Below are positions 1 to 58,725 of a DNA stretch of 58,725 nt, piece by piece (the stretch's first letter is position 1; every line of letters begins with the position of its first letter). The stretch comes from an uncultured Bacteroidales bacterium (lineage in GTDB: Bacteria; Bacteroidota; Bacteroidia; Bacteroidales; UBA4417). The notes beneath the pieces are model-generated. The model did no database searches. It worked only from the letters and a program-made list of their open reading frames with translations, and was not told the DNA's origin. The translations under genes were made by a program, and so were the position numbers. The stretch is from assembly GCA_903879715.1 (NCBI GenBank), contig CAIRMR010000106.1, positions 1-58,725 on the forward strand, in the 5' to 3' direction.

Positions 1-589
1 AATATGCAGTATTCGCCCGATGGAAAGGCATATTTAGTTGCGCATGGGGCCGATGTGAGTGATAAATTGCCGAGATTCTGGAATGCCAGCTGGATTACCG
101 GCGACCAAATCTACCTTTTACGTGTAACCCCATCAATCGAAAATATCAATGATATTTCGAAATACGAATTTTATGCTGGTAAAGATAAAAAAGGGAATCC
201 TGTCTGGTCCAACGATTTTAATCAAATCAAACCACTGTTAGAGTGGAATAATAATATGGGTTGTGTGACCGTCACGTACAATGCCCCCTTGAAAAAATAC
301 ATGATGTGTGTAACGGATGGGGGGCAATACCTGTTCGAAGATGAATTCCTACATCCTTGAATCAAAAGATATTACCGGAGAATGGAAACTGGTTAGCTAC
401 CTGAAAAATTTCGGCGAACAGGCCTATTTTCTGAATATTCCTTCGAAATTCATCAGTATGGATGGAAAAACAGCATGGTTGCTTTATTCAGGCAATTTTG
501 CAACAGACTGGAATGGCATGCAAATACAAAACAATCCTCCTGGAAGCCATTATGGAATGGTATTGCAGAAAATAGAGTTTCTCAAATAG
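1..589 (+). pseudogene. DUF4185-like secreted protein, 3' part, frameshifted
   Basis: The start lies outside the window. Two overlapping frames together read as one protein: the first (frame 1) runs to a stop at 358-360, and the second continues the same fold after a G-run at 319-324. Removing one G from that run of six gives the junction TDGGNTCSKMNSYILES, so a one-base insertion or read error explains the break. The joined protein has short aromatic beta-strand repeats (a WITGDQIYLLRV-type strand, YEFYAGKDKKGNPVWS, VTVTYNAPLKKYMMCVTDGG, TAWLLYSGNF). These resemble the DUF4185 / five-bladed propeller-like glycosidase group. The family call rests on pattern memory only; a GH43-like or sialidase-like propeller is an alternative. 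The next gene starts about 40 bases downstream, which suggests co-transcription. Confidence 0.5.
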
Positions 590-630
590 TAGTATAATAA
601 ATCATGATTCATAAATAAAATTCTACAAAT

Positions 631-2790
631 ATGAAAACAAAATCAAATGCTTTCCGCCTGATACTCAGCTTCGCATTCATCTTCTGTGTGAATGGCTTTT
701 TATTCGGAGTTCCTTCCCTGGGAAATAACAGCGATACCATTGAAGGCCAAAAACACGCAAAGCCTCATTATGTCAAAAGCAGTTATGCGAACGAATCGGT
801 TGAGTTAAAAAACGACAAAATTCAGGTTCAGTTTTTCAAACGCCTGAATGGCTGGGGCTGGGGCGAAATTTCAACAGGTTCCGGGAAATTCATGGCCGTT
901 CTGGAACATTTGGGCGAAATCATGATTCGCGATCAGGATATTCCAATGCAGCTGGTGGCTCTGTCAGTTAAAAAAAAGAAGGACAGTGAAGGAGAAACAC
1001 TTGAGTTCGATGTTAAATCGGTGGTTGTACGCGATGTTCTGCTCAAAACTTCTTTCGACAACTGGATGGTTTATCCTTTCACCGAACCGGCTATTGTAGG
1101 AAAAGTTTCCATCACTTTGGTCCCAAATACGTCAATGATCAAGCTTAAATACCGGCTCAAAGCAACCGGAAATTACTATGCATGTTACATTCGCGGTCCC
1201 TGGATAAAAGTAGGGGAATCATCCTTTGGAATTAAAAAAGACGATGCTATCCTGCCAGGTGTCGACTGGGCAATTGGCGACGAGTGGACAAGTGGTACCG
1301 ATTTCTTTAAAGATCCATGGGCTTTGCGAGTTGCCCCGCATCCCTACAAAGTTACCGCTCCCGTGATGTCCATAAGTTACGAAGGTACTGCCATAGCCAT
1401 GTCGTGGGATCCCAATCAGCTTGCCACCCGATGGTTTAACTACCGTAAGCATGTGCAGCAACCGGTGTTTTCATCTCCCAATTTTGTCGATCGTAAAAAT
1501 AACCAACTGATGGGCCTGATGGTTCCCGATGCAACAATCGAAGGTCATGAAAATGAAGTTGTGGCTCAAATACCTCTGGAATTGAAGATCGGTCAAATGA
1601 TCAATTTTGATGCAGATTTATGGCTGACCGAGGGAAACAGTGTATCTGCGCTTACCGATTGGGTGAAACAACACGAATTGCCGGAACCAGCTACCCCCAG
1701 ATGGAGTTACCAGGAAACACTCCGCCTTATTGCAAATGCCTACAACACTAACTTCTGGCACGAAGGTGAAGGCTTTGGATTATTACAACGCCCACAGGAT
1801 AAAGCAGGACCAAGTGTCCCGGGATTTCTGGTCCGTTATGTGGAAGAAAATAAAACTACACCTCTGGCAAAGGACTTAAAGAAAAAACTGGATTGGTCGA
1901 AAGGACAGATCAATAACCGGAAAAATAAATCTGCCAATGATGTTGAAGAACTGAAACGTGAAGGCGACCGGATTATTGCCAAACAACAAACCGATGGTTC
2001 ATTCCCTTTTAATCCTGATATGATTGGGAAAGACGATTTCATGGTGGCTACTTCGTTTATCGAACCCATGGGACTTACCGGCGAAACAGCTCTCGATATT
2101 ACAATCAATCCAGCCATAACACTATTTGATATTGGGGAAAAAACAGGGGATAAAAAATATACCGATGCGGCAAAAAAAGCAGTTGATTTTTGTCTGAATA
2201 TGCAACGTCCCGAAGCCGGCGATTATTGGGAAACACCTTTGCATGCCGCCAACCTTTTAGCAGCCGGACATGCTTCGCTGGCTAATTTCCTGGCCTATCA
2301 GGAACTGGGTGATACTAAATACAAGCAGAAAGCCATTTACTGGATGCGGACACTCCTGGTGTTTACGAATTTCTGGGAACCTGAGAATGTGAACAACCTA
2401 TACTCTACCAAACCGGTATTGAGTTCGAGCGACTGGTATTTTGCCAACTGGGTCCGCGATCATGTTCAGTGGGAAGTACTTTCGGTTTTCAGCACATTGT
2501 CGCAACGAAACATTAACTGGACAGATATTGATCCGGAAATCGACTGGTTGAAATTCCAGACAGGAATCACCAATGCTGCCATACAATGGATGAATATTCA
2601 TACCGATAAGAACTGGTTCCCGCACAATCTTCCTGAAAGCTATGAAGCCTATGAGCGCGGCGATTTTGACTATGCGTTTCCCGATACCCACAACAGCGTA
2701 ACCGGTAATTATGGTGGAATGATGATCCCTCCCGGCCCCATCGCCGAGAATATTTATTTTATTCTTGATCGTACTAAGGCGACTAAATGA
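631..2790 (+). CDS. Large secreted protein, probable (alpha/alpha)-barrel glycosidase-like, family not recognised
   Basis: 719 residues. The start is the ATG that gives a signal peptide (residues 1-26, hydrophobic core LILSFAFIFCVNGFLFG). Residues about 45-340 look beta-rich, with many alternating hydrophobic strands. Residues about 345-719 look helical, with repeating helix pairs such as EPATPRWSYQETLRLIANAY, YTDAAKKAVDFCLNMQ and AAGHASLANFLAYQELG, as in six-hairpin (alpha/alpha) toroid enzymes. I do not recognise a named family. A polysaccharide lyase or glycosidase with a beta-sandwich plus toroid layout is the natural guess, and no catalytic residue can be assigned. It lies between a DUF4185-like gene and a GH106-like gene, so it probably acts in the periplasm or outside the cell on the same glycan. 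A fragment similar to its C-terminus lies just downstream at 2836-2898. Confidence 0.6.
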   Translation: MKTKSNAFRLILSFAFIFCVNGFLFGVPSLGNNSDTIEGQKHAKPHYVKSSYANESVELKNDKIQVQFFKRLNGWGWGEISTGSGKFMAVLEHLGEIMIRDQDIPMQLVALSVKKKKDSEGETLEFDVKSVVVRDVLLKTSFDNWMVYPFTEPAIVGKVSITLVPNTSMIKLKYRLKATGNYYACYIRGPWIKVGESSFGIKKDDAILPGVDWAIGDEWTSGTDFFKDPWALRVAPHPYKVTAPVMSISYEGTAIAMSWDPNQLATRWFNYRKHVQQPVFSSPNFVDRKNNQLMGLMVPDATIEGHENEVVAQIPLELKIGQMINFDADLWLTEGNSVSALTDWVKQHELPEPATPRWSYQETLRLIANAYNTNFWHEGEGFGLLQRPQDKAGPSVPGFLVRYVEENKTTPLAKDLKKKLDWSKGQINNRKNKSANDVEELKREGDRIIAKQQTDGSFPFNPDMIGKDDFMVATSFIEPMGLTGETALDITINPAITLFDIGEKTGDKKYTDAAKKAVDFCLNMQRPEAGDYWETPLHAANLLAAGHASLANFLAYQELGDTKYKQKAIYWMRTLLVFTNFWEPENVNNLYSTKPVLSSSDWYFANWVRDHVQWEVLSVFSTLSQRNINWTDIDPEIDWLKFQTGITNAAIQWMNIHTDKNWFPHNLPESYEAYERGDFDYAFPDTHNSVTGNYGGMMIPPGPIAENIYFILDRTKATK

Positions 2791-2835
2791 TGGTGATTGA
2801 AAACCGAAGATATGCTGCAGCCACATAACCTGTAT

Positions 2836-2898
2836 TCGAGCTACAAAGCATACCAAAGTTGTGATTTTGATTATTGCTTTGCCGACATACACATTTCA
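2836..2898 (+). pseudogene. Degenerate copy of the 3' end of the preceding gene
   Basis: Frame 1 here reads SYKAYQSCDFDYCFADIHIS. The end of the preceding gene (about 2639-2698) reads SYEAYERGDFDYAFPDTHNS, about 12 of 20 residues identical with the same spacing. At the DNA level about two thirds of positions match. After 2898 the frame soon loses similarity and runs to a stop at 2962. The simplest reading is the remnant of a second, paralogous gene tail. Chance similarity cannot be fully excluded over so short a stretch. Confidence 0.4.
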
Positions 2899-3012
2899 GC
2901 AACCTGGTTTTACGCCGGGTTGCTGATCATGCCTACGGCTCTTGCCGTTATTACTATACTGTAATTGATAACGAGAAAAAACAGAAAATTACCGATACTG
3001 AATTTGTTCTGC

Positions 3013-5274
3013 ATGAAAATAATTAAATGGCTCTTTCTTTCCCTTTTGCTGTTGGTAGCAATACCAATGACTGCTCAGAATAATTCCGTTGGTTGGAAAG
3101 AGTCATTTATGAATCCTCCAAATCAATACAGGCCAATGCCTTTCTGGCATCTGAATGGAAAACTCACAACTGCCGAAATTGAAAAGCAGATGAATGCCGC
3201 CAAATCCGGTAGCGGATTCGGTGGTGTAACGGTTTTACCTGTTTCACCCGGATTGCAGCATCCGACGGGTTTACCTTGTCCGGGAATGGAACCTGAATTC
3301 CTGAGTGATGAGTATTTTGCACGTTACACTGATATTCTTCAAAATGTATCGAAACTTGGCATGCAGGTGATCCTGTATGATGATATCGATTTCCCGAGTG
3401 GTATGGCCGGCAACAGGATGAAAGTGTTGTTCCCGGATGATACACGAAAGCAGTTGAATAAAACAGATACATTGGTTTCGGGCCCGCTGAAAATTGATAT
3501 TACAATTCCGGAATCCACTTTTATGGCTGCAATTGCCATAAATACAAGCTCCTCCAAACGCGAGGATCTGGCAGGATATGTCAACGGTCAGAAACTTATA
3601 TGGAATGTGCCGTCAGGATCATGGCGCATAATGATATTTTACTGTTCAGGGAATGGAGATAAGCTGGTTGATTATATGAACCCTGTATCTGTAAAAAAGT
3701 ACATCCCACTGACCTATGGGAAATATGAGAACCATTTTTCTGAATATTTTGGAAACACCATCAAGCAGATTTTTTATGATGATGTGGGTTATGTGGCTTT
3801 AGAACGGGGGTGGACAGGAGAATTGAATAAGAAGTTCAGGGAAAAGACGGGGAAGGACCCTGCTTTATTTTATCAGGCACTTTGGGGTGATATCGGGCCC
3901 GAAACTTCAGCGGCACGCGTTGCATTTTACGATTCAAGGGCTGAACTTCTGGCAGAAGGATATCCCCGGCTGATTGGTGAATGGTGTGAAAAAAATGGCT
4001 TGCTTTCTTCTGGTCATCCACCTGGAAACTACCAGATCCAACCTACAGATATGAGCTTCGATATTTTTAAGTTCTACCGTCATACGCATATTCCACTGAT
4101 GGATTATATTTTTTATCATCCACACGGAAGGGATGGCTTTAAACTGATAAGCTCGGCGGCTGATGTTTATGATCGTCCGGTTGTGGCTGCGGAACTAAAC
4201 GGAGCCTTCTTCGAAGATCAGTTTGATTCGCTGATGCTTTACCGTTCGGCAATGGATGTTTTCACACGTGGCATAAATTTTCTGATTCCTCATGGGATGT
4301 GGTACGACTATCGGCCTGAAGCCGTTCGGATTCCCCCGTTGATTTCTTCTTATAGTGCTAAAATAGCACCTGCACTTCCGGGTTATAGCGATTTTGCAGC
4401 ACGTTCGTGCTTTATGCTCCAGGGCGGCAGGCGTGTTTCTGATATTGCCATATTCTATCCTATCGCTTCTCTTCAGGCTCATTTTACTTTCAATTCAGGC
4501 AAATCCTGGGGAACCAATGCACCCGTTGAAGCAGATTATCTGGCAATCGGGGATATGCTTACACGACAGATTCACAGGGATTTCACCTTCATTCATCCTG
4601 AAACATGGGTGAGTAATCAGTGTGTCCTCTCTGAAAATGGAATTGAACTTAGCAACAAGGTGAATACGCAATCTTTTAGAATTCTGCTTTTGCCCGGAGG
4701 TAAAGTAATTTCACTGGAAGCCCTGAAAAAAATAAAAACCTGGTACGACCAGGGAGGCAAGATAATTGCTACTTCAATGCTGCCTTCCCAATCTGCTGAA
4801 TTTGGACATGATGAGGAAATCGTAGCAATTATAAAAGAGATGTTTGTTATCGACCCGCTATTGCCAATGCCTGCTTCTCAGCCTGCGATAAGGAAAAACT
4901 CAAAAGGTGGTCAGTTGGTTTTTATCCCAAAACCTGATGCCGCGAAGCTTTCATCTTCAATGGATCAGATGGATATAAATGCCGACCTCGTTTTTGAATC
5001 ACTACCAAAAATTAACGATGATAAAACTGAGATTACTTATATTCATAAAATCAGGGAAAACAAGAATATCTATTATATTGCCAATTCAACCGATACATCA
5101 GTCAGAACTTTTGTTGAAATGCGCGGAAACATAAGCGCGGAATTCTGGTATCCTGAAAATGGCAAAACGGCCAGTATTACTTCTGCAGAATTGCTAAAAC
5201 ATGGAAATCAGATCTACACCCGTTTCTGGTTGGAATTGCCTCCTGTTAAATCAGTTTTTATTGTTGAAAAATAG
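3013..5274 (+). CDS. GH106-like glycosidase (putative alpha-L-rhamnosidase)
   Basis: 754 residues from the ATG at 3013. An in-frame start at 2965 would put 16 polar residues before the signal peptide, so 3013 (MKIIKWLFLSLLLLVAIPMTAQ) is preferred. The mature N-terminus has the GH106 hallmark: a FMNPPNQYRPMPFWHLNG-type strand, then a paired-helix segment ending in GFGGVTV. Next come a YDDIDFPSGMAG motif (about residue 115), IFYDDVGYV, and GHPPGNYQIQPTDM in the barrel region. The C-terminal part has the amidotransferase-like fold seen after GH42/GH106 barrels (SFRILLLPGGKVISLEAL, TWYDQGGKIIATSM). It is shorter than characterised GH106 enzymes (about 1100 residues) and lacks the C-terminal beta-sandwich, so substrate assignment to rhamnosides is inference. 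Its last 23 codons recur as a decayed copy at 21021-21089. Confidence 0.75.
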   Translation: MKIIKWLFLSLLLLVAIPMTAQNNSVGWKESFMNPPNQYRPMPFWHLNGKLTTAEIEKQMNAAKSGSGFGGVTVLPVSPGLQHPTGLPCPGMEPEFLSDEYFARYTDILQNVSKLGMQVILYDDIDFPSGMAGNRMKVLFPDDTRKQLNKTDTLVSGPLKIDITIPESTFMAAIAINTSSSKREDLAGYVNGQKLIWNVPSGSWRIMIFYCSGNGDKLVDYMNPVSVKKYIPLTYGKYENHFSEYFGNTIKQIFYDDVGYVALERGWTGELNKKFREKTGKDPALFYQALWGDIGPETSAARVAFYDSRAELLAEGYPRLIGEWCEKNGLLSSGHPPGNYQIQPTDMSFDIFKFYRHTHIPLMDYIFYHPHGRDGFKLISSAADVYDRPVVAAELNGAFFEDQFDSLMLYRSAMDVFTRGINFLIPHGMWYDYRPEAVRIPPLISSYSAKIAPALPGYSDFAARSCFMLQGGRRVSDIAIFYPIASLQAHFTFNSGKSWGTNAPVEADYLAIGDMLTRQIHRDFTFIHPETWVSNQCVLSENGIELSNKVNTQSFRILLLPGGKVISLEALKKIKTWYDQGGKIIATSMLPSQSAEFGHDEEIVAIIKEMFVIDPLLPMPASQPAIRKNSKGGQLVFIPKPDAAKLSSSMDQMDINADLVFESLPKINDDKTEITYIHKIRENKNIYYIANSTDTSVRTFVEMRGNISAEFWYPENGKTASITSAELLKHGNQIYTRFWLELPPVKSVFIVEK

Positions 5275-5297
5275 AATAAAAAAAATTAAAGAAATAT

Positions 5298-5435
5298 GCA
5301 TGAAACATGCCAATAAATTGTCTCACTGAGGGATGATTATTTCGGGCGAACCTTTAGCTCATTAACATCTTTAAAAATAAGCATTATGTTAATAGTTCCA
5401 TCTGACCCGTAAAAAATAAATTTTAAACAGATGAA
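5298..5435 (+). promoter_or_regulatory. Repeated upstream element, copy A
   Basis: The gap before the UroD-like gene contains CATGAAACATGCCA, AATTGTCTCAC, GGATGATTATTTCGGGC and then TTCCATCTGACCCGTAAAAA followed by an AT-rich tail. The same ordered blocks occur upstream of the genes at 32537, 51438 and 57103. Copy B matches the last block almost exactly, up to AACAGATGAA. Conserved order with variable spacers suggests a regulatory or leader element, or a non-coding mobile repeat. No standard Bacteroidota promoter (TAnnTTTG) is obvious inside it. Confidence 0.5.
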
Positions 5436-5502
5436 CCGTTTAAGATATTATTTAAAACATTTCAATTTAAATAACTAAAAATTAAAGCATATAAAATAAA
5501 AG

Positions 5503-6636
5503 ATGAAGCCAAGAGATAGAGTATTAGGAGCTTTTGACAGAACTGGCTATGACCGGATACCTGTTAAACATGAAGGAACACCTGAGATAAATCAGATGAT
5601 CATGGATCATTTCGGACTAAATAATATGGAGCAACTTCTTAGAGTTGTTGGAGATGATTTTAGGTATGTTGATCCCATTTATATCGGGCCGGAATTGCAA
5701 AAATTTGAAGATGGCAGCGTCGAAGGATACTGGGGTGAACGTTATAAATATGCAGAGTTTGAAGGTGGTAAATACCTTGAGGCCAGCTATCTGCCGTTCG
5801 CGGGGATTAGTAGTCCGGAACATCTGGATAAATCACATTTCCCAACAGCTGATTGGTTTGACTACACTACCATAAAAATGCAATGCGAAAAAATCAGGGA
5901 AACTGGCTATGCAGTGTGTTATGGCACTGCAGGAGATATGGATTTTATCAACAGTATAGCCCGTGCCCGGGGAACTGAACAGGTTTTGATTGATTTAATT
6001 ACCGATGACCCGGTTTACCTGGAGATAATGGAAGCTCGTTTTAAGTTCTATTACGATATGCATGAGCGTGTATTGCAGGAAGCAGGTGGATTAGTTGATT
6101 TTACACATATTGGTGAGGATTTGGGGACCCAGAATGCACAGGTGATTGATTTTGAAATATTTGATAAGCATTTTGCCCCAAAGTTTAAAAAGTATTTTGA
6201 TATGGTTCATAGCTATGGGGCCAAAGCCATGATGCACATGTGCGGATGCGTAAGGGCATTTCTTCCTCGTTTGATTGAACTTGGACTGGATGTTTACGAT
6301 GTGGTTCAACCAACAACGCCTGAAATGGATATTGCTGTTTTAAAAAATGACTTTGGCGATGAACTTGCCTTTTGCGGAAGTGTATGTGTACAAAGCACGC
6401 TGGCTTTCGGAAGTGTTGACGATGTGGTTAAAGAAGTAGAACGCAGGAAAAGACTTTTCCTTGATGGAGGACTTTTCCTGGGACCTTCTCATGCCATTCA
6501 GGTAGGAACTCCAATTGAAAATATTATTGCATTGTACAGAACTGCAGGAAGTTTAATTGAAGAAATTGACGGGTCAATTCTGGCAATACAGGACGGTAAG
6601 GATGCAGGGGAGATAAATATGTCGAAACTTTTTTAA
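5503..6636 (+). CDS. UroD/MtaA-like methyltransferase family protein, cytoplasmic
   Basis: 377 residues, no signal peptide: the only clearly cytoplasmic enzyme in the window. The start MKPRDRVLGAFDRTGYDRIPV is typical of the uroporphyrinogen decarboxylase superfamily branch that includes the corrinoid methyltransferases MtaA/MtbA/CmuA. A zinc-binding pattern is present: His245-x-Cys247 in HMCGC and Cys291 in FCGSVC, the H-x-C...C arrangement of MtaA-type enzymes. Housekeeping HemE lacks that motif. Family knowledge suggests methyl transfer between a methyl donor or corrinoid protein and a thiol or tetrahydrofolate, but no corrinoid-binding partner gene is nearby. Within a glycan locus it might handle methyl groups from O-methylated sugars; this is inference. 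A repeated element precedes it (5298-5435). The gap to the next gene (247 bases) holds nothing recognised. Confidence 0.75.
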   Translation: MKPRDRVLGAFDRTGYDRIPVKHEGTPEINQMIMDHFGLNNMEQLLRVVGDDFRYVDPIYIGPELQKFEDGSVEGYWGERYKYAEFEGGKYLEASYLPFAGISSPEHLDKSHFPTADWFDYTTIKMQCEKIRETGYAVCYGTAGDMDFINSIARARGTEQVLIDLITDDPVYLEIMEARFKFYYDMHERVLQEAGGLVDFTHIGEDLGTQNAQVIDFEIFDKHFAPKFKKYFDMVHSYGAKAMMHMCGCVRAFLPRLIELGLDVYDVVQPTTPEMDIAVLKNDFGDELAFCGSVCVQSTLAFGSVDDVVKEVERRKRLFLDGGLFLGPSHAIQVGTPIENIIALYRTAGSLIEEIDGSILAIQDGKDAGEINMSKLF

Positions 6637-6883
6637 AAACAGAATATAGGTCTTGTAATCGGATTGATTTCATGAATAACATGAGGTGCATTAAACGGAA
6701 GTTTTATTCCGCCATAAAAAAATCCAGACAGGCAAATACTTCTTGATTTTCGGAGTTCGACCCCTGGTTATTTATAAAGATGAAAAAAACAAGTTTGTAC
6801 TGAATTCGAAAGAGAAAAAAGGGAGAAAAGTGTGAATGTCAGTTGAAAAGATCTGAAATTAATAAAATTTAAATTGTTCGAAA

Positions 6884-9049
6884 ATGAATACTAAAAATCT
6901 AAAACTTTTAGGTGCTTTAAGCCTCATAATCTTATTATTTGGATGCTCTGAATCATCTGAGGTTAAACTGCGGGAAGCCTTTAAAAATCCTCCTTTGAAA
7001 TACCGGATGAACCGAAATTTTCACAGTTTCCCCCTCGAATCTGCAAAACAGGATTCAATGATTGAAGCCACGCTTGCCAGCGGCTGGGGAGGTTTTACAT
7101 TGAATACGCCTTATGAAGAATACCTTACCGAAAAAGGGCTGGAAGCTACGCTGAGTTTCTGTGAAAAAGCCAAAGCCAAAGGAATGGATTTGTGGTTATA
7201 CGATGAACACGGCTATCCATCGGGTAATGCTGGTGATTTGGTAATCAAAGAAAACCCTGACTGGGAGGCAATGGCTATTTATATGAAAGACACCTTGGTT
7301 TCTGGTGGTAATATTAACTTTATATTGCCCTGGGGAGAACCTTTCATCATTAAAGCCTTTCCCGTAATAAATGGAACAACTGACTTCAAAAATCCTGTTG
7401 ATTTACTGGGTTTGTATAAAGGAAATGCTTTAAAATGGAATGCGCCAAAAGGTAATTGGAACATATTTGCAGCTACCAAATACCGCCTCTACGAAGGTTA
7501 TCAGGCTGCTGATAAAGGGGGTGGTAAGTTAGGTTCTCACTACCCTTCCTTATTAATACCTGAACCAACAGAAGCCTTTATCAGAGTTACCCATGAAGTT
7601 TATGCCAAAAAAATGGGAGCGGATTTGGGTAACTATTTTACCTCAACTTTTACTGACGAACCATCGTTAATGGCATTGCAATTTCATAGTTACAAAGACA
7701 GGCATGCCGTTATCCCATGGAAAGAACTGCTTTCGGAGGAGATGGAGAAACGTTACGGGTATAAACCGGAAGATAAACTGGTAGAACTTTTTTACGACGA
7801 AGGGCCGGATGGACAAAAAATACGATACCAGTATTTTCATACAGTGGCCGATCTTACATCCAAAAATTACTATAGAAAAATTAAAGACTGGTGTGCAGAC
7901 CATAACTTCTTGTCGGGCGGGCATATGTTGTTGGAAGAATCAATGATAGCGCACGTTCCGCTTTATGGTGATATCATGAAATGTTTCCGTGAAATGCATG
8001 CTCCTGGGATTGATATTTTAAGTTGTTTACCAGAAAATATGCCTGTTCATACTCCAAAACTAGCTTCCAGTGCCGCGGAATTAATGGGTGGAGCGCATGT
8101 GATGAGCGAACCATGCCCTGTCGCGGACCGAGAGCTTTTTGATGGCCTGGATCCGAAAACACCGGAAGTTCGCGGGCATTTAAATATGCTGATGCAAGGT
8201 GGGATTACTGATTTCAACTGCTATTTACAAATGAATAATTCAACCCTGGAAGAACGGATAGAAATGAATAAATATGTGGGAAGAATTCAAATGCTTTTAC
8301 AGGGTGGACATGTTGCTTCAGAAATTGGAGTAGTGTACCCTGTTGAAAGTATGTGGACAGAATTCATGCCCCGCTATCACAGGGTAGCCGGATGGAATGA
8401 TGTATCGGGAGCCAGAGAAAAAGTAAATAGCATTGACAAAGCTTTCCAGGGTGTATCCCGTTTTATGTTCGAAAACTGCTGGGAATACACCCACCTCGAT
8501 GCTCAGGCTATACTTGACAGCAAAGTTGAAAAAGGCATTCTGGTACACGATAATCTTCGATTTAAAGTTTTGGTACTACCCTATGTAAGCACTCTTCCTC
8601 AGGCAGCCTGGAAGCAATTGGAAACTTTTGTAAAACAGGGAGGGAAAATAATTGCAATCGAAGAAAAACCGGCAAACTCTGAAATAAATTTTCCGGATAC
8701 CCAGGTTCAGCAAACATTTGAGAAACTTTTCGTTGAAAACAAAAACATAGTTTTTATGAAAGGCTGGACAGCAGAAAAGTTAAACGACCATCTGAATAGT
8801 TGGCTTGAAAAACCCATTAAAGTAGAAAGCGATAAGTTGCCTATCCGTCTGGCAAACAGGAAAATAGATGGTCATGATGTGTTATTTATTATTAATGATT
8901 CTAATAATGAAATCGCAACAAAACTTTCATTTAATCTAAAAGGGAATTTCGAGGAATGGGATCCGATCACCGGCAATATTTCAGAATTGGGCAAGGATTT
9001 TAATTTAAGTCTGAAGCCTTATCAGGGGAAAATATATAGAACAAAGTAA
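6884..9049 (+). CDS. GH106-like lipoprotein
   Basis: 721 residues. The N-terminus MNTKNLKLLGALSLIILLFGC is a lipoprotein signal with Cys21 at the lipobox, so the protein is probably membrane-anchored, possibly surface-exposed. It is a paralogue of the 3013-5274 protein: AFKNPPLKYRMNRNFHSFPL at the mature N-terminus, GWGGFTLNTPYEEYL, YDEHGYPSGNAGDLV, and acidic barrel motifs FTDEPSLMA and VMSEPCPVADRELFD. An amidotransferase-like domain follows (EIGVVYPVESMW, FKVLVLPYVSTLP, FVKQGGKIIAIEE). It lacks the long C-terminal sandwich of classic GH106 enzymes. The likely role is removal of terminal deoxyhexose (rhamnose) units, inferred from the family and from the GH78 gene 12 bases downstream, with which it probably forms one transcript. 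Confidence 0.75.
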   Translation: MNTKNLKLLGALSLIILLFGCSESSEVKLREAFKNPPLKYRMNRNFHSFPLESAKQDSMIEATLASGWGGFTLNTPYEEYLTEKGLEATLSFCEKAKAKGMDLWLYDEHGYPSGNAGDLVIKENPDWEAMAIYMKDTLVSGGNINFILPWGEPFIIKAFPVINGTTDFKNPVDLLGLYKGNALKWNAPKGNWNIFAATKYRLYEGYQAADKGGGKLGSHYPSLLIPEPTEAFIRVTHEVYAKKMGADLGNYFTSTFTDEPSLMALQFHSYKDRHAVIPWKELLSEEMEKRYGYKPEDKLVELFYDEGPDGQKIRYQYFHTVADLTSKNYYRKIKDWCADHNFLSGGHMLLEESMIAHVPLYGDIMKCFREMHAPGIDILSCLPENMPVHTPKLASSAAELMGGAHVMSEPCPVADRELFDGLDPKTPEVRGHLNMLMQGGITDFNCYLQMNNSTLEERIEMNKYVGRIQMLLQGGHVASEIGVVYPVESMWTEFMPRYHRVAGWNDVSGAREKVNSIDKAFQGVSRFMFENCWEYTHLDAQAILDSKVEKGILVHDNLRFKVLVLPYVSTLPQAAWKQLETFVKQGGKIIAIEEKPANSEINFPDTQVQQTFEKLFVENKNIVFMKGWTAEKLNDHLNSWLEKPIKVESDKLPIRLANRKIDGHDVLFIINDSNNEIATKLSFNLKGNFEEWDPITGNISELGKDFNLSLKPYQGKIYRTK

Positions 9050-9061
9050 AAACAAGCCAAG

Positions 9062-11824
9062 ATGTTTCGAATGTTAAAAGCTTATAGAATAGTTTATATA
9101 CTATTACTTACGTTATCCGGATTCTCCTTGTTTGCACAGCTTCATCCGGCAAATTTAAAATGCGAATACCTTACTAATCCTGAGGGGATTGACATTCCGG
9201 ATCCTCGCTTCTACTGGCAGTTGAAATCAGGTGAGGAAGGTCAATTTCAAAGCGCATATCAAATTTTGGTGGCAACATCAAAAGAAAAACTTGACCAAAA
9301 CAAAGGAGATGCTTTCGATTCTAAAAAAGTAAAGAGTAACCAAAATACACATGTGGTTTACAAAGGAAAAATTCTGGAACCGGCGAGCAACTATTTCTGG
9401 AAAGTAAAAGTATGGGATAAAAACAGCAAGGCATCGGAATGGAGCGAAACCGCAACTTTTTCAACCGGGTTATTTGCAGATGATGATTGGGCATCTGCCC
9501 AATGGATAGGATGGAAAACTCAGGAAGAATGGGAACCCGCCTGGTGGAAACGGAAGGCTATAGAAGAACAATGCCACGAATTACATTTGCCAGCCTATTT
9601 TGGAGCGCGAATGTCATTGTGGGAGCGTTATCTTTTTCATTACGAAAATCCATACGACCCGTCACCTCTAATGCGCAAGGAGTTCAAGGCCGGAAAAGAA
9701 ATTAAATCAGCCAAAGCTTTTGTCGCCGGGATTGGTTACCACGAATTATACATCAATGGTAAAAAAGTTGGCGACCATGTGCTTGACCCTGGGTGGACAA
9801 ACTACCCGCAAACGGTACTCTATGTATCACACGATGTAAGCGACTATTTCAGAAAAGGCGAAAATGCCATAGGTGTTATGCTGGGGCGCGGTAATTATGG
9901 CCTCCTGGCAAATGATCACTGGAGCTTTTGGGAAAAAGGGGGTTACATTGGCCAGCCAAAGTTAAAGTGTCGTTTCAGAATTACTTACACAGATGATACA
10001 GAGGAAGACATAATTAGCGATTTAAGCTGGAAGGTTACCGGAGGGCCAGTGGTTTACGACGATCCACACATGGGTGAGATTTACGACGCTACAAAAGAAG
10101 TCCGGGGTTGGAATGAACCCGGAATTGATACGGATTCATGGAAGAAAGTCAACATAGCTCCATCACCCGGAGGTAAATTGAGAGCACAGTTAAATGAACC
10201 TATCAGAGTTGTTCAAAAAACAAAGCCTGCTCAGGTAGAAACCAGGGGCTGGAAAAATGAGGTATGGGGCGATGCAGGAACAAATATGGCAGGCTGGATT
10301 AGTATTAAAGTAAATGCTCCAAAAGGTACCCGAATCAGTGTGTATTACGGCGAAATGGAAAATGTAATGAATCTGGATCAGCCGGGAGGATTACAACAAT
10401 CGGCATATATAGCCAAAGGCGTTCCTGGAGAAGTGGCTACCTGTCGCTTTTCATATAAAGGATTCAGATATTTTCTAATTCAGGGACATGAGAATCAGTT
10501 AACCAAAGATGATATTGATGTTTGCCGGGTTAATTCTGACGTAACACAGGTGGGGAAGTTTGAATGTTCTGATACAACCATCAACGCTATTCATCAGTAG
10601 TGTGATAAAGCCATGATTTCCAACCTGCACAGTATCCCAACCGATTGTCCGCACCGCGAAAAAAACGGCTGGATGGGAGATGCTGTTACCGGCATTGAAA
10701 TGGGCATGGGCAATTACGATTTGGCTGCATCAATGACCAAATTTATTCGCGACATTTTCGATGGTCAAAACCCTGAAACAGGTGGATTATCAGTTATTGC
10801 ACCTGATAACAATTATGTTGGAGGAAAGTCACCCTTATGGGGTTCTGCTGGCGTTCAACTTCCATATTACATGCTAAATTACTACGGCGATAAACGAATT
10901 GTCGAACAATACTGGGACAAAATGATGCACTTCACCGAAAGTGTCTGGAACTTAAATCAGAGCAAAGAAAAGCCAGGTCTATTTACCGATGTTTTATCCG
11001 ATTGGTCATCGGTATTTGGTAACCGCCCAAATGAGGGCGAGCAAGTTTATGTGACCATGAACTACTATCAGGTTTTAACACGGATGATGGAAATGGCAAA
11101 AGTGATAGGCAAAACGGCGGACCTCAAAAGCTTACAACAAAAGGCCGATGTGGTCAAAGAAGCTGCCTATACTTACTTTTTTAATAAAGATATACAACGA
11201 TTTGAAGGAATTGACTCTACCGATTACCGGCAGGGACCAAATGCCCTGGCACTATACTATGGATTGGTAAAACCTGAACATCAGGAAAAAGTATTAAACG
11301 ATTTAATTCATGATATTACCGTAAACCGGGGGATGCACATTTATGGCGGGATCTTTACCGGGCTTGTGCTGTGGGAATTATTGCCACAGAAGGGATATGC
11401 CGATATAGCTACTAAAGTTGCCATCAATAACACTTATCCAGGTTATGGATTTATGGTAAAAAATGGTGCAACAACCCTTTGGGAACATTGGCCCGATGGT
11501 GCTTCGCATATGCACTATTTTATGGGATTTGTCGATAATTTCTTTTATCGCCATTTGGCTGGAATTACTTACGATAATTCTGTTTCAGGGTTTAAAAAGA
11601 TTGTGTTTCAACCAAAGTTTGTTAATGGGATAAATTCTGCCAAAGCAAGTTATAATTCAATACATGGTGAAATTAAAGCCGAATTGAAAGAGACAAGTGA
11701 AGGTGAGTATGAATATAAAGTACTTGTACCGGCAAATTGCACGGCTGAAGTTGTTTTACCCGGGAGAAAAGAGCAAGTGAAATCAGGTGGATACACATAT
11801 AAAATAAAAATTCAAAACAAATAA
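9062..11824 (+). pseudogene. GH78 alpha-L-rhamnosidase interrupted by in-frame TAG
   Basis: The reading frame is continuous over 9062-11824 (about 920 codons) except for a TAG at 10598-10600, just after TTINAIHQ. Downstream the same frame continues CDKAMISNLHSIPTDCPHRE, which lines up with the intact GH78 gene at 39232 (NQLHTLAMWTLTSNLHGFPS). N-terminal signal peptide (ILLLTLSGFSLFAQ), then the Ig-like domain with LKCEYLTNPEGIDIPDPRFYW, a lectin-like domain with a YINGKKVGDHVLDPGWTNYP-type strand, then the (alpha/alpha)6 catalytic domain. The GH78 signature DCPHREKNGWMGD (about codon 523) has the Asp/Glu/Asp acidic cluster, and GATTLWEHW (about codon 802) carries the second Glu. The stop falls just before the catalytic motif, so the truncated product would be inactive. 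A new start at 10613 would lack a signal peptide. Alternatives are one sequencing error or a recent nonsense mutation; TAG is used as a normal stop elsewhere here (5272-5274). Confidence 0.85.
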
Positions 11825-11825
11825 T

Positions 11826-12782
11826 ATGATGAAGAAAGCAAGAACAGTACTGCTTATCATAGCCCTTATTCTGGCTACTCCATCCTATAACTTGCAAGCC
11901 GGCGAGCCGGTTACAGGTCTTCTAATTTGTTGCAGAGGATCAAACATGGGACCATTTTTAATTAATGGGGAATGGAACCAGAGTCATGATTATGGGGATA
12001 TTAATCAGGTTCGGGGAATATTAACGAATATCAAGGATGCCGGAATTAATGTGGTTTATATTGATATGACAAATCCTTCACAATGGACAAGATTGTGGGA
12101 TGAATTCAAACCTATGATTGAAAATATACGAACTGTTTGTGCAGAAAAAAAGATGGAATATTTCATTATGATTGGGGCAGTTATGTCAGACGCAGTTAGA
12201 GCGGAACCTAATATGCCTGAGTGGTTAAAAACGATCGGTCATTTAGAGTTTTGGAATTTGCAGGCTAAATACATCTGGGAAAATTACGCTCAGGATAGTC
12301 ATTACAGAACCTATGGATATGGCGATAACAGAAAAATAATAACTATGTTTTATCCCGGCGAATTAGTTGATACGCTATGGAATGGTTCCCCGGATGAGCA
12401 TAAAACCTATCTTTCAAAATTTTACAGGGGAACCCACGAGTATAATCAGGATTTTAAGGATACTCCAACAGATGGCTGGGGATATCGCGATAAACAGCAA
12501 AGTTCGGATGGGAAGATACGCTGTGTATGTCCAACTTCTGGTTTGCACCCGGGCAGCTCAACATTCATAAGCCAGAAACAATGGATAGAAAGGGTAAACT
12601 GGGTGGCTGAGGCTGAGCATTATAGTGTTTATGGCTCGTATGATGATACCTGTGATAATATTCATTGGGGCATTCACGACACAAAAGATGTTACCAATCC
12701 TAATCGCAAGTATGCAAATGATGATCCATATATTTATTACAATGTGGTAAAGGAGAAGCTAACAAAGAGTATGAAACGATAA
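11826..12782 (+). CDS. CCR-family secreted protein, copy 1 (unrecognised family)
   Basis: 318 residues with a signal peptide (TVLLIIALILATPSYNLQA). One of four family copies in the window; I know no named family for it. Conserved across all four: a CCR motif right after the signal (Cys35-Cys36-Arg37), F-L-I/V-N-G-x-W-N, HDY-x-DINQV, an AG(I/V)..(V/I)..DM(T/S)N-x-SQWT-x-LW segment (Asp80, Trp87), IGA, a W...W then YR-x-YG(Y/F)GD-x-R segment, KTYLSK, DGWGYR (216-221), S-x-DGK(I/V)R, and the strongest block YGSYDD...IHWGI..TK (269-287). The alternating strand/helix pattern with DM and IGA at strand ends looks like a TIM barrel, so a glycosidase is plausible; distant kinship to GH71/GH99-like proteins is a guess. 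It starts two bases after the GH78 gene. It is close to 90 % identical in its mature part to the copy at 18718. Confidence 0.7.
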   Translation: MMKKARTVLLIIALILATPSYNLQAGEPVTGLLICCRGSNMGPFLINGEWNQSHDYGDINQVRGILTNIKDAGINVVYIDMTNPSQWTRLWDEFKPMIENIRTVCAEKKMEYFIMIGAVMSDAVRAEPNMPEWLKTIGHLEFWNLQAKYIWENYAQDSHYRTYGYGDNRKIITMFYPGELVDTLWNGSPDEHKTYLSKFYRGTHEYNQDFKDTPTDGWGYRDKQQSSDGKIRCVCPTSGLHPGSSTFISQKQWIERVNWVAEAEHYSVYGSYDDTCDNIHWGIHDTKDVTNPNRKYANDDPYIYYNVVKEKLTKSMKR

Positions 12783-13100
12783 GTCGGGAAAAATCTACAA
12801 ATGTGAGTTTCGGCATCAAATTATCTGTGATTGTGCAAATCAATTTAGGATAGACTTTAATTAGCCTTGTCGCAAAAAAATTATAGCATTTAGCAGAGCA
12901 AAATTAACTACTGGAACAAATAAATGCGTTCATTTAGGTAAAATCAAAACAACAATAGTAAAGACGCTGAAATGAGATTGTTGAGAGAGCGCAACGGGGA
13001 TGTTTCATCAGAAAATTGTAAATCATTGGAATAGTTTTAAGTCCTGAAAATCAATATCATTAAATAAGAGTCAAATATTTATCAACTAATAAATAAGAAA
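12783..13100 (+). other. Intergenic stretch, no feature recognised
   Basis: 318 bases, AT-rich, between the first CCR-family gene and the DUF1080 gene. I see no open frame of interest, no hairpin followed by a T-run and no remnant of neighbouring genes. It probably holds the promoter for the DUF1080-Kelch-ThuA group, but no confident consensus match was found. Confidence 0.4.
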
Positions 13101-13916
13101 ATGAAACTAAAAAAACTAAATTCTATCGCGGTTATCCTTTTACTGATTTTTTCAGGAATAGTGAATTGTAATGCTCAGTCAAAAAAATCGAAAGACGGTT
13201 TTGTAAGTCTTTTGAATGGTGAAAACCTGGATGGTTGGTACCTGAAAATCTTTAATGGCGATGCCGAACTGGCTAAAAAAGTTTATGCTGTTGAAGATGG
13301 AATGGTGCACGTTTTTAAAGACTTTCCGAAGGAATATGAATTAAACACTAGTGGAAATGCGACTCACGGACTATTCTATACCAACAAAAAATACAGCAAA
13401 TTCATTTTCAGATTCGAATACAAATGGGGATCCGGAATAGCCAATAACTTCGACCAGTTTCAATACGATGCCGGGATGTATTATCATGTAGTTGATGATA
13501 AAATATGGCCAATAGGCATTGAATATCAGGTTCGCTATGATCATACGAAAAACCGAAACCACACGGGTGATTATTGGGCATCAAATATTCAGTGGTACTC
13601 GAAAGATGGTGAAACATTTTCTTCACCATCTGCAGGTGGAAAACCGGTTACTTCAAAAGCGGGTTAACACCGGTGTTCGGCCGATGCAAAGTTTAATGCG
13701 TTAAACAACAAATGGAACAAATGCGAGGTGATTGTAATGGGCAACGAATATTCGATTCATATACTGAATGGGGAAATTGTAAATATGGCTACCAACCTGC
13801 CTTTTAGCGAGGGAGTGATTGGTTTGCAGTCGGAAACAGCCGAAATTTATTACCGCAATATCGAGATCAAAGAATTTGACGAAGTAGTTCCAATGGAGAA
13901 ATTCCTGAAAAAATAA
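13101..13916 (+). pseudogene. DUF1080 (3-keto-glycoside hydrolase-like) gene with in-frame TAA
   Basis: Signal peptide (IAVILLLIFSGIVNCNAQ), then the DUF1080 concanavalin-like fold: DGFVSLLNGENLDGWYLKI, YSKFIFRFEYKWG, DAGMYYHVVDDKIWPIGIEY. The frame stops at TAA 13665-13667 after GKPVTSKAG but continues unchanged with KFNALNNKWNKCEVIVMG, HILNGEIVNMATN and GVIGLQSETAEIYYRNIEIK, which is the normal DUF1080 C-terminus, ending at 13916. One codon change would restore about 271 residues. The truncated product lacks the last two fold-closing segments. Family knowledge: DUF1080 members hydrolyse 3-keto-glycosides produced by sugar 3-dehydrogenases, often beside ThuA-like proteins, as here. Whether the stop is real or an assembly error cannot be told from one sequence. 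Confidence 0.8.
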
Positions 13917-13920
13917 ACTG

Positions 13921-14907
13921 ATGAAGAGAATCACATTTCCTGCACTTTCAATTCTGACGATCATCGGATTTGGTTCGTTAGCCCAAAACTTCAATGTCTA
14001 TGAATGGGAAACACTCACCTGCAAAGGTGAGCCTGTTGCCAGGCATGAGGCCGCTTTTATTGAAGCCAATGGCAATTTTTACCTGGTTGGAGGACGCCGT
14101 ATTCAGGAAGTTTCCATTTTTAATCCGGAAACAAATACCTGGACCAATGGTGCAAAACCACCGGTAGAACTCCATCACTTCGAAGGTTTTTCTTACAAAG
14201 GCAATATTTACGCAGTTGGCGTTCAAACCGGAAATTACCCGCACGAAACTTCAATGAAGCAAACCTATATCTATAATCCGGCAACCGACACCTGGGAAAA
14301 GAACTTCGATATGCCCGAAGGTCGTGTACGCGCATCGACCACTGCCAAAGTGTATAAAGACAAACTGTATGTTGCCTGTGGAATTATTGACGGACATTGG
14401 GAAGGTCACGTCAAATGGTTCGATTGCTATGATTTTAAAACCGGCAAATGGGAAATCCTGCCTGATGCTCCCCGTTTTCGCGACCATGCCACTTCGGTAA
14501 TTTGTAACGACAAACTCTATTTATTGGGAGGTCGCGTCACTTCAGGATCGATTGATAAAGTATTTGAGTTAACGGTACCTGAGGTAGATGTTTACGATTT
14601 CAAGACCGGCAAATGGAGTACTTTGGCCGACCCGGTTCCTACACAGCGGGCAGGTTGCACTGCAACTGCAATTGGCGACAAAATCATATTCACCGGTGGC
14701 GAAAGTATGTCGCAAGAAGATGCTCATAATCAGGTTGAATGTCTTGATACGAAAACCGGTAAATGGAGCAAATTGCCGTCGTTAAATACGGGCCGACATG
14801 GCACACAATTAATCTGGTACAAAAAGAAATTGTACATCGCTTCGGGTTGTGGCCACAGGGGAGGAGCTCCCGAATTAAAAAGCATTGAGTGTTTCAGTAA
14901 AAATTAA
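13921..14907 (+). CDS. Secreted Kelch-repeat beta-propeller protein
   Basis: 328 residues, signal peptide up to about LTIIGFGSLAQ. At least five Kelch-type blades are visible, each with a Gly-Gly or equivalent strand and a ..N.W/K.W turn: GNFYLVGGRRIQEVSIFNPE, YIYNPATDTWEK, FDCYDFKTGKWEILPDAPR, DKLYLLGGRVTSG, VDVYDFKTGKWSTLADPVP, DKIIFTGGES and ECLDTKTGKWSKLPSLNTG. Kelch propellers of this size act as binding scaffolds or as lyase/oxidase-like enzymes; nothing here fixes the activity. The start is four bases after the DUF1080 stop and ThuA follows 22 bases later, so the three genes look co-transcribed. Together they suggest a role in the same keto-sugar step, which is inference from context only. 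Confidence 0.85.
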   Translation: MKRITFPALSILTIIGFGSLAQNFNVYEWETLTCKGEPVARHEAAFIEANGNFYLVGGRRIQEVSIFNPETNTWTNGAKPPVELHHFEGFSYKGNIYAVGVQTGNYPHETSMKQTYIYNPATDTWEKNFDMPEGRVRASTTAKVYKDKLYVACGIIDGHWEGHVKWFDCYDFKTGKWEILPDAPRFRDHATSVICNDKLYLLGGRVTSGSIDKVFELTVPEVDVYDFKTGKWSTLADPVPTQRAGCTATAIGDKIIFTGGESMSQEDAHNQVECLDTKTGKWSKLPSLNTGRHGTQLIWYKKKLYIASGCGHRGGAPELKSIECFSKN

Positions 14908-14929
14908 TCTAAACCAATAAAAAGAAACT

Positions 14930-15826
14930 ATGAATAAAAAAGTCGCACTTCTGTTTCTGGTGGTTCTTAGTCTGGGACTTCAGGCAAAACCCATCAAAGT
15001 AATGCTGCTTACCGGGCAAACCGACAAGTACCATAGATGGGATATCACCTCTTCGTATCTGGAGGCCGTTTTGAAACAGGAAAAAAGATTTGTGATCGAA
15101 AAAGTATTGATTCCGGCACAGGGAAAAGCGTTTGATGAGTTTGTACCTGATTTTTCGAGCTTTCAGGTTGTGGTTTTGGCGATGAACCTTTCTGATTGGA
15201 ACGAAAAAGCAAAATCCGCTTTTGAGAATTTTGTCAAAAAGGGCGGTGGTGTGGTAATGGTACACGAAGCGAATAATGCATTTCCAACCTGGAAGGAGTA
15301 CAATAAAATGGCTGCGTTGGGTGGCTGGGGAAACCGAACCGAAAGAGATGGACCCTATTATTACTGGAAAGACGGAAAATATGTAACCGACAATTCACCC
15401 GGTCCGGGCGGTAAACATGGGGAGCGTGTTCCATTTGTGGTGAATATTCGCGATACCGAACACCCCATAACTAAAGGATTACCCACCAGGTGGCTGCACC
15501 AAAATGATGAATTATATGGTGATCTGCGTGGTCCGGCTGAAAACATTCATGTACTCGCTACAGCTTTTTCGGAACAAGCATCGGGAGGAACAGGAAAAGA
15601 AGAACCGGTATTATTTACAGTTTCGTATGGTAAAGGTCGTGTGTTTCAAACCGTAATGGGGCATACCGGAACCGATTATGCCGACTCGGTTGAAGATGTT
15701 GGCTTTCAGGTAACCTTCTCGAGAGCTGTTGAATGGGTCGCAACCGGAAAAGTAAAGCAAAAACTTCCTGCCGATTTTCCAAAAGAAAGCACAATATTAT
15801 TAAAAAAATTAAATCAATTAAAGTAA
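14930..15826 (+). CDS. ThuA-like (trehalose utilisation family) secreted protein
   Basis: 298 residues, signal peptide VALLFLVVLSLGLQA. The ThuA/class-I amidotransferase-like fold is clear: KVMLLTGQTDKYHRWDITSS at the start, VVVLAMNLSDW, ENFVKKGGGVVMVHEANNAF, a HPITKGLPTRWLHQNDELYG segment, and the terminal GKGRVFQTVMGHTGTDYAD. These match family positions rather than a proven active site. Family knowledge links ThuA-like proteins to metabolism of 3-keto-disaccharides or their products, consistent with the DUF1080 gene two places upstream. The last roughly 35 residues (from about 254, EDVGFQVTFSRAVEWVA) recur as a fragment inside the TIM-barrel gene at 19682. The next gene starts 11 bases after the stop. 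Confidence 0.85.
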   Translation: MNKKVALLFLVVLSLGLQAKPIKVMLLTGQTDKYHRWDITSSYLEAVLKQEKRFVIEKVLIPAQGKAFDEFVPDFSSFQVVVLAMNLSDWNEKAKSAFENFVKKGGGVVMVHEANNAFPTWKEYNKMAALGGWGNRTERDGPYYYWKDGKYVTDNSPGPGGKHGERVPFVVNIRDTEHPITKGLPTRWLHQNDELYGDLRGPAENIHVLATAFSEQASGGTGKEEPVLFTVSYGKGRVFQTVMGHTGTDYADSVEDVGFQVTFSRAVEWVATGKVKQKLPADFPKESTILLKKLNQLK

Positions 15827-15837
15827 AATAAATAATT

Positions 15838-18615
15838 ATGAAAACAAGACTATTCCTAGTACTTCAATTGCAACTAATTATATTGATTAGTGTAGACCTA
15901 AAAGCACAAACCTGGAATGAACGCCCGGTTTATTCAATGAAAACAGTTTATGAACAGGATTTTACTACAAATCAATGGGATGGAACTAAATTCTATAACC
16001 AATGGATTGCTCATGCAACTAATAGCTTTGTTGTAACTGATATCGCAAATGGATTTTTACAATATGCATGGATAGAGAAACGTATTCTTCGTTCAAAAGT
16101 GAATTATAGTTCACCTTATTTCTTAGAGGCCAAAATTGCATATGGTACTGGCTCAAATTATGGAGGATTAGTTATAAGAACGGTTGGAAATAGTAATGGT
16201 GAAGGGGTTCAGGAACCGGCAGATACCGGGGGAGGAGATGGATTCAATACGGAAGGAATTGCCTTTTACCCTACAACCACAGGAGATTCGTTGATTGTTC
16301 AGTTTACCGGAGCATTTGTTCTGCACAAAACGCCGGTTACAAGGATTAAAGTTCCAAAAGCCCTCGGTGTTTCAAATTTCAAAGACATAAACATTTTCCG
16401 AATCGAAGACATGGATTCTTCCATTTATGTATTCGTTAATAACGAACCCTTTATAAAAATTGAATTAACTGATAAAACAGGCACAAGTTACACCTCAGGT
16501 AGTGTTTATACTGCAGCAATGGAGCTTGTTGGTTCATTTTCTAACATGTTAGTTAATCAGGCTGGAGCGGTTGCAATTTGTCAACGTGTAGCCACACTTA
16601 GGTTGTACTCTGTCAAAATACAGGTTGTCAATATTAAAACACAAAAAATTAGTTTTAATCCTTTTGGTGTTAAAACAATTGTTGATCAGCCCTTTAAAAT
16701 CAATGCAGTTGCTTCTTCCGGACTACCTGTTACTTATAGTTTGGTTTCAGGACCCGCCATACTCGAAAATGATTCTGTAAAATTGACAGGTAAAGTTGGA
16801 GTTGTTAATATCTTAATTAGTCAAACAGGTAATGCAGAATATCTTCCTGTCTCCATAAATATGAGTTTTTTTGTAACAAAACCTGAAAAATTAAATTCTG
16901 CTATTCCTGTAACCGGTTTACTATTATGCTGCAGGGGTGGAGGCGAATACGACAGGGGAACTTTTTTAATTAATGGGCAATGGAATGCGAACCACAATTA
17001 TAGAGACATAAATCAGGTTAGAGGTATTTTAACTCATATTCAAAATGCCGGAATCAATATCGTATGTCTTGATATGAGTAATCCGTCGCAATGGACTAGA
17101 TTATGGGATGAATATAGTCCTATGGTAGAAAACATACGTACAGTTTGTGCCGAGAAGAATATGGAATATTTTATATTAATTGGAGCTGTTGTAACCGATG
17201 CCGTTAGAAATGAACCAGGTATGCCGGCTTATATGAAAACAATAGGTCATCTGGAGTTTTGGAACAACCAGGCAAAATATATTTGGGATAATTGGGCTAC
17301 AGATGTTCATTACAGGACTTATGGCTTTGGTGACAGCAGAAAAATAATAAATTTGTTTTATCCCGGACAATTGGTTAATTCTCTGTGGAATAGTACCGCG
17401 GACGCGCATAAAACCTACCTTTCAAAATATTATCGGGGCACTCATGAGTATAATCAGGATTTTACTGACACACCAACAGATGGCTGGGGATATCGTGATG
17501 TTCAACAAAGTTCCGACGGAAAAATTCGGTTTGTGAGTCCAACCTCAGGTTTGGTTCCAAACTCTGCTGTACACATTACTGCCGAGAAATGGGCCGAAAG
17601 AATTGAATGGGCTTCTAAAGCAGATCATTATAGTATATATGGATCTTATGATGACAATAATGATAATATTCATTGGGGTATAAACAATACCAAAAACGCT
17701 GCAAGTATGTATAGGTATCTTGTTGATGATCCGTATTATTATTACAATGTTTTAAAGAATAAGTTAACCTCAAGTCTTGAAGTCTCATTTATTAACCCGT
17801 TAAACAACAATGCCTTCGAAATAGGCTCAAACATTGATGTAGAAGTATATGCAAAAGCAGAAGATGGTGTTTCAGCTGTAAAGCTTTATATAAACGATAC
17901 CCTGGTAAGTGAAGATAGCGAAGCTCCTTATCAATGGAACTCGACCAACTCATTGCTTGCAAACATGGCCGAGGGATACTATACCTTAAAAGCGGTGGCA
18001 ACCAATGCTAACGGGAATACCGCAATAGAAACAATAAGAATCAGTGTTGGCCAGCCCGATAAGGCCCCTAAAGTTTCGTTTATTAAACCGTTAAACAACC
18101 AAATCTTCACAGCACCCGCTAATTTGATGGCAGAGGTAAATGCAGTAGATGAGACTAGTATTTACAAGGTCGAACTTTATTCAAATGACGTTTTAGTAAG
18201 TACTGATTACACGTCACCTTACATCTGGGGATATGGTTATAAGCCATTGACAAATATGGCCGCTGGAAGCTACACCTTAAAAGCTGTTGCCACGGATAAT
18301 ACTGGCCATATAAGTGATACAACTATTAATATTGTTGTTTCGTCTGCTGTTGGGATTTCTGAATTCTCATCAGAGCAAAATCTGATCACGGTATATCCCA
18401 ATCCTGCTGACCATGAATTAAATATTCGGTTTTCTAATACCGGACTTGAAGATTCTGAAGCAATAATCTACAATTCTATCGGTGAAAGAGTAATTTTTCA
18501 ACTCATTTCAGATTCTCAATCAACAATTAGCTTAAAACATTTACCTGCAGGTGTTTATATCCTTAAGATAATGCGGAATGAGAAAATGCATTTGGAAAGA
18601 TTTATTAAGAATTAG
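15838..18615 (+). CDS. Multidomain T9SS-secreted protein carrying CCR-family domain (copy 2)
   Basis: 925 residues. Order: signal peptide (1-22); jelly-roll/concanavalin-like domain (about 30-265: EQDFTTNQWDGTKFYNQWIA, YGGLVIRTVGNS, DSSIYVFVNNEPFIKI); an Ig-like segment with the FNPFGVKTIVDQPFKINAVA/SGLPVTYSLVSGPA pattern (about 268-345); the CCR-family domain (about 357-640) with GLLLCCRGG, DINQVRGIL, DMSNPSQWTRLW, DGWGYRD and YGSYDDNNDNIHWGI; two tandem Ig-like Big_7-type repeats (about 650-737 and 744-838, each VSFI.PLNN... ending ..YTLKAVAT); and a T9SS type A sorting domain (about 843-925, VYPNPADHELNI...AGVYILKI). It is probably displayed on or released from the cell surface, with the N-terminal and Ig modules positioning the CCR domain. 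It starts 11 bases after ThuA and a stand-alone CCR copy follows. Confidence 0.8.
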   Translation: MKTRLFLVLQLQLIILISVDLKAQTWNERPVYSMKTVYEQDFTTNQWDGTKFYNQWIAHATNSFVVTDIANGFLQYAWIEKRILRSKVNYSSPYFLEAKIAYGTGSNYGGLVIRTVGNSNGEGVQEPADTGGGDGFNTEGIAFYPTTTGDSLIVQFTGAFVLHKTPVTRIKVPKALGVSNFKDINIFRIEDMDSSIYVFVNNEPFIKIELTDKTGTSYTSGSVYTAAMELVGSFSNMLVNQAGAVAICQRVATLRLYSVKIQVVNIKTQKISFNPFGVKTIVDQPFKINAVASSGLPVTYSLVSGPAILENDSVKLTGKVGVVNILISQTGNAEYLPVSINMSFFVTKPEKLNSAIPVTGLLLCCRGGGEYDRGTFLINGQWNANHNYRDINQVRGILTHIQNAGINIVCLDMSNPSQWTRLWDEYSPMVENIRTVCAEKNMEYFILIGAVVTDAVRNEPGMPAYMKTIGHLEFWNNQAKYIWDNWATDVHYRTYGFGDSRKIINLFYPGQLVNSLWNSTADAHKTYLSKYYRGTHEYNQDFTDTPTDGWGYRDVQQSSDGKIRFVSPTSGLVPNSAVHITAEKWAERIEWASKADHYSIYGSYDDNNDNIHWGINNTKNAASMYRYLVDDPYYYYNVLKNKLTSSLEVSFINPLNNNAFEIGSNIDVEVYAKAEDGVSAVKLYINDTLVSEDSEAPYQWNSTNSLLANMAEGYYTLKAVATNANGNTAIETIRISVGQPDKAPKVSFIKPLNNQIFTAPANLMAEVNAVDETSIYKVELYSNDVLVSTDYTSPYIWGYGYKPLTNMAAGSYTLKAVATDNTGHISDTTINIVVSSAVGISEFSSEQNLITVYPNPADHELNIRFSNTGLEDSEAIIYNSIGERVIFQLISDSQSTISLKHLPAGVYILKIMRNEKMHLERFIKN

Positions 18616-18717
18616 ATAGTAATTCAACAAAGATATAGCAAAAAGTCTAATGAGGTAATCGGCCTAAATGCAAAGAGTAAAAAGTTTTCTGAAGTCAATT
18701 TTAAAAAACATATTATT

Positions 18718-19674
18718 ATGAAGAACAATGTAAGAACACTGCTAGTTATGATTGCCATTATTCTGGCTATCCCATTCCAAAACTTACAAGCTGGCGAACC
18801 GGTTACAGGCCTGTTAATTTGTTGCAGAGGATCAAACATGGGACCATTTTTAATTAATGGGGAATGGAACCAGAGTCATGATTATGGGGATATAAACCAG
18901 GTTCGGGGAATATTAACGGATATCCGGAATGCCGGAATTAATATCGTATATATCGATATGACAAATCCATCGCAATGGACGCGATTGTGGGATGAATTCA
19001 AACCTATGATTGAAAACATACGAACTGTTTGCGCAGAAAAGAAGATGGAATATTTCATTATGATTGGGGCAGTTGTATCGGATGCGGTTAGAAGGGAACA
19101 AGGCATGCCGGCGTATATAAAAACTGTAGGCAATTTAGAGTTTTGGAATAATCAGGCTAAATACACCTGGGAAAATTACGCACAGGATAGTCATTACAGA
19201 ACGTACGGTTTTGGTGATAACAGGAAAATGATTACGATGTTTTATCCCGGTGTATTGGTTGATACGCTATGGAATGGCACGCCGGATGAACATAAAACCT
19301 ATCTTTCAAAATTCTATCGGGGAACCCATGAGTATAATCAGGATTTTAAAGATACTCCAACTGATGGCTGGGGATATCGTGATATACAGAAAAGTTCAGA
19401 TGGAAAAATTCGTTTTGTATGTCCAACTTCAGGTTTACACCCGGGAAGCTCAACATTTTTAACCCGGCAACAATGGATAGAAAGGGTAAATTGGGTTACA
19501 GAGGCTGAGCATTATAGTGTTTTTGGCTCGTATGACGATACTTGTGATAATATTCATTGGGGCATTCACGACACAAAAGATGTTACCAATCCTAATCGTA
19601 AGTATGCAAATGATGATCCTTATGTTTATTATAAAGCTGTAAAGGATAAGTTAACAAAAAGTACGAATCGATAA
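18718..19674 (+). CDS. CCR-family secreted protein, copy 3
   Basis: 318 residues, signal peptide LLVMIAIILAIPFQNLQA. The same length as copy 1 (11826-12782) and close to 90 % identical in the mature part; stretches of DNA around 18826-18910 and 11934-12019 are nearly base-for-base the same. All family motifs are kept: CCR, DYGDINQVRGIL, YIDMTNPSQWTRLW, YRTYGFGD, KTYLSKFYRGT, DGWGYRD, FGSYDD and IHWGIHDTK. Copies 1 and 3 are therefore a recent duplication or have undergone gene conversion; they flank the DUF1080-Kelch-ThuA-fusion block as direct repeats. The function is unknown, presumably the same as copy 1. The next gene begins eight bases after the stop. Confidence 0.7.
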   Translation: MKNNVRTLLVMIAIILAIPFQNLQAGEPVTGLLICCRGSNMGPFLINGEWNQSHDYGDINQVRGILTDIRNAGINIVYIDMTNPSQWTRLWDEFKPMIENIRTVCAEKKMEYFIMIGAVVSDAVRREQGMPAYIKTVGNLEFWNNQAKYTWENYAQDSHYRTYGFGDNRKMITMFYPGVLVDTLWNGTPDEHKTYLSKFYRGTHEYNQDFKDTPTDGWGYRDIQKSSDGKIRFVCPTSGLHPGSSTFLTRQQWIERVNWVTEAEHYSVFGSYDDTCDNIHWGIHDTKDVTNPNRKYANDDPYVYYKAVKDKLTKSTNR

Positions 19675-19681
19675 TTATAAA

Positions 19682-20974
19682 ATGAAAAACAGGAACATGT
19701 TATTGCTGGCTATTGCCATTCTTTTTTCAGTATGTAACTTTCAGGGTAAAGCTTTTCCACCCCCAAAAGCAAATATTGCACATATACTTACCAACGATTT
19801 TAGATACCCGGTAGTAGATACCGGATTTCAGGTTAATTTTTCGCCTGGTACTGAATGGGCAGCGAATGGAAATGCTGAGCAAAAACTTCCGGCCGGATTG
19901 TCTGATGAAACAAAACCTTTGCAAAGTGATAAAGAGAGCACTTCAACAAGGACAAAAGTCAGTATCAAAGGTGATGCATTTTGTATTAATGGGATACCAA
20001 CTTACCCGGGAAGAACCTGGAAGGGGCTAAAAATAGAAGGTTTGCTCATGAATTCGCGCATGGTGCAAGGCATCTTCGATGATATGAATCCAGCCTCTGT
20101 TAATTCATTTGCATATCCGGATACAAAAAAATGGGATGCCGACCGGAACAACAGGGAGTTTGTTGAGAATATGCCGTTGTGGTATTCATATGGTTTAAAT
20201 TGTTTCACGCTGAATATGCAGGGCGGCAGTCCTGTGGGCTATGGCGCTTCAAAGTGCTTGAATACCGGGTTCAATCCTGACGGTTCATTATTGGAACCCT
20301 ATATGAAAAGGTTAGACAATATCCTGAAAAAAGCAGATGAGTTAAAGATGGTAGTTATTCTTGGAATCTTTTATTTTGGTCAGGATCAGTATATGACCGA
20401 TGAAAAGGCAATCAAAAATGCCACGACGAATATTGTTGATTGGTTGTTTGAAAAAGGGTACCAGAATGTAATTATTGAGATTGTAAATGAAACCAACTTC
20501 GTATATTATGACCATACAATCCTGCTACCCGACAGAATCCATGAATTGATTGATTTGGTAAAAAATATAGAGAAAAATGGTTATCGCTATCTGGTTGGTA
20601 CAAGTTTTGGCGGATTGGATATCCCTACGGCTAATGTTGTAAAATCTTCCGATTTCCTGCTTATCCATGGAAATGGCGGAAAAGATCCGATGCAGATTCA
20701 AAAATTGGCGGATGATACCCGAAATGTGAAGGGGTATCATACAATGCCTGTAATTAACAACGAAGATGATCATTACGATTTTGAAAATGAGAATAACAAC
20801 TTTACCACTTCCATTAAAAACTACATCTCTTGGGGTTATTTCGACTATCGCTTTCCGGGCGAAACCGATTATAAAGAAGGATATCAAAGTATTCCGGTTG
20901 ACTGGGGTATTAACTCGGAACGGAAGAAAGCATTTTTCCGGAAGGTGAAAGAAATCACTGCAGGTAACAAATAA
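19682..20974 (+). CDS. TIM-barrel glycosidase-like protein with a ThuA-tail fragment at its N-terminus
   Basis: 430 residues: signal peptide (MLLLAIAILFSVCNF, about 1-25), a linker that includes residues 44-77 similar to the ThuA C-terminus (DTGFQVNF..EWAANG..QKLPA against DVGFQVTF..EWVATG..QKLPA; about 18 of 34 identical), then a TIM-barrel domain from about residue 92 (VSIKGDAFCINGIPTYPG). Clan GH-A-like points: MVVILGIFYFG on a strand, VIIEIVNETNF (Asn-Glu, the usual acid/base position) and HTMPVINNEDDHYDF (a late Glu, possible nucleophile). I cannot name a GH family; GH5-like is the best description. It is likely periplasmic or secreted and co-transcribed with the CCR-family gene just upstream. 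The ThuA piece is far too short to fold as ThuA and looks like recombination debris kept in frame. Confidence 0.65.
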   Translation: MKNRNMLLLAIAILFSVCNFQGKAFPPPKANIAHILTNDFRYPVVDTGFQVNFSPGTEWAANGNAEQKLPAGLSDETKPLQSDKESTSTRTKVSIKGDAFCINGIPTYPGRTWKGLKIEGLLMNSRMVQGIFDDMNPASVNSFAYPDTKKWDADRNNREFVENMPLWYSYGLNCFTLNMQGGSPVGYGASKCLNTGFNPDGSLLEPYMKRLDNILKKADELKMVVILGIFYFGQDQYMTDEKAIKNATTNIVDWLFEKGYQNVIIEIVNETNFVYYDHTILLPDRIHELIDLVKNIEKNGYRYLVGTSFGGLDIPTANVVKSSDFLLIHGNGGKDPMQIQKLADDTRNVKGYHTMPVINNEDDHYDFENENNNFTTSIKNYISWGYFDYRFPGETDYKEGYQSIPVDWGINSERKKAFFRKVKEITAGNK

Positions 20975-21005
20975 TATTTGGCAGCCGTAAAGCCAAATAC
21001 CTGGT

Positions 21006-21089
21006 TCTGAAAAACATGTAAATCAGCTATACACCCTTTCCCTGATGGAATTTCCGCCTGATAAATCAGTTTTTATTGTTGAAAAATAA
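21006..21089 (+). pseudogene. Remnant of a GH106-like gene 3' end
   Basis: From about 21021 to 21089 the DNA is clearly homologous to the last 69 bases of the GH106-like gene (5206-5274). The final 32 bases are nearly identical and encode the tail PPDKSVFIVEK against PPVKSVFIVEK. No upstream coding part remains, and the frame is broken just 5' of this. This is the decayed end of another copy of that gene. Confidence 0.75.
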
Positions 21090-21183
21090 GATAAATAAAC
21101 AGAACCATAAGGAAATACATCTGAGAACTTTGCCTGCTGATATGCAGTAAACAACAAACGCATTTTCGTAAGCTTCCAGTTCC

Positions 21184-21381
21184 CTGGTTAAAAAAGGAGA
21201 TAACGACCTGAAAATTGAAATCGTCAACAACTGGATGAACCGCCTGATCGGCGACCAGAAACTTCCGGCTGCTCAGCGATTAACCTGGTGCCCGGTAAAT
21301 CTTTACAAAGCGAATAGTCCGTTGCAGCCTTCCGGATTGTTTGGTCCGGTGAAAATTCAGGTAGTTAAAAAAGATTTATAA
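21184..21381 (+). pseudogene. Remnant of a full-length GH106 C-terminal domain
   Basis: An open stretch of 65 codons without a start reads KKGDNDLKIEIVNNWMNRLI, GDQKLPAAQRLTWCPVNLYK and SGLFGPVKIQV up to TAA at 21379-21381. This is the C-terminal sandwich end typical of long GH106 (and some GH2) enzymes: an L.I.V.N.W.NRLIGD pattern, then PSGL.GPV. The two GH106-like genes in the window lack this domain, so the remnant comes from a different, longer gene that has been lost. Confidence 0.75.
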
Positions 21382-21421
21382 TGTTGCTGTTAAACACATT
21401 CCATCAGTTAAATGATATAAT

Positions 21422-22465
21422 ATGAAAGCAAGTATTAATTTCTTAATCCTGTTTTTTTTCTTATTCATCCAGTCAGCCATGGCGCAACCTTACAGCGATG
21501 GCAGGCCTTTGGCGACACAGCGGATGGAGGCGAAAGATGAGGGAGTGGTGCTCAAATATGGCGACGGCCCGGGCCAGTGCGACTACCTGGGGGCGCGCGA
21601 AGCACTGATTTTTGAGGAGAAAGGTATCTATCATCTTTTCTACGACGGTGCCGGGCCCAAGGGCTGGCTGGCATGTCTGGCCACCAGTAAGGATCTCAAA
21701 ACATGGGAAAAGAAAGGACCAATCCTTGACTTCGGCAAACCCGGCGAGTCCGATGGTGCCGCGGCATGCTCACCATGGGTGTATTCCGAAGGGAAAGACT
21801 GGCACATGTTCTACCTGGGCACGCCAAACGTCACCCCTGCGCCGGATTTTATTCCGTCATTCCCTTACCTGACAATGAAGGCAAAAAGTGCTTCGCTTGC
21901 CGGTCCGTGGATCAAGCAGCCTGAAGTTGTTCCCTTTACCTGTCAGCCTAAGACCTACTATGATGTAACAGCCAGTCCGGGGCATATCGTGAAGCATGAT
22001 GAAGAATACCTGATGTTTTTCAGTGCTGCCGGCAATGTTCAAAAACCAAAGCGCACCCTGAGCATCGCCCGCACCAGGGACCTCAACGGCCCGTGGGCGA
22101 TTGATCTACAACCTATCGTACCGGTTGATGAGCAAATAGAAAACTCATCGCTCTATTATGAAAAGAAAAATAAAACATGGTTTCTTTTTACTAATCATAT
22201 CGGTATTAATGGAGAAGAATTTACTGATGCCATCTGGGTTTACTGGAGTAAGGATCTGAACAAATGGGATCCGGCAAACAAGGCCGTGGTTCTGGATGGA
22301 AAGAACTGCACATGGTCGAAGAAATGCATTGGAATGCCATCGGTAGTAAAGGTCGGCAAACGTCTGGCGATCTTCTATGATGCCCCCGGCGGCGAGAGTA
22401 CCAGCCATATGCGCCGGAGTATTGGCCTTGCCTGGATGGATTTGCCACTTTCCCCTGCTAAATAA
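21422..22465 (+). CDS. Secreted five-bladed beta-propeller glycosidase-like protein (GH43/GH117/GH130-like)
   Basis: 347 residues, signal peptide LILFFFLFIQSAMAQ. Repeated blades carry the usual strand pattern: YLGAREALIFEEKGIYHLFY followed by DGAG, CLATSKDLKTWEKKGPILDF, ACSPWVYSEGKDWHMFYLGT, GHIVKHDEEYLMFFSAAG, ENSSLYYEKKNKTWFLFTNH, WSKDLNKWDP and GMPSVVKVGKRLAIFYDAPG. These match the propeller clan of GH43/GH62/GH117/GH130; the family within the clan is not decided by eye, and the acidic residues cannot be assigned safely. The first two thirds are noticeably GC-richer than the surrounding genes (runs such as GGCGACGGCCCGGGCCAGTG), suggesting acquisition from a higher-GC donor. It follows two decayed GH106 tails and starts a new gene run. 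Confidence 0.7.
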   Translation: MKASINFLILFFFLFIQSAMAQPYSDGRPLATQRMEAKDEGVVLKYGDGPGQCDYLGAREALIFEEKGIYHLFYDGAGPKGWLACLATSKDLKTWEKKGPILDFGKPGESDGAAACSPWVYSEGKDWHMFYLGTPNVTPAPDFIPSFPYLTMKAKSASLAGPWIKQPEVVPFTCQPKTYYDVTASPGHIVKHDEEYLMFFSAAGNVQKPKRTLSIARTRDLNGPWAIDLQPIVPVDEQIENSSLYYEKKNKTWFLFTNHIGINGEEFTDAIWVYWSKDLNKWDPANKAVVLDGKNCTWSKKCIGMPSVVKVGKRLAIFYDAPGGESTSHMRRSIGLAWMDLPLSPAK

Positions 22466-22545
22466 CGATTTGGCAGGAATGTCAATTTATTCTTACTCTT
22501 TTTCAAATCATAATCAGAAATGCTTTCCCCTAAAAGAATCAGTTC

Positions 22546-23754
22546 ATGAAAAAACTACTCTCAATTGCAATTATTTTGCTTGTCGTTTTTACATCCTGTA
22601 AATCAGGCAAAAAAGCTGATATTAGCAAGGATAAAATTACTGTTGCAGCTTACTATTTCGCCAATTACCATACGGATGATCCCCGGAATATCATCAATAA
22701 AGGTGCCGGATGGTCGGAGTGGGAACTGGTTAAAGCTGCTCAGCCGCGTTTCCCGGGACACCACCAGCCCAATGTGCCTGCCTGGAGATATACTGATGAA
22801 AAAGACCCTAAGGTTATGGCGCAGAAAATTGATGCAGCTGCTGATTATGGAATCGACTGCTTTATTTTCGACTGGTATATGTACGAAGATGGCCTTTTCC
22901 TGAACCAATGCATTGATGATGGCTTTCTGAAAGCAAAGAATGTTGACCGCATTAATTTCGCTCTGATGTGGGCCAATCACGATTGGGTGGATATCCAGCC
23001 CTATACGAGGGGAACTGAACAAAAACTGCTTTATCCGGGAAAAGTTTCTCCAAAACGTTTTGATGAAATATGTGATTTTATCATAAAGGAATATTTCACC
23101 AAACCAAACTATTGGAAGATAGATGACAAAGCTTATTTTTCGGTGTATGATGTACAGAAATTTGTAGAAGGATTTGGCAGTATGGAAGCCACAAAAGCCG
23201 CTATGGACCGTATGCGTGAAAAAGCCATTGCTGCCGGGCTGAAAGGAGTGCACTGGAACCTGGTTGCCTGGGGAAATCCGATCCTCCCCGTTGAAAAAGC
23301 GCCCTCCAATACCCCTGAGCTGATCAAAATGCTGGGTTTTGATTCAAGCACATCTTATGTTTGGATTCATCATGCTGAATTACCCGAAACCCAAACCGAT
23401 TATAACATTGTCCGCGATGTTTATTTTGCATATTGGGATAAAGCGAAAACTGAATACGGAGTTCCTTATTTCCCTAATGTAACCATGGGCTGGGATCCAA
23501 GTCCGCGTTGCGATTTGAAATCAGAATGGGCACCTGTTGGCTATCCGTTTATGAACACCATCGGAAACAATACGCCCGAAAATTTTAAGACTGCTCTGCA
23601 AATGACCAAAGATAAATTATTGGCTGATCCAAACGGGCCAAGAATTTTAAACATCAATTGCTGGAACGAATGGACAGAAGGTAGCTACCTGGAACCCGAT
23701 ACCATTAATGGCATGGCTTACCTGGAAGCTGTAAAGGCCGTATTCAAAAATTAA
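22546..23754 (+). CDS. WbsX/GH99-like TIM-barrel lipoprotein
   Basis: 402 residues with a lipoprotein signal (IAIILLVVFTSC, Cys19). Residues 30-400 show the Glyco_tran_WbsX (GH99-like) pattern: ITVAAYYFANYHTDDPRNI at the first strand, WSEWELVKAAQPRFPGHHQP, the DYGIDCFIFDWYMYEDG strand, FALMWANHDW, YPGKVSPKRFDEICDFIIKE, and the terminal INCWNEWTEGSYLEPD block. Proteins with this domain occur in polysaccharide loci; GH99 relatives are endo-acting on mannans, but activity for this group is mostly unassigned. The acidic NEWTEG segment is a candidate active-site part by analogy. It stands 13 bases before the next gene, so they are probably co-transcribed. A lipoprotein location fits handling of oligosaccharides at the membrane. 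Confidence 0.8.
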   Translation: MKKLLSIAIILLVVFTSCKSGKKADISKDKITVAAYYFANYHTDDPRNIINKGAGWSEWELVKAAQPRFPGHHQPNVPAWRYTDEKDPKVMAQKIDAAADYGIDCFIFDWYMYEDGLFLNQCIDDGFLKAKNVDRINFALMWANHDWVDIQPYTRGTEQKLLYPGKVSPKRFDEICDFIIKEYFTKPNYWKIDDKAYFSVYDVQKFVEGFGSMEATKAAMDRMREKAIAAGLKGVHWNLVAWGNPILPVEKAPSNTPELIKMLGFDSSTSYVWIHHAELPETQTDYNIVRDVYFAYWDKAKTEYGVPYFPNVTMGWDPSPRCDLKSEWAPVGYPFMNTIGNNTPENFKTALQMTKDKLLADPNGPRILNINCWNEWTEGSYLEPDTINGMAYLEAVKAVFKN

Positions 23755-23767
23755 TACTACAATAAAT

Positions 23768-26290
23768 ATGAAAGATCAATCTTACGTATTGAAATGTGCC
23801 TCAGTATTCCTGCTTATTCTGATGTCGGGATTTGGACTAAATGCTCAGAATGAGATTGAATTGAATAATGATACCTTACATCTGAAACTTGATCTTACCC
23901 GTGGTGGTGCAATCAACTACATTTCGAAATCCGGATCAACCAGGAGTGTTGTTAATATTGCTGATGAAGGGCGTTATATTCAGCAGTCGTACTATGCAGG
24001 TAAAACGCTGAACCGGATTGCTGATGGACAGAATCCGGCCTGGTCGCCCTGGTCATGGAATCCGATCCAGGTAGGCGATTCATACAGAAACAGAGCACAG
24101 ATACTGGAGCATAGCAAAAACGGGAATACGCTTTATGTGAAATGTATTCCCATGCTTTGGGATATGAATAATAAACCTGCAGAAGCTGAAATGGAACAAT
24201 GGACTTCACTCACCGGAAATGTTATTAAGGTACATTGTAAACTTACATGCCATCGTACAGATACTATTTATGGAGAAGGCATTTCAAATCATCAGGAACT
24301 ACCGGCTGTTTACCCAGTATCAGCACTTAAAAACCTATATTCCTACTTTGGGGATTTCCCGTTTACCGGGGAGGCGCTGGTTAATCCAAAAGTAATTAAT
24401 CTGGCATCCGGATTCTGGGGCAGATACGAGAACGAAATGGTTACAGAGAACTGGATGGCTTTTGTGGATGATAACAAGTGGGGACTAGGAGTTTATACGC
24501 CTGTCTGTACAGATTTTCTCGCCGGGATGGCGGGTAATCCGGGATATGAAGCAACCGATGGCTCAACTTCCTATATTGCTCCTATTAAACGTGTTGCATT
24601 AAATAAAAACTCCATTTTTGAATATGATTATTACCTTGTGATAGGTAGTCTCAATCAGATACGTTCTCAAATATATGCATTGAAAGGAGTACAGGCAAAT
24701 GCATGGGAATTTACCGATGACCTGGAAGGGTGGAGTGCTGATATGCATGGAGGAAGCGTTGTTCAGTCAGCAGGCAAGCTCAAATTTAGTGTAACCGGTG
24801 TTGATCCACATGTGTATAAAAATGTTCCTTCCTGGGAAGTAAAAGACCTGCGATACCTGTGGCTAAAGATAAAAAATGAAACAGCAGCCAATTCCGGAGC
24901 ATTTAGCTTCTTTTCTGAAGCCGGGGATTCAGTTTCTCTCCCGTTCATGCTAACTCCCACTGATACCGGATACAGGGATATTCTGTTCAATCTTGATACC
25001 ATGAATTTCTGGACCTCAGATCTGAAATTGAACAGGTTTAAGTTAGAGCCTGTTACCAGCAATAATTTGGGGGATGTTTATGTGGATTTTATCCGTTTTC
25101 TGAAAGATTTAATCAAAGTAAGAAGTTTTGGAGATGCTATAGAAATAAAGGGTATTGGTAAAAGCCTGCAACTCTTTGCAGAAGAGATACCGTTGTTAAA
25201 TACCATTGGCGTGAATTGGTCGGTCGATAATCAGGGTGTTGCTACCATAAATGCTTCAGGTCTTCTTACCGGGGTTTCAGAAGGAGTTGTAACGGTTACA
25301 GGTACAGCAAAGGATGGAAGTGGGAAGTCTGGAATCATCAGGATATTAATAACGGATACTGGTAAGAAAACGGCCTGGGAATTTACCAATGATCTTGAAA
25401 ATTGGGATAAAAATCCAAATGGAGGAACGGTGTCGCATTCAGAAGGTTCAATGAAATTCACTGTGACTGCCGGAGATCCTTATGTTTATAGCAACGTCAC
25501 CTCATGGAAGTTCGATAATCTGAAATATGTATGGATGAGGATCAAAAATGAAACTGCCGGTTCAGGAGGCGCATTCTACTTCTTTCCCGCTTCGGGAGGC
25601 TTCGAATTAGTTTCATTTCTACAAACTCCTACGGATTCACTTTTCAGGGATGTCTTTGTGGATTTGAGGAACACTGCTGTATGGAAGAAGAATACTGTTT
25701 TGAATAACATTCGGTTGGATCCAAATAATGGAGGTGAAACCGGGAATATTTATTTTGATTTTATCAGGTTTATGGAAGAACTGGTGAATGTAAGTAGCGA
25801 AGGTGAAGTCTCCACAATAGTTGGACTGGGAAACACATTACAGATGTACGCTGAGGTAATGGTTTCTGAGGATGCAGCAGGTGTTACCTGGAAGGTTGAT
25901 AAACCGGAAGTAGCCTCTGTTGATTCAACAGGCCTTTTAACTTCAATTTCAAATGGGGTGGTAGAAGTAACAGCAACTGCAAAGGATGGTTCGGGTGTTT
26001 CCGGATCCAGGAAGATTACTGTTTCCATTGATAACACTTCTCTCAGCATTATAAAGGATGAACACTTAAAGATTTATCCAAACCCTGTGAGTAAAATTTT
26101 AAATATTGATAATGCCTCTGAAATTCAAACTGTGGCTATCGTAAATGCGGTTGGTACGGTAGTGCTGGAACTTTCAAACATACATTCAGTCGGATCAATA
26201 AATACCGGGGAACTTAAGTCGGGAATTTACCTGCTTCGTGCAACCTCTTTTAACGGGAATACTTCTTCTGCAAGATTTATTAAAAACTAA
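23768..26290 (+). CDS. T9SS-secreted protein with duplicated binding-plus-Ig modules
   Basis: 840 residues. After the signal peptide (VFLLILMSGFGLNAQ) comes a beta-rich N-terminal domain (about 30-305: LHLKLDLTRGGAINYISKSG, YIQQSYYAG, GFWGRYENEMVTENWMAFVD), reminiscent of galactose-mutarotase-like sandwiches, family not recognised. Then two tandem copies of a roughly 210-residue unit (from about 312 and 536). Each starts AWEFT.DLE.W and continues with a jelly-roll-like part (V.SW...L.Y.W..IKNETA, VDFIRF.) and a Big_2-type Ig domain (G.VTVTGTAKDGSGKSG / GVVEVTATAKDGSGVSG). The C-terminus (about 768-840, IYPNPVSKILNI...KSGIYLL) is a T9SS type A sorting domain. The unit duplication suggests added glycan binding. 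It is likely surface-exposed; the catalytic role of the first domain is unproven. Confidence 0.65.
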   Translation: MKDQSYVLKCASVFLLILMSGFGLNAQNEIELNNDTLHLKLDLTRGGAINYISKSGSTRSVVNIADEGRYIQQSYYAGKTLNRIADGQNPAWSPWSWNPIQVGDSYRNRAQILEHSKNGNTLYVKCIPMLWDMNNKPAEAEMEQWTSLTGNVIKVHCKLTCHRTDTIYGEGISNHQELPAVYPVSALKNLYSYFGDFPFTGEALVNPKVINLASGFWGRYENEMVTENWMAFVDDNKWGLGVYTPVCTDFLAGMAGNPGYEATDGSTSYIAPIKRVALNKNSIFEYDYYLVIGSLNQIRSQIYALKGVQANAWEFTDDLEGWSADMHGGSVVQSAGKLKFSVTGVDPHVYKNVPSWEVKDLRYLWLKIKNETAANSGAFSFFSEAGDSVSLPFMLTPTDTGYRDILFNLDTMNFWTSDLKLNRFKLEPVTSNNLGDVYVDFIRFLKDLIKVRSFGDAIEIKGIGKSLQLFAEEIPLLNTIGVNWSVDNQGVATINASGLLTGVSEGVVTVTGTAKDGSGKSGIIRILITDTGKKTAWEFTNDLENWDKNPNGGTVSHSEGSMKFTVTAGDPYVYSNVTSWKFDNLKYVWMRIKNETAGSGGAFYFFPASGGFELVSFLQTPTDSLFRDVFVDLRNTAVWKKNTVLNNIRLDPNNGGETGNIYFDFIRFMEELVNVSSEGEVSTIVGLGNTLQMYAEVMVSEDAAGVTWKVDKPEVASVDSTGLLTSISNGVVEVTATAKDGSGVSGSRKITVSIDNTSLSIIKDEHLKIYPNPVSKILNIDNASEIQTVAIVNAVGTVVLELSNIHSVGSINTGELKSGIYLLRATSFNGNTSSARFIKN

Positions 26291-26710
26291 AGACCTGTAA
26301 ATAGGTTGACAAAAAGCTTAATTGGAACTGGCTGTAGTTGAGAATTGCGTGTTAAACTTTGTCTTTTCGTGCCTTTGTAGCAGTTTTCTTTATGTCGCAA
26401 TATCCCAAAGGCTCAAAGGATTCACCAGGTTTATGGATAATTCAGGTTAGAATCTGATCAATCAAGATTGATACAAATTCATAAGAAAAATACCAGAATT
26501 ATAAAGCTGCTCGGTTTGATTCCACTTAGTTTTGTTTGCATGAAAACCCCATTCTCCAAGTACCATAAACAACAAAAAAGATTACAGTTATTCTTATTGC
26601 CTTAGGTTGTTGACATAAACAATTTTCATCCTCAACGCTTCAGGAGGGTTTAATATCAACAAATTATCTTTTTTACTCACTACCGGTTCTGAAAAAAGGA
26701 ACCCAATGAA
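26291..26710 (+). other. Intergenic stretch before an orphan T9SS tail
   Basis: 420 bases, AT-rich, with no open frame I can link to a family. It includes TTTGTCTTTTCGTGCCTTTG (about 26356-26375), a phrase resembling repeats common between Bacteroidota genes. The body of whatever protein once carried the T9SS tail at 26711 was presumably here or upstream, but no trace is recognisable. Confidence 0.35.
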
Positions 26711-26944
26711 ATGGTTGAAGTATTTCCTAATCCGGCAACAAATCAACTGCAAATTGTTAATTCAGGGCTTCCAATCTATGAAATCAGAATTATAAATGTA
26801 AACGGCAATGATGTTTTCCAATGTGAGGAAGGATTAAACGATAACAAAACCATTGACATTAGTTGTTTATTACCAGGGCCATATTTAATTATTCTCAAAA
26901 ATGAAAAAGGGACAATCCGAAAAAAAATAGTAATTCAAAAATAA
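26711..26944 (+). pseudogene. Orphan T9SS type A sorting domain
   Basis: 77 codons: EVFPNPATNQLQIVNSG, IYEIRIINVNGNDVFQ, TIDISCLLPGPYLIIL and a basic end KKIVIQK. This is a complete T9SS C-terminal sorting domain without any signal peptide or passenger, so it cannot enter the Sec pathway by itself. It is most likely the surviving 3' end of a lost secreted protein. Its stop overlaps the next start (TAATG at 26942-26946), so if translated it would be coupled to the esterase gene. Confidence 0.7.
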
Positions 26945-28554
26945 TGAAATCTATATCTGAAATCATATTTCGTTTGCTGTTTCTGACAGGACAAAAAAGA
27001 ATAGTTATTATTTTAATAGCTGGCTTTTTATCAATAAATAGTTTTGCCAATTCGATCATTTTCAGTCAGCGCTTTACTGCTTATCCCGAATGGCCGCTTG
27101 TGTATTTTAAAACAATAATCAGCAAAGCAGAGAACGGGAAAGCATTAGTGCAGCAATTCCATGGAGTTCCTGATATTGCTGACCCCTGGGTGAACACCGA
27201 TCCTCAACTATTTAAACAACTCATGGATTACAGGGAGGAAACAGGGGTAAAAGTCATTTCAATGTGCGAACCGGATAAATATTTTGATAATCAGGAAGTG
27301 GATAACCCGGCACTTAATAATACAAATGGAGTTCAGGTACAACATAATCCATGTCCGTTAAAAGCAGATATTTGGGTGTTGGCGGGACAATCCAATATGC
27401 AGGGAGCCGGGCGCACACCTGATACCCTTACCGATCCGAAAATATGGATGATGAACCTGGATAACCGTTGGATGGTAGCCAGATGCCCGCTGCACCGGAT
27501 CTTCGAGGCCACTGCTCCGGCCTACGCAAATGCCAGTTACCAACTCTCAGGCGATCCGGAAAAAAGTATAGTTAAAACCCGGCAGTTTTTCAGGGAGCAG
27601 GCAATTATAAGCCGCCGGAAACCTATTGGGGGAGTAGGACCCGGCATCTACTTTGCCAGGCAGGTACTTGCTTCAACAGGACGACCGATTGGTTTGATTC
27701 CTTGTGCCTTGGGTGGATCCACTATTGATCAGTGGGATCCTGCAGGAAAAATTCATGGAGATAGTTCCCTTTATGGTGCCATGCTCAATCGCGTTCGCTC
27801 GGCAGGAATTCAAAACATCAAAGGTCTTATATGGTCCCAGGGCGAATCCGAAGCAATGCTGGGACAACCGGAAACCTATAAAGCTAAACTGCTGAATTTG
27901 ATTGATAGTTTTCGCCAGGATATTGGCAGACCGGATCTCCCGGTTTTAATTGTTCAGATAGGCAGATTTATCATTCGCGATCCGGTCATGGATTTCGATT
28001 GGGAAGCAGTACGTAATGCTCAGTTAGATGTAATAAAAGAACGCTCAAACCTCTTCATCACTTCGGCAATAGATCTTGAACTGGACGATTGCGCACACAC
28101 CTCAAGCCAGGGTCATCTTAGACTCGGTACACGCCTTGGTGAAATTGCACTGACTCACATTTACAAAATTCCAGGACATGGAGATCAAATAAAACCGCAG
28201 AGCATTGAATTGAAAAAGGATTCTGTATCCGGGTCCTCCTATCTTCACCTGCACTTTAATGGAGTTACCGGAAACCTGAAATCCACGGGGTTAATTACTT
28301 GCTTCGAGATCCGCTTCGGGAGTAAAATCCGTATAAGCCACGTAATCTCAAAGGTTGAAACGGATCCTGATGATGCCTCAGGATTAAGACTTTACCTGTC
28401 AGCTATTCCTGAAGAACCAGTATTTCTCGTTTGCGGTCCGGGAACAAATCCACATATGAATATCACCAATTCACGGGATATGCCCATTCCTGCTTTCGGT
28501 CCGCTGGAAATCAATTTCGAATCATTGAAAAACAATAAACTAATTCTGAAATGA
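26944..28554 (+). CDS. SASA-family (sialate O-acetylesterase-like) esterase with a polysaccharide-deacetylase-like remnant
   Basis: 536 residues. A basic N-region and hydrophobic segment (about 19-36) act as signal. Residues 37-118 resemble the C-terminal half of a NodB-type polysaccharide deacetylase (VQQFHGVPDIADPWVNTDPQ, LMDYREETGVKVISM), but the catalytic NodB motifs are absent. From 138 the SASA domain begins: ADIWVLAGQSNMQGAG with nucleophile Ser150, IGLIPCALGGSTIDQW, GLIWSQGESEA and LDDCAHTSSQGH with a His (385 or 391) of the triad. A C-terminal beta domain (about 405-536) follows. The expected reaction is removal of O-acetyl groups from sugars, here probably decorations on the polysaccharide. 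The N-terminal piece looks like a fusion scar. The stop overlaps the start of the next gene (ATGA), implying translational coupling. Confidence 0.8.
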   Translation: MKSISEIIFRLLFLTGQKRIVIILIAGFLSINSFANSIIFSQRFTAYPEWPLVYFKTIISKAENGKALVQQFHGVPDIADPWVNTDPQLFKQLMDYREETGVKVISMCEPDKYFDNQEVDNPALNNTNGVQVQHNPCPLKADIWVLAGQSNMQGAGRTPDTLTDPKIWMMNLDNRWMVARCPLHRIFEATAPAYANASYQLSGDPEKSIVKTRQFFREQAIISRRKPIGGVGPGIYFARQVLASTGRPIGLIPCALGGSTIDQWDPAGKIHGDSSLYGAMLNRVRSAGIQNIKGLIWSQGESEAMLGQPETYKAKLLNLIDSFRQDIGRPDLPVLIVQIGRFIIRDPVMDFDWEAVRNAQLDVIKERSNLFITSAIDLELDDCAHTSSQGHLRLGTRLGEIALTHIYKIPGHGDQIKPQSIELKKDSVSGSSYLHLHFNGVTGNLKSTGLITCFEIRFGSKIRISHVISKVETDPDDASGLRLYLSAIPEEPVFLVCGPGTNPHMNITNSRDMPIPAFGPLEINFESLKNNKLILK

Positions 28555-29852
28555 TACGCTCTTCAAGTATTTTGTTGCTCTTTGCGTTGCTCCTTGGGTC
28601 ATGTGATTCAACAAAAAATGAATCCTCCTGGCGTAAGGAGCCTCTCACTACAGCCAAACCTGAGTCTCAGGGTTTCTCTTCCGAAAGGCTCGGCAGAATC
28701 GATAGCCTGTTTCAGAAATTTGTGGATCAGCGAGCGATCGCCGGCGTCACCGCCCTGGTAGCCCGTAAAGGGAAAATTGTGTATTTCAGATCGACCGGCT
28801 ATAATGACCTGGAAAACAAAGTTCCTCTGGAAAAAGATGCCATTTTCAGGATTGCATCTCAAACAAAGGCTATCACAAGTGTTGCGATAATGATGCTTTT
28901 TGAAGAAGGGCGTATCTCCCTGAATGACCCGATTTCGATGCACTTGCCTGAATTCAGCAACCCAAAGGTTATTACCGGTTTTAATAAGAAGGATTCGAGC
29001 TTTACCTCTCAAGCAGCAAAGAGAGCGGTAACCATCCACGATCTGCTTACCCATACTTCCGGCTACTGTTATCCGGGAAGCGGCGGAGAAGCCGTTAATG
29101 CTATCTACGCAAAACTAAGCATAGTAAATGGAGTTCCTGAAGCTGTTTCCACATTGAAGGAAGAGATGAGAAAAATAGCATTGGCACCACTGGCTCACGA
29201 ACCGGGAGAAAAGTTCTCTTACGGATTGAGTACAGATATCCTTGGTTACCTGGTTGAAACAGTTTCGGGACAGTCTCTGGAAGATTTCTTTCGTACAAAA
29301 ATCTTTGAACCGCTGGAAATGGCAGACACCTATTTTCAACTTCCCGTGGAGAAGCATTCCCGTCTGATGCTGCTTTACGAGGATAACATAAAAGGAGATG
29401 GGGTTCAAAAATCCACCGGGCAATATATAGATTACCCATTAAGGAAAGGGATTTATTTTTCAGGTGGAGGAGGATTGTCATCTACAGCAATGGATTATGC
29501 AAAATTCCTGCAAATGCTGCTTAACGAGGGAGAATATAACGGAACGCGCTTACTGAGCCGGAAAACAATTGAAATGATGCGTATCAACCAGATAGGAACA
29601 CTGGGTTCCGGTTCCCTTTTCATCCCGAACTCTGCAGATAAATTTGGACTTGGTTTCGAAGTGATCAGTCAACCGGGGAAAGCACAGATCCTTATTTCTG
29701 AAGGAGCCTTTGGTTGGGGTGGTGCTTTCGGTTCCCTTTACTGGATTGATCCAGGCGAAGACCTTATTGTTCAGTTTGTAATTCAAAAAGCAGGGAAGTA
29801 TTCTGACATCCGCAGTAAATTCATTACTACTGTTTACCAGGCAATGGAATGA
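28551..29852 (+). CDS. Beta-lactamase-family serine hydrolase lipoprotein (EstB-like)
   Basis: 433 residues. The lipoprotein signal SILLLFALLLGSC gives Cys18. PF00144-type fold: Ser103-x-x-Lys106 in IASQTKAITS, then IHDLLTHTSG, and a Tyr224 motif FSYGLSTDILG in place of the classical Y-x-N. The YG...D-(I/V)-LG form is typical of class C-like esterases such as EstB rather than of true beta-lactamases or penicillin-binding proteins. C-terminal GWGGAFGSLYW supplies the last conserved loop. It overlaps the preceding acetylesterase by four bases, so both are made together; de-esterification of acyl decorations on glycans is a fair inference. Antibiotic resistance is unlikely in this context. Confidence 0.8.
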   Translation: MIRSSSILLLFALLLGSCDSTKNESSWRKEPLTTAKPESQGFSSERLGRIDSLFQKFVDQRAIAGVTALVARKGKIVYFRSTGYNDLENKVPLEKDAIFRIASQTKAITSVAIMMLFEEGRISLNDPISMHLPEFSNPKVITGFNKKDSSFTSQAAKRAVTIHDLLTHTSGYCYPGSGGEAVNAIYAKLSIVNGVPEAVSTLKEEMRKIALAPLAHEPGEKFSYGLSTDILGYLVETVSGQSLEDFFRTKIFEPLEMADTYFQLPVEKHSRLMLLYEDNIKGDGVQKSTGQYIDYPLRKGIYFSGGGGLSSTAMDYAKFLQMLLNEGEYNGTRLLSRKTIEMMRINQIGTLGSGSLFIPNSADKFGLGFEVISQPGKAQILISEGAFGWGGAFGSLYWIDPGEDLIVQFVIQKAGKYSDIRSKFITTVYQAME

Positions 29853-29951
29853 TAAAAATTCCGGCATATGGATAGAGAGAAATTGCTGCCTTATCCTGAA
29901 TAAACTTGTTGTAAGTATAACTGCATTTATTACTCTAAAGGATTTTTAAAA

Positions 29952-31262
29952 ATGGCGTTAAAAATTGTTGTCACTTTAATTCTGCTTACATTTCTTTTTA
30001 GCTGTGGCACAGGAAAATCTGTTACCAGCAAATCCCGGGAAAATGCGAAATCTGAATTAACTGACGAATTCGTTATTATGGCCTTTTCCGGCCCTCCTCC
30101 TGAAGAGGTTACAAGAGAGCGGTTACAGGAGATAGCTGATGCCGGGATTGAAATCCTTGTACCGGGGAACGGCATTTTTAATGCTGAACAGAACCTCAAA
30201 GTAATGGATTTGGCCGAAAAAGTCGGCATCAGGGTCATTCCTGTTGATATGCGGGTGCTTCCTTTTTCGTTAAAGCCAGGCATTACGATTGACAAATCAA
30301 TCATTAAGGATGTGGTGAACGACTACAAGAGCCATCCTGCTCTTGCAGGTTATGTGATCAAAGATGAACCCGGTGCAGATTTATTTCCTGCTTTGAAAGT
30401 CCTTTCCGATTTGTTTCTTAACGAAGATCCCGCACACCAGCCTCTTATCAACCTGTTTCCATCCTACGCGAGTCCTGTTCAACTTGGCTTTGATAATTAC
30501 AGATCCTATATCACTTCCTATATTAAGACTGTTAAGCCAGGATTACTCTCGTATGATAATTATGCTTTACGCGAAGGAGCAACCTTATATAGCACATGGT
30601 ACTCCGATCTTACAATGGTTAGAGAGGAAACCCGGAAAGCAAATATCCCTTTTATGGTTTTTGTACAGAGTGAGGGCATAAAAGGAGGCTTACGCGTGCC
30701 CGACAGAGCCGAAATTCTCTGGCAGATAAACACCGCTTTAGCATACGGAGCCCGTGGATTTGGATGGTTCTGTTATTGGACGCCACAACCTGATCAGGGG
30801 TTTCCGCAGGAAGACGGGGCAATGCCTCCCATTATCGAGTCCCATTACAATGCAATGATTGATTTAAACGGTAAGCGGACAGAAGTATATGACTTTGTGC
30901 GTGAAGCCAATCTTTATCTGAAGAAAACCGGAAAGGGACTTCTTAACTGGGACAACACGAATGTTGCCCGTTATGAAGCAGGAAAAGTGGTTGAAGGCGG
31001 ATTTTCGCCTCTGGTTTCTCCGTCAGGTGAACAAGCAAATCTGGTGGTCGGCACTTACATGAAAGGCAAAATAAGCCGTATCGTCCTATCCAACAGTCAT
31101 TGCGACGAATCTGCAGCCTTTTCGATTCTGATTTCTTCAAAATGGAAGATCAGAGGGTTTTTTGCCTCCATAAACGCATCTCCGGCAGGTGATAAAGCAT
31201 CCCTGCTGGACTGGAATCTTGATCCGGGTGGCTCTGTTGTTATCGAGCTTCAACAGAAATAA
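29952..31262 (+). CDS. TIM-barrel glycosidase-like lipoprotein
   Basis: 436 residues with lipobox (LLTFLFSC, Cys18). The barrel strands are easy to see: FVIMAFSGPPPEEV, ADAGIEILVPGNG, GIRVIPVDMRVLPF, LAGYVIKDEPGADLFPAL (Glu in DEP at the usual acid/base strand), PGLLSYDNYALREG, IPFMVFVQSEGI and YGARGFGWFCYWTPQP. A small beta domain ends the protein (about 340-436). The layout matches clan GH-A proteins of GH42/GH2-catalytic type, but no family is named with confidence. It stands alone, 99 bases after the esterase and about 115 before the fourth CCR-family gene. The role in glycan breakdown is inferred from fold and place. Confidence 0.65.
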   Translation: MALKIVVTLILLTFLFSCGTGKSVTSKSRENAKSELTDEFVIMAFSGPPPEEVTRERLQEIADAGIEILVPGNGIFNAEQNLKVMDLAEKVGIRVIPVDMRVLPFSLKPGITIDKSIIKDVVNDYKSHPALAGYVIKDEPGADLFPALKVLSDLFLNEDPAHQPLINLFPSYASPVQLGFDNYRSYITSYIKTVKPGLLSYDNYALREGATLYSTWYSDLTMVREETRKANIPFMVFVQSEGIKGGLRVPDRAEILWQINTALAYGARGFGWFCYWTPQPDQGFPQEDGAMPPIIESHYNAMIDLNGKRTEVYDFVREANLYLKKTGKGLLNWDNTNVARYEAGKVVEGGFSPLVSPSGEQANLVVGTYMKGKISRIVLSNSHCDESAAFSILISSKWKIRGFFASINASPAGDKASLLDWNLDPGGSVVIELQQK

Positions 31263-31377
31263 CTATTTATTGAAACAGTAAAAGCCTGATCGGATTTCAC
31301 AGGCAGGAAATGAAGAATATGGGGAAATTATAACTAACGAAACCGATCATCTGTAATTCTAAATAAAGCATTTAAAA

Positions 31378-32310
31378 ATGAAATATTTCACGTCAAAAGT
31401 AGTATCAATAATTCTGATTACTTTGCTGGCATATATCCCGAAAGTTAATGCCGGTGAGCCTTGCTGCCATATACTGCTTTGTTGCCGGAGCACAAACGAT
31501 GGCATGAAATTTTTGGTCAATGGCTGGTGGAATCCGGCACATGATTACACGGATATCAATCAGGTATCGGACATCATGCAAAAAGTCAAGGATGCCGGAG
31601 TGAAGAACGTGATCATTGATATGACCAATGCATCGCAATGGACCAATCTCTGGAAAGAGTTTGAGCCTATGGTAAATAATGTGCAGAAAGTCTGCCGGCA
31701 AAAAGATATGCAATTCTTTGTTTTTATAGGAGCCGCTTTTACTGAGGATGACAAGAAAAATATCAGTTCGACCCCCTTTTCCTTCTGGAATGCAATGGCC
31801 AAAAATGTTTGGGAAATGTGGGCGCAGGATCCAACTTACAGGAGATACGGGTATGGCGATGATCGCCCTGTACTGATCGTATTCCAGCCTTCCGAAATGT
31901 ATTGGGAACGCTATCAGGCCGCACCAGATAGTGTGAAAACATATCTTTCGAAATTTCATATCGGCACAACACAGGTAAACGACCCGATCCTTCCCGGAAA
32001 ATCCGACGGATGGGGGTATAGGAATTATTCTCAGAGTGTTGATGGTAAAGTGCGTTTCGCTTGCCCCAATAAAGGAGTTCCTCCAGCCGATTGGGGCAGA
32101 ATAAACGGCGAAGAGTGGAAGAAAAGGGTTGAGTGGGCCACTGAAGCAGAAGAGTACAGCATTTATGGTTCATACGATGATGTTTGTGATGCCATTCACT
32201 GGGGAATAGCTGACACAAAGGATTGTGAAGTCGCTCATAAAAAATATCCGGACGATAAACCTGAATATTATTACAACATTCTGAAAGAGGTTTTAGAGAA
32301 AAACAAATAG
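31378..32310 (+). CDS. CCR-family secreted protein, copy 4 (divergent)
   Basis: 310 residues, signal peptide VSIILITLLAYIPKVNA. The most divergent of the four copies, and so the most useful for spotting constrained residues. Kept: ILLCCRS, KFLVNGWWNPAHDYTDINQV, IIDMTNASQWTNLW, FVFIGAA, YRRYGYGDDR, KTYLSKFHIGT, DGWGYRNYSQS, DGKVRFACP, and YGSYDDVCDAIHWGIADTKD. A loop around residues 118-135 differs and is shorter. Conservation of CC, DM.N.SQW, DGWGYR and GSYDD...HWG.. suggests an active or structural core. The function is unknown; a TIM-barrel hydrolase is a guess. It lies between a TIM-barrel lipoprotein and a repeated upstream element that begins the next unit. Confidence 0.7.
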   Translation: MKYFTSKVVSIILITLLAYIPKVNAGEPCCHILLCCRSTNDGMKFLVNGWWNPAHDYTDINQVSDIMQKVKDAGVKNVIIDMTNASQWTNLWKEFEPMVNNVQKVCRQKDMQFFVFIGAAFTEDDKKNISSTPFSFWNAMAKNVWEMWAQDPTYRRYGYGDDRPVLIVFQPSEMYWERYQAAPDSVKTYLSKFHIGTTQVNDPILPGKSDGWGYRNYSQSVDGKVRFACPNKGVPPADWGRINGEEWKKRVEWATEAEEYSIYGSYDDVCDAIHWGIADTKDCEVAHKKYPDDKPEYYYNILKEVLEKNK

Positions 32311-32440
32311 GCATAAATTAAAAGGATTACAATTACAAATAACAAATAAATGAAACAAGCAATACCAAAGTATCTACTCAGCTATGATTGATTCTTTTGG
32401 CGAAATAATTCGGGCATAAAAACTCGTAAATTAACATAGC

Positions 32441-32542
32441 TTATGAAACGAGCCATGACCATAAATTGTCTATCAAAAGGATGATTATTCATCATGGCGA
32501 CTTCCATCTGACCCGTAAAAAATAAATTGTAAACAGATGAAA
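32441..32542 (+). promoter_or_regulatory. Repeated upstream element, copy B
   Basis: Contains ATGAAACGAGCCATGA, AATTGTCTATC, GGATGATTATTC and TTCCATCTGACCCGTAAAAA, then an AT tail and AACAGATGAA; the last ATG is the start of the DUF362 gene. The last 37-base block differs from copy A (5395-5432) at only one position in its AT tail. The closeness over non-coding DNA 27 kb apart implies recent copying or constraint. Confidence 0.55.
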
Positions 32543-34474
32543 CACGCAGAGAAAAAAGGAACGTTGTTTTTTATTATTCTTGGTATATTTTCAGTTATCT
32601 GGTTTCTTATCAGGGTAATACCGAAACCAAGCCGGATTTCATACCCATGTCAGCGTATGGCTGCTGCCAATACCGTTGCGTTTCTTACCTGGCTAACGGG
32701 AGCCTTTTTTTCGATGAGCATAATCAAGATGGCTCAATCCAAATTGAAAGACGCTAACACACATGCTGCCAGAATTCTGTTAATGCTTGTAATTGCGTCT
32801 GGTATTACAACATTTATAATTATTTCTTTCGGCGATATTATGGCCGCAATCAAAAGCCCTGCTGATATTTTTACTCCAACTGATCTCAATCAGCCTATTG
32901 GTACAGCAACGGGAATTTTTCCCGGACGTGTATCCTGGAGCCACGATCAGGATGCAATTACCTATAATCCGTCTGCAGCAAATGGTTACTGGTGGGATGA
33001 TAATAATACCAACCCAAAGAGAGTTGATGATATGTTTACCCATGGCATCGATGGAATTACGGGAGCAACCAGAACAGATTATGCGTGGGATAATTTGTTC
33101 AGGTATGCAAATCAAAAAATGGGCAAACCGGATTTTGGTTACTCTCCGGGAGAGAAAATCGCTATAAAAGTAAACCTGGTAATGGGTCTCGCAGGCGGTA
33201 AAGATAATGCAAGTTGTCCCGGACCTTCTCCTCAGGTACTCACTGCGTTGTTAAAAGGACTTATCGAAGAGGTTCATGTTCCGGGGGAACTGATCACTAT
33301 TTATGATGCATCTGCCCGAATTCCCGATTACATTATGAAACCGTTTAAAAACAACAGTAATCCTGAGTTTCAAAAAATAAAGTTCGTCGGCAATCCAAAA
33401 TATGTTACTGCCAGCAGGTACCTGCCTGTTGAGGCCGACATGAATTCAAAAATTTACTTTGCCGACACTTCCGTTACCGATGTCTATCTGGTAAAATCGC
33501 TTACTGAAGCGGATTATGTTATAAACCTGGCAAACCTGAAGGGACACACCCTGGCTGGTGTCACATTTTGTGCAAAGAATTTGTATGGATCCATTTTTAT
33601 TCCCGCAGCGGTTACAACGGTTACTTATGGTGATGGTTTTGGGCCAAAAAATTCAGATGCGAATGGAGGATTACATAAATGCATCGCTGCTCATGACTAT
33701 CAGGAAGCGAATATTGGATTTTTTCCGCAACGCGCTAATGGAACCTATAATTATCTTGTTGATCTGCTGGGACATCCGGAGGTATATAACAAAACCATTT
33801 TGTATATCGTAGATGGTCTGTATGGAGGTAAGCAGCAAAATCAAATGGATAAATTCACCACCTTTAATAACCATTACACTGCCAGTATTTTTATGTCGCA
33901 GGATCCCATTGCCCTCGAATCAGTTTGCCTCGATTTTCTCAGATCTGAGCCAATCTGTGCGGTTAATGTGTATGGCAATGTTGATAATTATCTGCACGAA
34001 GCTGCCCTCGCCGGTAATCCCCCTTCCGGAACGGTGTATAATCCGGGGGGTGGTAGTAGCCATTTGCAAAGCCTTGGCGTTCATGAACATTGGAACAGTT
34101 TTGCTGACAAACAATACAGTAAAAACCTGGGTAGAGAAAATGGGATTGAGCTGGTAACTTATAAATATCCTTACGAAGAAACAAACACAGCATTAAGTAA
34201 GACCTCTGAAAGCACAGCATATTTTAAAAACTATCCCAATCCATTTTCTGAAACCACCACCATTGCATATTCAGTAGAAAAAACGGCTTTGATTGAAATA
34301 GGTATTTATAATGATTCAGGCAAACTGATAGAAACTCTTATGCATAAGCATTGCAATACTGGTCACTATCAAATTGTATGGAATGCTGCAAATATGGCTC
34401 CGGGAAAATACCATTGCCGTATAAAATCCAATGAAAGTGAGATGCGCACAATCAGCCTTTTAAAGATAAAGTAG
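32537..34474 (+). CDS. DUF362 protein with N-terminal membrane segments and a FlgD/T9SS-like tail
   Basis: 645 residues. Three hydrophobic segments (about 9-27, 46-63, 80-100) start the protein. Then comes a DUF362 domain (about 205-485: GEKIAIKVNLVMGL, SPQVLTALLKGLIEE, ADYVINLANLKGHTLAGVTF, CAKNLYGSI, LYIVDGLYGGKQ, SIFMSQDPIALESVCLDFL). The last roughly 80 residues (YFKNYPNPFSETTTIAYSVE..., APGKYHCRI) are a FlgD-like / T9SS-type C-terminal domain. DUF362 proteins are often tied to iron-sulfur or redox proteins, but no CxxCxxC cluster is visible here. Combining several membrane segments with a secretion-type tail is unusual. The start is fixed by the repeated element ending at the ATG. Its role in the glycan locus is unknown. 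Confidence 0.75.
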   Translation: MKHAEKKGTLFFIILGIFSVIWFLIRVIPKPSRISYPCQRMAAANTVAFLTWLTGAFFSMSIIKMAQSKLKDANTHAARILLMLVIASGITTFIIISFGDIMAAIKSPADIFTPTDLNQPIGTATGIFPGRVSWSHDQDAITYNPSAANGYWWDDNNTNPKRVDDMFTHGIDGITGATRTDYAWDNLFRYANQKMGKPDFGYSPGEKIAIKVNLVMGLAGGKDNASCPGPSPQVLTALLKGLIEEVHVPGELITIYDASARIPDYIMKPFKNNSNPEFQKIKFVGNPKYVTASRYLPVEADMNSKIYFADTSVTDVYLVKSLTEADYVINLANLKGHTLAGVTFCAKNLYGSIFIPAAVTTVTYGDGFGPKNSDANGGLHKCIAAHDYQEANIGFFPQRANGTYNYLVDLLGHPEVYNKTILYIVDGLYGGKQQNQMDKFTTFNNHYTASIFMSQDPIALESVCLDFLRSEPICAVNVYGNVDNYLHEAALAGNPPSGTVYNPGGGSSHLQSLGVHEHWNSFADKQYSKNLGRENGIELVTYKYPYEETNTALSKTSESTAYFKNYPNPFSETTTIAYSVEKTALIEIGIYNDSGKLIETLMHKHCNTGHYQIVWNAANMAPGKYHCRIKSNESEMRTISLLKIK

Positions 34475-34545
34475 AAAAAATGTTCAGTCGCATTTATTAA
34501 AGATGTTGAGCCAGGATATCGGAAAAGTTAAATCCAATTCATAAA

Positions 34546-36237
34546 ATGAAGAGTAGCAATAACCGGAAATGTCATTTGTTTTTTATAATCATCCTGATAT
34601 TCAGTAGTCAGGGAAAAGGGTTTTCTAACCCTTTAATTGGAAATGATTCAATACATTCCCGGATTGATTCTCATATTCATTTGTATGATACCAGGCGTGC
34701 AGGGAGTTCTGTTTTTCTGGATCCGGTAAAACATGCTAAGATATATTTTCCTCACTTATCTAATCAATTTGTCGATACTGCCGGTAGGTCTGGTGTTGGA
34801 TATGCAGTTGTGGTAGAGGCAAGTATGCGCCGGGAGGATAATTTCTGGTTACTGGCTCATGTTGATACAGCAGATGCTCTGCTGGCCTTTATCGGTAACC
34901 TCGATCCCATGGATCCTATGTTTGAAAAAGATCTGGATTCCCTTTCAAAAAGTATAAAATTCAGAGGTATTCGTATCCGTCCATCAACTCCTGTTAATCT
35001 GGCAGATACTAAAATTATTGCAAGTTTTGTAGAACTTGCCAGGCGAAACCTGGTACTGGAATTAGGCGGAAATGGTTTTGATCCTCAGCATGTTGCATCA
35101 ATTGCCCGCCGGTTTCCAAACATGCATATTATAATGAATCACCTGGCAGGCGGAACCTTGGCAGGAACCCAGATAAATCCGGCTGATTGGAAAGCCAGGT
35201 TGGCCGTTTTTGCCTCTGAACCCAATGTTTATTGTAAAATATCAGCACTTTTTGAAGCATCAGGCAAAGATCCCGCTCCAATAACATCTACTTTTTATGA
35301 TAAATTGATTGATCCGGTGGTTAGCGCATTCGGTCCCGATCGTGTTATTTTTGGGAGCAACTGGCCTCTCTCCGATATGTTAGGCTCTTATGCGGATATG
35401 GTTAAGATGTTGGATGACTATTGTTCACGACACCCGGTTTTATCTCCTGAAAAGTTGTACTACGAAAATATCAACAGGGCTTATGATATCAACCGCAAAG
35501 AAATAATTTCCCCCGATAATGGCAATGGCCTCATTAAAACCTACTGGAATGGCAAAATGGGTGGCAGCGGATGGTTTGCAGATTCATTGTGCAGCCAGAT
35601 TGATCCTGTCATTGACGATTCCTGGGAAATTGGCTCTCCTGCTTGCGGAGCTGGCGCAATATTCTGGAATGCACGCTGGGTTGGTTTCCTGAAACCTCTT
35701 TATTCCGAAAACCATACTTTTTACCTGACTGTAAATGATTTTGGCAGGGTTTGGATTAATGATATACTCATTATCGATAAGTGGATTGGCGGATCAGGTA
35801 ATGCATGCTATACGGGTTCGGTTGATCTTATTGCCGGGCAGCAGGTTCCGATTAAAGTTGAATATGCAAACTTACTTGACAACGGGTTTATCAGGTTAGA
35901 GTGGGAAAGTCCAGGTCTGCCCCGGGAAGTAGTTCCCGTAAATCAACTTTTCTCACCAATATTTACTGCTCTTCAAAAAACTATTAAACCAGAAGCCTTT
36001 TCTGTTGTACCTAACCCTGCAGTATCCAGAATAACCATATCAGCAGGTAGTTATAGCCTGGATAAGGTTAGAATTATGAATATGGAAGGAAAAATCAAAT
36101 ATCAGTCTGAGGTTGATGCCACTGAATTTGAAATTGATATTTCAACCTGGACAAGCGGGCTCTATTTTGTAGAGGTCCTGATCCACAATGAAATATTTAG
36201 AAAAAAAATCATCGTAAAAAACCAGAATTTGCTATAA
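34546..36237 (+). CDS. Exported amidohydrolase (lactonase-like) fused to PA14 and T9SS domains
   Basis: 563 residues. Signal peptide LFFIIILIFSSQGKGFS. Amidohydrolase_2 domain (about 38-318): His43-x-His45 in DSHIHLYD, a VVVEAS strand, FRGIRIRPSTP, ELGGNG, His199 in IIMNHLAGG, and FGSNWPLSD (about 269-277), where the family usually has GSDWP; Asn272 thus sits at a position normally taken by Asp. L-rhamnono- and L-fuconolactonases belong here and are normally cytoplasmic. A PA14 domain follows (about 328-468: LIKTYWNGKMGGSGWF, FYLTVNDFGRVWINDILIID, VPIKVEYANLLDNGFIRLEW), then a T9SS sorting domain (about 480-563). The export plus carbohydrate-binding-like PA14 argues for action on extracellular lactones or esters of uronic/aldonic type. 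Exact substrate unknown. Confidence 0.8.
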   Translation: MKSSNNRKCHLFFIIILIFSSQGKGFSNPLIGNDSIHSRIDSHIHLYDTRRAGSSVFLDPVKHAKIYFPHLSNQFVDTAGRSGVGYAVVVEASMRREDNFWLLAHVDTADALLAFIGNLDPMDPMFEKDLDSLSKSIKFRGIRIRPSTPVNLADTKIIASFVELARRNLVLELGGNGFDPQHVASIARRFPNMHIIMNHLAGGTLAGTQINPADWKARLAVFASEPNVYCKISALFEASGKDPAPITSTFYDKLIDPVVSAFGPDRVIFGSNWPLSDMLGSYADMVKMLDDYCSRHPVLSPEKLYYENINRAYDINRKEIISPDNGNGLIKTYWNGKMGGSGWFADSLCSQIDPVIDDSWEIGSPACGAGAIFWNARWVGFLKPLYSENHTFYLTVNDFGRVWINDILIIDKWIGGSGNACYTGSVDLIAGQQVPIKVEYANLLDNGFIRLEWESPGLPREVVPVNQLFSPIFTALQKTIKPEAFSVVPNPAVSRITISAGSYSLDKVRIMNMEGKIKYQSEVDATEFEIDISTWTSGLYFVEVLIHNEIFRKKIIVKNQNLL

Positions 36238-36334
36238 GGTTGAAATTCTTACATTCTATTGTTTCCAACTGATTGAATTGAGAATTCACTGAAATGTTTT
36301 CGAATCGAAAAACAGATATTGATAAGCTTAACAA

Positions 36335-39157
36335 ATGAAAAAAAGTCGAATCATCTTCATTATTTTTCTTGCGATGCAGAGCCTGTTTGTTCTGCAGGCT
36401 CAGAATCCACAAATCGCTGGTAAGCCAATTTCTATTGCAGGACAATGGAAGTTTAAACTGGATTCTCTAAATGTTGGAATGCAGGAAGAATGGTTTAAAT
36501 CAAAGCTTTCTCAAAACATTGAGTTACCCGGTTCGTGCGAACAGCGTGGCTTTGGCATAAAAACTACAAAACCAACTGTTGGAAAGTTGACCCGCGTAAT
36601 CAGATACGAAGGAAAAGCCTGGTATCAGAAAGAAATTGAGATTCATAAAGACTGGAAAGGACAGAGAATTGAATTATTTCTGGAACGTTGCCACTGGGAA
36701 AGCAATGTGTGGATCGACGGTAAATCAATCGGGATGCAAAACAGCCTTAGCGCTCCGCACATCTATGATCTGGGTATTCTGAAACCAGGCAAACACCTGC
36801 TTACCATTTGTATCGACAATACCTACAAAATTCCTATTGGTACCTGGGCTCACGCTATTACCGAAGATACACAGGGAAATTGGAACGGAATAATCGGACG
36901 TATGGAACTGACTGCTACCGGGTTGGTATGGATTAAAAACGTGCAGGTTTATCCGGATTTGTTAAAAATCGACATTGGAAATCAAACCGGGGAAGAAGCA
37001 GCGGTGGAAGTTCAGTCTCATAAATTCAAAATTCCGGCTGGTGGCACCCAGGTGGAAATTCCTTTCACAACAAAAGGAAAAAACTGGGACGAGTTTGATC
37101 CTGAAATCAGAACTCTGACAGTAACGCTGACTTCCGGAATCTGGACCGACTCAAAGACTGTGAATTACGGAATCAGAGATTTAAAAATTAAAGACAAGCA
37201 ATTTGTAGTGAATGGCAGGCCAATAATGATGCGTGGTGCGGTTGATGAATGTATTTATCCTTTAACCGGATATCCGCCCATGGATAAAGATGCCTGGCTC
37301 CGGATAATTGGTATTTGCAAATCGTATGGCTTTAACTTTATGCGCTTTCATTCGTGGTGCCCTCCGGCTGCAGCCTTTGAAGCAGGCGATGAACTCGGTT
37401 TTCTCTTTCAGATAGAGCTTCCGCTATGGACGATGGATGCGCCTCATTTTGGCCAGCACCCTGTCCGCGACAAGTTTATCCGTGATGAATTGAATCTGAT
37501 TCTGGAAACATATGGCAACCATCCTTCATTTGCGTTTATGGCCATGGGCAATGAGTCTGCAGGAACCCTGTATGAACTGACAAAGTTTGGAAGGTTAAAA
37601 GATTCACGTCATCTGTACCGGTGCGAAACAGGTAACACTGAAGAAACCGGAGATTTTTTTGAGATCGGGCAACGTGGCATTATTGGTCCGCGTACCGATT
37701 GGGATCGCTGGTCGGCTTCAAATGGCTGGATTGCCGGCACGGAAAATGCAAACCAGAATACCGGAGCCGCAGTTCCAACATTTGCTCATGAAGTAGGCCA
37801 ATGGAGCATGTATCCTGATTTAAAAGAAACAGAAAAATACACAGGCACACTTAAAGCGCTGAATTTTGAAGAATATAAAAAATCGCTGGAAGCGCATCAT
37901 ATGGGAGACCAGGCGAATGCATTCTTCCTGGCAAGCGGAAAATTCAGCGTTTCACTTTACAAAGACGAGATTGAAGCCAGTTTGAGGACTTACCCTTATG
38001 GCGGCTTTCAAATTCTCGAAGCACGGGACTACCCTGGTCAGGGTACTGCCATAGTAGGTTGGCTGGATGCTTTCTGGGATTCAAAGGGATTGATTTCTCC
38101 AGAAGAATTCCGCCGGTTCTGCGCACCAACAGTTTGTTTGTTGCGAATGCCCAAACGGATTTTGCCGGCAAATACAACCTTTACGGCAATTGCTGAAATT
38201 GCTCATTATGGACCTAATGCCATCCAGGTAACGCCCGAATGGAAAATCTCAGACAGCAATGGCAAAATATTAGCAGGCGGTATATTTCCAGTTAAACAAG
38301 CTGAAACAGGATGCAACACGAAGTTAGGAATTTTAAATGCCGACCTGTCGGGCATTCAGGTAGCCGAAAAATTATTGGTGACTCTCAGTGCCGGAGAAAT
38401 TTCAAACAGCTGGGAAATATGGGTTTACCCTGAAATCAGTATTAAAAAACCGGCAAATGTAAAAGTTGCTTATTCGTTTAACAAGGATGTAAAAGACGCT
38501 TTATTGAATGGAGAAAGAGTTATGCTGTTTTCATCTCCCACAGAAGGAATTATCCCATTCCATAAAGGAATGCTCCTGCCCGATTCATTACGGTTTCTTC
38601 CGGAAGCAATGCCGGGAAGCAATGCGATTGAAGGCAGCTTTATGCCGGTATTCTGGTGTACCCGGCTTTTCAATCAAACAGGAACTATGGGCATACTTTG
38701 TAATCCCGGCCATCCTGCGTTTACAGGCTTCCCTACCGAAAATCACAGCAACTGGCAATGGGCTGATTTACTCGGGCATTTTACCGCAGCAAATTCCTTC
38801 CGCGTTGCCGGGGCTCCCGAATCTTTGGCTTTAGATATCGAAAAGGCTGCACCGGATGCATTTAACCGCTCAAAAGCGATTTTACTCGATGGCACACCTG
38901 CCGAATTCAGACCAATCTTGCAAATTATTGATAATTACGACCGTAACTCGAAATTAGGTACCATCTTCGAAACACGCGTAGGCAAAGGGAAATTGTTGGT
39001 TTGTGCAATGGATTTGGAAACGGATCTGGAAAAACGCCCGGCGGCAAAACAACTCCTGCAAAGTTTGCAGAATTATGCTTCAGGTGATAAATTCAGTCCG
39101 GATCATGAATTGTCGGTTGAGTTTCTGGATAAAATTCTCACAAACATGGGAAAATAG
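36335..39157 (+). CDS. GH2 family glycosidase
   Basis: 940 residues, signal peptide IIFIIFLAMQSLFVLQAQ. GH2 architecture: sugar-binding sandwich (ISIAGQWKFKLDSLNVG, IELPGSCEQRG, AWYQKEIEIHKDWKGQRIEL, SNVWIDGKSIG), Ig-like domain, then the barrel (FVVNGRPIMMRGAVDE, GFNFMRFHSWCPP). The acid/base Glu is in MAMGNESAG (about residue 405); a likely nucleophile Glu is in FAHEVGQWSMYP (about 485). The C-terminal roughly 340 residues add further beta domains. Substrate preference (beta-galactoside, beta-glucuronide or beta-mannoside) cannot be read safely. It is 75 bases upstream of the intact GH78, so the two likely act in series on rhamnose-containing side chains. Confidence 0.9.
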   Translation: MKKSRIIFIIFLAMQSLFVLQAQNPQIAGKPISIAGQWKFKLDSLNVGMQEEWFKSKLSQNIELPGSCEQRGFGIKTTKPTVGKLTRVIRYEGKAWYQKEIEIHKDWKGQRIELFLERCHWESNVWIDGKSIGMQNSLSAPHIYDLGILKPGKHLLTICIDNTYKIPIGTWAHAITEDTQGNWNGIIGRMELTATGLVWIKNVQVYPDLLKIDIGNQTGEEAAVEVQSHKFKIPAGGTQVEIPFTTKGKNWDEFDPEIRTLTVTLTSGIWTDSKTVNYGIRDLKIKDKQFVVNGRPIMMRGAVDECIYPLTGYPPMDKDAWLRIIGICKSYGFNFMRFHSWCPPAAAFEAGDELGFLFQIELPLWTMDAPHFGQHPVRDKFIRDELNLILETYGNHPSFAFMAMGNESAGTLYELTKFGRLKDSRHLYRCETGNTEETGDFFEIGQRGIIGPRTDWDRWSASNGWIAGTENANQNTGAAVPTFAHEVGQWSMYPDLKETEKYTGTLKALNFEEYKKSLEAHHMGDQANAFFLASGKFSVSLYKDEIEASLRTYPYGGFQILEARDYPGQGTAIVGWLDAFWDSKGLISPEEFRRFCAPTVCLLRMPKRILPANTTFTAIAEIAHYGPNAIQVTPEWKISDSNGKILAGGIFPVKQAETGCNTKLGILNADLSGIQVAEKLLVTLSAGEISNSWEIWVYPEISIKKPANVKVAYSFNKDVKDALLNGERVMLFSSPTEGIIPFHKGMLLPDSLRFLPEAMPGSNAIEGSFMPVFWCTRLFNQTGTMGILCNPGHPAFTGFPTENHSNWQWADLLGHFTAANSFRVAGAPESLALDIEKAAPDAFNRSKAILLDGTPAEFRPILQIIDNYDRNSKLGTIFETRVGKGKLLVCAMDLETDLEKRPAAKQLLQSLQNYASGDKFSPDHELSVEFLDKILTNMGK

Positions 39158-39231
39158 TAAAGAAGAAATATTTAATGCCATAAGAGATAAAACCAACTGA
39201 AAATACTAAATAACTAAAATCAAAACAAGAA

Positions 39232-41976
39232 ATGAAAACAGCCTTTTTAATACTACTCATTACGTTTTCTGTTCAATTATATGCCGTCAGAGTTTCAAAT
39301 CTCCGTTGCGAATATCTTTCAAATCCATTGGGAATTGATAATGTTAAGCCACAATTAAGCTGGCAATTGAATTCTGATCAAACGGATGATAAACAAAGTG
39401 CTTACCAGGTTATTGTATCCTCTAATCCCGAAAATCTCGAAAAAGGGATAGGCGATTGCTGGAATACAGGCAGGATCAAAACCGGTCAAAGTGTCCAGAT
39501 TCAGTATACAGGTAAGCCCTTAACTTCTATGCAAAAATACTACTGGAAGGTTCGTGTTTATGATAAAAACGGAACCGCCACAGCATGGAGTGAACCCGCC
39601 TGGTGGATTATGGGAATTCTTGACAACAGCCAATGGAAAGCCCGTTGGATAACAGGAGATAACACGCCTGGCAGAGCGATGCCGCTATTTAAAAAGGATT
39701 TTAAGATAAAGCAGGGTTTTAAAAATGCCAGAATTTTTGTATCAGGTCTGGGATATAACGAAGTGTATGTAAACGGAACCAAAGCCGGTGATCATGTGCT
39801 CGATCCGGCACAATCCAATTACAATTCCTATGCACTTTATTCAACGTACGATGTAACCGGTAATATAAAAGTCGGGTTAAACCGCATCGGAGTAATGCTG
39901 GGCGACGGCTGGTACAATCAGAACAAAGCTTTCGGAGTAGATTTTAGCTATGGGAAACCGGTTTTAATCTGTCAGCTTAAAATTGAATATGCAAACGGTG
40001 AAACTGAGCTTGTTGCGTCTGATACCACATGGCAATGTACTGAAGGGCCTGTGATTTCGGCAAATGTTTATGCCGGCGAAGTTTACGATGCCCGGAAAGA
40101 AATTATAAACTGGTGCACTCCCGGTGAAACTAACGCTAATTGGCAACCTGCCGGATTAGCCGCAAATTACCCTCCAGCCTTGAAATCGCAGATGCTGCCT
40201 CCGATTAAGAAAATGAAGGAATTAACACCAAAAAGCTTTTTCCGTGCAAAAGATGGAAAATATATTTTTGATCTGGGTCAGAATTTTGCCGGCTGGGTAA
40301 AAATTAAAGTAACCGAACCCTCCGGAACTGCCATTACAATGAGGATGAGCGAAGAGCTGTATCCGGATAAAACACTTGATTTTACCTCAACCGGAGTTTT
40401 TGCAACCCAATTTACTCAAACCGATACCTACATCTGTAAAGGAGAAGGAACTGAACAATGGGAGCCTCGCTTTACGTATCATGGTTTCCGGTATGTTGAA
40501 GTTTCCGGGCTTTCGGCAGAACCTGATCTGGAAACAATCAAAGGCATTGTTGTATATTCATCCATGGACAATGTGGGCACGTTCAGCTGTTCCGATGATC
40601 AGATAAATCAACTGCATACACTGGCCATGTGGACGCTTACCAGCAATCTGCATGGTTTCCCCAGCGATTGCCCACATCGCGAAAAATGCGGTTGGCTGGG
40701 AGATGCTCACGCCATAGCTAAAATGACAATTTATAACCTCGATATGGAGGCTTTCTGGATAAAATATCTGAACGACATTCGATCCTCTTCAGGTAGTCAG
40801 GGAGTGATGCTTCACCATAAAGCAAAAAACAGCGAATTTTACCAGGCTTATAAAAAAGCCGGTATCCCGTTTATGATCTCTCCCGGCAAACGCGAATGTG
40901 GGGTTGCTTCGCCCGACTGGGGAACAGCCCTGGTTCAGATTCCCTGGTACCTGTACCTGTATTATGGAAATAAGGCAATCATCGAAGATTTTTATCCCGA
41001 TATGAAACTATGGACAAATTACATTGATAGCCTGTCCGTCGACAATATTGTACCGTATGGTTTAGGCGATTGGTGTCCGCCTGGTGGTAACGCTACCATT
41101 GATTGTCCTTACCAGTTGAGCTCCACGGCTTATCATCTTTACGATTTGCAGTTAATGGAACAAATGTCAAAGGTTTTGGGATATTCACGTGATAATGAAT
41201 ATTTCAATAAAAGGCATGCAGTCGTAAAAAAGGCTTTTATTGCAAAATTTTACGATCCGGCAAACAAAACTTTTGGCAGCCAGACAGCCAATTCGCTTGC
41301 TCTTGATTTCGGACTGGCACCTCAAGGTGACGAAAAGGCTGTTTCGTCAGCGATAGCTGTGGATGTTGCTAAAAACTATTCAGGTTTTCACCATACCGGA
41401 ATTTTTGGACTGCCACGGATTTTCGATGCGTTGGCAAGGTATGGTAATGAAGCTTCCGCTGGCAATATCTTGACAGGGAAAGGGAAACTGAGTTTTGAAA
41501 ACATGTGGAAAGTCTATGGCGCAACTACTTTGTGGGAGGAATTACCGGTTGAAGAAAATCCAGATGGCGCGTATAAGGGCGACAAATTCGGCTCGCATTC
41601 GCACCCTATGCAGGGTGGTTTCGATGCATGGTTTTACCAGGGTATAGCCGGAATAAACCCGGTAATTGAAAAACCGGGATTTAAAGCAATCCGTTTCGAA
41701 CCTTTTCTTACTCAGCAATTGAAATGGGCCGAGGCTACACTCAATTCAAAATATGGCCTAATAAAAAGTTCCTGGAAATGGCAGGATAACACTTTTCTAT
41801 GGGAAATAATTGTACCAGCCAACAGCGAAGGAATGGTCATTCTGCCTTTTACTGATTTCACTGCATTGAAGTTAAATGACAGAATTATTCCTTCAAACCA
41901 GATTACAACAAATGCAATAACCGGTAAAAAAGAAATGAACCTTTCTTCCGGTAAATTCCGGCTGGAACTAAAATAA
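39232..41976 (+). CDS. GH78 alpha-L-rhamnosidase, intact
   Basis: 914 residues, signal peptide AFLILLITFSVQLYA. Domains as in family GH78: N-terminal Ig-like (SNLRCEYLSNPLGIDNVKPQ, LSWQL), lectin-like (ARIFVSGLGYNEVYVNGTKA, VLDPAQSNY), linker sandwich (FDLGQNFAGWVKIKV), (alpha/alpha)6 catalytic domain, and a C-terminal sandwich. The acidic catalytic block is SDCPHREKCGWLGDA (about 478-492), and the late Glu lies in GATTLWEELP (about 763-772). It hydrolyses terminal alpha-L-rhamnose from oligo- or polysaccharides in the periplasm or outside. It is about the family's normal length and serves as the intact reference for the broken GH78 at 9062. Confidence 0.95.
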   Translation: MKTAFLILLITFSVQLYAVRVSNLRCEYLSNPLGIDNVKPQLSWQLNSDQTDDKQSAYQVIVSSNPENLEKGIGDCWNTGRIKTGQSVQIQYTGKPLTSMQKYYWKVRVYDKNGTATAWSEPAWWIMGILDNSQWKARWITGDNTPGRAMPLFKKDFKIKQGFKNARIFVSGLGYNEVYVNGTKAGDHVLDPAQSNYNSYALYSTYDVTGNIKVGLNRIGVMLGDGWYNQNKAFGVDFSYGKPVLICQLKIEYANGETELVASDTTWQCTEGPVISANVYAGEVYDARKEIINWCTPGETNANWQPAGLAANYPPALKSQMLPPIKKMKELTPKSFFRAKDGKYIFDLGQNFAGWVKIKVTEPSGTAITMRMSEELYPDKTLDFTSTGVFATQFTQTDTYICKGEGTEQWEPRFTYHGFRYVEVSGLSAEPDLETIKGIVVYSSMDNVGTFSCSDDQINQLHTLAMWTLTSNLHGFPSDCPHREKCGWLGDAHAIAKMTIYNLDMEAFWIKYLNDIRSSSGSQGVMLHHKAKNSEFYQAYKKAGIPFMISPGKRECGVASPDWGTALVQIPWYLYLYYGNKAIIEDFYPDMKLWTNYIDSLSVDNIVPYGLGDWCPPGGNATIDCPYQLSSTAYHLYDLQLMEQMSKVLGYSRDNEYFNKRHAVVKKAFIAKFYDPANKTFGSQTANSLALDFGLAPQGDEKAVSSAIAVDVAKNYSGFHHTGIFGLPRIFDALARYGNEASAGNILTGKGKLSFENMWKVYGATTLWEELPVEENPDGAYKGDKFGSHSHPMQGGFDAWFYQGIAGINPVIEKPGFKAIRFEPFLTQQLKWAEATLNSKYGLIKSSWKWQDNTFLWEIIVPANSEGMVILPFTDFTALKLNDRIIPSNQITTNAITGKKEMNLSSGKFRLELK

Positions 41977-42140
41977 AATATTGGAACAGAAGATGATTCT
42001 CAAAGTAGGGATGTCAAAAAAACTTCCCTAAAAGTGGTTACATCATTTATCCTGTAGACGTGATAATTTCTTAAAGTTTTTCTAAAATGATTGTTCGATG
42101 TTTTTTTGCGGCATTCCAGGTTTTTGCATCCCCCTCTTAT

Positions 42141-42159
42141 CCCCCTTTTGCAAAGGGGG
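42141..42159. repeat. Palindromic hairpin, REP-like, left
   Basis: CCCCCTTT TGC AAAGGGGG: an eight-base perfect stem with a three-base loop. Preceded by another CCCCCTCTTAT run, as in compound intergenic palindromes. Confidence 0.6.
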
Positions 42160-42219
42160 ACGATCAATTTTACTTAAATCCACATTCATGGATCTTTAGA
42201 AAAACCAGCTTAGAACGTC

Positions 42220-42241
42220 CTCCCCCTGATCTCAGGGGGAG
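42220..42241. repeat. Palindromic hairpin, REP-like, right
   Basis: CTCCCCCTGA TC TCAGGGGGAG: a ten-base perfect stem with a two-base loop, followed by GACAGAGAGGG. With the left hairpin 60 bases away it forms a two-arm element; not followed by a T-run, so a terminator is less likely. Confidence 0.6.
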
Positions 42242-42394
42242 ACAGAGAGGGTACTTTTAAAGAAGCATACCTTTTACTTTGGCGCGGAATTGGGGAAGTA
42301 TTTCGAATGTATTCCTCAGCATGAGCTAAATCATTTAAATAATCCTTAAATCAACCATGATCAGTACTCATATTTAAAATCAAAAGTTAAAACT

Positions 42395-45289
42395 ATGAAA
42401 ACAAACCTGCTTCTAAAATTAATCTGTTTTATGCTTTTTGTCCAGTTTGGTGGTGCAATGTCTTTTGTCCAATCGGCTACAATCATTCTAACAAGCGATC
42501 AGCAATTAAATGATTTACTTGATCCGGATAAAAAGATTGATCTTTCCACAGGTAGGAATAAACAATTTGCGAGCCTTAGAGAGATTTGTGAATCCGCTAA
42601 AAAGAGAGGCGATAAAGTACTGACCATCGCTTTCGACGAGTTTTTCCGTCAGTACCGCGAACAGGCCGGTACCGAACGCCGGTTGCGACCCGACATGGAT
42701 GAGTACATCGACAAAATAAAAATTATCGGTGATTTTGCGGCAAAATACCAGATGGGGATAGGCCTGAGTCTGCTAAGCCCGCTAGAATTAGGTTCTGCCT
42801 ACAAAGAAAACACCGGCGAAACTGGTCGCTGGCTGAATTATAAGGTTGGATACCGCGATCCTTCGTCAGGTAAATTCAGTCTGCAAATGTGGCAGCAATT
42901 ATACTGGACCAACAACAAAGGCAAATTCCCGGTCAAACTTAAGGGTGTCAGAGCATTTGCATTTAAAGAATCTACAGTGGCAAGCACTCCTTTCAAAGCT
43001 GTTTTACCTGACGATATTATAGAGATTAAAGGTGTTGAATACGATGCCTTGGATACAATCCATACTATTCCCGTCGGCGAACTGTGGGTTGACCCAACCT
43101 CTCCCGAAGCCAGGGATATGAGTTTTGAAAGCCGGAACCTAAGGGTTTATTACAATGGGGCGGAACAACTGAAAGGCTACAACCGTGTATTTGTAATTTT
43201 GGAATACGAAACCCAGGAGATGGATTATTTCAGCCCAAAGGCTGCGCCATTCCTGAAAAATTTGTTGAAAAAATACCATGATAAAGGAATCAACCTGATG
43301 TCGCTTTACTCTGATGAATTGCATCTTCAGCAGGACTGGTATTACTTTGTCCACCACGAAAACGGGCAGTTCAATGTCAGGTTCCTGACCAAAAATTTTT
43401 CGGATGCGTATCAAAAAAAGTTCGGGCAGGAATTGGAAGATAAGGATTTACTCTATTTTGCTTATGGCTCGCCATTTTTTGAAACCAGTGCTAAGGCCGT
43501 GAGGAATGTTCAATACGTGATGGGTTCGCAGCCTGAAGATATCCAACGTACTTTTCTGCTTCGCGACCGATATTTTAAAATGGTGAATCACGATGTGGTT
43601 GATTTGTTCAAAGATGCTAAAAACTATGCTGAATCACTGTTTGGCAGAAGCCTGGCAACCGACGGGCATTCTTCGTGGGCCGAAAGTCCTACTATTGATA
43701 CCTGGGATACAGAGAAACTGCGTGAGAATGCCTACAAATACGAATACACCTCCAACTATGTGTGGGGCAATACGGTGCAGCAAGCGGCAGCCGGATGCTA
43801 CGACTATTTCAAATGGGGCGAATACCTTTTCCCTACCGGAAACGATTTTGCTGAATGTGGCTGGCTCGACCGCAATTATTATGGCGCAGCCATGGGCGCT
43901 TCAATCGGGGTAATCAACAATCACCCTAATGCCTACATTGCAGCCTGGGGAATGCCGGAACAATCGGATAAGTGGAAACAGGCAACAAACAGTGCATTCG
44001 GAGCCAGGGACGGGTCAATAACCAACCAGGTAACGGGAGGCGTTCACCGTGATATTGAAGTGCTTATTCTCTACCCTATGAACCTGGTAGCTGTTGAAGA
44101 ACGCTTTGGCAGCTGGATGACCCAATATGGATATGCCAATTACCTGACATCGGAGAAACTTCTTGAACTGGGAAAAATCACGGATGATGGGTATATTAAA
44201 GTCGGTGAAAAAAAATACAATACATTGGTTGCTGTTTTTGAACCTTTACCTCCGGCTGGTTTAATGGGAATGATGAAGAATTTTGCTGAAAAAGGTGGAA
44301 ATGTCATCTGGAGCGGGCCTCCGGCATTTCTTAACGGCGATGGCAAAAATTGCGCTGATGACTGGCAGCAGCTGTTTGGAGTGAAATATACCTTCGATCA
44401 GTATATGGGCGAAATTGCTGCCGGAAGAAAGATAACTTTTCAAAACAGTTTTGCTAAAATTCCTGAGCAGACTATCCTCACCGATTTTATTGTCGACAGG
44501 ATATATCCGTTTACTGCTGGCGAAAAATGTGAAATCCTTGCCAAATCAGGAGATAAAATACTGGGAACAGGATTAAAAGCAGGTAAAGGGAAAGTGTATT
44601 ATTTCGGATTCAGACCATCCGATGACCAATCAGCCAGTCTCGGTTACGAAACCCGCACTATGTTCGAGATTTTGAATGCCTGTGGCGCTTATACGGGAAG
44701 CGGTAAATTTCCAAAGGTGAATGATAATCCAACCTACGTTTCGCGAACTACAGATTACCTGGCAAGCCGTTTCCCGAATGGCAGCAATGTAATTGTAAAA
44801 CATTACCGTACACATGCCGAAAACTGGGATGGTGGTTTCTCCCGCAACAAAGAAGCGGATGCCAAAGCTCTTGCCTCGAATCCGATGCCTTCGGATACCG
44901 TGATTCTGAATGAAATGAAAGTGAACGGACATCAGGTGAGCTATAATGGTAAACTTTTACTCACTTTCAGGAGCACTGCAGAAAATAAACTGATCGCTTT
45001 TGAAGGCCACGGATGCAGAGAGTTTACCCTGGATGGTGTGCGCTATGAGTTTGCACCAAAAACATTTGAAACCATTGCCTTTGCACCTGAGAAAGATATG
45101 CCGGGAACCTATTTTGCCATCCTGAAAGGCGATGGAAAAGTGCAGTTGCCAATCCCTTTTGCAGGCGGAAAGAAACCGGATATCCGAACACCGGAGAACA
45201 AAAAGATACCTTATCAAATTGTAAACGGACAGATAGAACTGAACGTAACAGCTGCCATATCCGGTAAAAGGCTCGGGATTAAGTTTTAG
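42395..45289 (+). CDS. Large secreted GH42/GH106-like enzyme, family not named
   Basis: 964 residues, signal peptide (LICFMLFVQFGGAMSF, cleaved near SVQSA). N-terminal region with a barrel-like pattern: KVLTIAFDEFFRQYRE, GFAAKYQMGIGLSLLSPLE-like strand, GYNRVFVILEYETQEMDYFS (possible acid/base Glu), INLMSLYSDELHLQQDW, and ATDGHSSWAESPTIDTWD. The second half has the amidotransferase-like domain seen after GH42 and GH106 barrels (DIEVLILYPMNLVAVEERFG, YNTLVAVFEPLPPAGLMGMM, FAEKGGNVIWSG), then beta domains. The layout resembles both GH106-like genes in this window but without their PPxxxRP start, so I give no family number. Its last roughly 60 codons recur in decayed form at 49078-49268. The likely role is exo-glycosidase in the same degradation path. 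Confidence 0.6.
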   Translation: MKTNLLLKLICFMLFVQFGGAMSFVQSATIILTSDQQLNDLLDPDKKIDLSTGRNKQFASLREICESAKKRGDKVLTIAFDEFFRQYREQAGTERRLRPDMDEYIDKIKIIGDFAAKYQMGIGLSLLSPLELGSAYKENTGETGRWLNYKVGYRDPSSGKFSLQMWQQLYWTNNKGKFPVKLKGVRAFAFKESTVASTPFKAVLPDDIIEIKGVEYDALDTIHTIPVGELWVDPTSPEARDMSFESRNLRVYYNGAEQLKGYNRVFVILEYETQEMDYFSPKAAPFLKNLLKKYHDKGINLMSLYSDELHLQQDWYYFVHHENGQFNVRFLTKNFSDAYQKKFGQELEDKDLLYFAYGSPFFETSAKAVRNVQYVMGSQPEDIQRTFLLRDRYFKMVNHDVVDLFKDAKNYAESLFGRSLATDGHSSWAESPTIDTWDTEKLRENAYKYEYTSNYVWGNTVQQAAAGCYDYFKWGEYLFPTGNDFAECGWLDRNYYGAAMGASIGVINNHPNAYIAAWGMPEQSDKWKQATNSAFGARDGSITNQVTGGVHRDIEVLILYPMNLVAVEERFGSWMTQYGYANYLTSEKLLELGKITDDGYIKVGEKKYNTLVAVFEPLPPAGLMGMMKNFAEKGGNVIWSGPPAFLNGDGKNCADDWQQLFGVKYTFDQYMGEIAAGRKITFQNSFAKIPEQTILTDFIVDRIYPFTAGEKCEILAKSGDKILGTGLKAGKGKVYYFGFRPSDDQSASLGYETRTMFEILNACGAYTGSGKFPKVNDNPTYVSRTTDYLASRFPNGSNVIVKHYRTHAENWDGGFSRNKEADAKALASNPMPSDTVILNEMKVNGHQVSYNGKLLLTFRSTAENKLIAFEGHGCREFTLDGVRYEFAPKTFETIAFAPEKDMPGTYFAILKGDGKVQLPIPFAGGKKPDIRTPENKKIPYQIVNGQIELNVTAAISGKRLGIKF

Positions 45290-45360
45290 AGAATGTATGA
45301 TGTGAATGAAATTGATGGTTTGAAAAAACGAAAATAGCAACATCTGATAAGTGAATATTA

Positions 45361-45395
45361 ACCTTCATGATTATGTTATTTCTAATCATGAAGGT
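45361..45395. repeat. Perfect inverted repeat, probably a remnant of a signal-peptide start
   Basis: ACCTTCATGATTA, nine-base loop, TAATCATGAAGGT: a 13-base perfect stem 72 bases after a stop codon. It could act as a terminator hairpin, but no T-run follows. The same sequence with the same spacing lies in the coding start of the gene at 49314 (about 49345-49373, encoding AFMIIVLLIMTI), so this looks like a leftover copy of that gene's start. Confidence 0.55.
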
Positions 45396-45418
45396 ATAAT
45401 GATTAAAAAGTAAAAAAA

Positions 45419-48400
45419 ATGACAAGCAAAGGACGGCTATTGTTGCTTATTTTCGCATGCGTTTTGCAGGGGATTCACACAAAAGGCCAGGAGCTGCCAC
45501 GGGGTTCGACAAGTAATTGTTTATATATCATGCCTATTTTTGAGGAAATGTTTGTGTCGGGGGGATTTACTTCTTCTGAAAAAAAAGTGCAGATTCTAAA
45601 AATGAAGCAGCAACTTGGTGGTGGAAACCTGTATCATCAGCTCGGATTTTCATTTATTTATAATCCGGGAGCTGAATCAGAATTGCGCACAGCTTGTGAA
45701 TTGGCCTTGGAAACAGGGATACACTTCGGACTGATTTTCCCTTTTCAGTCGCATACCCGGGATGATTTTCGCGCTGTTGCCGATAAAGATTACCGGCTTT
45801 ACCAGTGGCGGAAGAATGGTATTGACTGGAAGGGCAATTTGACAAGCACCGGTACGGTAGAGATTTCTGAAGGGCAGCGCGATTATAAAATCCCGACACC
45901 CTCGCGTTATGCTACTCCGCTGATCGAATATAATGCTTCGATAATGTTGGCATGGAGTGAATCAGTGAAGAGGTTAATGGATGATTATCCGGGTGTGATA
46001 ACTTGCATAAATGGACCCATCGAAGAGGAATTGGCCATTGGAGGTTTGAGCACTCAGGATCAATTGGCTGATTACAGCCCTTTTGCGATAACTGAATTCC
46101 GCGATTGGCTCCGGCATTCCGGGTTGTATGATGCCTCTTCGGGAAAGTTCACTGGTGAGGGGGCATCTAATCTCCTGATTGGAGACCTGGTAGACTTTAA
46201 TGGTACATTGCGAAGCCAGTTTTATGATGATCAATCGCCTGATGACAACAATGGCACAGGAATCAGTTTTAATGAGTTTTATGGAACAAACTTCACTACA
46301 TGGAGCTTGCGCTACTGGGATATGGATATGTATCCGAATCCGTTAAATTATACAAGTTTTGATTGCACCCCGGAATCGGGACAAGGTTTTTGTACAGGGG
46401 GATTTGATGCACCACGGATTTTGAACGGGGGCTTAAAATTCTGGCAAGCATGGAGTTGGGATATCACCGACCAAATGGGAATTTATCCTGCAGGCAACCC
46501 CAATTTACCAGCATTTGGTTTCCGGCAGAATCTTACACGGAATTTTGTTCGTGATCTTTTTGATGTGGCGGCATCTACAGGGATTCCCCGTGAAATCATG
46601 TACGCACACCAGATACCAGGAGAGGCTCTTGACGGTTTTACCGGAGGAGGGACGCGAAACAGAAGTTCTGCATCAACAATTTGGTCAGGCTATTTGGATA
46701 AGTCTAAAACTGTTGGCATAACCCGTTTTGGCGATATCGAACCTTCATTAATGACCCAATATGATGATGACTGGGGTATTTTTGAATGGCATACAGTTCC
46801 GGGGACTGATCCGAATAGCCAGGCACTATATTCAGCTAGTTTGAATGCACTCAATAATTACTATCAACATAAAGTTCACTTTCTTTTTCCCGGTTGGTGG
46901 AGCAAGGACGGGCATGTTCCGATCTTTCCGCTTAATGATTCAAAATTTGCCGATGCCATCAAAGATTTTATGCAGGCTCGCACCGAAGTTCCATATCAGT
47001 GGCAGGGGGCAGTTCAGGACTATACTCCTCCACGTGTTTTTGGGATTTCCGGGTATATTGATGAAAATAAATTATTTAACGTAAAATGGAATGAGCGGAT
47101 ATGGTTCGATCTGGTGCAGAAATGGGATGACTGGAGTCAGTTTGCCGGATTTGAAATTCAGATAAGTGATGACGGTATAAACTGGTCGGTTTCAGACCAA
47201 ACTGCTCTTCCTGTTTTTACGAAAAGTGTGACCGGGTTAAATTATAAAATCAGGGTGCGCGCTAAGTCAAAGAAAGGATTAATTGGTGAATGGAGCGTTA
47301 TAGCAGATGCAGGTTCAAAACCTGCTGTAGCACAACCACTAACAATTGATGCTGAATACTGTGCGCTTTATGCCGACCCCGAAATAAATAATGCAATCGT
47401 GGTTACGGTTGGGGATTCGGCAACGCCAATTTGTGCCGATTCACTGACTGTCTCAATAAGTGGTGACGGACAAATCCGCAATACTTCACCTGAAAATGTA
47501 AATTCAATTGAAAAATTCTGGCCCATGGATTCCCAGTCCGAAATATTCGGTACTTACAGGATTGACAATATGAATTTTAAAGGAGGATTTTTGAGTGGTA
47601 TCGTTTCACCTGTTATTCCAATTGATCCGTATTTTTTCTTATCCGGAAGCAGTGTAAACGGAAGCCAGTTGCCACATTTCGCTTTCAGGTTGTATTCCGA
47701 TATTCCCTCGGGCGGACAAGTCTACTGGTTTGTAAATAACCAGGTTTATTATGTTGCTTATGATATTAAAGCAGGTTGGAATGTTTACACTTTTAGTAAC
47801 CTTCCGGACTGGATTTCTCAAACTGCCATTCAGAGCGTCAGATTAGATCCCGGAACAACTGCTTCGGCAAAAATACTGGTTGATTGGTTCGCCATAAGTT
47901 CACAACCCATATCCGAAAAGCAGAAATACTCTTATTTAGTTAAGGGCAACCAGGCAACATTCCTTACGAGCCCAACATCAAATCCGGGAAGTTATACCGT
48001 AACTGCCACTATTAAAAAGCTTACTGCGTCAAAAACCATTCAAACACTGGGAACGAATCAAAAACCTACTGTTAAAATCCTTACACCTCTGAAAGATACA
48101 ACGGTTGTTCTTGGAGCTAAAATTATTTTGAAAGCAGCCGCAAAAGACACGGATGGAAAAGTTGGCGCTGTAAAATATTTACTAAACAATACCCTGATTC
48201 AGGAATCAATGATATCGCCGTATATCATTGATTGGATTCCAACCTTAGCCGGAAGTTATCAGCTAACTGCCGAAGCATTTGATAATGCGAATGACTCTGC
48301 CGGAAGTGAAATGAAAATTATAAATGTTGTTGAACCAATACCCTTTTCCGGGCAAAATTGTATTATTCCGGGATTAGTTGAGGCTGAAGATTATGATATA

Positions 48401-49066
48401 GGAGGAGAAAAAATCTCATTTCATGATTCCGATTCACTCAATAATGGCGGAGTTTACAGGACTGATCCTGTCGATATTTTAAAGAAGACAGATAATGCCC
48501 ATGGCTATTTTATCGACTGGACTACTGATAGTGAATGGCTGACTTACACGATTGAAGTAAAAAATGGAGCTAAAATGGATATCAAGCTTTTGGTTTCAGC
48601 TAAAACCGGTGCCGGAGAAATTCATTGGGAATTAAATGGAAAACCACTTACTAATCATCAGGTTATTGCATTAACCGGCGATGAGCAGCAGTTTAAAACC
48701 GTCTCCTTCAAGGACATTTACTTTCCAGCTGGTAATCAGAAACTAATGCTGGTTATTGATAAAGGTGGAATAGGCATTGATTATTTTGAGATTTCTGACC
48801 ATTTGACAACTAACAGCAGTGATATTTTTCAAGTACAAAAACATCTCATTTATCCTAATCCTGCAAGCGATCTGGTGACAATCAATGTTGATACAAAAAA
48901 TAAAACGGCAGTGAGAATAGTCGCTCTCGATGGCCAGATAGTTAAGCTATACCAGTTACCACCTGAAAATAAACAGATATCAATTTCGGATTTAACAAAA
49001 GGCATTTATGTTGTTTGGATAATCTGTGAAGGACAGATTTTTATAGATAAACTGGTAAAACTTTAA
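45419..49066 (+). CDS. 1215-residue multidomain T9SS protein: TIM-barrel, FN3, Ig-like, CBM6-like, T9SS tail
   Basis: Signal peptide LLLLIFACVLQGIHT. Domain order by sequence: TIM-barrel-like catalytic region (about 30-530: CLYIMPIFEEMFVSGGF, GIHFGLIFPFQSH, VITCINGPIEEELAIGG with a Glu cluster, GITRFGDIEPSLM, KVHFLFPGWWSKDG), FN3-like (about 535-635, FEIQISDDGINWSVSD), a jelly-roll-like unit (about 640-850), Ig-like Big_7 type (about 883-970, TVKILTPLKDTTVVLGAKI), CBM6-like (about 984-1125, PGLVEAEDYDIGGEKISFHD, EWLTYTIEVKNGAKMDIKLL, GIGIDYFEI), and a T9SS sorting domain (about 1144-1215, YPNPASDLVTI). I do not recognise the catalytic family; GH42-like is possible. It is bordered by copies of the same junction sequence (end of the upstream gene and start of the downstream gene), suggesting it was inserted there. 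Confidence 0.7.
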   Translation: MTSKGRLLLLIFACVLQGIHTKGQELPRGSTSNCLYIMPIFEEMFVSGGFTSSEKKVQILKMKQQLGGGNLYHQLGFSFIYNPGAESELRTACELALETGIHFGLIFPFQSHTRDDFRAVADKDYRLYQWRKNGIDWKGNLTSTGTVEISEGQRDYKIPTPSRYATPLIEYNASIMLAWSESVKRLMDDYPGVITCINGPIEEELAIGGLSTQDQLADYSPFAITEFRDWLRHSGLYDASSGKFTGEGASNLLIGDLVDFNGTLRSQFYDDQSPDDNNGTGISFNEFYGTNFTTWSLRYWDMDMYPNPLNYTSFDCTPESGQGFCTGGFDAPRILNGGLKFWQAWSWDITDQMGIYPAGNPNLPAFGFRQNLTRNFVRDLFDVAASTGIPREIMYAHQIPGEALDGFTGGGTRNRSSASTIWSGYLDKSKTVGITRFGDIEPSLMTQYDDDWGIFEWHTVPGTDPNSQALYSASLNALNNYYQHKVHFLFPGWWSKDGHVPIFPLNDSKFADAIKDFMQARTEVPYQWQGAVQDYTPPRVFGISGYIDENKLFNVKWNERIWFDLVQKWDDWSQFAGFEIQISDDGINWSVSDQTALPVFTKSVTGLNYKIRVRAKSKKGLIGEWSVIADAGSKPAVAQPLTIDAEYCALYADPEINNAIVVTVGDSATPICADSLTVSISGDGQIRNTSPENVNSIEKFWPMDSQSEIFGTYRIDNMNFKGGFLSGIVSPVIPIDPYFFLSGSSVNGSQLPHFAFRLYSDIPSGGQVYWFVNNQVYYVAYDIKAGWNVYTFSNLPDWISQTAIQSVRLDPGTTASAKILVDWFAISSQPISEKQKYSYLVKGNQATFLTSPTSNPGSYTVTATIKKLTASKTIQTLGTNQKPTVKILTPLKDTTVVLGAKIILKAAAKDTDGKVGAVKYLLNNTLIQESMISPYIIDWIPTLAGSYQLTAEAFDNANDSAGSEMKIINVVEPIPFSGQNCIIPGLVEAEDYDIGGEKISFHDSDSLNNGGVYRTDPVDILKKTDNAHGYFIDWTTDSEWLTYTIEVKNGAKMDIKLLVSAKTGAGEIHWELNGKPLTNHQVIALTGDEQQFKTVSFKDIYFPAGNQKLMLVIDKGGIGIDYFEISDHLTTNSSDIFQVQKHLIYPNPASDLVTINVDTKNKTAVRIVALDGQIVKLYQLPPENKQISISDLTKGIYVVWIICEGQIFIDKLVKL

Positions 49067-49077
49067 TTGGAAATGAT

Positions 49078-49268
49078 TATGGGGAATCTTATTTTGCCAT
49101 ACTTAAAGGCGAAGCGAAAGTTCTCCATCCAATCCCTGTTATTGCGGTTAGTAAACTGACTATCAGGATAAAAGGCTATAATAAATCCCGTACAAAATTG
49201 TAAATGGACATATAAAGCTGAATTTATCAGCTGCAATATCCGGGAGAAGGCTTGGGATCAGGTATTAG
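49078..49268 (+). pseudogene. Decayed copy of the 3' end of the 42395-45289 gene
   Basis: Starts with frame reading ESYFAILKGEAKV, against GTYFAILKGDGKV near the end of the gene at 42395. Later blocks also line up at DNA level: CAAAATTGTAAATGGACATA against CAAATTGTAAACGGACAGAT, and CAGCTGCAATATCCGGGAGA against CAGCTGCCATATCCGGTAAA. Stops and frame changes show it is not functional. Confidence 0.8.
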
Positions 49269-49313
49269 GGAATTTTAAGATTTGAAAGGTATTTATTAAA
49301 TAAAAAAAGTAAA

Positions 49314-51281
49314 ATGGACTCATTTAATAGTAGAATAAAAGCCTTCATGATTATAGTATTGCTAATCATGACAATTGTCTCTGCATGGGGTCAAACCGCT
49401 TTTCTGGAACAAAAGCCTGACGACGGTTCCATTCACTCACTCGGAAACGGAAAAATGTGCATCTACCAAAAAGGCCCGGATATTGTATCTGCTTACACAG
49501 GTCCTTATACTTCGCCGTCATTTTTGAAAATGGAATGGCTGAGGAATGCTATGGAAGATTCGCGTGCCATCCGTAAACCCGGCACAGCCATCTGGACCCA
49601 CACCATACATTCAGGAAGTACTGAAACAGGTGAATTACTCGATTTCGTGGATTCCGAAGCTCCCTGTTTTGTGCGCCAGGTGAAAACCAAAAACCGGATC
49701 ACTTTCCGTATAAAGCTTGAAAAATATGTCCAGGTTATTGATAACAGCAACCGGCTGAAGGCAAATCAACCGGTAAATGGCAGGTTAATGATAGTTCCGC
49801 CGGGTACAACAATTTACCAGACCTACGTTTACCCGCGTATGCTTTACAGCCAGATTCTCATTTCCGGTAAGGCCACAATTCAGGCCGTTCCCGGCTCCGG
49901 AATAATTGATATTGTTTGTGAGCCTGGCGAAAGCTGCCTGTACCTGATTGGCGGGCCCGAATATTCGGAAGTAATGAATAATACACGGCAAATGTTGGCC
50001 GGCACACCTGATTTGTTGCTTAAAAGAACCACTTTGTATTGGACAGATTTTACCAAAAGACGGAAAGATTTTGCTCAGATTCTTCCGGCTGCAACGCCTG
50101 ATCGCGAAAAGCTTTTAAAAACCATCGATGATGTTGCTGTTCTGCTGAAGACACAACAGAGCAGACAGGGTGCGGTACTTGCCGGATACCCTTATCCGCT
50201 CGGATATGTGCGCGATCAGTACGGAGTTTCCAGGGGATTACTGGCTCTTGGTTTATATGGTGAAGCTAAATCGATTTTAAACTTCTATTGGCAGATCTGG
50301 AAAAAAAATGGGTTTATCCGCAATGCGCAAGGGATAGGTGTCGACGGGATTTTTCATGTTCACGAAAATGATGAAGTAGAAATCACCGGCTACCTTATTC
50401 TTCAGGCACTGGATTTGATGAAAGTTACAAATGACGAGGCTTTTATGCTGGAAATCGCGCCTATGCTCGACTGGGCATTTCATAGCCAGAAAAAATACCT
50501 TGTGAATGATATGCTTCCTTTTAACGGCGACGAGACTTATGTGGCCGGCGGTTTATTACCTCGCTCCACACTTAACGACGGTTCAGCGGAAGCAACTTTA
50601 TTATACATTGAAAGTGGTGAAAAATACCTGGACTGGATTAGTTCCAAAAAGCTATGGCCGAAAGAGATTATTACTGAAAACCAAAATCTATTGCTCCGGA
50701 TTAAATCGAACTTTATGCATAATTTCTGGCACGATGATATTCTTTGGACAAACAATCCTGAACGCGCCAAAGCAGCGGAATTACCAAAATTCAGGCATGG
50801 TGTGTGCGAAAGTGCCGGGCCTAATTGCCTGATGAACAAATACCAGGGAATTGTTTGGTCTGAGCGTAACGAAAATGACCGCTATGTTTGTGCAGGATGT
50901 ATTTCGGGTCAACTGCTGCCACGTGCGGAGCCGAAAGAGTATAATCTGCCTTCGGTGGCTTTGGCACCTTTTTATATGCGATTTAACACAATACCTTACG
51001 GCCAGCTTAAAAATGCCGTACTTGAAATCCTCAGCAAACAGAAAAATGAGAACAGGTTGGTTGGTTATGATTACGGTTTTTTACTTACCGCTCTTACCAA
51101 ACTGGATCTGCCGGAATCATTAATCATTTATAAGCGGACCTTATCAGTGGTTGATCAGGATGGTTCCTGGTCCGAGTATTATTTAAATGACCAACCCAGC
51201 GGTACCCGATGCAGGCCCTGGGAAAGTGCCATTAACCTCGAAGCGCTGATTGACTGGGTTACGACTCAAAAACAAAACTAG
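49314..51281 (+). CDS. Secreted (alpha/alpha)6-barrel enzyme, GH15-like
   Basis: 655 residues, signal peptide AFMIIVLLIMTIVSAWG. N-terminal beta-sandwich (about 30-250: SIHSLGNGKMCIYQKGPDIV, APCFVRQVKTKNRITFRI). From about 270 a helical toroid: DVAVLLKTQQSRQGAVLAGY, PYPLGYVRDQYGVSRGLLAL, EVEITGYLILQALDLMKVTN, FNGDETYVAGG, DGSAEATLLYIESGEKYLDW. The sandwich-plus-toroid order and the YVRDQYG and GDETYV acidic motifs resemble GH15/GH65/GH94-like (clan L) enzymes, but I cannot choose a family. The protein probably acts on soluble oligosaccharides in the periplasm. The start codon fits with an AAAAAAGTAAA stretch upstream. Its signal-peptide start is duplicated upstream of the gene at 45419. Confidence 0.65.
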   Translation: MDSFNSRIKAFMIIVLLIMTIVSAWGQTAFLEQKPDDGSIHSLGNGKMCIYQKGPDIVSAYTGPYTSPSFLKMEWLRNAMEDSRAIRKPGTAIWTHTIHSGSTETGELLDFVDSEAPCFVRQVKTKNRITFRIKLEKYVQVIDNSNRLKANQPVNGRLMIVPPGTTIYQTYVYPRMLYSQILISGKATIQAVPGSGIIDIVCEPGESCLYLIGGPEYSEVMNNTRQMLAGTPDLLLKRTTLYWTDFTKRRKDFAQILPAATPDREKLLKTIDDVAVLLKTQQSRQGAVLAGYPYPLGYVRDQYGVSRGLLALGLYGEAKSILNFYWQIWKKNGFIRNAQGIGVDGIFHVHENDEVEITGYLILQALDLMKVTNDEAFMLEIAPMLDWAFHSQKKYLVNDMLPFNGDETYVAGGLLPRSTLNDGSAEATLLYIESGEKYLDWISSKKLWPKEIITENQNLLLRIKSNFMHNFWHDDILWTNNPERAKAAELPKFRHGVCESAGPNCLMNKYQGIVWSERNENDRYVCAGCISGQLLPRAEPKEYNLPSVALAPFYMRFNTIPYGQLKNAVLEILSKQKNENRLVGYDYGFLLTALTKLDLPESLIIYKRTLSVVDQDGSWSEYYLNDQPSGTRCRPWESAINLEALIDWVTTQKQN

Positions 51282-51302
51282 AAATAGACACATTTATTTA
51301 TA

Positions 51303-51378
51303 TGAAATAGCCATGAGAAAACTTTCTCACCAACTGAAAATGATATTATGACGTATTCCATGTGTCCCGTTAAAAATA
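51303..51378 (+). promoter_or_regulatory. Repeated upstream element, copy C
   Basis: Contains GAAATAGCCATGA, TTTCTCACCAACTGAAAATG and TTCCATGTGTCCCGTTAAAA, matching the order of blocks in copies A and B with more substitutions. It lies upstream of the GH43 gene. Confidence 0.4.
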
Positions 51379-51437
51379 CCTGCGAAGCAAGCATTAATAC
51401 CACTGAAAATAAGCAATGAATTAATAAATAATAACAC

Positions 51438-52955
51438 ATGAAAATCCCTGCAAGAATACTTTTCTTCGCTCTTTTTGCCTTCACCTTTAAGGTTGGTGTA
51501 AGTCAGCAAATAAAACCCGGGTTTTATACCAATCCGATTCTGGCCGGCGATTATCCCGATCCTTCGGTTCTTCGGGTAAATGATGATTATTACATGACTC
51601 ATTCGTCCATGGAATTTTCTCCCGGTCTGCTTATCTGGCATTCAAAAAACCTGGTTAACTGGGAACCAATATGTTATGCGCTTAACGAATACCTCGGATC
51701 GGTTTGGGCACCTGATTTTATCAGGCATGGCGATTTATACTACATCTATTTCCCTGCCGTAACCAAAACCGGAATTTCGAACTGGGTAGTTACAGCAAAA
51801 AATCCGGCTGGTCCCTGGAGCAGTCCGGTTGACCTTAACACAATAGGACTGATCGATCCCGGGCATGTGGTTGGCCCTGACGGGAAACGATATTTACATC
51901 TTTCGGATGGGTACCTTGTTCAGTTATCTGACGATGGCTTGTCGGTGGTTGGCGAAAAACGAAAAGTATATGAAGGATGGAAGTTTCCCGCTGATTGGCT
52001 GGTTGAAGGATTTTGCCTGGAATCGCCAAAGTTTACATTCCACAACGGCTATTATTACCTTACGGTTGCCGAAGGGGGAACCGCTGGTCCTGCCACCAGC
52101 CATATGGTTGTGTCATCACGCTCAAAAACTCCGTGGGGTCCCTGGGAGCACTCGCCTTACAACCCAATAGTTCATACTCAGAGTGCCGGTGAAACCTGGT
52201 GGTCGAAAGGCCATGGAACTCTGGTGTCAACACCCGGCGGCGATTGGTGGATCATGTATCATGCCTATAAAAAAGGCTTTTACAATATGGGACGACAAAC
52301 TCTTATAGAACCTCTCGAATGGACTTCGGATGGATGGTTCAGGATAAAACAGGATGTTAAAGCAGATCAGCCTATTCCAGAACCAAAAGGACCGGCAGTA
52401 TCCGGCGCCATGCAACTCTCCGATAATTTTTCGGGAAAAACCCTGGGGTTGCAATGGAGGTTTTTCAAAGAATTTGATGCATCCCGGTTCAAATTTGATA
52501 ACAATTCTCTTTTATTAAATGCTAAAGGGACTTCACCGAAAGACTGTTCCCCTTTGCTTTGTATTCCTTCCGATGAAAATTACCAGATTGAAACTGAAAT
52601 TGAACTTTCAGGCGAAGCATCCGGAGGCTTAATTTTAATGTACAATGAGCAGATGTTTACAGGAATAGGGCTCAATAAAAATGGGATAATCAGGTACGAA
52701 CGAGGCACACCACTTGTGCTGAATCCAACTCCGTTGGGGAATAAGGTAAAACTCCGCATTCGCAATATCAATCACCAGGTTTGCTATCAATTTCAAAAGC
52801 CAGGCGGGAACTGGGAAATGTTTGAGGCAAGCAGTGAAGTTTCCTCTTACAATCATAATGCGTTCGGAGGTTTTATGAGCCTTAGGGCCGGAATTTTCTC
52901 GGCAGGAACCGGAACTGTAAGGTTTTTGTATTTCACGTATTCCAGAATTCCATAA
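51438..52955 (+). CDS. GH43 glycosidase
   Basis: 505 residues, signal peptide (ILFFALFAFTFKVGVSQ). Five-bladed propeller with the GH43 catalytic pattern: Asp38 in AGDYPDPSV (base), Asp140 in GLIDPGHVVG (pKa modulator) and Glu195 in CLESPKF (acid; Glu190 in VEGF is the alternative). WAPDFIRHGDLYYIYFPA is another family hallmark. Residues about 330-505 form a concanavalin-like beta-sandwich (MQLSDNFSGKTLGLQWRFFK, GGLILMYNEQMFTGIGL), as in many GH43 enzymes active on arabinose- or xylose-containing glycans. Probably periplasmic or surface located. The substrate is inferred from family only. Upstream DNA carries repeated element copy C. Confidence 0.92.
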   Translation: MKIPARILFFALFAFTFKVGVSQQIKPGFYTNPILAGDYPDPSVLRVNDDYYMTHSSMEFSPGLLIWHSKNLVNWEPICYALNEYLGSVWAPDFIRHGDLYYIYFPAVTKTGISNWVVTAKNPAGPWSSPVDLNTIGLIDPGHVVGPDGKRYLHLSDGYLVQLSDDGLSVVGEKRKVYEGWKFPADWLVEGFCLESPKFTFHNGYYYLTVAEGGTAGPATSHMVVSSRSKTPWGPWEHSPYNPIVHTQSAGETWWSKGHGTLVSTPGGDWWIMYHAYKKGFYNMGRQTLIEPLEWTSDGWFRIKQDVKADQPIPEPKGPAVSGAMQLSDNFSGKTLGLQWRFFKEFDASRFKFDNNSLLLNAKGTSPKDCSPLLCIPSDENYQIETEIELSGEASGGLILMYNEQMFTGIGLNKNGIIRYERGTPLVLNPTPLGNKVKLRIRNINHQVCYQFQKPGGNWEMFEASSEVSSYNHNAFGGFMSLRAGIFSAGTGTVRFLYFTYSRIP

Positions 52956-53148
52956 TTCTTTTCAAAGAGAATAATAGGCTAAAATAATCACTACTCGTCA
53001 GTTTTCCGGATTGATGAGTATAACACTTTACAATAACGGGCCTTTTATGATACAAATTCATAAAAAATTGACCAGATTCAACCTGCTTAATTACACGGAT
53101 TATTTAAACTTGCACTACTAATCGTCAAAAATACTTAAACCAAAACAT

Positions 53149-55209
53149 ATGCAATTCCAACGTTTTTTTTTAAACAGAAAAACAACCCGTATCAGCGTAC
53201 TGATATTACTGGCAATTCTGAGCCTGATTTCGAAACAAGCAGAAGCTCAGTGGAAACCTGTTGAGGGTATTTTAACCACAGATTGGACTTCAAAAGTAAC
53301 TCCTGAAAATGTGTGGCAGGAATATCCAAGGCCACAGCTGGTCCGCGAAAAATGGATGAATCTGAATGGACTCTGGGAGTATGCTATTCGCCCGAAAGAT
53401 GAAGAAAAACCAGCTCAGTTTGATGGAAAGATTTTAGTTCCTTTTGCTGTGGAATCAGCACTTTCAGGAGTTGGGAAACAGGTAGGCGATCAAAACAAAC
53501 TCTGGTACCGCCGCACTTTTGAGGTCCCTGAAAACTGGAATTCCGAAAGGCTTATTCTTCGTTTTGATGCTGTGGATTGGGAATTGAAACTATGGGTCAA
53601 CGGAAAATATGTGGATTCGCATACAGGTGGATACGATAATTCGGCCTTTAATATTACTCCTTTCCTCAAAAAAGACGAATTACAGGAAATTGTAGTTTCG
53701 GTTTATGATCCCGTTGATGCAGGAACACAGCCCAGGGGGAAACAGGTTAAAAATCCAAATTCCATTTGGTACACTTCGGTTACCGGCATCTGGCAGACGG
53801 TGTGGCTCGAACCCCTCGCAAAACAAAATATCGAAATCTTACGGATTACACCAAACATTGATGTTGACTCGATACATATAAAAGTAACCTGCGTTAACGA
53901 TAACAAGGAAATGAACTACGAAGCTTTGGTTTTTGATAATCAGAAGCTAGTATGTAAAGCAACATCATCAACCTTAAAAGCACTTAAACTTTCTATTCCC
54001 GATGCAAAACAGTGGACTCCTGATTCACCTTTCCTGTATGATATGATTATGATACTGCGTGATAAAAACGGGAAAACAGTTGATTCCCTGAAAACCTATT
54101 TCGGGATGCGGAAGATATCGCTGGGCAAGGATGAAAAAGGGATTACCCGTATGATGCTGAATAATAAATTCGTATTCCAGCATGGATTCCTGGATCAGGG
54201 CTGGTGGCCCGATGGATTATATACTGCCCCTACCGATGAAGCCTTGCGTTACGACATTGAAATGACAAAAAAAATGGGCTTCAACCTGGCCCGCAAGCAT
54301 GTGAAAGTTGAACCTCAACGTTGGTACTATTGGTGCGACAAACTAGGTCTTCTGGTTTGGCAGGATATGCCAAGCGGTGATGCATACATTAATCCTGACG
54401 GAAAGGATACTACCCGAACCCAGGAATCAGGAATACAGTTCATGAAAGAACTTCAGGAAATCATGCGCGAAAAATTCAACCATCCGAGCATTATTGTATG
54501 GGTTCCATTTAATGAAGGTTGGGGACAATGGAAGTCGGTTACTGTTGGTGAAGTAATCAAAATAAATGATCCATCGCGCCTGGTTGACGTAGCCAGCGGC
54601 TGGGCTGACCGGAAAAGCGGAGATATCTATGATATCCATGCTTATCCCGGACCGAAAATGCCCGAACCCGAACCTTTCAGGGCAATCGTTTTAGGAGAAT
54701 ATGGCGGACTTGGACTTCCGCTCGAAGGCCACACCTGGCAAAAGGCGAATAACTGGGGGTATAAAAACATAAGCAATCCGGATGCTCTGGCTGATGCTTA
54801 CAGCGAATTGACATCGAAGTTACTTGACCTGAAAGAAAAAGGATTGTCGGCAGCAGTTTACACACAAACTACTGATGTTGAAGGAGAGGTAAACGGAATG
54901 ATGACGTATGATCGGCGCGTCAGCAAGATTGCACCCGAGACACTTGCCCGTATCAATGCCGGATATCTGCCGCCTGTATTTATTGCCGATACTAATACTT
55001 TCACAAAGGAGTTTATGCTGAGCATTAAAAACCAGTCGCCTGCAGGAGAAATCCGCTATACCATAAACGGAAAAGATCCTGAGAAAAAATCCAAACTCTA
55101 TAAAACGCCTGTGAAACTTAAAAAGACGACTGAAGTTAAAGCCCGGATTTACTGGCCTGATGGGACATTCAGTAAGGTTACAACAGCAACTTTTCACAAA
55201 CTTCCGTAG
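53149..55209 (+). CDS. GH2 glycosidase with chitobiase-type C-terminal domain
   Basis: 686 residues, signal peptide around ISVLILLAILSLISKQAEAQ. GH2 pattern: sugar-binding domain (YPRPQLVREKWMNLNGLWEY, KILVPFAVESALSGVG, NKLWYRRTFEVPENWNSE, DWELKLWVNGKYV), Ig domain (GIWQTVWLEPL), barrel with acid/base Glu in VPFNEGWGQW (about 455) and nucleophile Glu in VLGEYGGLGLP (about 516). The last roughly 80 residues (VFIADTNTF..., GEIRYTINGKDP) are a chitobiase/beta-hexosaminidase C-terminal-like (CHB_HEX_C_1) domain, often seen on GH2 and sulfatases of Bacteroidota. Likely exo-beta-galactosidase or glucuronidase type; not decidable by eye. Followed by about 360 bases without a gene, then three sulfatases. 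Confidence 0.92.
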   Translation: MQFQRFFLNRKTTRISVLILLAILSLISKQAEAQWKPVEGILTTDWTSKVTPENVWQEYPRPQLVREKWMNLNGLWEYAIRPKDEEKPAQFDGKILVPFAVESALSGVGKQVGDQNKLWYRRTFEVPENWNSERLILRFDAVDWELKLWVNGKYVDSHTGGYDNSAFNITPFLKKDELQEIVVSVYDPVDAGTQPRGKQVKNPNSIWYTSVTGIWQTVWLEPLAKQNIEILRITPNIDVDSIHIKVTCVNDNKEMNYEALVFDNQKLVCKATSSTLKALKLSIPDAKQWTPDSPFLYDMIMILRDKNGKTVDSLKTYFGMRKISLGKDEKGITRMMLNNKFVFQHGFLDQGWWPDGLYTAPTDEALRYDIEMTKKMGFNLARKHVKVEPQRWYYWCDKLGLLVWQDMPSGDAYINPDGKDTTRTQESGIQFMKELQEIMREKFNHPSIIVWVPFNEGWGQWKSVTVGEVIKINDPSRLVDVASGWADRKSGDIYDIHAYPGPKMPEPEPFRAIVLGEYGGLGLPLEGHTWQKANNWGYKNISNPDALADAYSELTSKLLDLKEKGLSAAVYTQTTDVEGEVNGMMTYDRRVSKIAPETLARINAGYLPPVFIADTNTFTKEFMLSIKNQSPAGEIRYTINGKDPEKKSKLYKTPVKLKKTTEVKARIYWPDGTFSKVTTATFHKLP

Positions 55210-55571
55210 AGTCTGCCATGAAACAATAATTAATCTAAGCAACTGATTGGTTTGATGAAAATCCTGGTTTAGGTACCTAAGAGAAACTATCGAAATAACT
55301 TACCCAATTGCGATAGAGATAGGAATTACTGTTAGAGCACAAGCTATCGATCTGATTTATGTTTTAGTAAGGAAAGTATGGATATCAGATCAAATGCGTT
55401 ATTCCGTAGGACTTTAATATCAATAAAAAGAGAACCAAAGTAAGAAGATTGCCCGTAGGGCATTAACAGAATAAAGTTTGTAAAGCAAACTCCGCTTTCT
55501 CTTTCATCTGTTTTGAGGAAGTTATTATGGAAGGTTCTCTAAAGGTAAATACTTATTAATATCATCACAAA
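55210..55571 (+). other. Intergenic stretch before the sulfatase run, small hairpins
   Basis: 362 bases, no reading frame of interest. Contains a palindrome TGCCCGTAGGGCA (55450-55462), a related ATTCCGTAGGACT (about 55400), and AGTTTGTAAAGCAAACT (55475-55491, six-base stem). Their function is unknown; no T-run follows. GCCATGAAAC near the start echoes the first block of the repeated upstream element, but the rest is not kept. Confidence 0.4.
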
Positions 55572-56972
55572 ATGGGTATATCAATTAAAACAGTTAATAA
55601 AGTACTGAGTGCATTTGTTTGTTGTATCGCGATGGTTATTAATTCACCAGTTGCATATACACAACAAGTAGCTGGCAATAAAATGAATATCGTATTCCTC
55701 CTGGCCGATGATTTACGATGGAATTCGCTAGGATGTATGGGAAACCCGGTTGTACTAACACCCAATATTGATAAACTATCAGACGAAGGTGTCAGGTTTA
55801 ACAATGCTTGTGTAACAACCTCGGTTTGCATGGTAAGCCGCGCGACTATTTTAACCGGCCAATACATGCGACGCCACCATGTCACAAATTTTGGAGTTCA
55901 GTTATCTGAACAAGCCATGGCGGATACCTATCCCTCAATTTTGCGGAAAGCAGGTTACTGGACAGGTTATGTTGGAAAATATGGAGTTGGCAAGATCATG
56001 GAAGATCAGTTTGATTATAGCGTAGAATATGAGGGTAAACACTGGTTGCCCGATGGACCGGGAGATTCTGTTCATGTAACCTCGAAGAATGAAAAGGATG
56101 CCCTCTATTTTTTGAAAAACAGGCCAAAGGAAAAACCTTTTTTATTGTCAGTTGGCTTTTTTGCGGCCCATGCCGAAGACCTTCACCCGGATCAGTACCG
56201 GTATCAGCCTTCCAGCGAAAAGTATTACCAGGATGTCACCATCCCGGTTCCTAAAACCGCTACGGAATCAGCGCTAAAAGCCCTGCCTCCGTTTATTGGC
56301 AGTAATGAAAATGAAGGTCGTGCCCGCTGGCACAAGCGTTTCGATACCCCTGAAAAATATCAGACTTACATGAAAGCCTATTACCGGATGGTGACCGAAG
56401 TTGATTTGGTCATTGGAAACATTATTGCTGAACTGAAAGCCCAGGGAGTGTACGAAAATACCCTGATCATTGTAATGGGCGACAACGGGTATTTCCAGTC
56501 CGAACATCAACTGGCTGATAAGTGGTATCCGTATGAAGAGTCGATCCGTGTTCCGCTAATAGTTTATGATCCGCGCCTTCCTGAGGCAAAAAGAAATACA
56601 TCAAATAATGAGTTCGTATTAAATATTGACCTGGCTCCAACAATTATTGCGGCTGCCGGTGAATCCATTCCTTTATCCATACAGGGAAGTGATTTTTCGA
56701 CTTTATACCTGGATGAAAAAACACCTGCATGGCGCCAGGATTTCTATTACGAACATCCAACCATCTTCAAATCTTCGTTTATCCCTTCGTCCGAAGCTTT
56801 GGTAACTCACATACAGAAATATATTATCTGGCCTGAATACCAGTATGAGGAATATTTTAACCTGAAGAAAGACCCCTGCGAAGAACACAATAAAATCAGA
56901 AGCAAGAAAGATCAGAAGACCATTCAATCGTTGAAAAAACGCTTTGCTGAATTAAAGGAAGAAGCCAAATAA
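55572..56972 (+). CDS. S1 family sulfatase (formylglycine-type, CMVSR site)
   Basis: 466 residues, signal peptide (VLSAFVCCIAMVINSPVAYT). Sulfatase fold: metal-binding Asp46-Asp47 in FLLADDLRW, modification site Cys86-M-V-S-Arg90 in TTSVCMVSRATILTGQYM, HAEDLHPDQYRYQ, and VMGDNGYFQSEHQLADKWYP (second metal site). The C-x-P/A-S-R consensus has Val at the third position here; related enzymes with such a variation exist, so it may still be converted to formylglycine. It removes sulfate esters from the polysaccharide, periplasmically or at the surface. First of three tandem sulfatases at the window end. Confidence 0.92.
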   Translation: MGISIKTVNKVLSAFVCCIAMVINSPVAYTQQVAGNKMNIVFLLADDLRWNSLGCMGNPVVLTPNIDKLSDEGVRFNNACVTTSVCMVSRATILTGQYMRRHHVTNFGVQLSEQAMADTYPSILRKAGYWTGYVGKYGVGKIMEDQFDYSVEYEGKHWLPDGPGDSVHVTSKNEKDALYFLKNRPKEKPFLLSVGFFAAHAEDLHPDQYRYQPSSEKYYQDVTIPVPKTATESALKALPPFIGSNENEGRARWHKRFDTPEKYQTYMKAYYRMVTEVDLVIGNIIAELKAQGVYENTLIIVMGDNGYFQSEHQLADKWYPYEESIRVPLIVYDPRLPEAKRNTSNNEFVLNIDLAPTIIAAAGESIPLSIQGSDFSTLYLDEKTPAWRQDFYYEHPTIFKSSFIPSSEALVTHIQKYIIWPEYQYEEYFNLKKDPCEEHNKIRSKKDQKTIQSLKKRFAELKEEAK

Positions 56973-57098
56973 TGAAGCACCAATTTGTGAAATTGACAAG
57001 ATTGATCAGTCACTTATTGGAATGATTTTTATGTTTAATCACATTTATTTCCTGGTTGAAGAAAAGGGGGAAATATGACCCGTAAGAAATAATCAATA
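56973..57098 (+). promoter_or_regulatory. Repeated upstream element, copy D (weak)
   Basis: Contains TGAAGCACCAATTTGTGAAA, AGTCACTTATTGGAATGATT and ATATGACCCGTAAGAAATAA, in the order of blocks seen at 5298, 32441 and 51303. The ATGACCCGTAA core is shared. Similarity is lower than between copies A and B. Confidence 0.35.
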
Positions 57099-57102
57099 AC
57101 AT

Positions 57103-58512
57103 ATGAAACTGAAAACTCCCGGAATTATACTGTTTGCATTTTGCATTTTAACTGTAAGTGCGCAGGAAAATGTGGTTTTGAATAAGCCCAATATCATCTT
57201 CATCCTGGCTGACGACCTGGGGTGGAAAGATTTAGCCTGTTATGGAAATCCGTTTAGCGAAACGCCCAACCTGGATAAGCTTGCAAAAGGCGGTATCCGT
57301 TATACACAGGCTTATGCTGCCTGCCCTGTTTGTTCGCCAACGCGGGCTTCTATCATGACAGGCAAATACCCGGCTAAACTTCAGCTTACTAATTTCATAG
57401 GAGGCATGCGGACTGATCCTCAATCGCCGATATTGCCTGCAAGTTTTAAACCCTACATGGAATCCAGGGAAACGACGATTCCTGAACTTTTAAAACAAAA
57501 AGGATATACCACAGGCATGGTTGGGAAATGGCACCTCGGTGACCAGGATTCTGTTGCTCCCTGGAATCAGGGTTTTGATTATTCGCGGATGATTGGGAAA
57601 AATGGACTGGACTATTACAATTATTCAATTTATATCGATTCCTACCAAAAAGAGTTTACCGATCACGGAACCGAATACATGACCGACAAACTTACCGGAT
57701 ATGGTGTCGATTTCATTAAGCAAAATGCAAAAAATCCATTTTTTCTTTATCTGGCCTATTCGGCACCACATGTGATGATTGTACCCCGGGCCGATAAGCT
57801 GAGCAAATACTTTATAAAATACCAAAACTCAGCCGAGAAGTTTAATCCAAATTATGCGGCGATGATCGAAAGCCTGGATGATGGGGTAGGTGCAATTATT
57901 CAAACGCTTAAAGAACAAGGCCTGCTCGAAAATACACTGATTATTTTTACCTCTGATAATGGTGGCTTGGGACTTGATGAACTGGGCCCCATTCCTACAT
58001 CAATGGCCCCTTTGCGCAAATGGAAAGGCCATATTTATGAAGGTGGAACGCGGGTTCCGGCCATGGTAAGCTGGCAAGGTAAAATAGCACCCGGAAAGGT
58101 TTCGGATACCTATTTCAGCAGCATCGATTATTTGCCGACTTTATGTGAACTAGCCGGAATATCAAGCCTTCCGCAAAACATTGATGGAATAAGTGTTCTC
58201 CCTATGATCATGAATCCTCAGGTTGAAATCGCCCAAACAAGGCCTCTGTTCTGGCATTACCCGCACTTCTCCAATCAGTTGGGCCGACCGGCCGGCTCAG
58301 TCCGGATAGGCGACTTTAAACTGGTTGAGTTGTACGAATCAGGAAAACTCGAATTGTATAACCTAAAGGAAGATATCTCGGAATCGAATGACCTTTCAGG
58401 AAAAATGAAAGGAAAAACACAGGAAATGCATCAACAATTGGTCGAATGGCGAAATAAGATGAATGCACAAATGCCAACCGCTAGTCCCGGTTATAAACCA
58501 GTTAAAAAATGA
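57103..58512 (+). CDS. S1 family sulfatase (canonical CSPTR site)
   Basis: 469 residues, signal peptide LFAFCILTVSAQ. Metal-binding Asp37-Asp38 in FILADDLGW, formylglycine site Cys77-S-P-T-Arg81 in CPVCSPTRASIMTGKYP, HLGDQDSVAPWNQGFD-type region with MVGKWHLGD, SAPHVMIVPRADK, and IFTSDNGGLG with Asp-Asn for calcium binding. The GGTRVPAMVSW and IDYLPTLCELAG stretches are standard. It removes sulfate from sugar units. The stop overlaps the next start (ATGA at 58509-58512), so the downstream sulfatase is translationally coupled. Confidence 0.95.
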   Translation: MKLKTPGIILFAFCILTVSAQENVVLNKPNIIFILADDLGWKDLACYGNPFSETPNLDKLAKGGIRYTQAYAACPVCSPTRASIMTGKYPAKLQLTNFIGGMRTDPQSPILPASFKPYMESRETTIPELLKQKGYTTGMVGKWHLGDQDSVAPWNQGFDYSRMIGKNGLDYYNYSIYIDSYQKEFTDHGTEYMTDKLTGYGVDFIKQNAKNPFFLYLAYSAPHVMIVPRADKLSKYFIKYQNSAEKFNPNYAAMIESLDDGVGAIIQTLKEQGLLENTLIIFTSDNGGLGLDELGPIPTSMAPLRKWKGHIYEGGTRVPAMVSWQGKIAPGKVSDTYFSSIDYLPTLCELAGISSLPQNIDGISVLPMIMNPQVEIAQTRPLFWHYPHFSNQLGRPAGSVRIGDFKLVELYESGKLELYNLKEDISESNDLSGKMKGKTQEMHQQLVEWRNKMNAQMPTASPGYKPVKK

Positions 58513-58725
58513 AAGCGATGAACCTTAAAATATTATTTCTAAGCCTCCTGGCATTATGTTTTCAAATCGAAAATATATTTGCCTCAGGAAAACCACCTGC
58601 CCGTCCAAATATTATCTTTTTCCTGGTTGATGATATGGGCTGGATGGATTGCTCAGTATATGGAAGTAAGTACTATGAAACGCCGAATATAGATCGCCTG
58701 TCAAAGCGGGGAATAGTTTTCAATA
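58509..58725 (+). CDS. S1 family sulfatase, 5' part (cut by window end)
   Basis: Starts at ATG 58509, overlapping the preceding stop by four bases; a second in-frame ATG lies at 58518. 72 codons are visible: signal peptide (ILFLSLLALCFQIENIFA), then RPNIIFFLVDDMGWMDCSVY with the Asp-Asp metal pair, and TPNIDRLSKRGIVF. This is the unmistakable N-terminus of a sulfatase; the formylglycine site is beyond the window. Confidence 0.9.
   Translation, partial: MKAMNLKILFLSLLALCFQIENIFASGKPPARPNIIFFLVDDMGWMDCSVYGSKYYETPNIDRLSKRGIVFN

What the first reader, a model, noticed from the sequence alone, without database searches (positions are those of the whole stretch)
11826..32310. Four-copy family of unrecognised secreted proteins (CCR family) at the centre of the locus
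Copies at 11826-12782, inside 15838-18615, 18718-19674 and 31378-32310 share CCR, HDY.DINQV, DM.N.SQWT.LW, YR.YG.GD, DGWGYR and YGSYDD...IHWGI..TK. I recall no named family with this signature. Expansion to four copies, one fused into a T9SS modular protein, in a locus of otherwise known glycosidases suggests an enzyme family that matters for this substrate. Fold pattern hints at a TIM barrel; conserved Asp80, Asp216 and Asp273/274 (copy 1 numbering) are candidates for catalysis.
Basis: partly seen in the sequence, partly recalled or inferred. Interest (0 to 1): 0.82.

Follow-up and report, generated by a model that had tools for sequence, protein, structure and literature searches.

The report
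Unclassified GH99/GH71-like sugar-cleaving enzyme family
Four related secreted proteins in this bacterial gene cluster appear to be a so far unnamed, rare family of sugar-chain-cutting enzymes, distantly related to the known families GH99 and GH71 but with an altered active-site motif; no activity has been shown yet.

Summary
In detail: four homologous domains lie at the stated places (43.5-85.8% identity), and a fifth lies elsewhere in the genome. No Pfam or NCBIfam model reaches its cut-off on them; GH5 (PF00150) comes within 0.2 bits in one relative. A two-pattern scan of 84,980 genomes gave six loci; in samples of 393, 395 and 395 genomes only the window's own has a clear match.

AlphaFold models of c1 and c4 (pTM 0.83, 0.81) give a barrel-type fold; solved GH99 structures rank first for both, GH71 follows. 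Profile comparison prefers WbsX, weakly. All seven invariant acids of 12 members are Asp. D273, D274 and D277 follow the last strand, where GH71 and GH99 carry a catalytic D/E-x-x-E dyad. I propose a glycoside hydrolase with a D-x-x-D dyad, probably inverting. Neighbours are glycosidases; rhamnosidases or fucosidases in five of eight loci. In one relative the domain shares its CBM6-ricinB-T9SS tail with a neighbouring GH39.

The fold relationship is supported at moderate TM-scores. The dyad is inferred, not superposed. Substrate and activity are untested. Rated a new variant of a known kind.

The parts
11826..12782 (+). CCR copy c1, 318 aa: N-terminal signal-like helix, then the barrel domain (about residues 26-318)
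12645..12656 (+). proposed catalytic dyad of c1: D274 (12645-12647) and D277 (12654-12656), motif GSYDDTCD
   Evidence: just after the last strand (266-271); equivalence to GH71/GH99 inferred
15838..18615 (+). modular protein with CCR copy c2: N-terminal part without Pfam match, CCR domain, two Big_7 stretches, T9SS sorting tail
16891..17781 (+). CCR domain of copy c2 (residues 352-648); dyad D606/D609
18718..19674 (+). CCR copy c3, 318 aa; duplicate of c1 (86.9% over 970 bases of DNA); dyad D274/D277
31378..32310 (+). CCR copy c4, 310 aa; groups with L006/L007, not with c1-c3; dyad D268/D271
22546..23754 (+). WbsX (PF14307) protein; its family is the best profile partner of the CCR family among those compared
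2965..11824 (+). GH106 proteins (2965-5274, 6884-9049) and a GH78 interrupted into two ORFs (9062-10600, 10613-11824); also a URO-D-like protein (5503-6636)
34546..58512 (+). amidohydrolase, GH2, GH78, CBM6-bearing protein, GH43, GH2 and two sulfatases of the same stretch; two proteins without Pfam match

Best explanation
The CCR family is a rare, unclassified family of secreted glycoside hydrolases whose barrel domain belongs to the GH71/GH99/WbsX superfamily. Shown by computation: homology of the copies, barrel-type fold, GH99 and GH71 as nearest solved structures, invariance of D273, D274 and D277 right after the last strand, and glycosidases as neighbours in most loci. Inferred: D274 and D277 are the equivalent of the D/E-x-x-E dyad; D274, short like the Asp of GH71, activates water, and D277 protonates the leaving group, giving inversion rather than the GH99-type 1,2-anhydro route. 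The invariant DGWGYR segment may line the cleft. The exported enzyme would cut a linkage of a complex glycan, perhaps one with rhamnose or fucose, together with partner enzymes of GH106, GH78, GH29, GH2, GH39 or GH43.
For: Foldseek of model 1: ranks 1-35 and 37 are GH99 (E 3.0e-6 to 6.9e-4), GH71 AnGH71C at rank 43. Model 2: of the first 41 ranks 36 are GH99 and 3 are GH71 AnGH71C (13, 17, 18); the other two are 5ngw 'glycoside hydrolase-like protein' (37) and a sialic acid synthetase (40). HHalign P 2.4e-4 with the 8-row WbsX/GH99-like profile, against 0.054-0.64 for eight control profiles and 0.0085-0.53 for 13 single-sequence controls. Last strand at c1 266-271 and c4 235-238, the Asp cluster directly after; PMC12394665 puts Asp265/Glu268 of AnGH71C at the beginning of the beta8-alpha8 loop. 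7 of 7 invariant acids are Asp over 12 members. Neighbours. L011: SusC/SusD-type genes, two GH39, and a CCR protein whose CBM6-ricinB-T9SS tail is 68% identical over 400 aa to that of the GH39 beside it.
Against: No coordinates were at hand, so the dyad was not superposed. The local HHalign match covers only strands 2-4, and the forced global alignment does not place GSYDD on NEWTE. The probability was 78% with signal peptides kept, 44% without. The single GH99-like protein L022 alone gave only P 0.03, inside the range of the controls, and WbsX against a GH2 control profile reached P 0.0042, so chance or general barrel likeness can go that far. TM-scores over the query are modest (0.43-0.65 for GH99/GH71) and rmsd high (5.4-10.6 A). 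The stretch with D216 has pLDDT under 50 in both models, and two of five models in each set were poor. PF00150 (GH5) matches 4 of the 8 non-window members over strands 1-3, best 23.3 bits against a cut-off of 23.5, whereas GH99, GH71 and WbsX models match none of 10 members. An Asp as second dyad residue is not described in the passages I read. L010 copies lie among housekeeping-like genes.
Confidence: 0.55

Rival explanations
1. A clan GH-A (GH5-like) glycosidase with the usual two catalytic Glu residues after strands 4 and 7.
For: PF00150 matches 3 of 10 members and 4 of 8 (L008 23.3 bits, cut-off 23.5), always over strands 1-3 only. Endoglucanase/cellulase structures come lower in the Foldseek lists (ranks 39 and 42; ranks 43-48).
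Against: No Glu is invariant over 12 members, and no invariant acid stands at the ends of strands 4 and 7. GH99 outranks these enzymes in both fold searches.
Confidence: 0.09
2. A carbohydrate-binding or otherwise non-catalytic barrel, a descendant of a GH99-type enzyme that lost the dyad.
For: The proposed dyad residues differ from those of GH99 and GH71; two members are fused to binding modules.
Against: Seven Asp, among them the three after the last strand, are invariant over members as far apart as 42% identity, which suggests more than binding. Purifying selection does not tell binding from catalysis.
Confidence: 0.15
3. A retaining enzyme with the GH99-type neighbouring-group (1,2-anhydro sugar) mechanism.
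For: GH99 structures are the top matches.
Against: PMC12394665 (passages) finds Asp as first dyad residue almost only in GH71, for which it proposes inversion, and Glu almost only in the retaining GH99; the CCR family has Asp there in 12 of 12, if the dyad is rightly placed.
Confidence: 0.18

Closest known systems
GH99 endo-alpha-mannosidase/mannanase (BtGH99, BxGH99, human MANEA)
   Same: Barrel fold, best Foldseek matches of both models; acids right after the last strand
   Different: 8-12% identity in the fold alignments; no EW[H/G]E and no H[I/L]EPY motif in 12 of 12 members; no PF16317 match among 10 members
GH71 alpha-1,3-glucanase (AnGH71C)
   Same: Fold match; Asp as first residue of the proposed dyad; dyad of AnGH71C at the beginning of the beta8-alpha8 loop
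   Different: Second residue Asp, not Glu; c1 and c4 end with the last helix and have no C-terminal beta-sandwich; no PF03659 match among 10 members
WbsX family PF14307 (window 22546-23754)
   Same: Best profile-profile partner, over strands 2-4; a member lies in the window
   Different: Its members show NExxEG-type motifs such as NEWTEG; no PF14307 match by 10 CCR members
Umbrella GH99/GH71-like domain models of NCBI CDD (recalled, no call)
   Same: As I recall, such models gather unclassified GH71/GH99 relatives
   Different: Not on hand; whether they cover this family is untested

Membership tests
GH99 | (beta/alpha)8 barrel resembling solved GH99 | tested here: met
   predicted models only, TM over the query 0.43-0.65
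GH99 | EW[H/G]E catalytic motif and H[I/L]EPY motif (from PMC11025385, passages) | tested here: not met
   absent in 12 of 12 members
GH99 | match to PF16317 | tested here: not met
   not among the matches of 10 members at E up to 10
GH99 | retaining endo-alpha-1,2-mannanase activity | not testable with these tools
   needs the enzyme
GH71 | DxxE dyad at the beginning of the beta8-alpha8 loop | tested here: not met
   position fits, but the motif there is DxxD in 12 of 12; equivalence inferred without superposition
GH71 | C-terminal beta-sandwich packed on the barrel | tested here: not met
   c1 and c4 models end with the last helix; c3 has the length of c1; the longer members were not modelled
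GH71 | match to PF03659 | tested here: not met
   not among the matches of 10 members at E up to 10
WbsX (PF14307) | match to the family profile | tested here: not met
   HHalign P 2.4e-4 only
GH71/GH99/WbsX superfamily (loose sense) | shared barrel with an acidic pair after the last strand | tested here: inconclusive
   fold and position met; no residue-level superposition
Clan GH-A / GH5 | conserved Glu after strands 4 and 7 | tested here: not met
   no invariant Glu in 12 members
Clan GH-A / GH5 | match to PF00150 at its cut-off | tested here: not met
   best 23.3 bits against 23.5, strands 1-3 only
CAZy family as listed by CAZy/dbCAN | dbCAN or CAZy assignment | not testable with these tools
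   library not on hand

The most novel reading that the evidence does not exclude
Founding members of a new glycoside hydrolase family with a D-x-x-D dyad, a third branch beside GH99 (ExxE, retaining by a 1,2-anhydro sugar) and GH71 (DxxE, inverting), acting on a linkage of deoxyhexose-containing polysaccharides for which no enzyme is known.
Probability: 0.4. Interest if true: 0.62.

Novelty: new variant of a known kind. Interest (0 to 1): 0.45.

Why it matters
GH99 and GH71 share a fold and a dyad yet are described with different mechanisms (PMC12394665, passages). A third lineage with a shortened second acid would be a natural test of what sets inversion against the epoxide route. It could also supply a tool enzyme for a complex glycan, and it would give a name to proteins that no Pfam or NCBIfam model recognises.

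Tried and rejected
Relatives in viral contigs: none by tblastn among 37 pattern hits; in plasmids: none. The phylum sample gave two weak profile matches (E 0.00825 and 0.00852): one lies on an ORF of L018 that I take, by recall, for FtsY, and was rejected as chance; the other lies in a 4838-aa frame and was not examined. Solved-structure sequence searches gave only chance-level matches (hemagglutinins; antibody chains and one depolymerase). The window's WbsX protein had no PDB match at E up to 0.1. NCBIfam on 12 members gave only sub-cut-off matches, the commonest HAD-IIIA in 4 of 12, best E 0.0038. GH99 relatives were sought at E up to 1e-10 in 119 genomes; one GH99-like place was found, in the own genome. 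Of the 9 WbsX places, two with stop codons inside (L029, L031) were left out of the profile.

Literature: five answered searches by family names (no paper; 30: 20 of 26 listed; 51: 10 of 42; 58: 15 of 27; 73: 8 of 18). I saw titles and the start of abstracts in the listings, passages of PMC12394665 and its section 10, part 1 of 2, and passages of PMC11025385. None of the listed titles names this family; sequences cannot be searched that way, so 'unpublished' is not shown.

Limits of the distribution figure: the 84,980-genome scan used two peptide patterns only; the samples overlap and were drawn from larger groups.

Full report
What was reported and what is there. The four copies exist at the stated places. 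I call them c1 (11826-12782), c2 (domain 16891-17781 inside 15838-18615), c3 (18718-19674) and c4 (31378-32310). They are 43.5-85.8% identical, with E-values of 4.5e-88 or better. c1 and c3 are also 86.9% identical as DNA over 970 bases. dN/dS is 0.105-0.122 in 4 of the 5 pairs for which dS could be estimated and 0.480 in the fifth, the two L010 copies; in 4 of 9 pairs it could not be estimated, and the two pairs with c2 have dS near 2. c1/c3 and c4/L007 are thus best read as being under purifying selection. A fifth copy lies at G000:C150:1562-2491, inside a longer protein with a CBM6 module, beside two GH29 fucosidases, dehydrogenases, a PfkB kinase, a sodium:solute symporter and a ROK regulator.

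Known families. No Pfam or NCBIfam model reaches its cut-off on the domain. PF00150 (GH5) is the nearest: 3 of 10 members, 4 of 8 members from other loci, best L008 with 23.3 bits against a cut-off of 23.5, always over strands 1-3. It does not match the window copies. PDB sequence searches give only chance-level matches.

Distribution. A scan of 84,980 genomes with two peptide patterns gave 6 loci, all labelled Bacteroidota. Profile searches of overlapping samples found a clear match in 1 of 393 genomes of the order, 1 of 395 of the class and 1 of 395 of the phylum, each time the window's own genome. The phylum sample had two further matches at E 0.008; one is a chance match on an FtsY-like ORF, the other was not examined. 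The four same-genus genomes listed lack it. A tree of 12 members sets c1-c3 apart as one clade (100/100) and groups c4 with L006 and L007 (99/98). The window thus holds two lineages: one expanded locally, and one shared with a Prolixibacteraceae and a Bacteroidales MAG.

Fold. AlphaFold2 on c1 with 10 sequences gave pLDDT 81.5 and pTM 0.83; on mature c4 with 11 sequences 77.3 and 0.81. The two lowest models of each set were poor (59.6 and 59.4; 54.5 and 47.7). The order of strands and helices is that of a barrel; in c4 seven of eight expected strands are drawn (2-8, 52-57, 87-93, 139-144, 169-173, 200-203, 235-238), and the region of the sixth, with D216 and most of DGWGYR, has pLDDT under 50 in both models. 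Foldseek put GH99 structures at ranks 1-35 and 37 for c1 (E 3.0e-6 to 6.9e-4), and at 36 of the first 41 ranks for c4 (best E 1.1e-6); GH71 AnGH71C came at rank 43 for c1 and at ranks 13, 17 and 18 for c4, with alpha-1,3-glucanase agn1 at rank 42. Rank 36 (c1) and 37 (c4) is 5ngw, a 'glycoside hydrolase-like protein' whose nature I did not look up. TM-scores over the query are 0.43-0.65 among the GH99 and GH71 matches, so the relationship is distant.

Sequence profile. HHalign of 12 mature members against 8 WbsX/GH99-like proteins gave P 2.4e-4, probability 44%; against the 7 WbsX proteins alone 3.9e-4. Eight other family profiles from these loci gave 0.054 to 0.64, and 13 single sequences 0.0085 to 0.53. 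Against this: the GH99-like protein L022 alone gave only 0.03; WbsX against a GH2 profile gave 0.0042; the controls are smaller than the WbsX set. With signal peptides kept and 10 members the probability was 78%; the trimmed figure is the fair one. The aligned part covers strands 2 to 4. The C-terminal half did not align convincingly, and the forced global alignment did not put GSYDD on the NEWxE motif. This counts against certainty on the dyad.

Active site. Over 12 members the invariant acids are D58, D80, D167, D216, D273, D274 and D277 (c1 numbering); no Glu is invariant. D273, D274 and D277 follow the last strand directly (266-271 in c1; 235-238 in c4). [quoted passage not shown] PMC11025385 (passages) gives EW[H/G]E for GH99 and DYGE for GH71. 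The phmmer alignment of the E333Q variant 4v28 shows which Glu is E333. The CCR motif is G-S-Y-D-D-x-x-D in 12 of 12; by spacing, D274 and D277 match the two Glu of S-F-N-E-W-H-E. This is inference: no superposition could be made. Clan GH-A is unlikely, since its two Glu are missing.

Context. Window: GH106 (two), an interrupted GH78, an intact GH78, GH43, GH2 (two), a GH32/GH43-like protein, WbsX, SASA esterase, a beta-lactamase-fold protein, ThuA, kelch protein, 3-keto-disaccharide-hydrolase-type protein, amidohydrolase, DUF362 and two sulfatases. L006 (11.1 kb): GH78, an arabinofuranosidase-type protein, GH106, amidohydrolase. L007 (9.3 kb): GH2 parts, GH39. L008: GH3, GH106, GH43, GH2, CotH, GH78, GH127. 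L009: ORFs of like size and order; of these two were scanned, one GH78 and one GH106-like just under its cut-off (28 against 29 bits). L010: two tandem CCR copies and three DUF5722-type proteins, of which two were scanned, otherwise genes that look like housekeeping genes. L011: SusC- and SusD-type genes, two GH39, and a CCR-CBM6-ricinB-T9SS protein whose tail is 68% identical over 400 aa to the tail of a neighbouring GH39. This tail sharing is the best single sign that the domain acts on carbohydrate. Rhamnosidase- or fucosidase-type neighbours were seen in 5 of 8 loci (window, C150, L006, L008, L009) and not in L007, L010 and L011.

Mechanism proposed. The exported domain binds a glycan in its cleft; D274 activates water, D277 protonates the leaving oxygen, and the product has inverted configuration. 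I prefer inversion because Asp as first residue goes with GH71, for which PMC12394665 proposes inversion. All of this is inferred. I put a glycosidase of this superfamily at about 0.73, and the full statement with inversion at 0.55.

Verdict. The family is not a member of GH99, GH71 or WbsX by the defining features tested; it probably works like them. It is a rare, unnamed relative with a changed dyad: a new variant of a known kind, of moderate interest. CAZy/dbCAN and CDD could not be consulted, so it may already have a number there.

Noticed in passing
window 9062-10600 and 10613-11824: A GH78 rhamnosidase is interrupted by an in-frame TAG at 10598-10600 into two ORFs in the same frame.
   Followed up: partly
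window 19682-20974: The 5' end of this weakly GH5-like ORF (residues 13-80) resembles the C-terminus of the ThuA protein at 14930-15826 (39.7% over 68 aa, E 2e-10): probably a duplication relic fused in frame.
   Followed up: partly
window 5396-5435 and 32502-32541: 40-base repeat (97.5%) with CATCTG/CAGATG ends, in front of two unrelated genes (the second copy overlaps the start codon of ORF 32537); 5 places with up to 3 mismatches in the genome, 0 for the reversed control.
   Followed up: partly
window 21011-21099: Stretch between ORFs, 84% identical to 5196-5284 at the 3' end of a GH106 gene: perhaps a gene relic.
   Followed up: no
window 631-2790: 719-aa protein without Pfam match, with relatives next to or one gene from the CCR gene in L006 (61%) and L007 (89%): a second unnamed partner family.
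   Followed up: partly
window 42395-45289 and 49314-51281: Two large proteins without Pfam match at E 0.001. DNA at 45103-45391 (3' end of the first) is 71% like 49082-49371 (between ORF 45419-49066 and the start of the second).
   Followed up: no
L010 1111-7103 and 9905-11907: Three DUF5722-type proteins in a row (two scanned) and two tandem CCR genes with lipobox-like N-termini (by eye), amid housekeeping-like genes.
   Followed up: partly
L022 943-2205 (G000:C153): A GH99-like protein with WNDFGEG, a GH71-style D-x-x-E, downstream of an ORF that looks SusD-like by eye.
   Followed up: no
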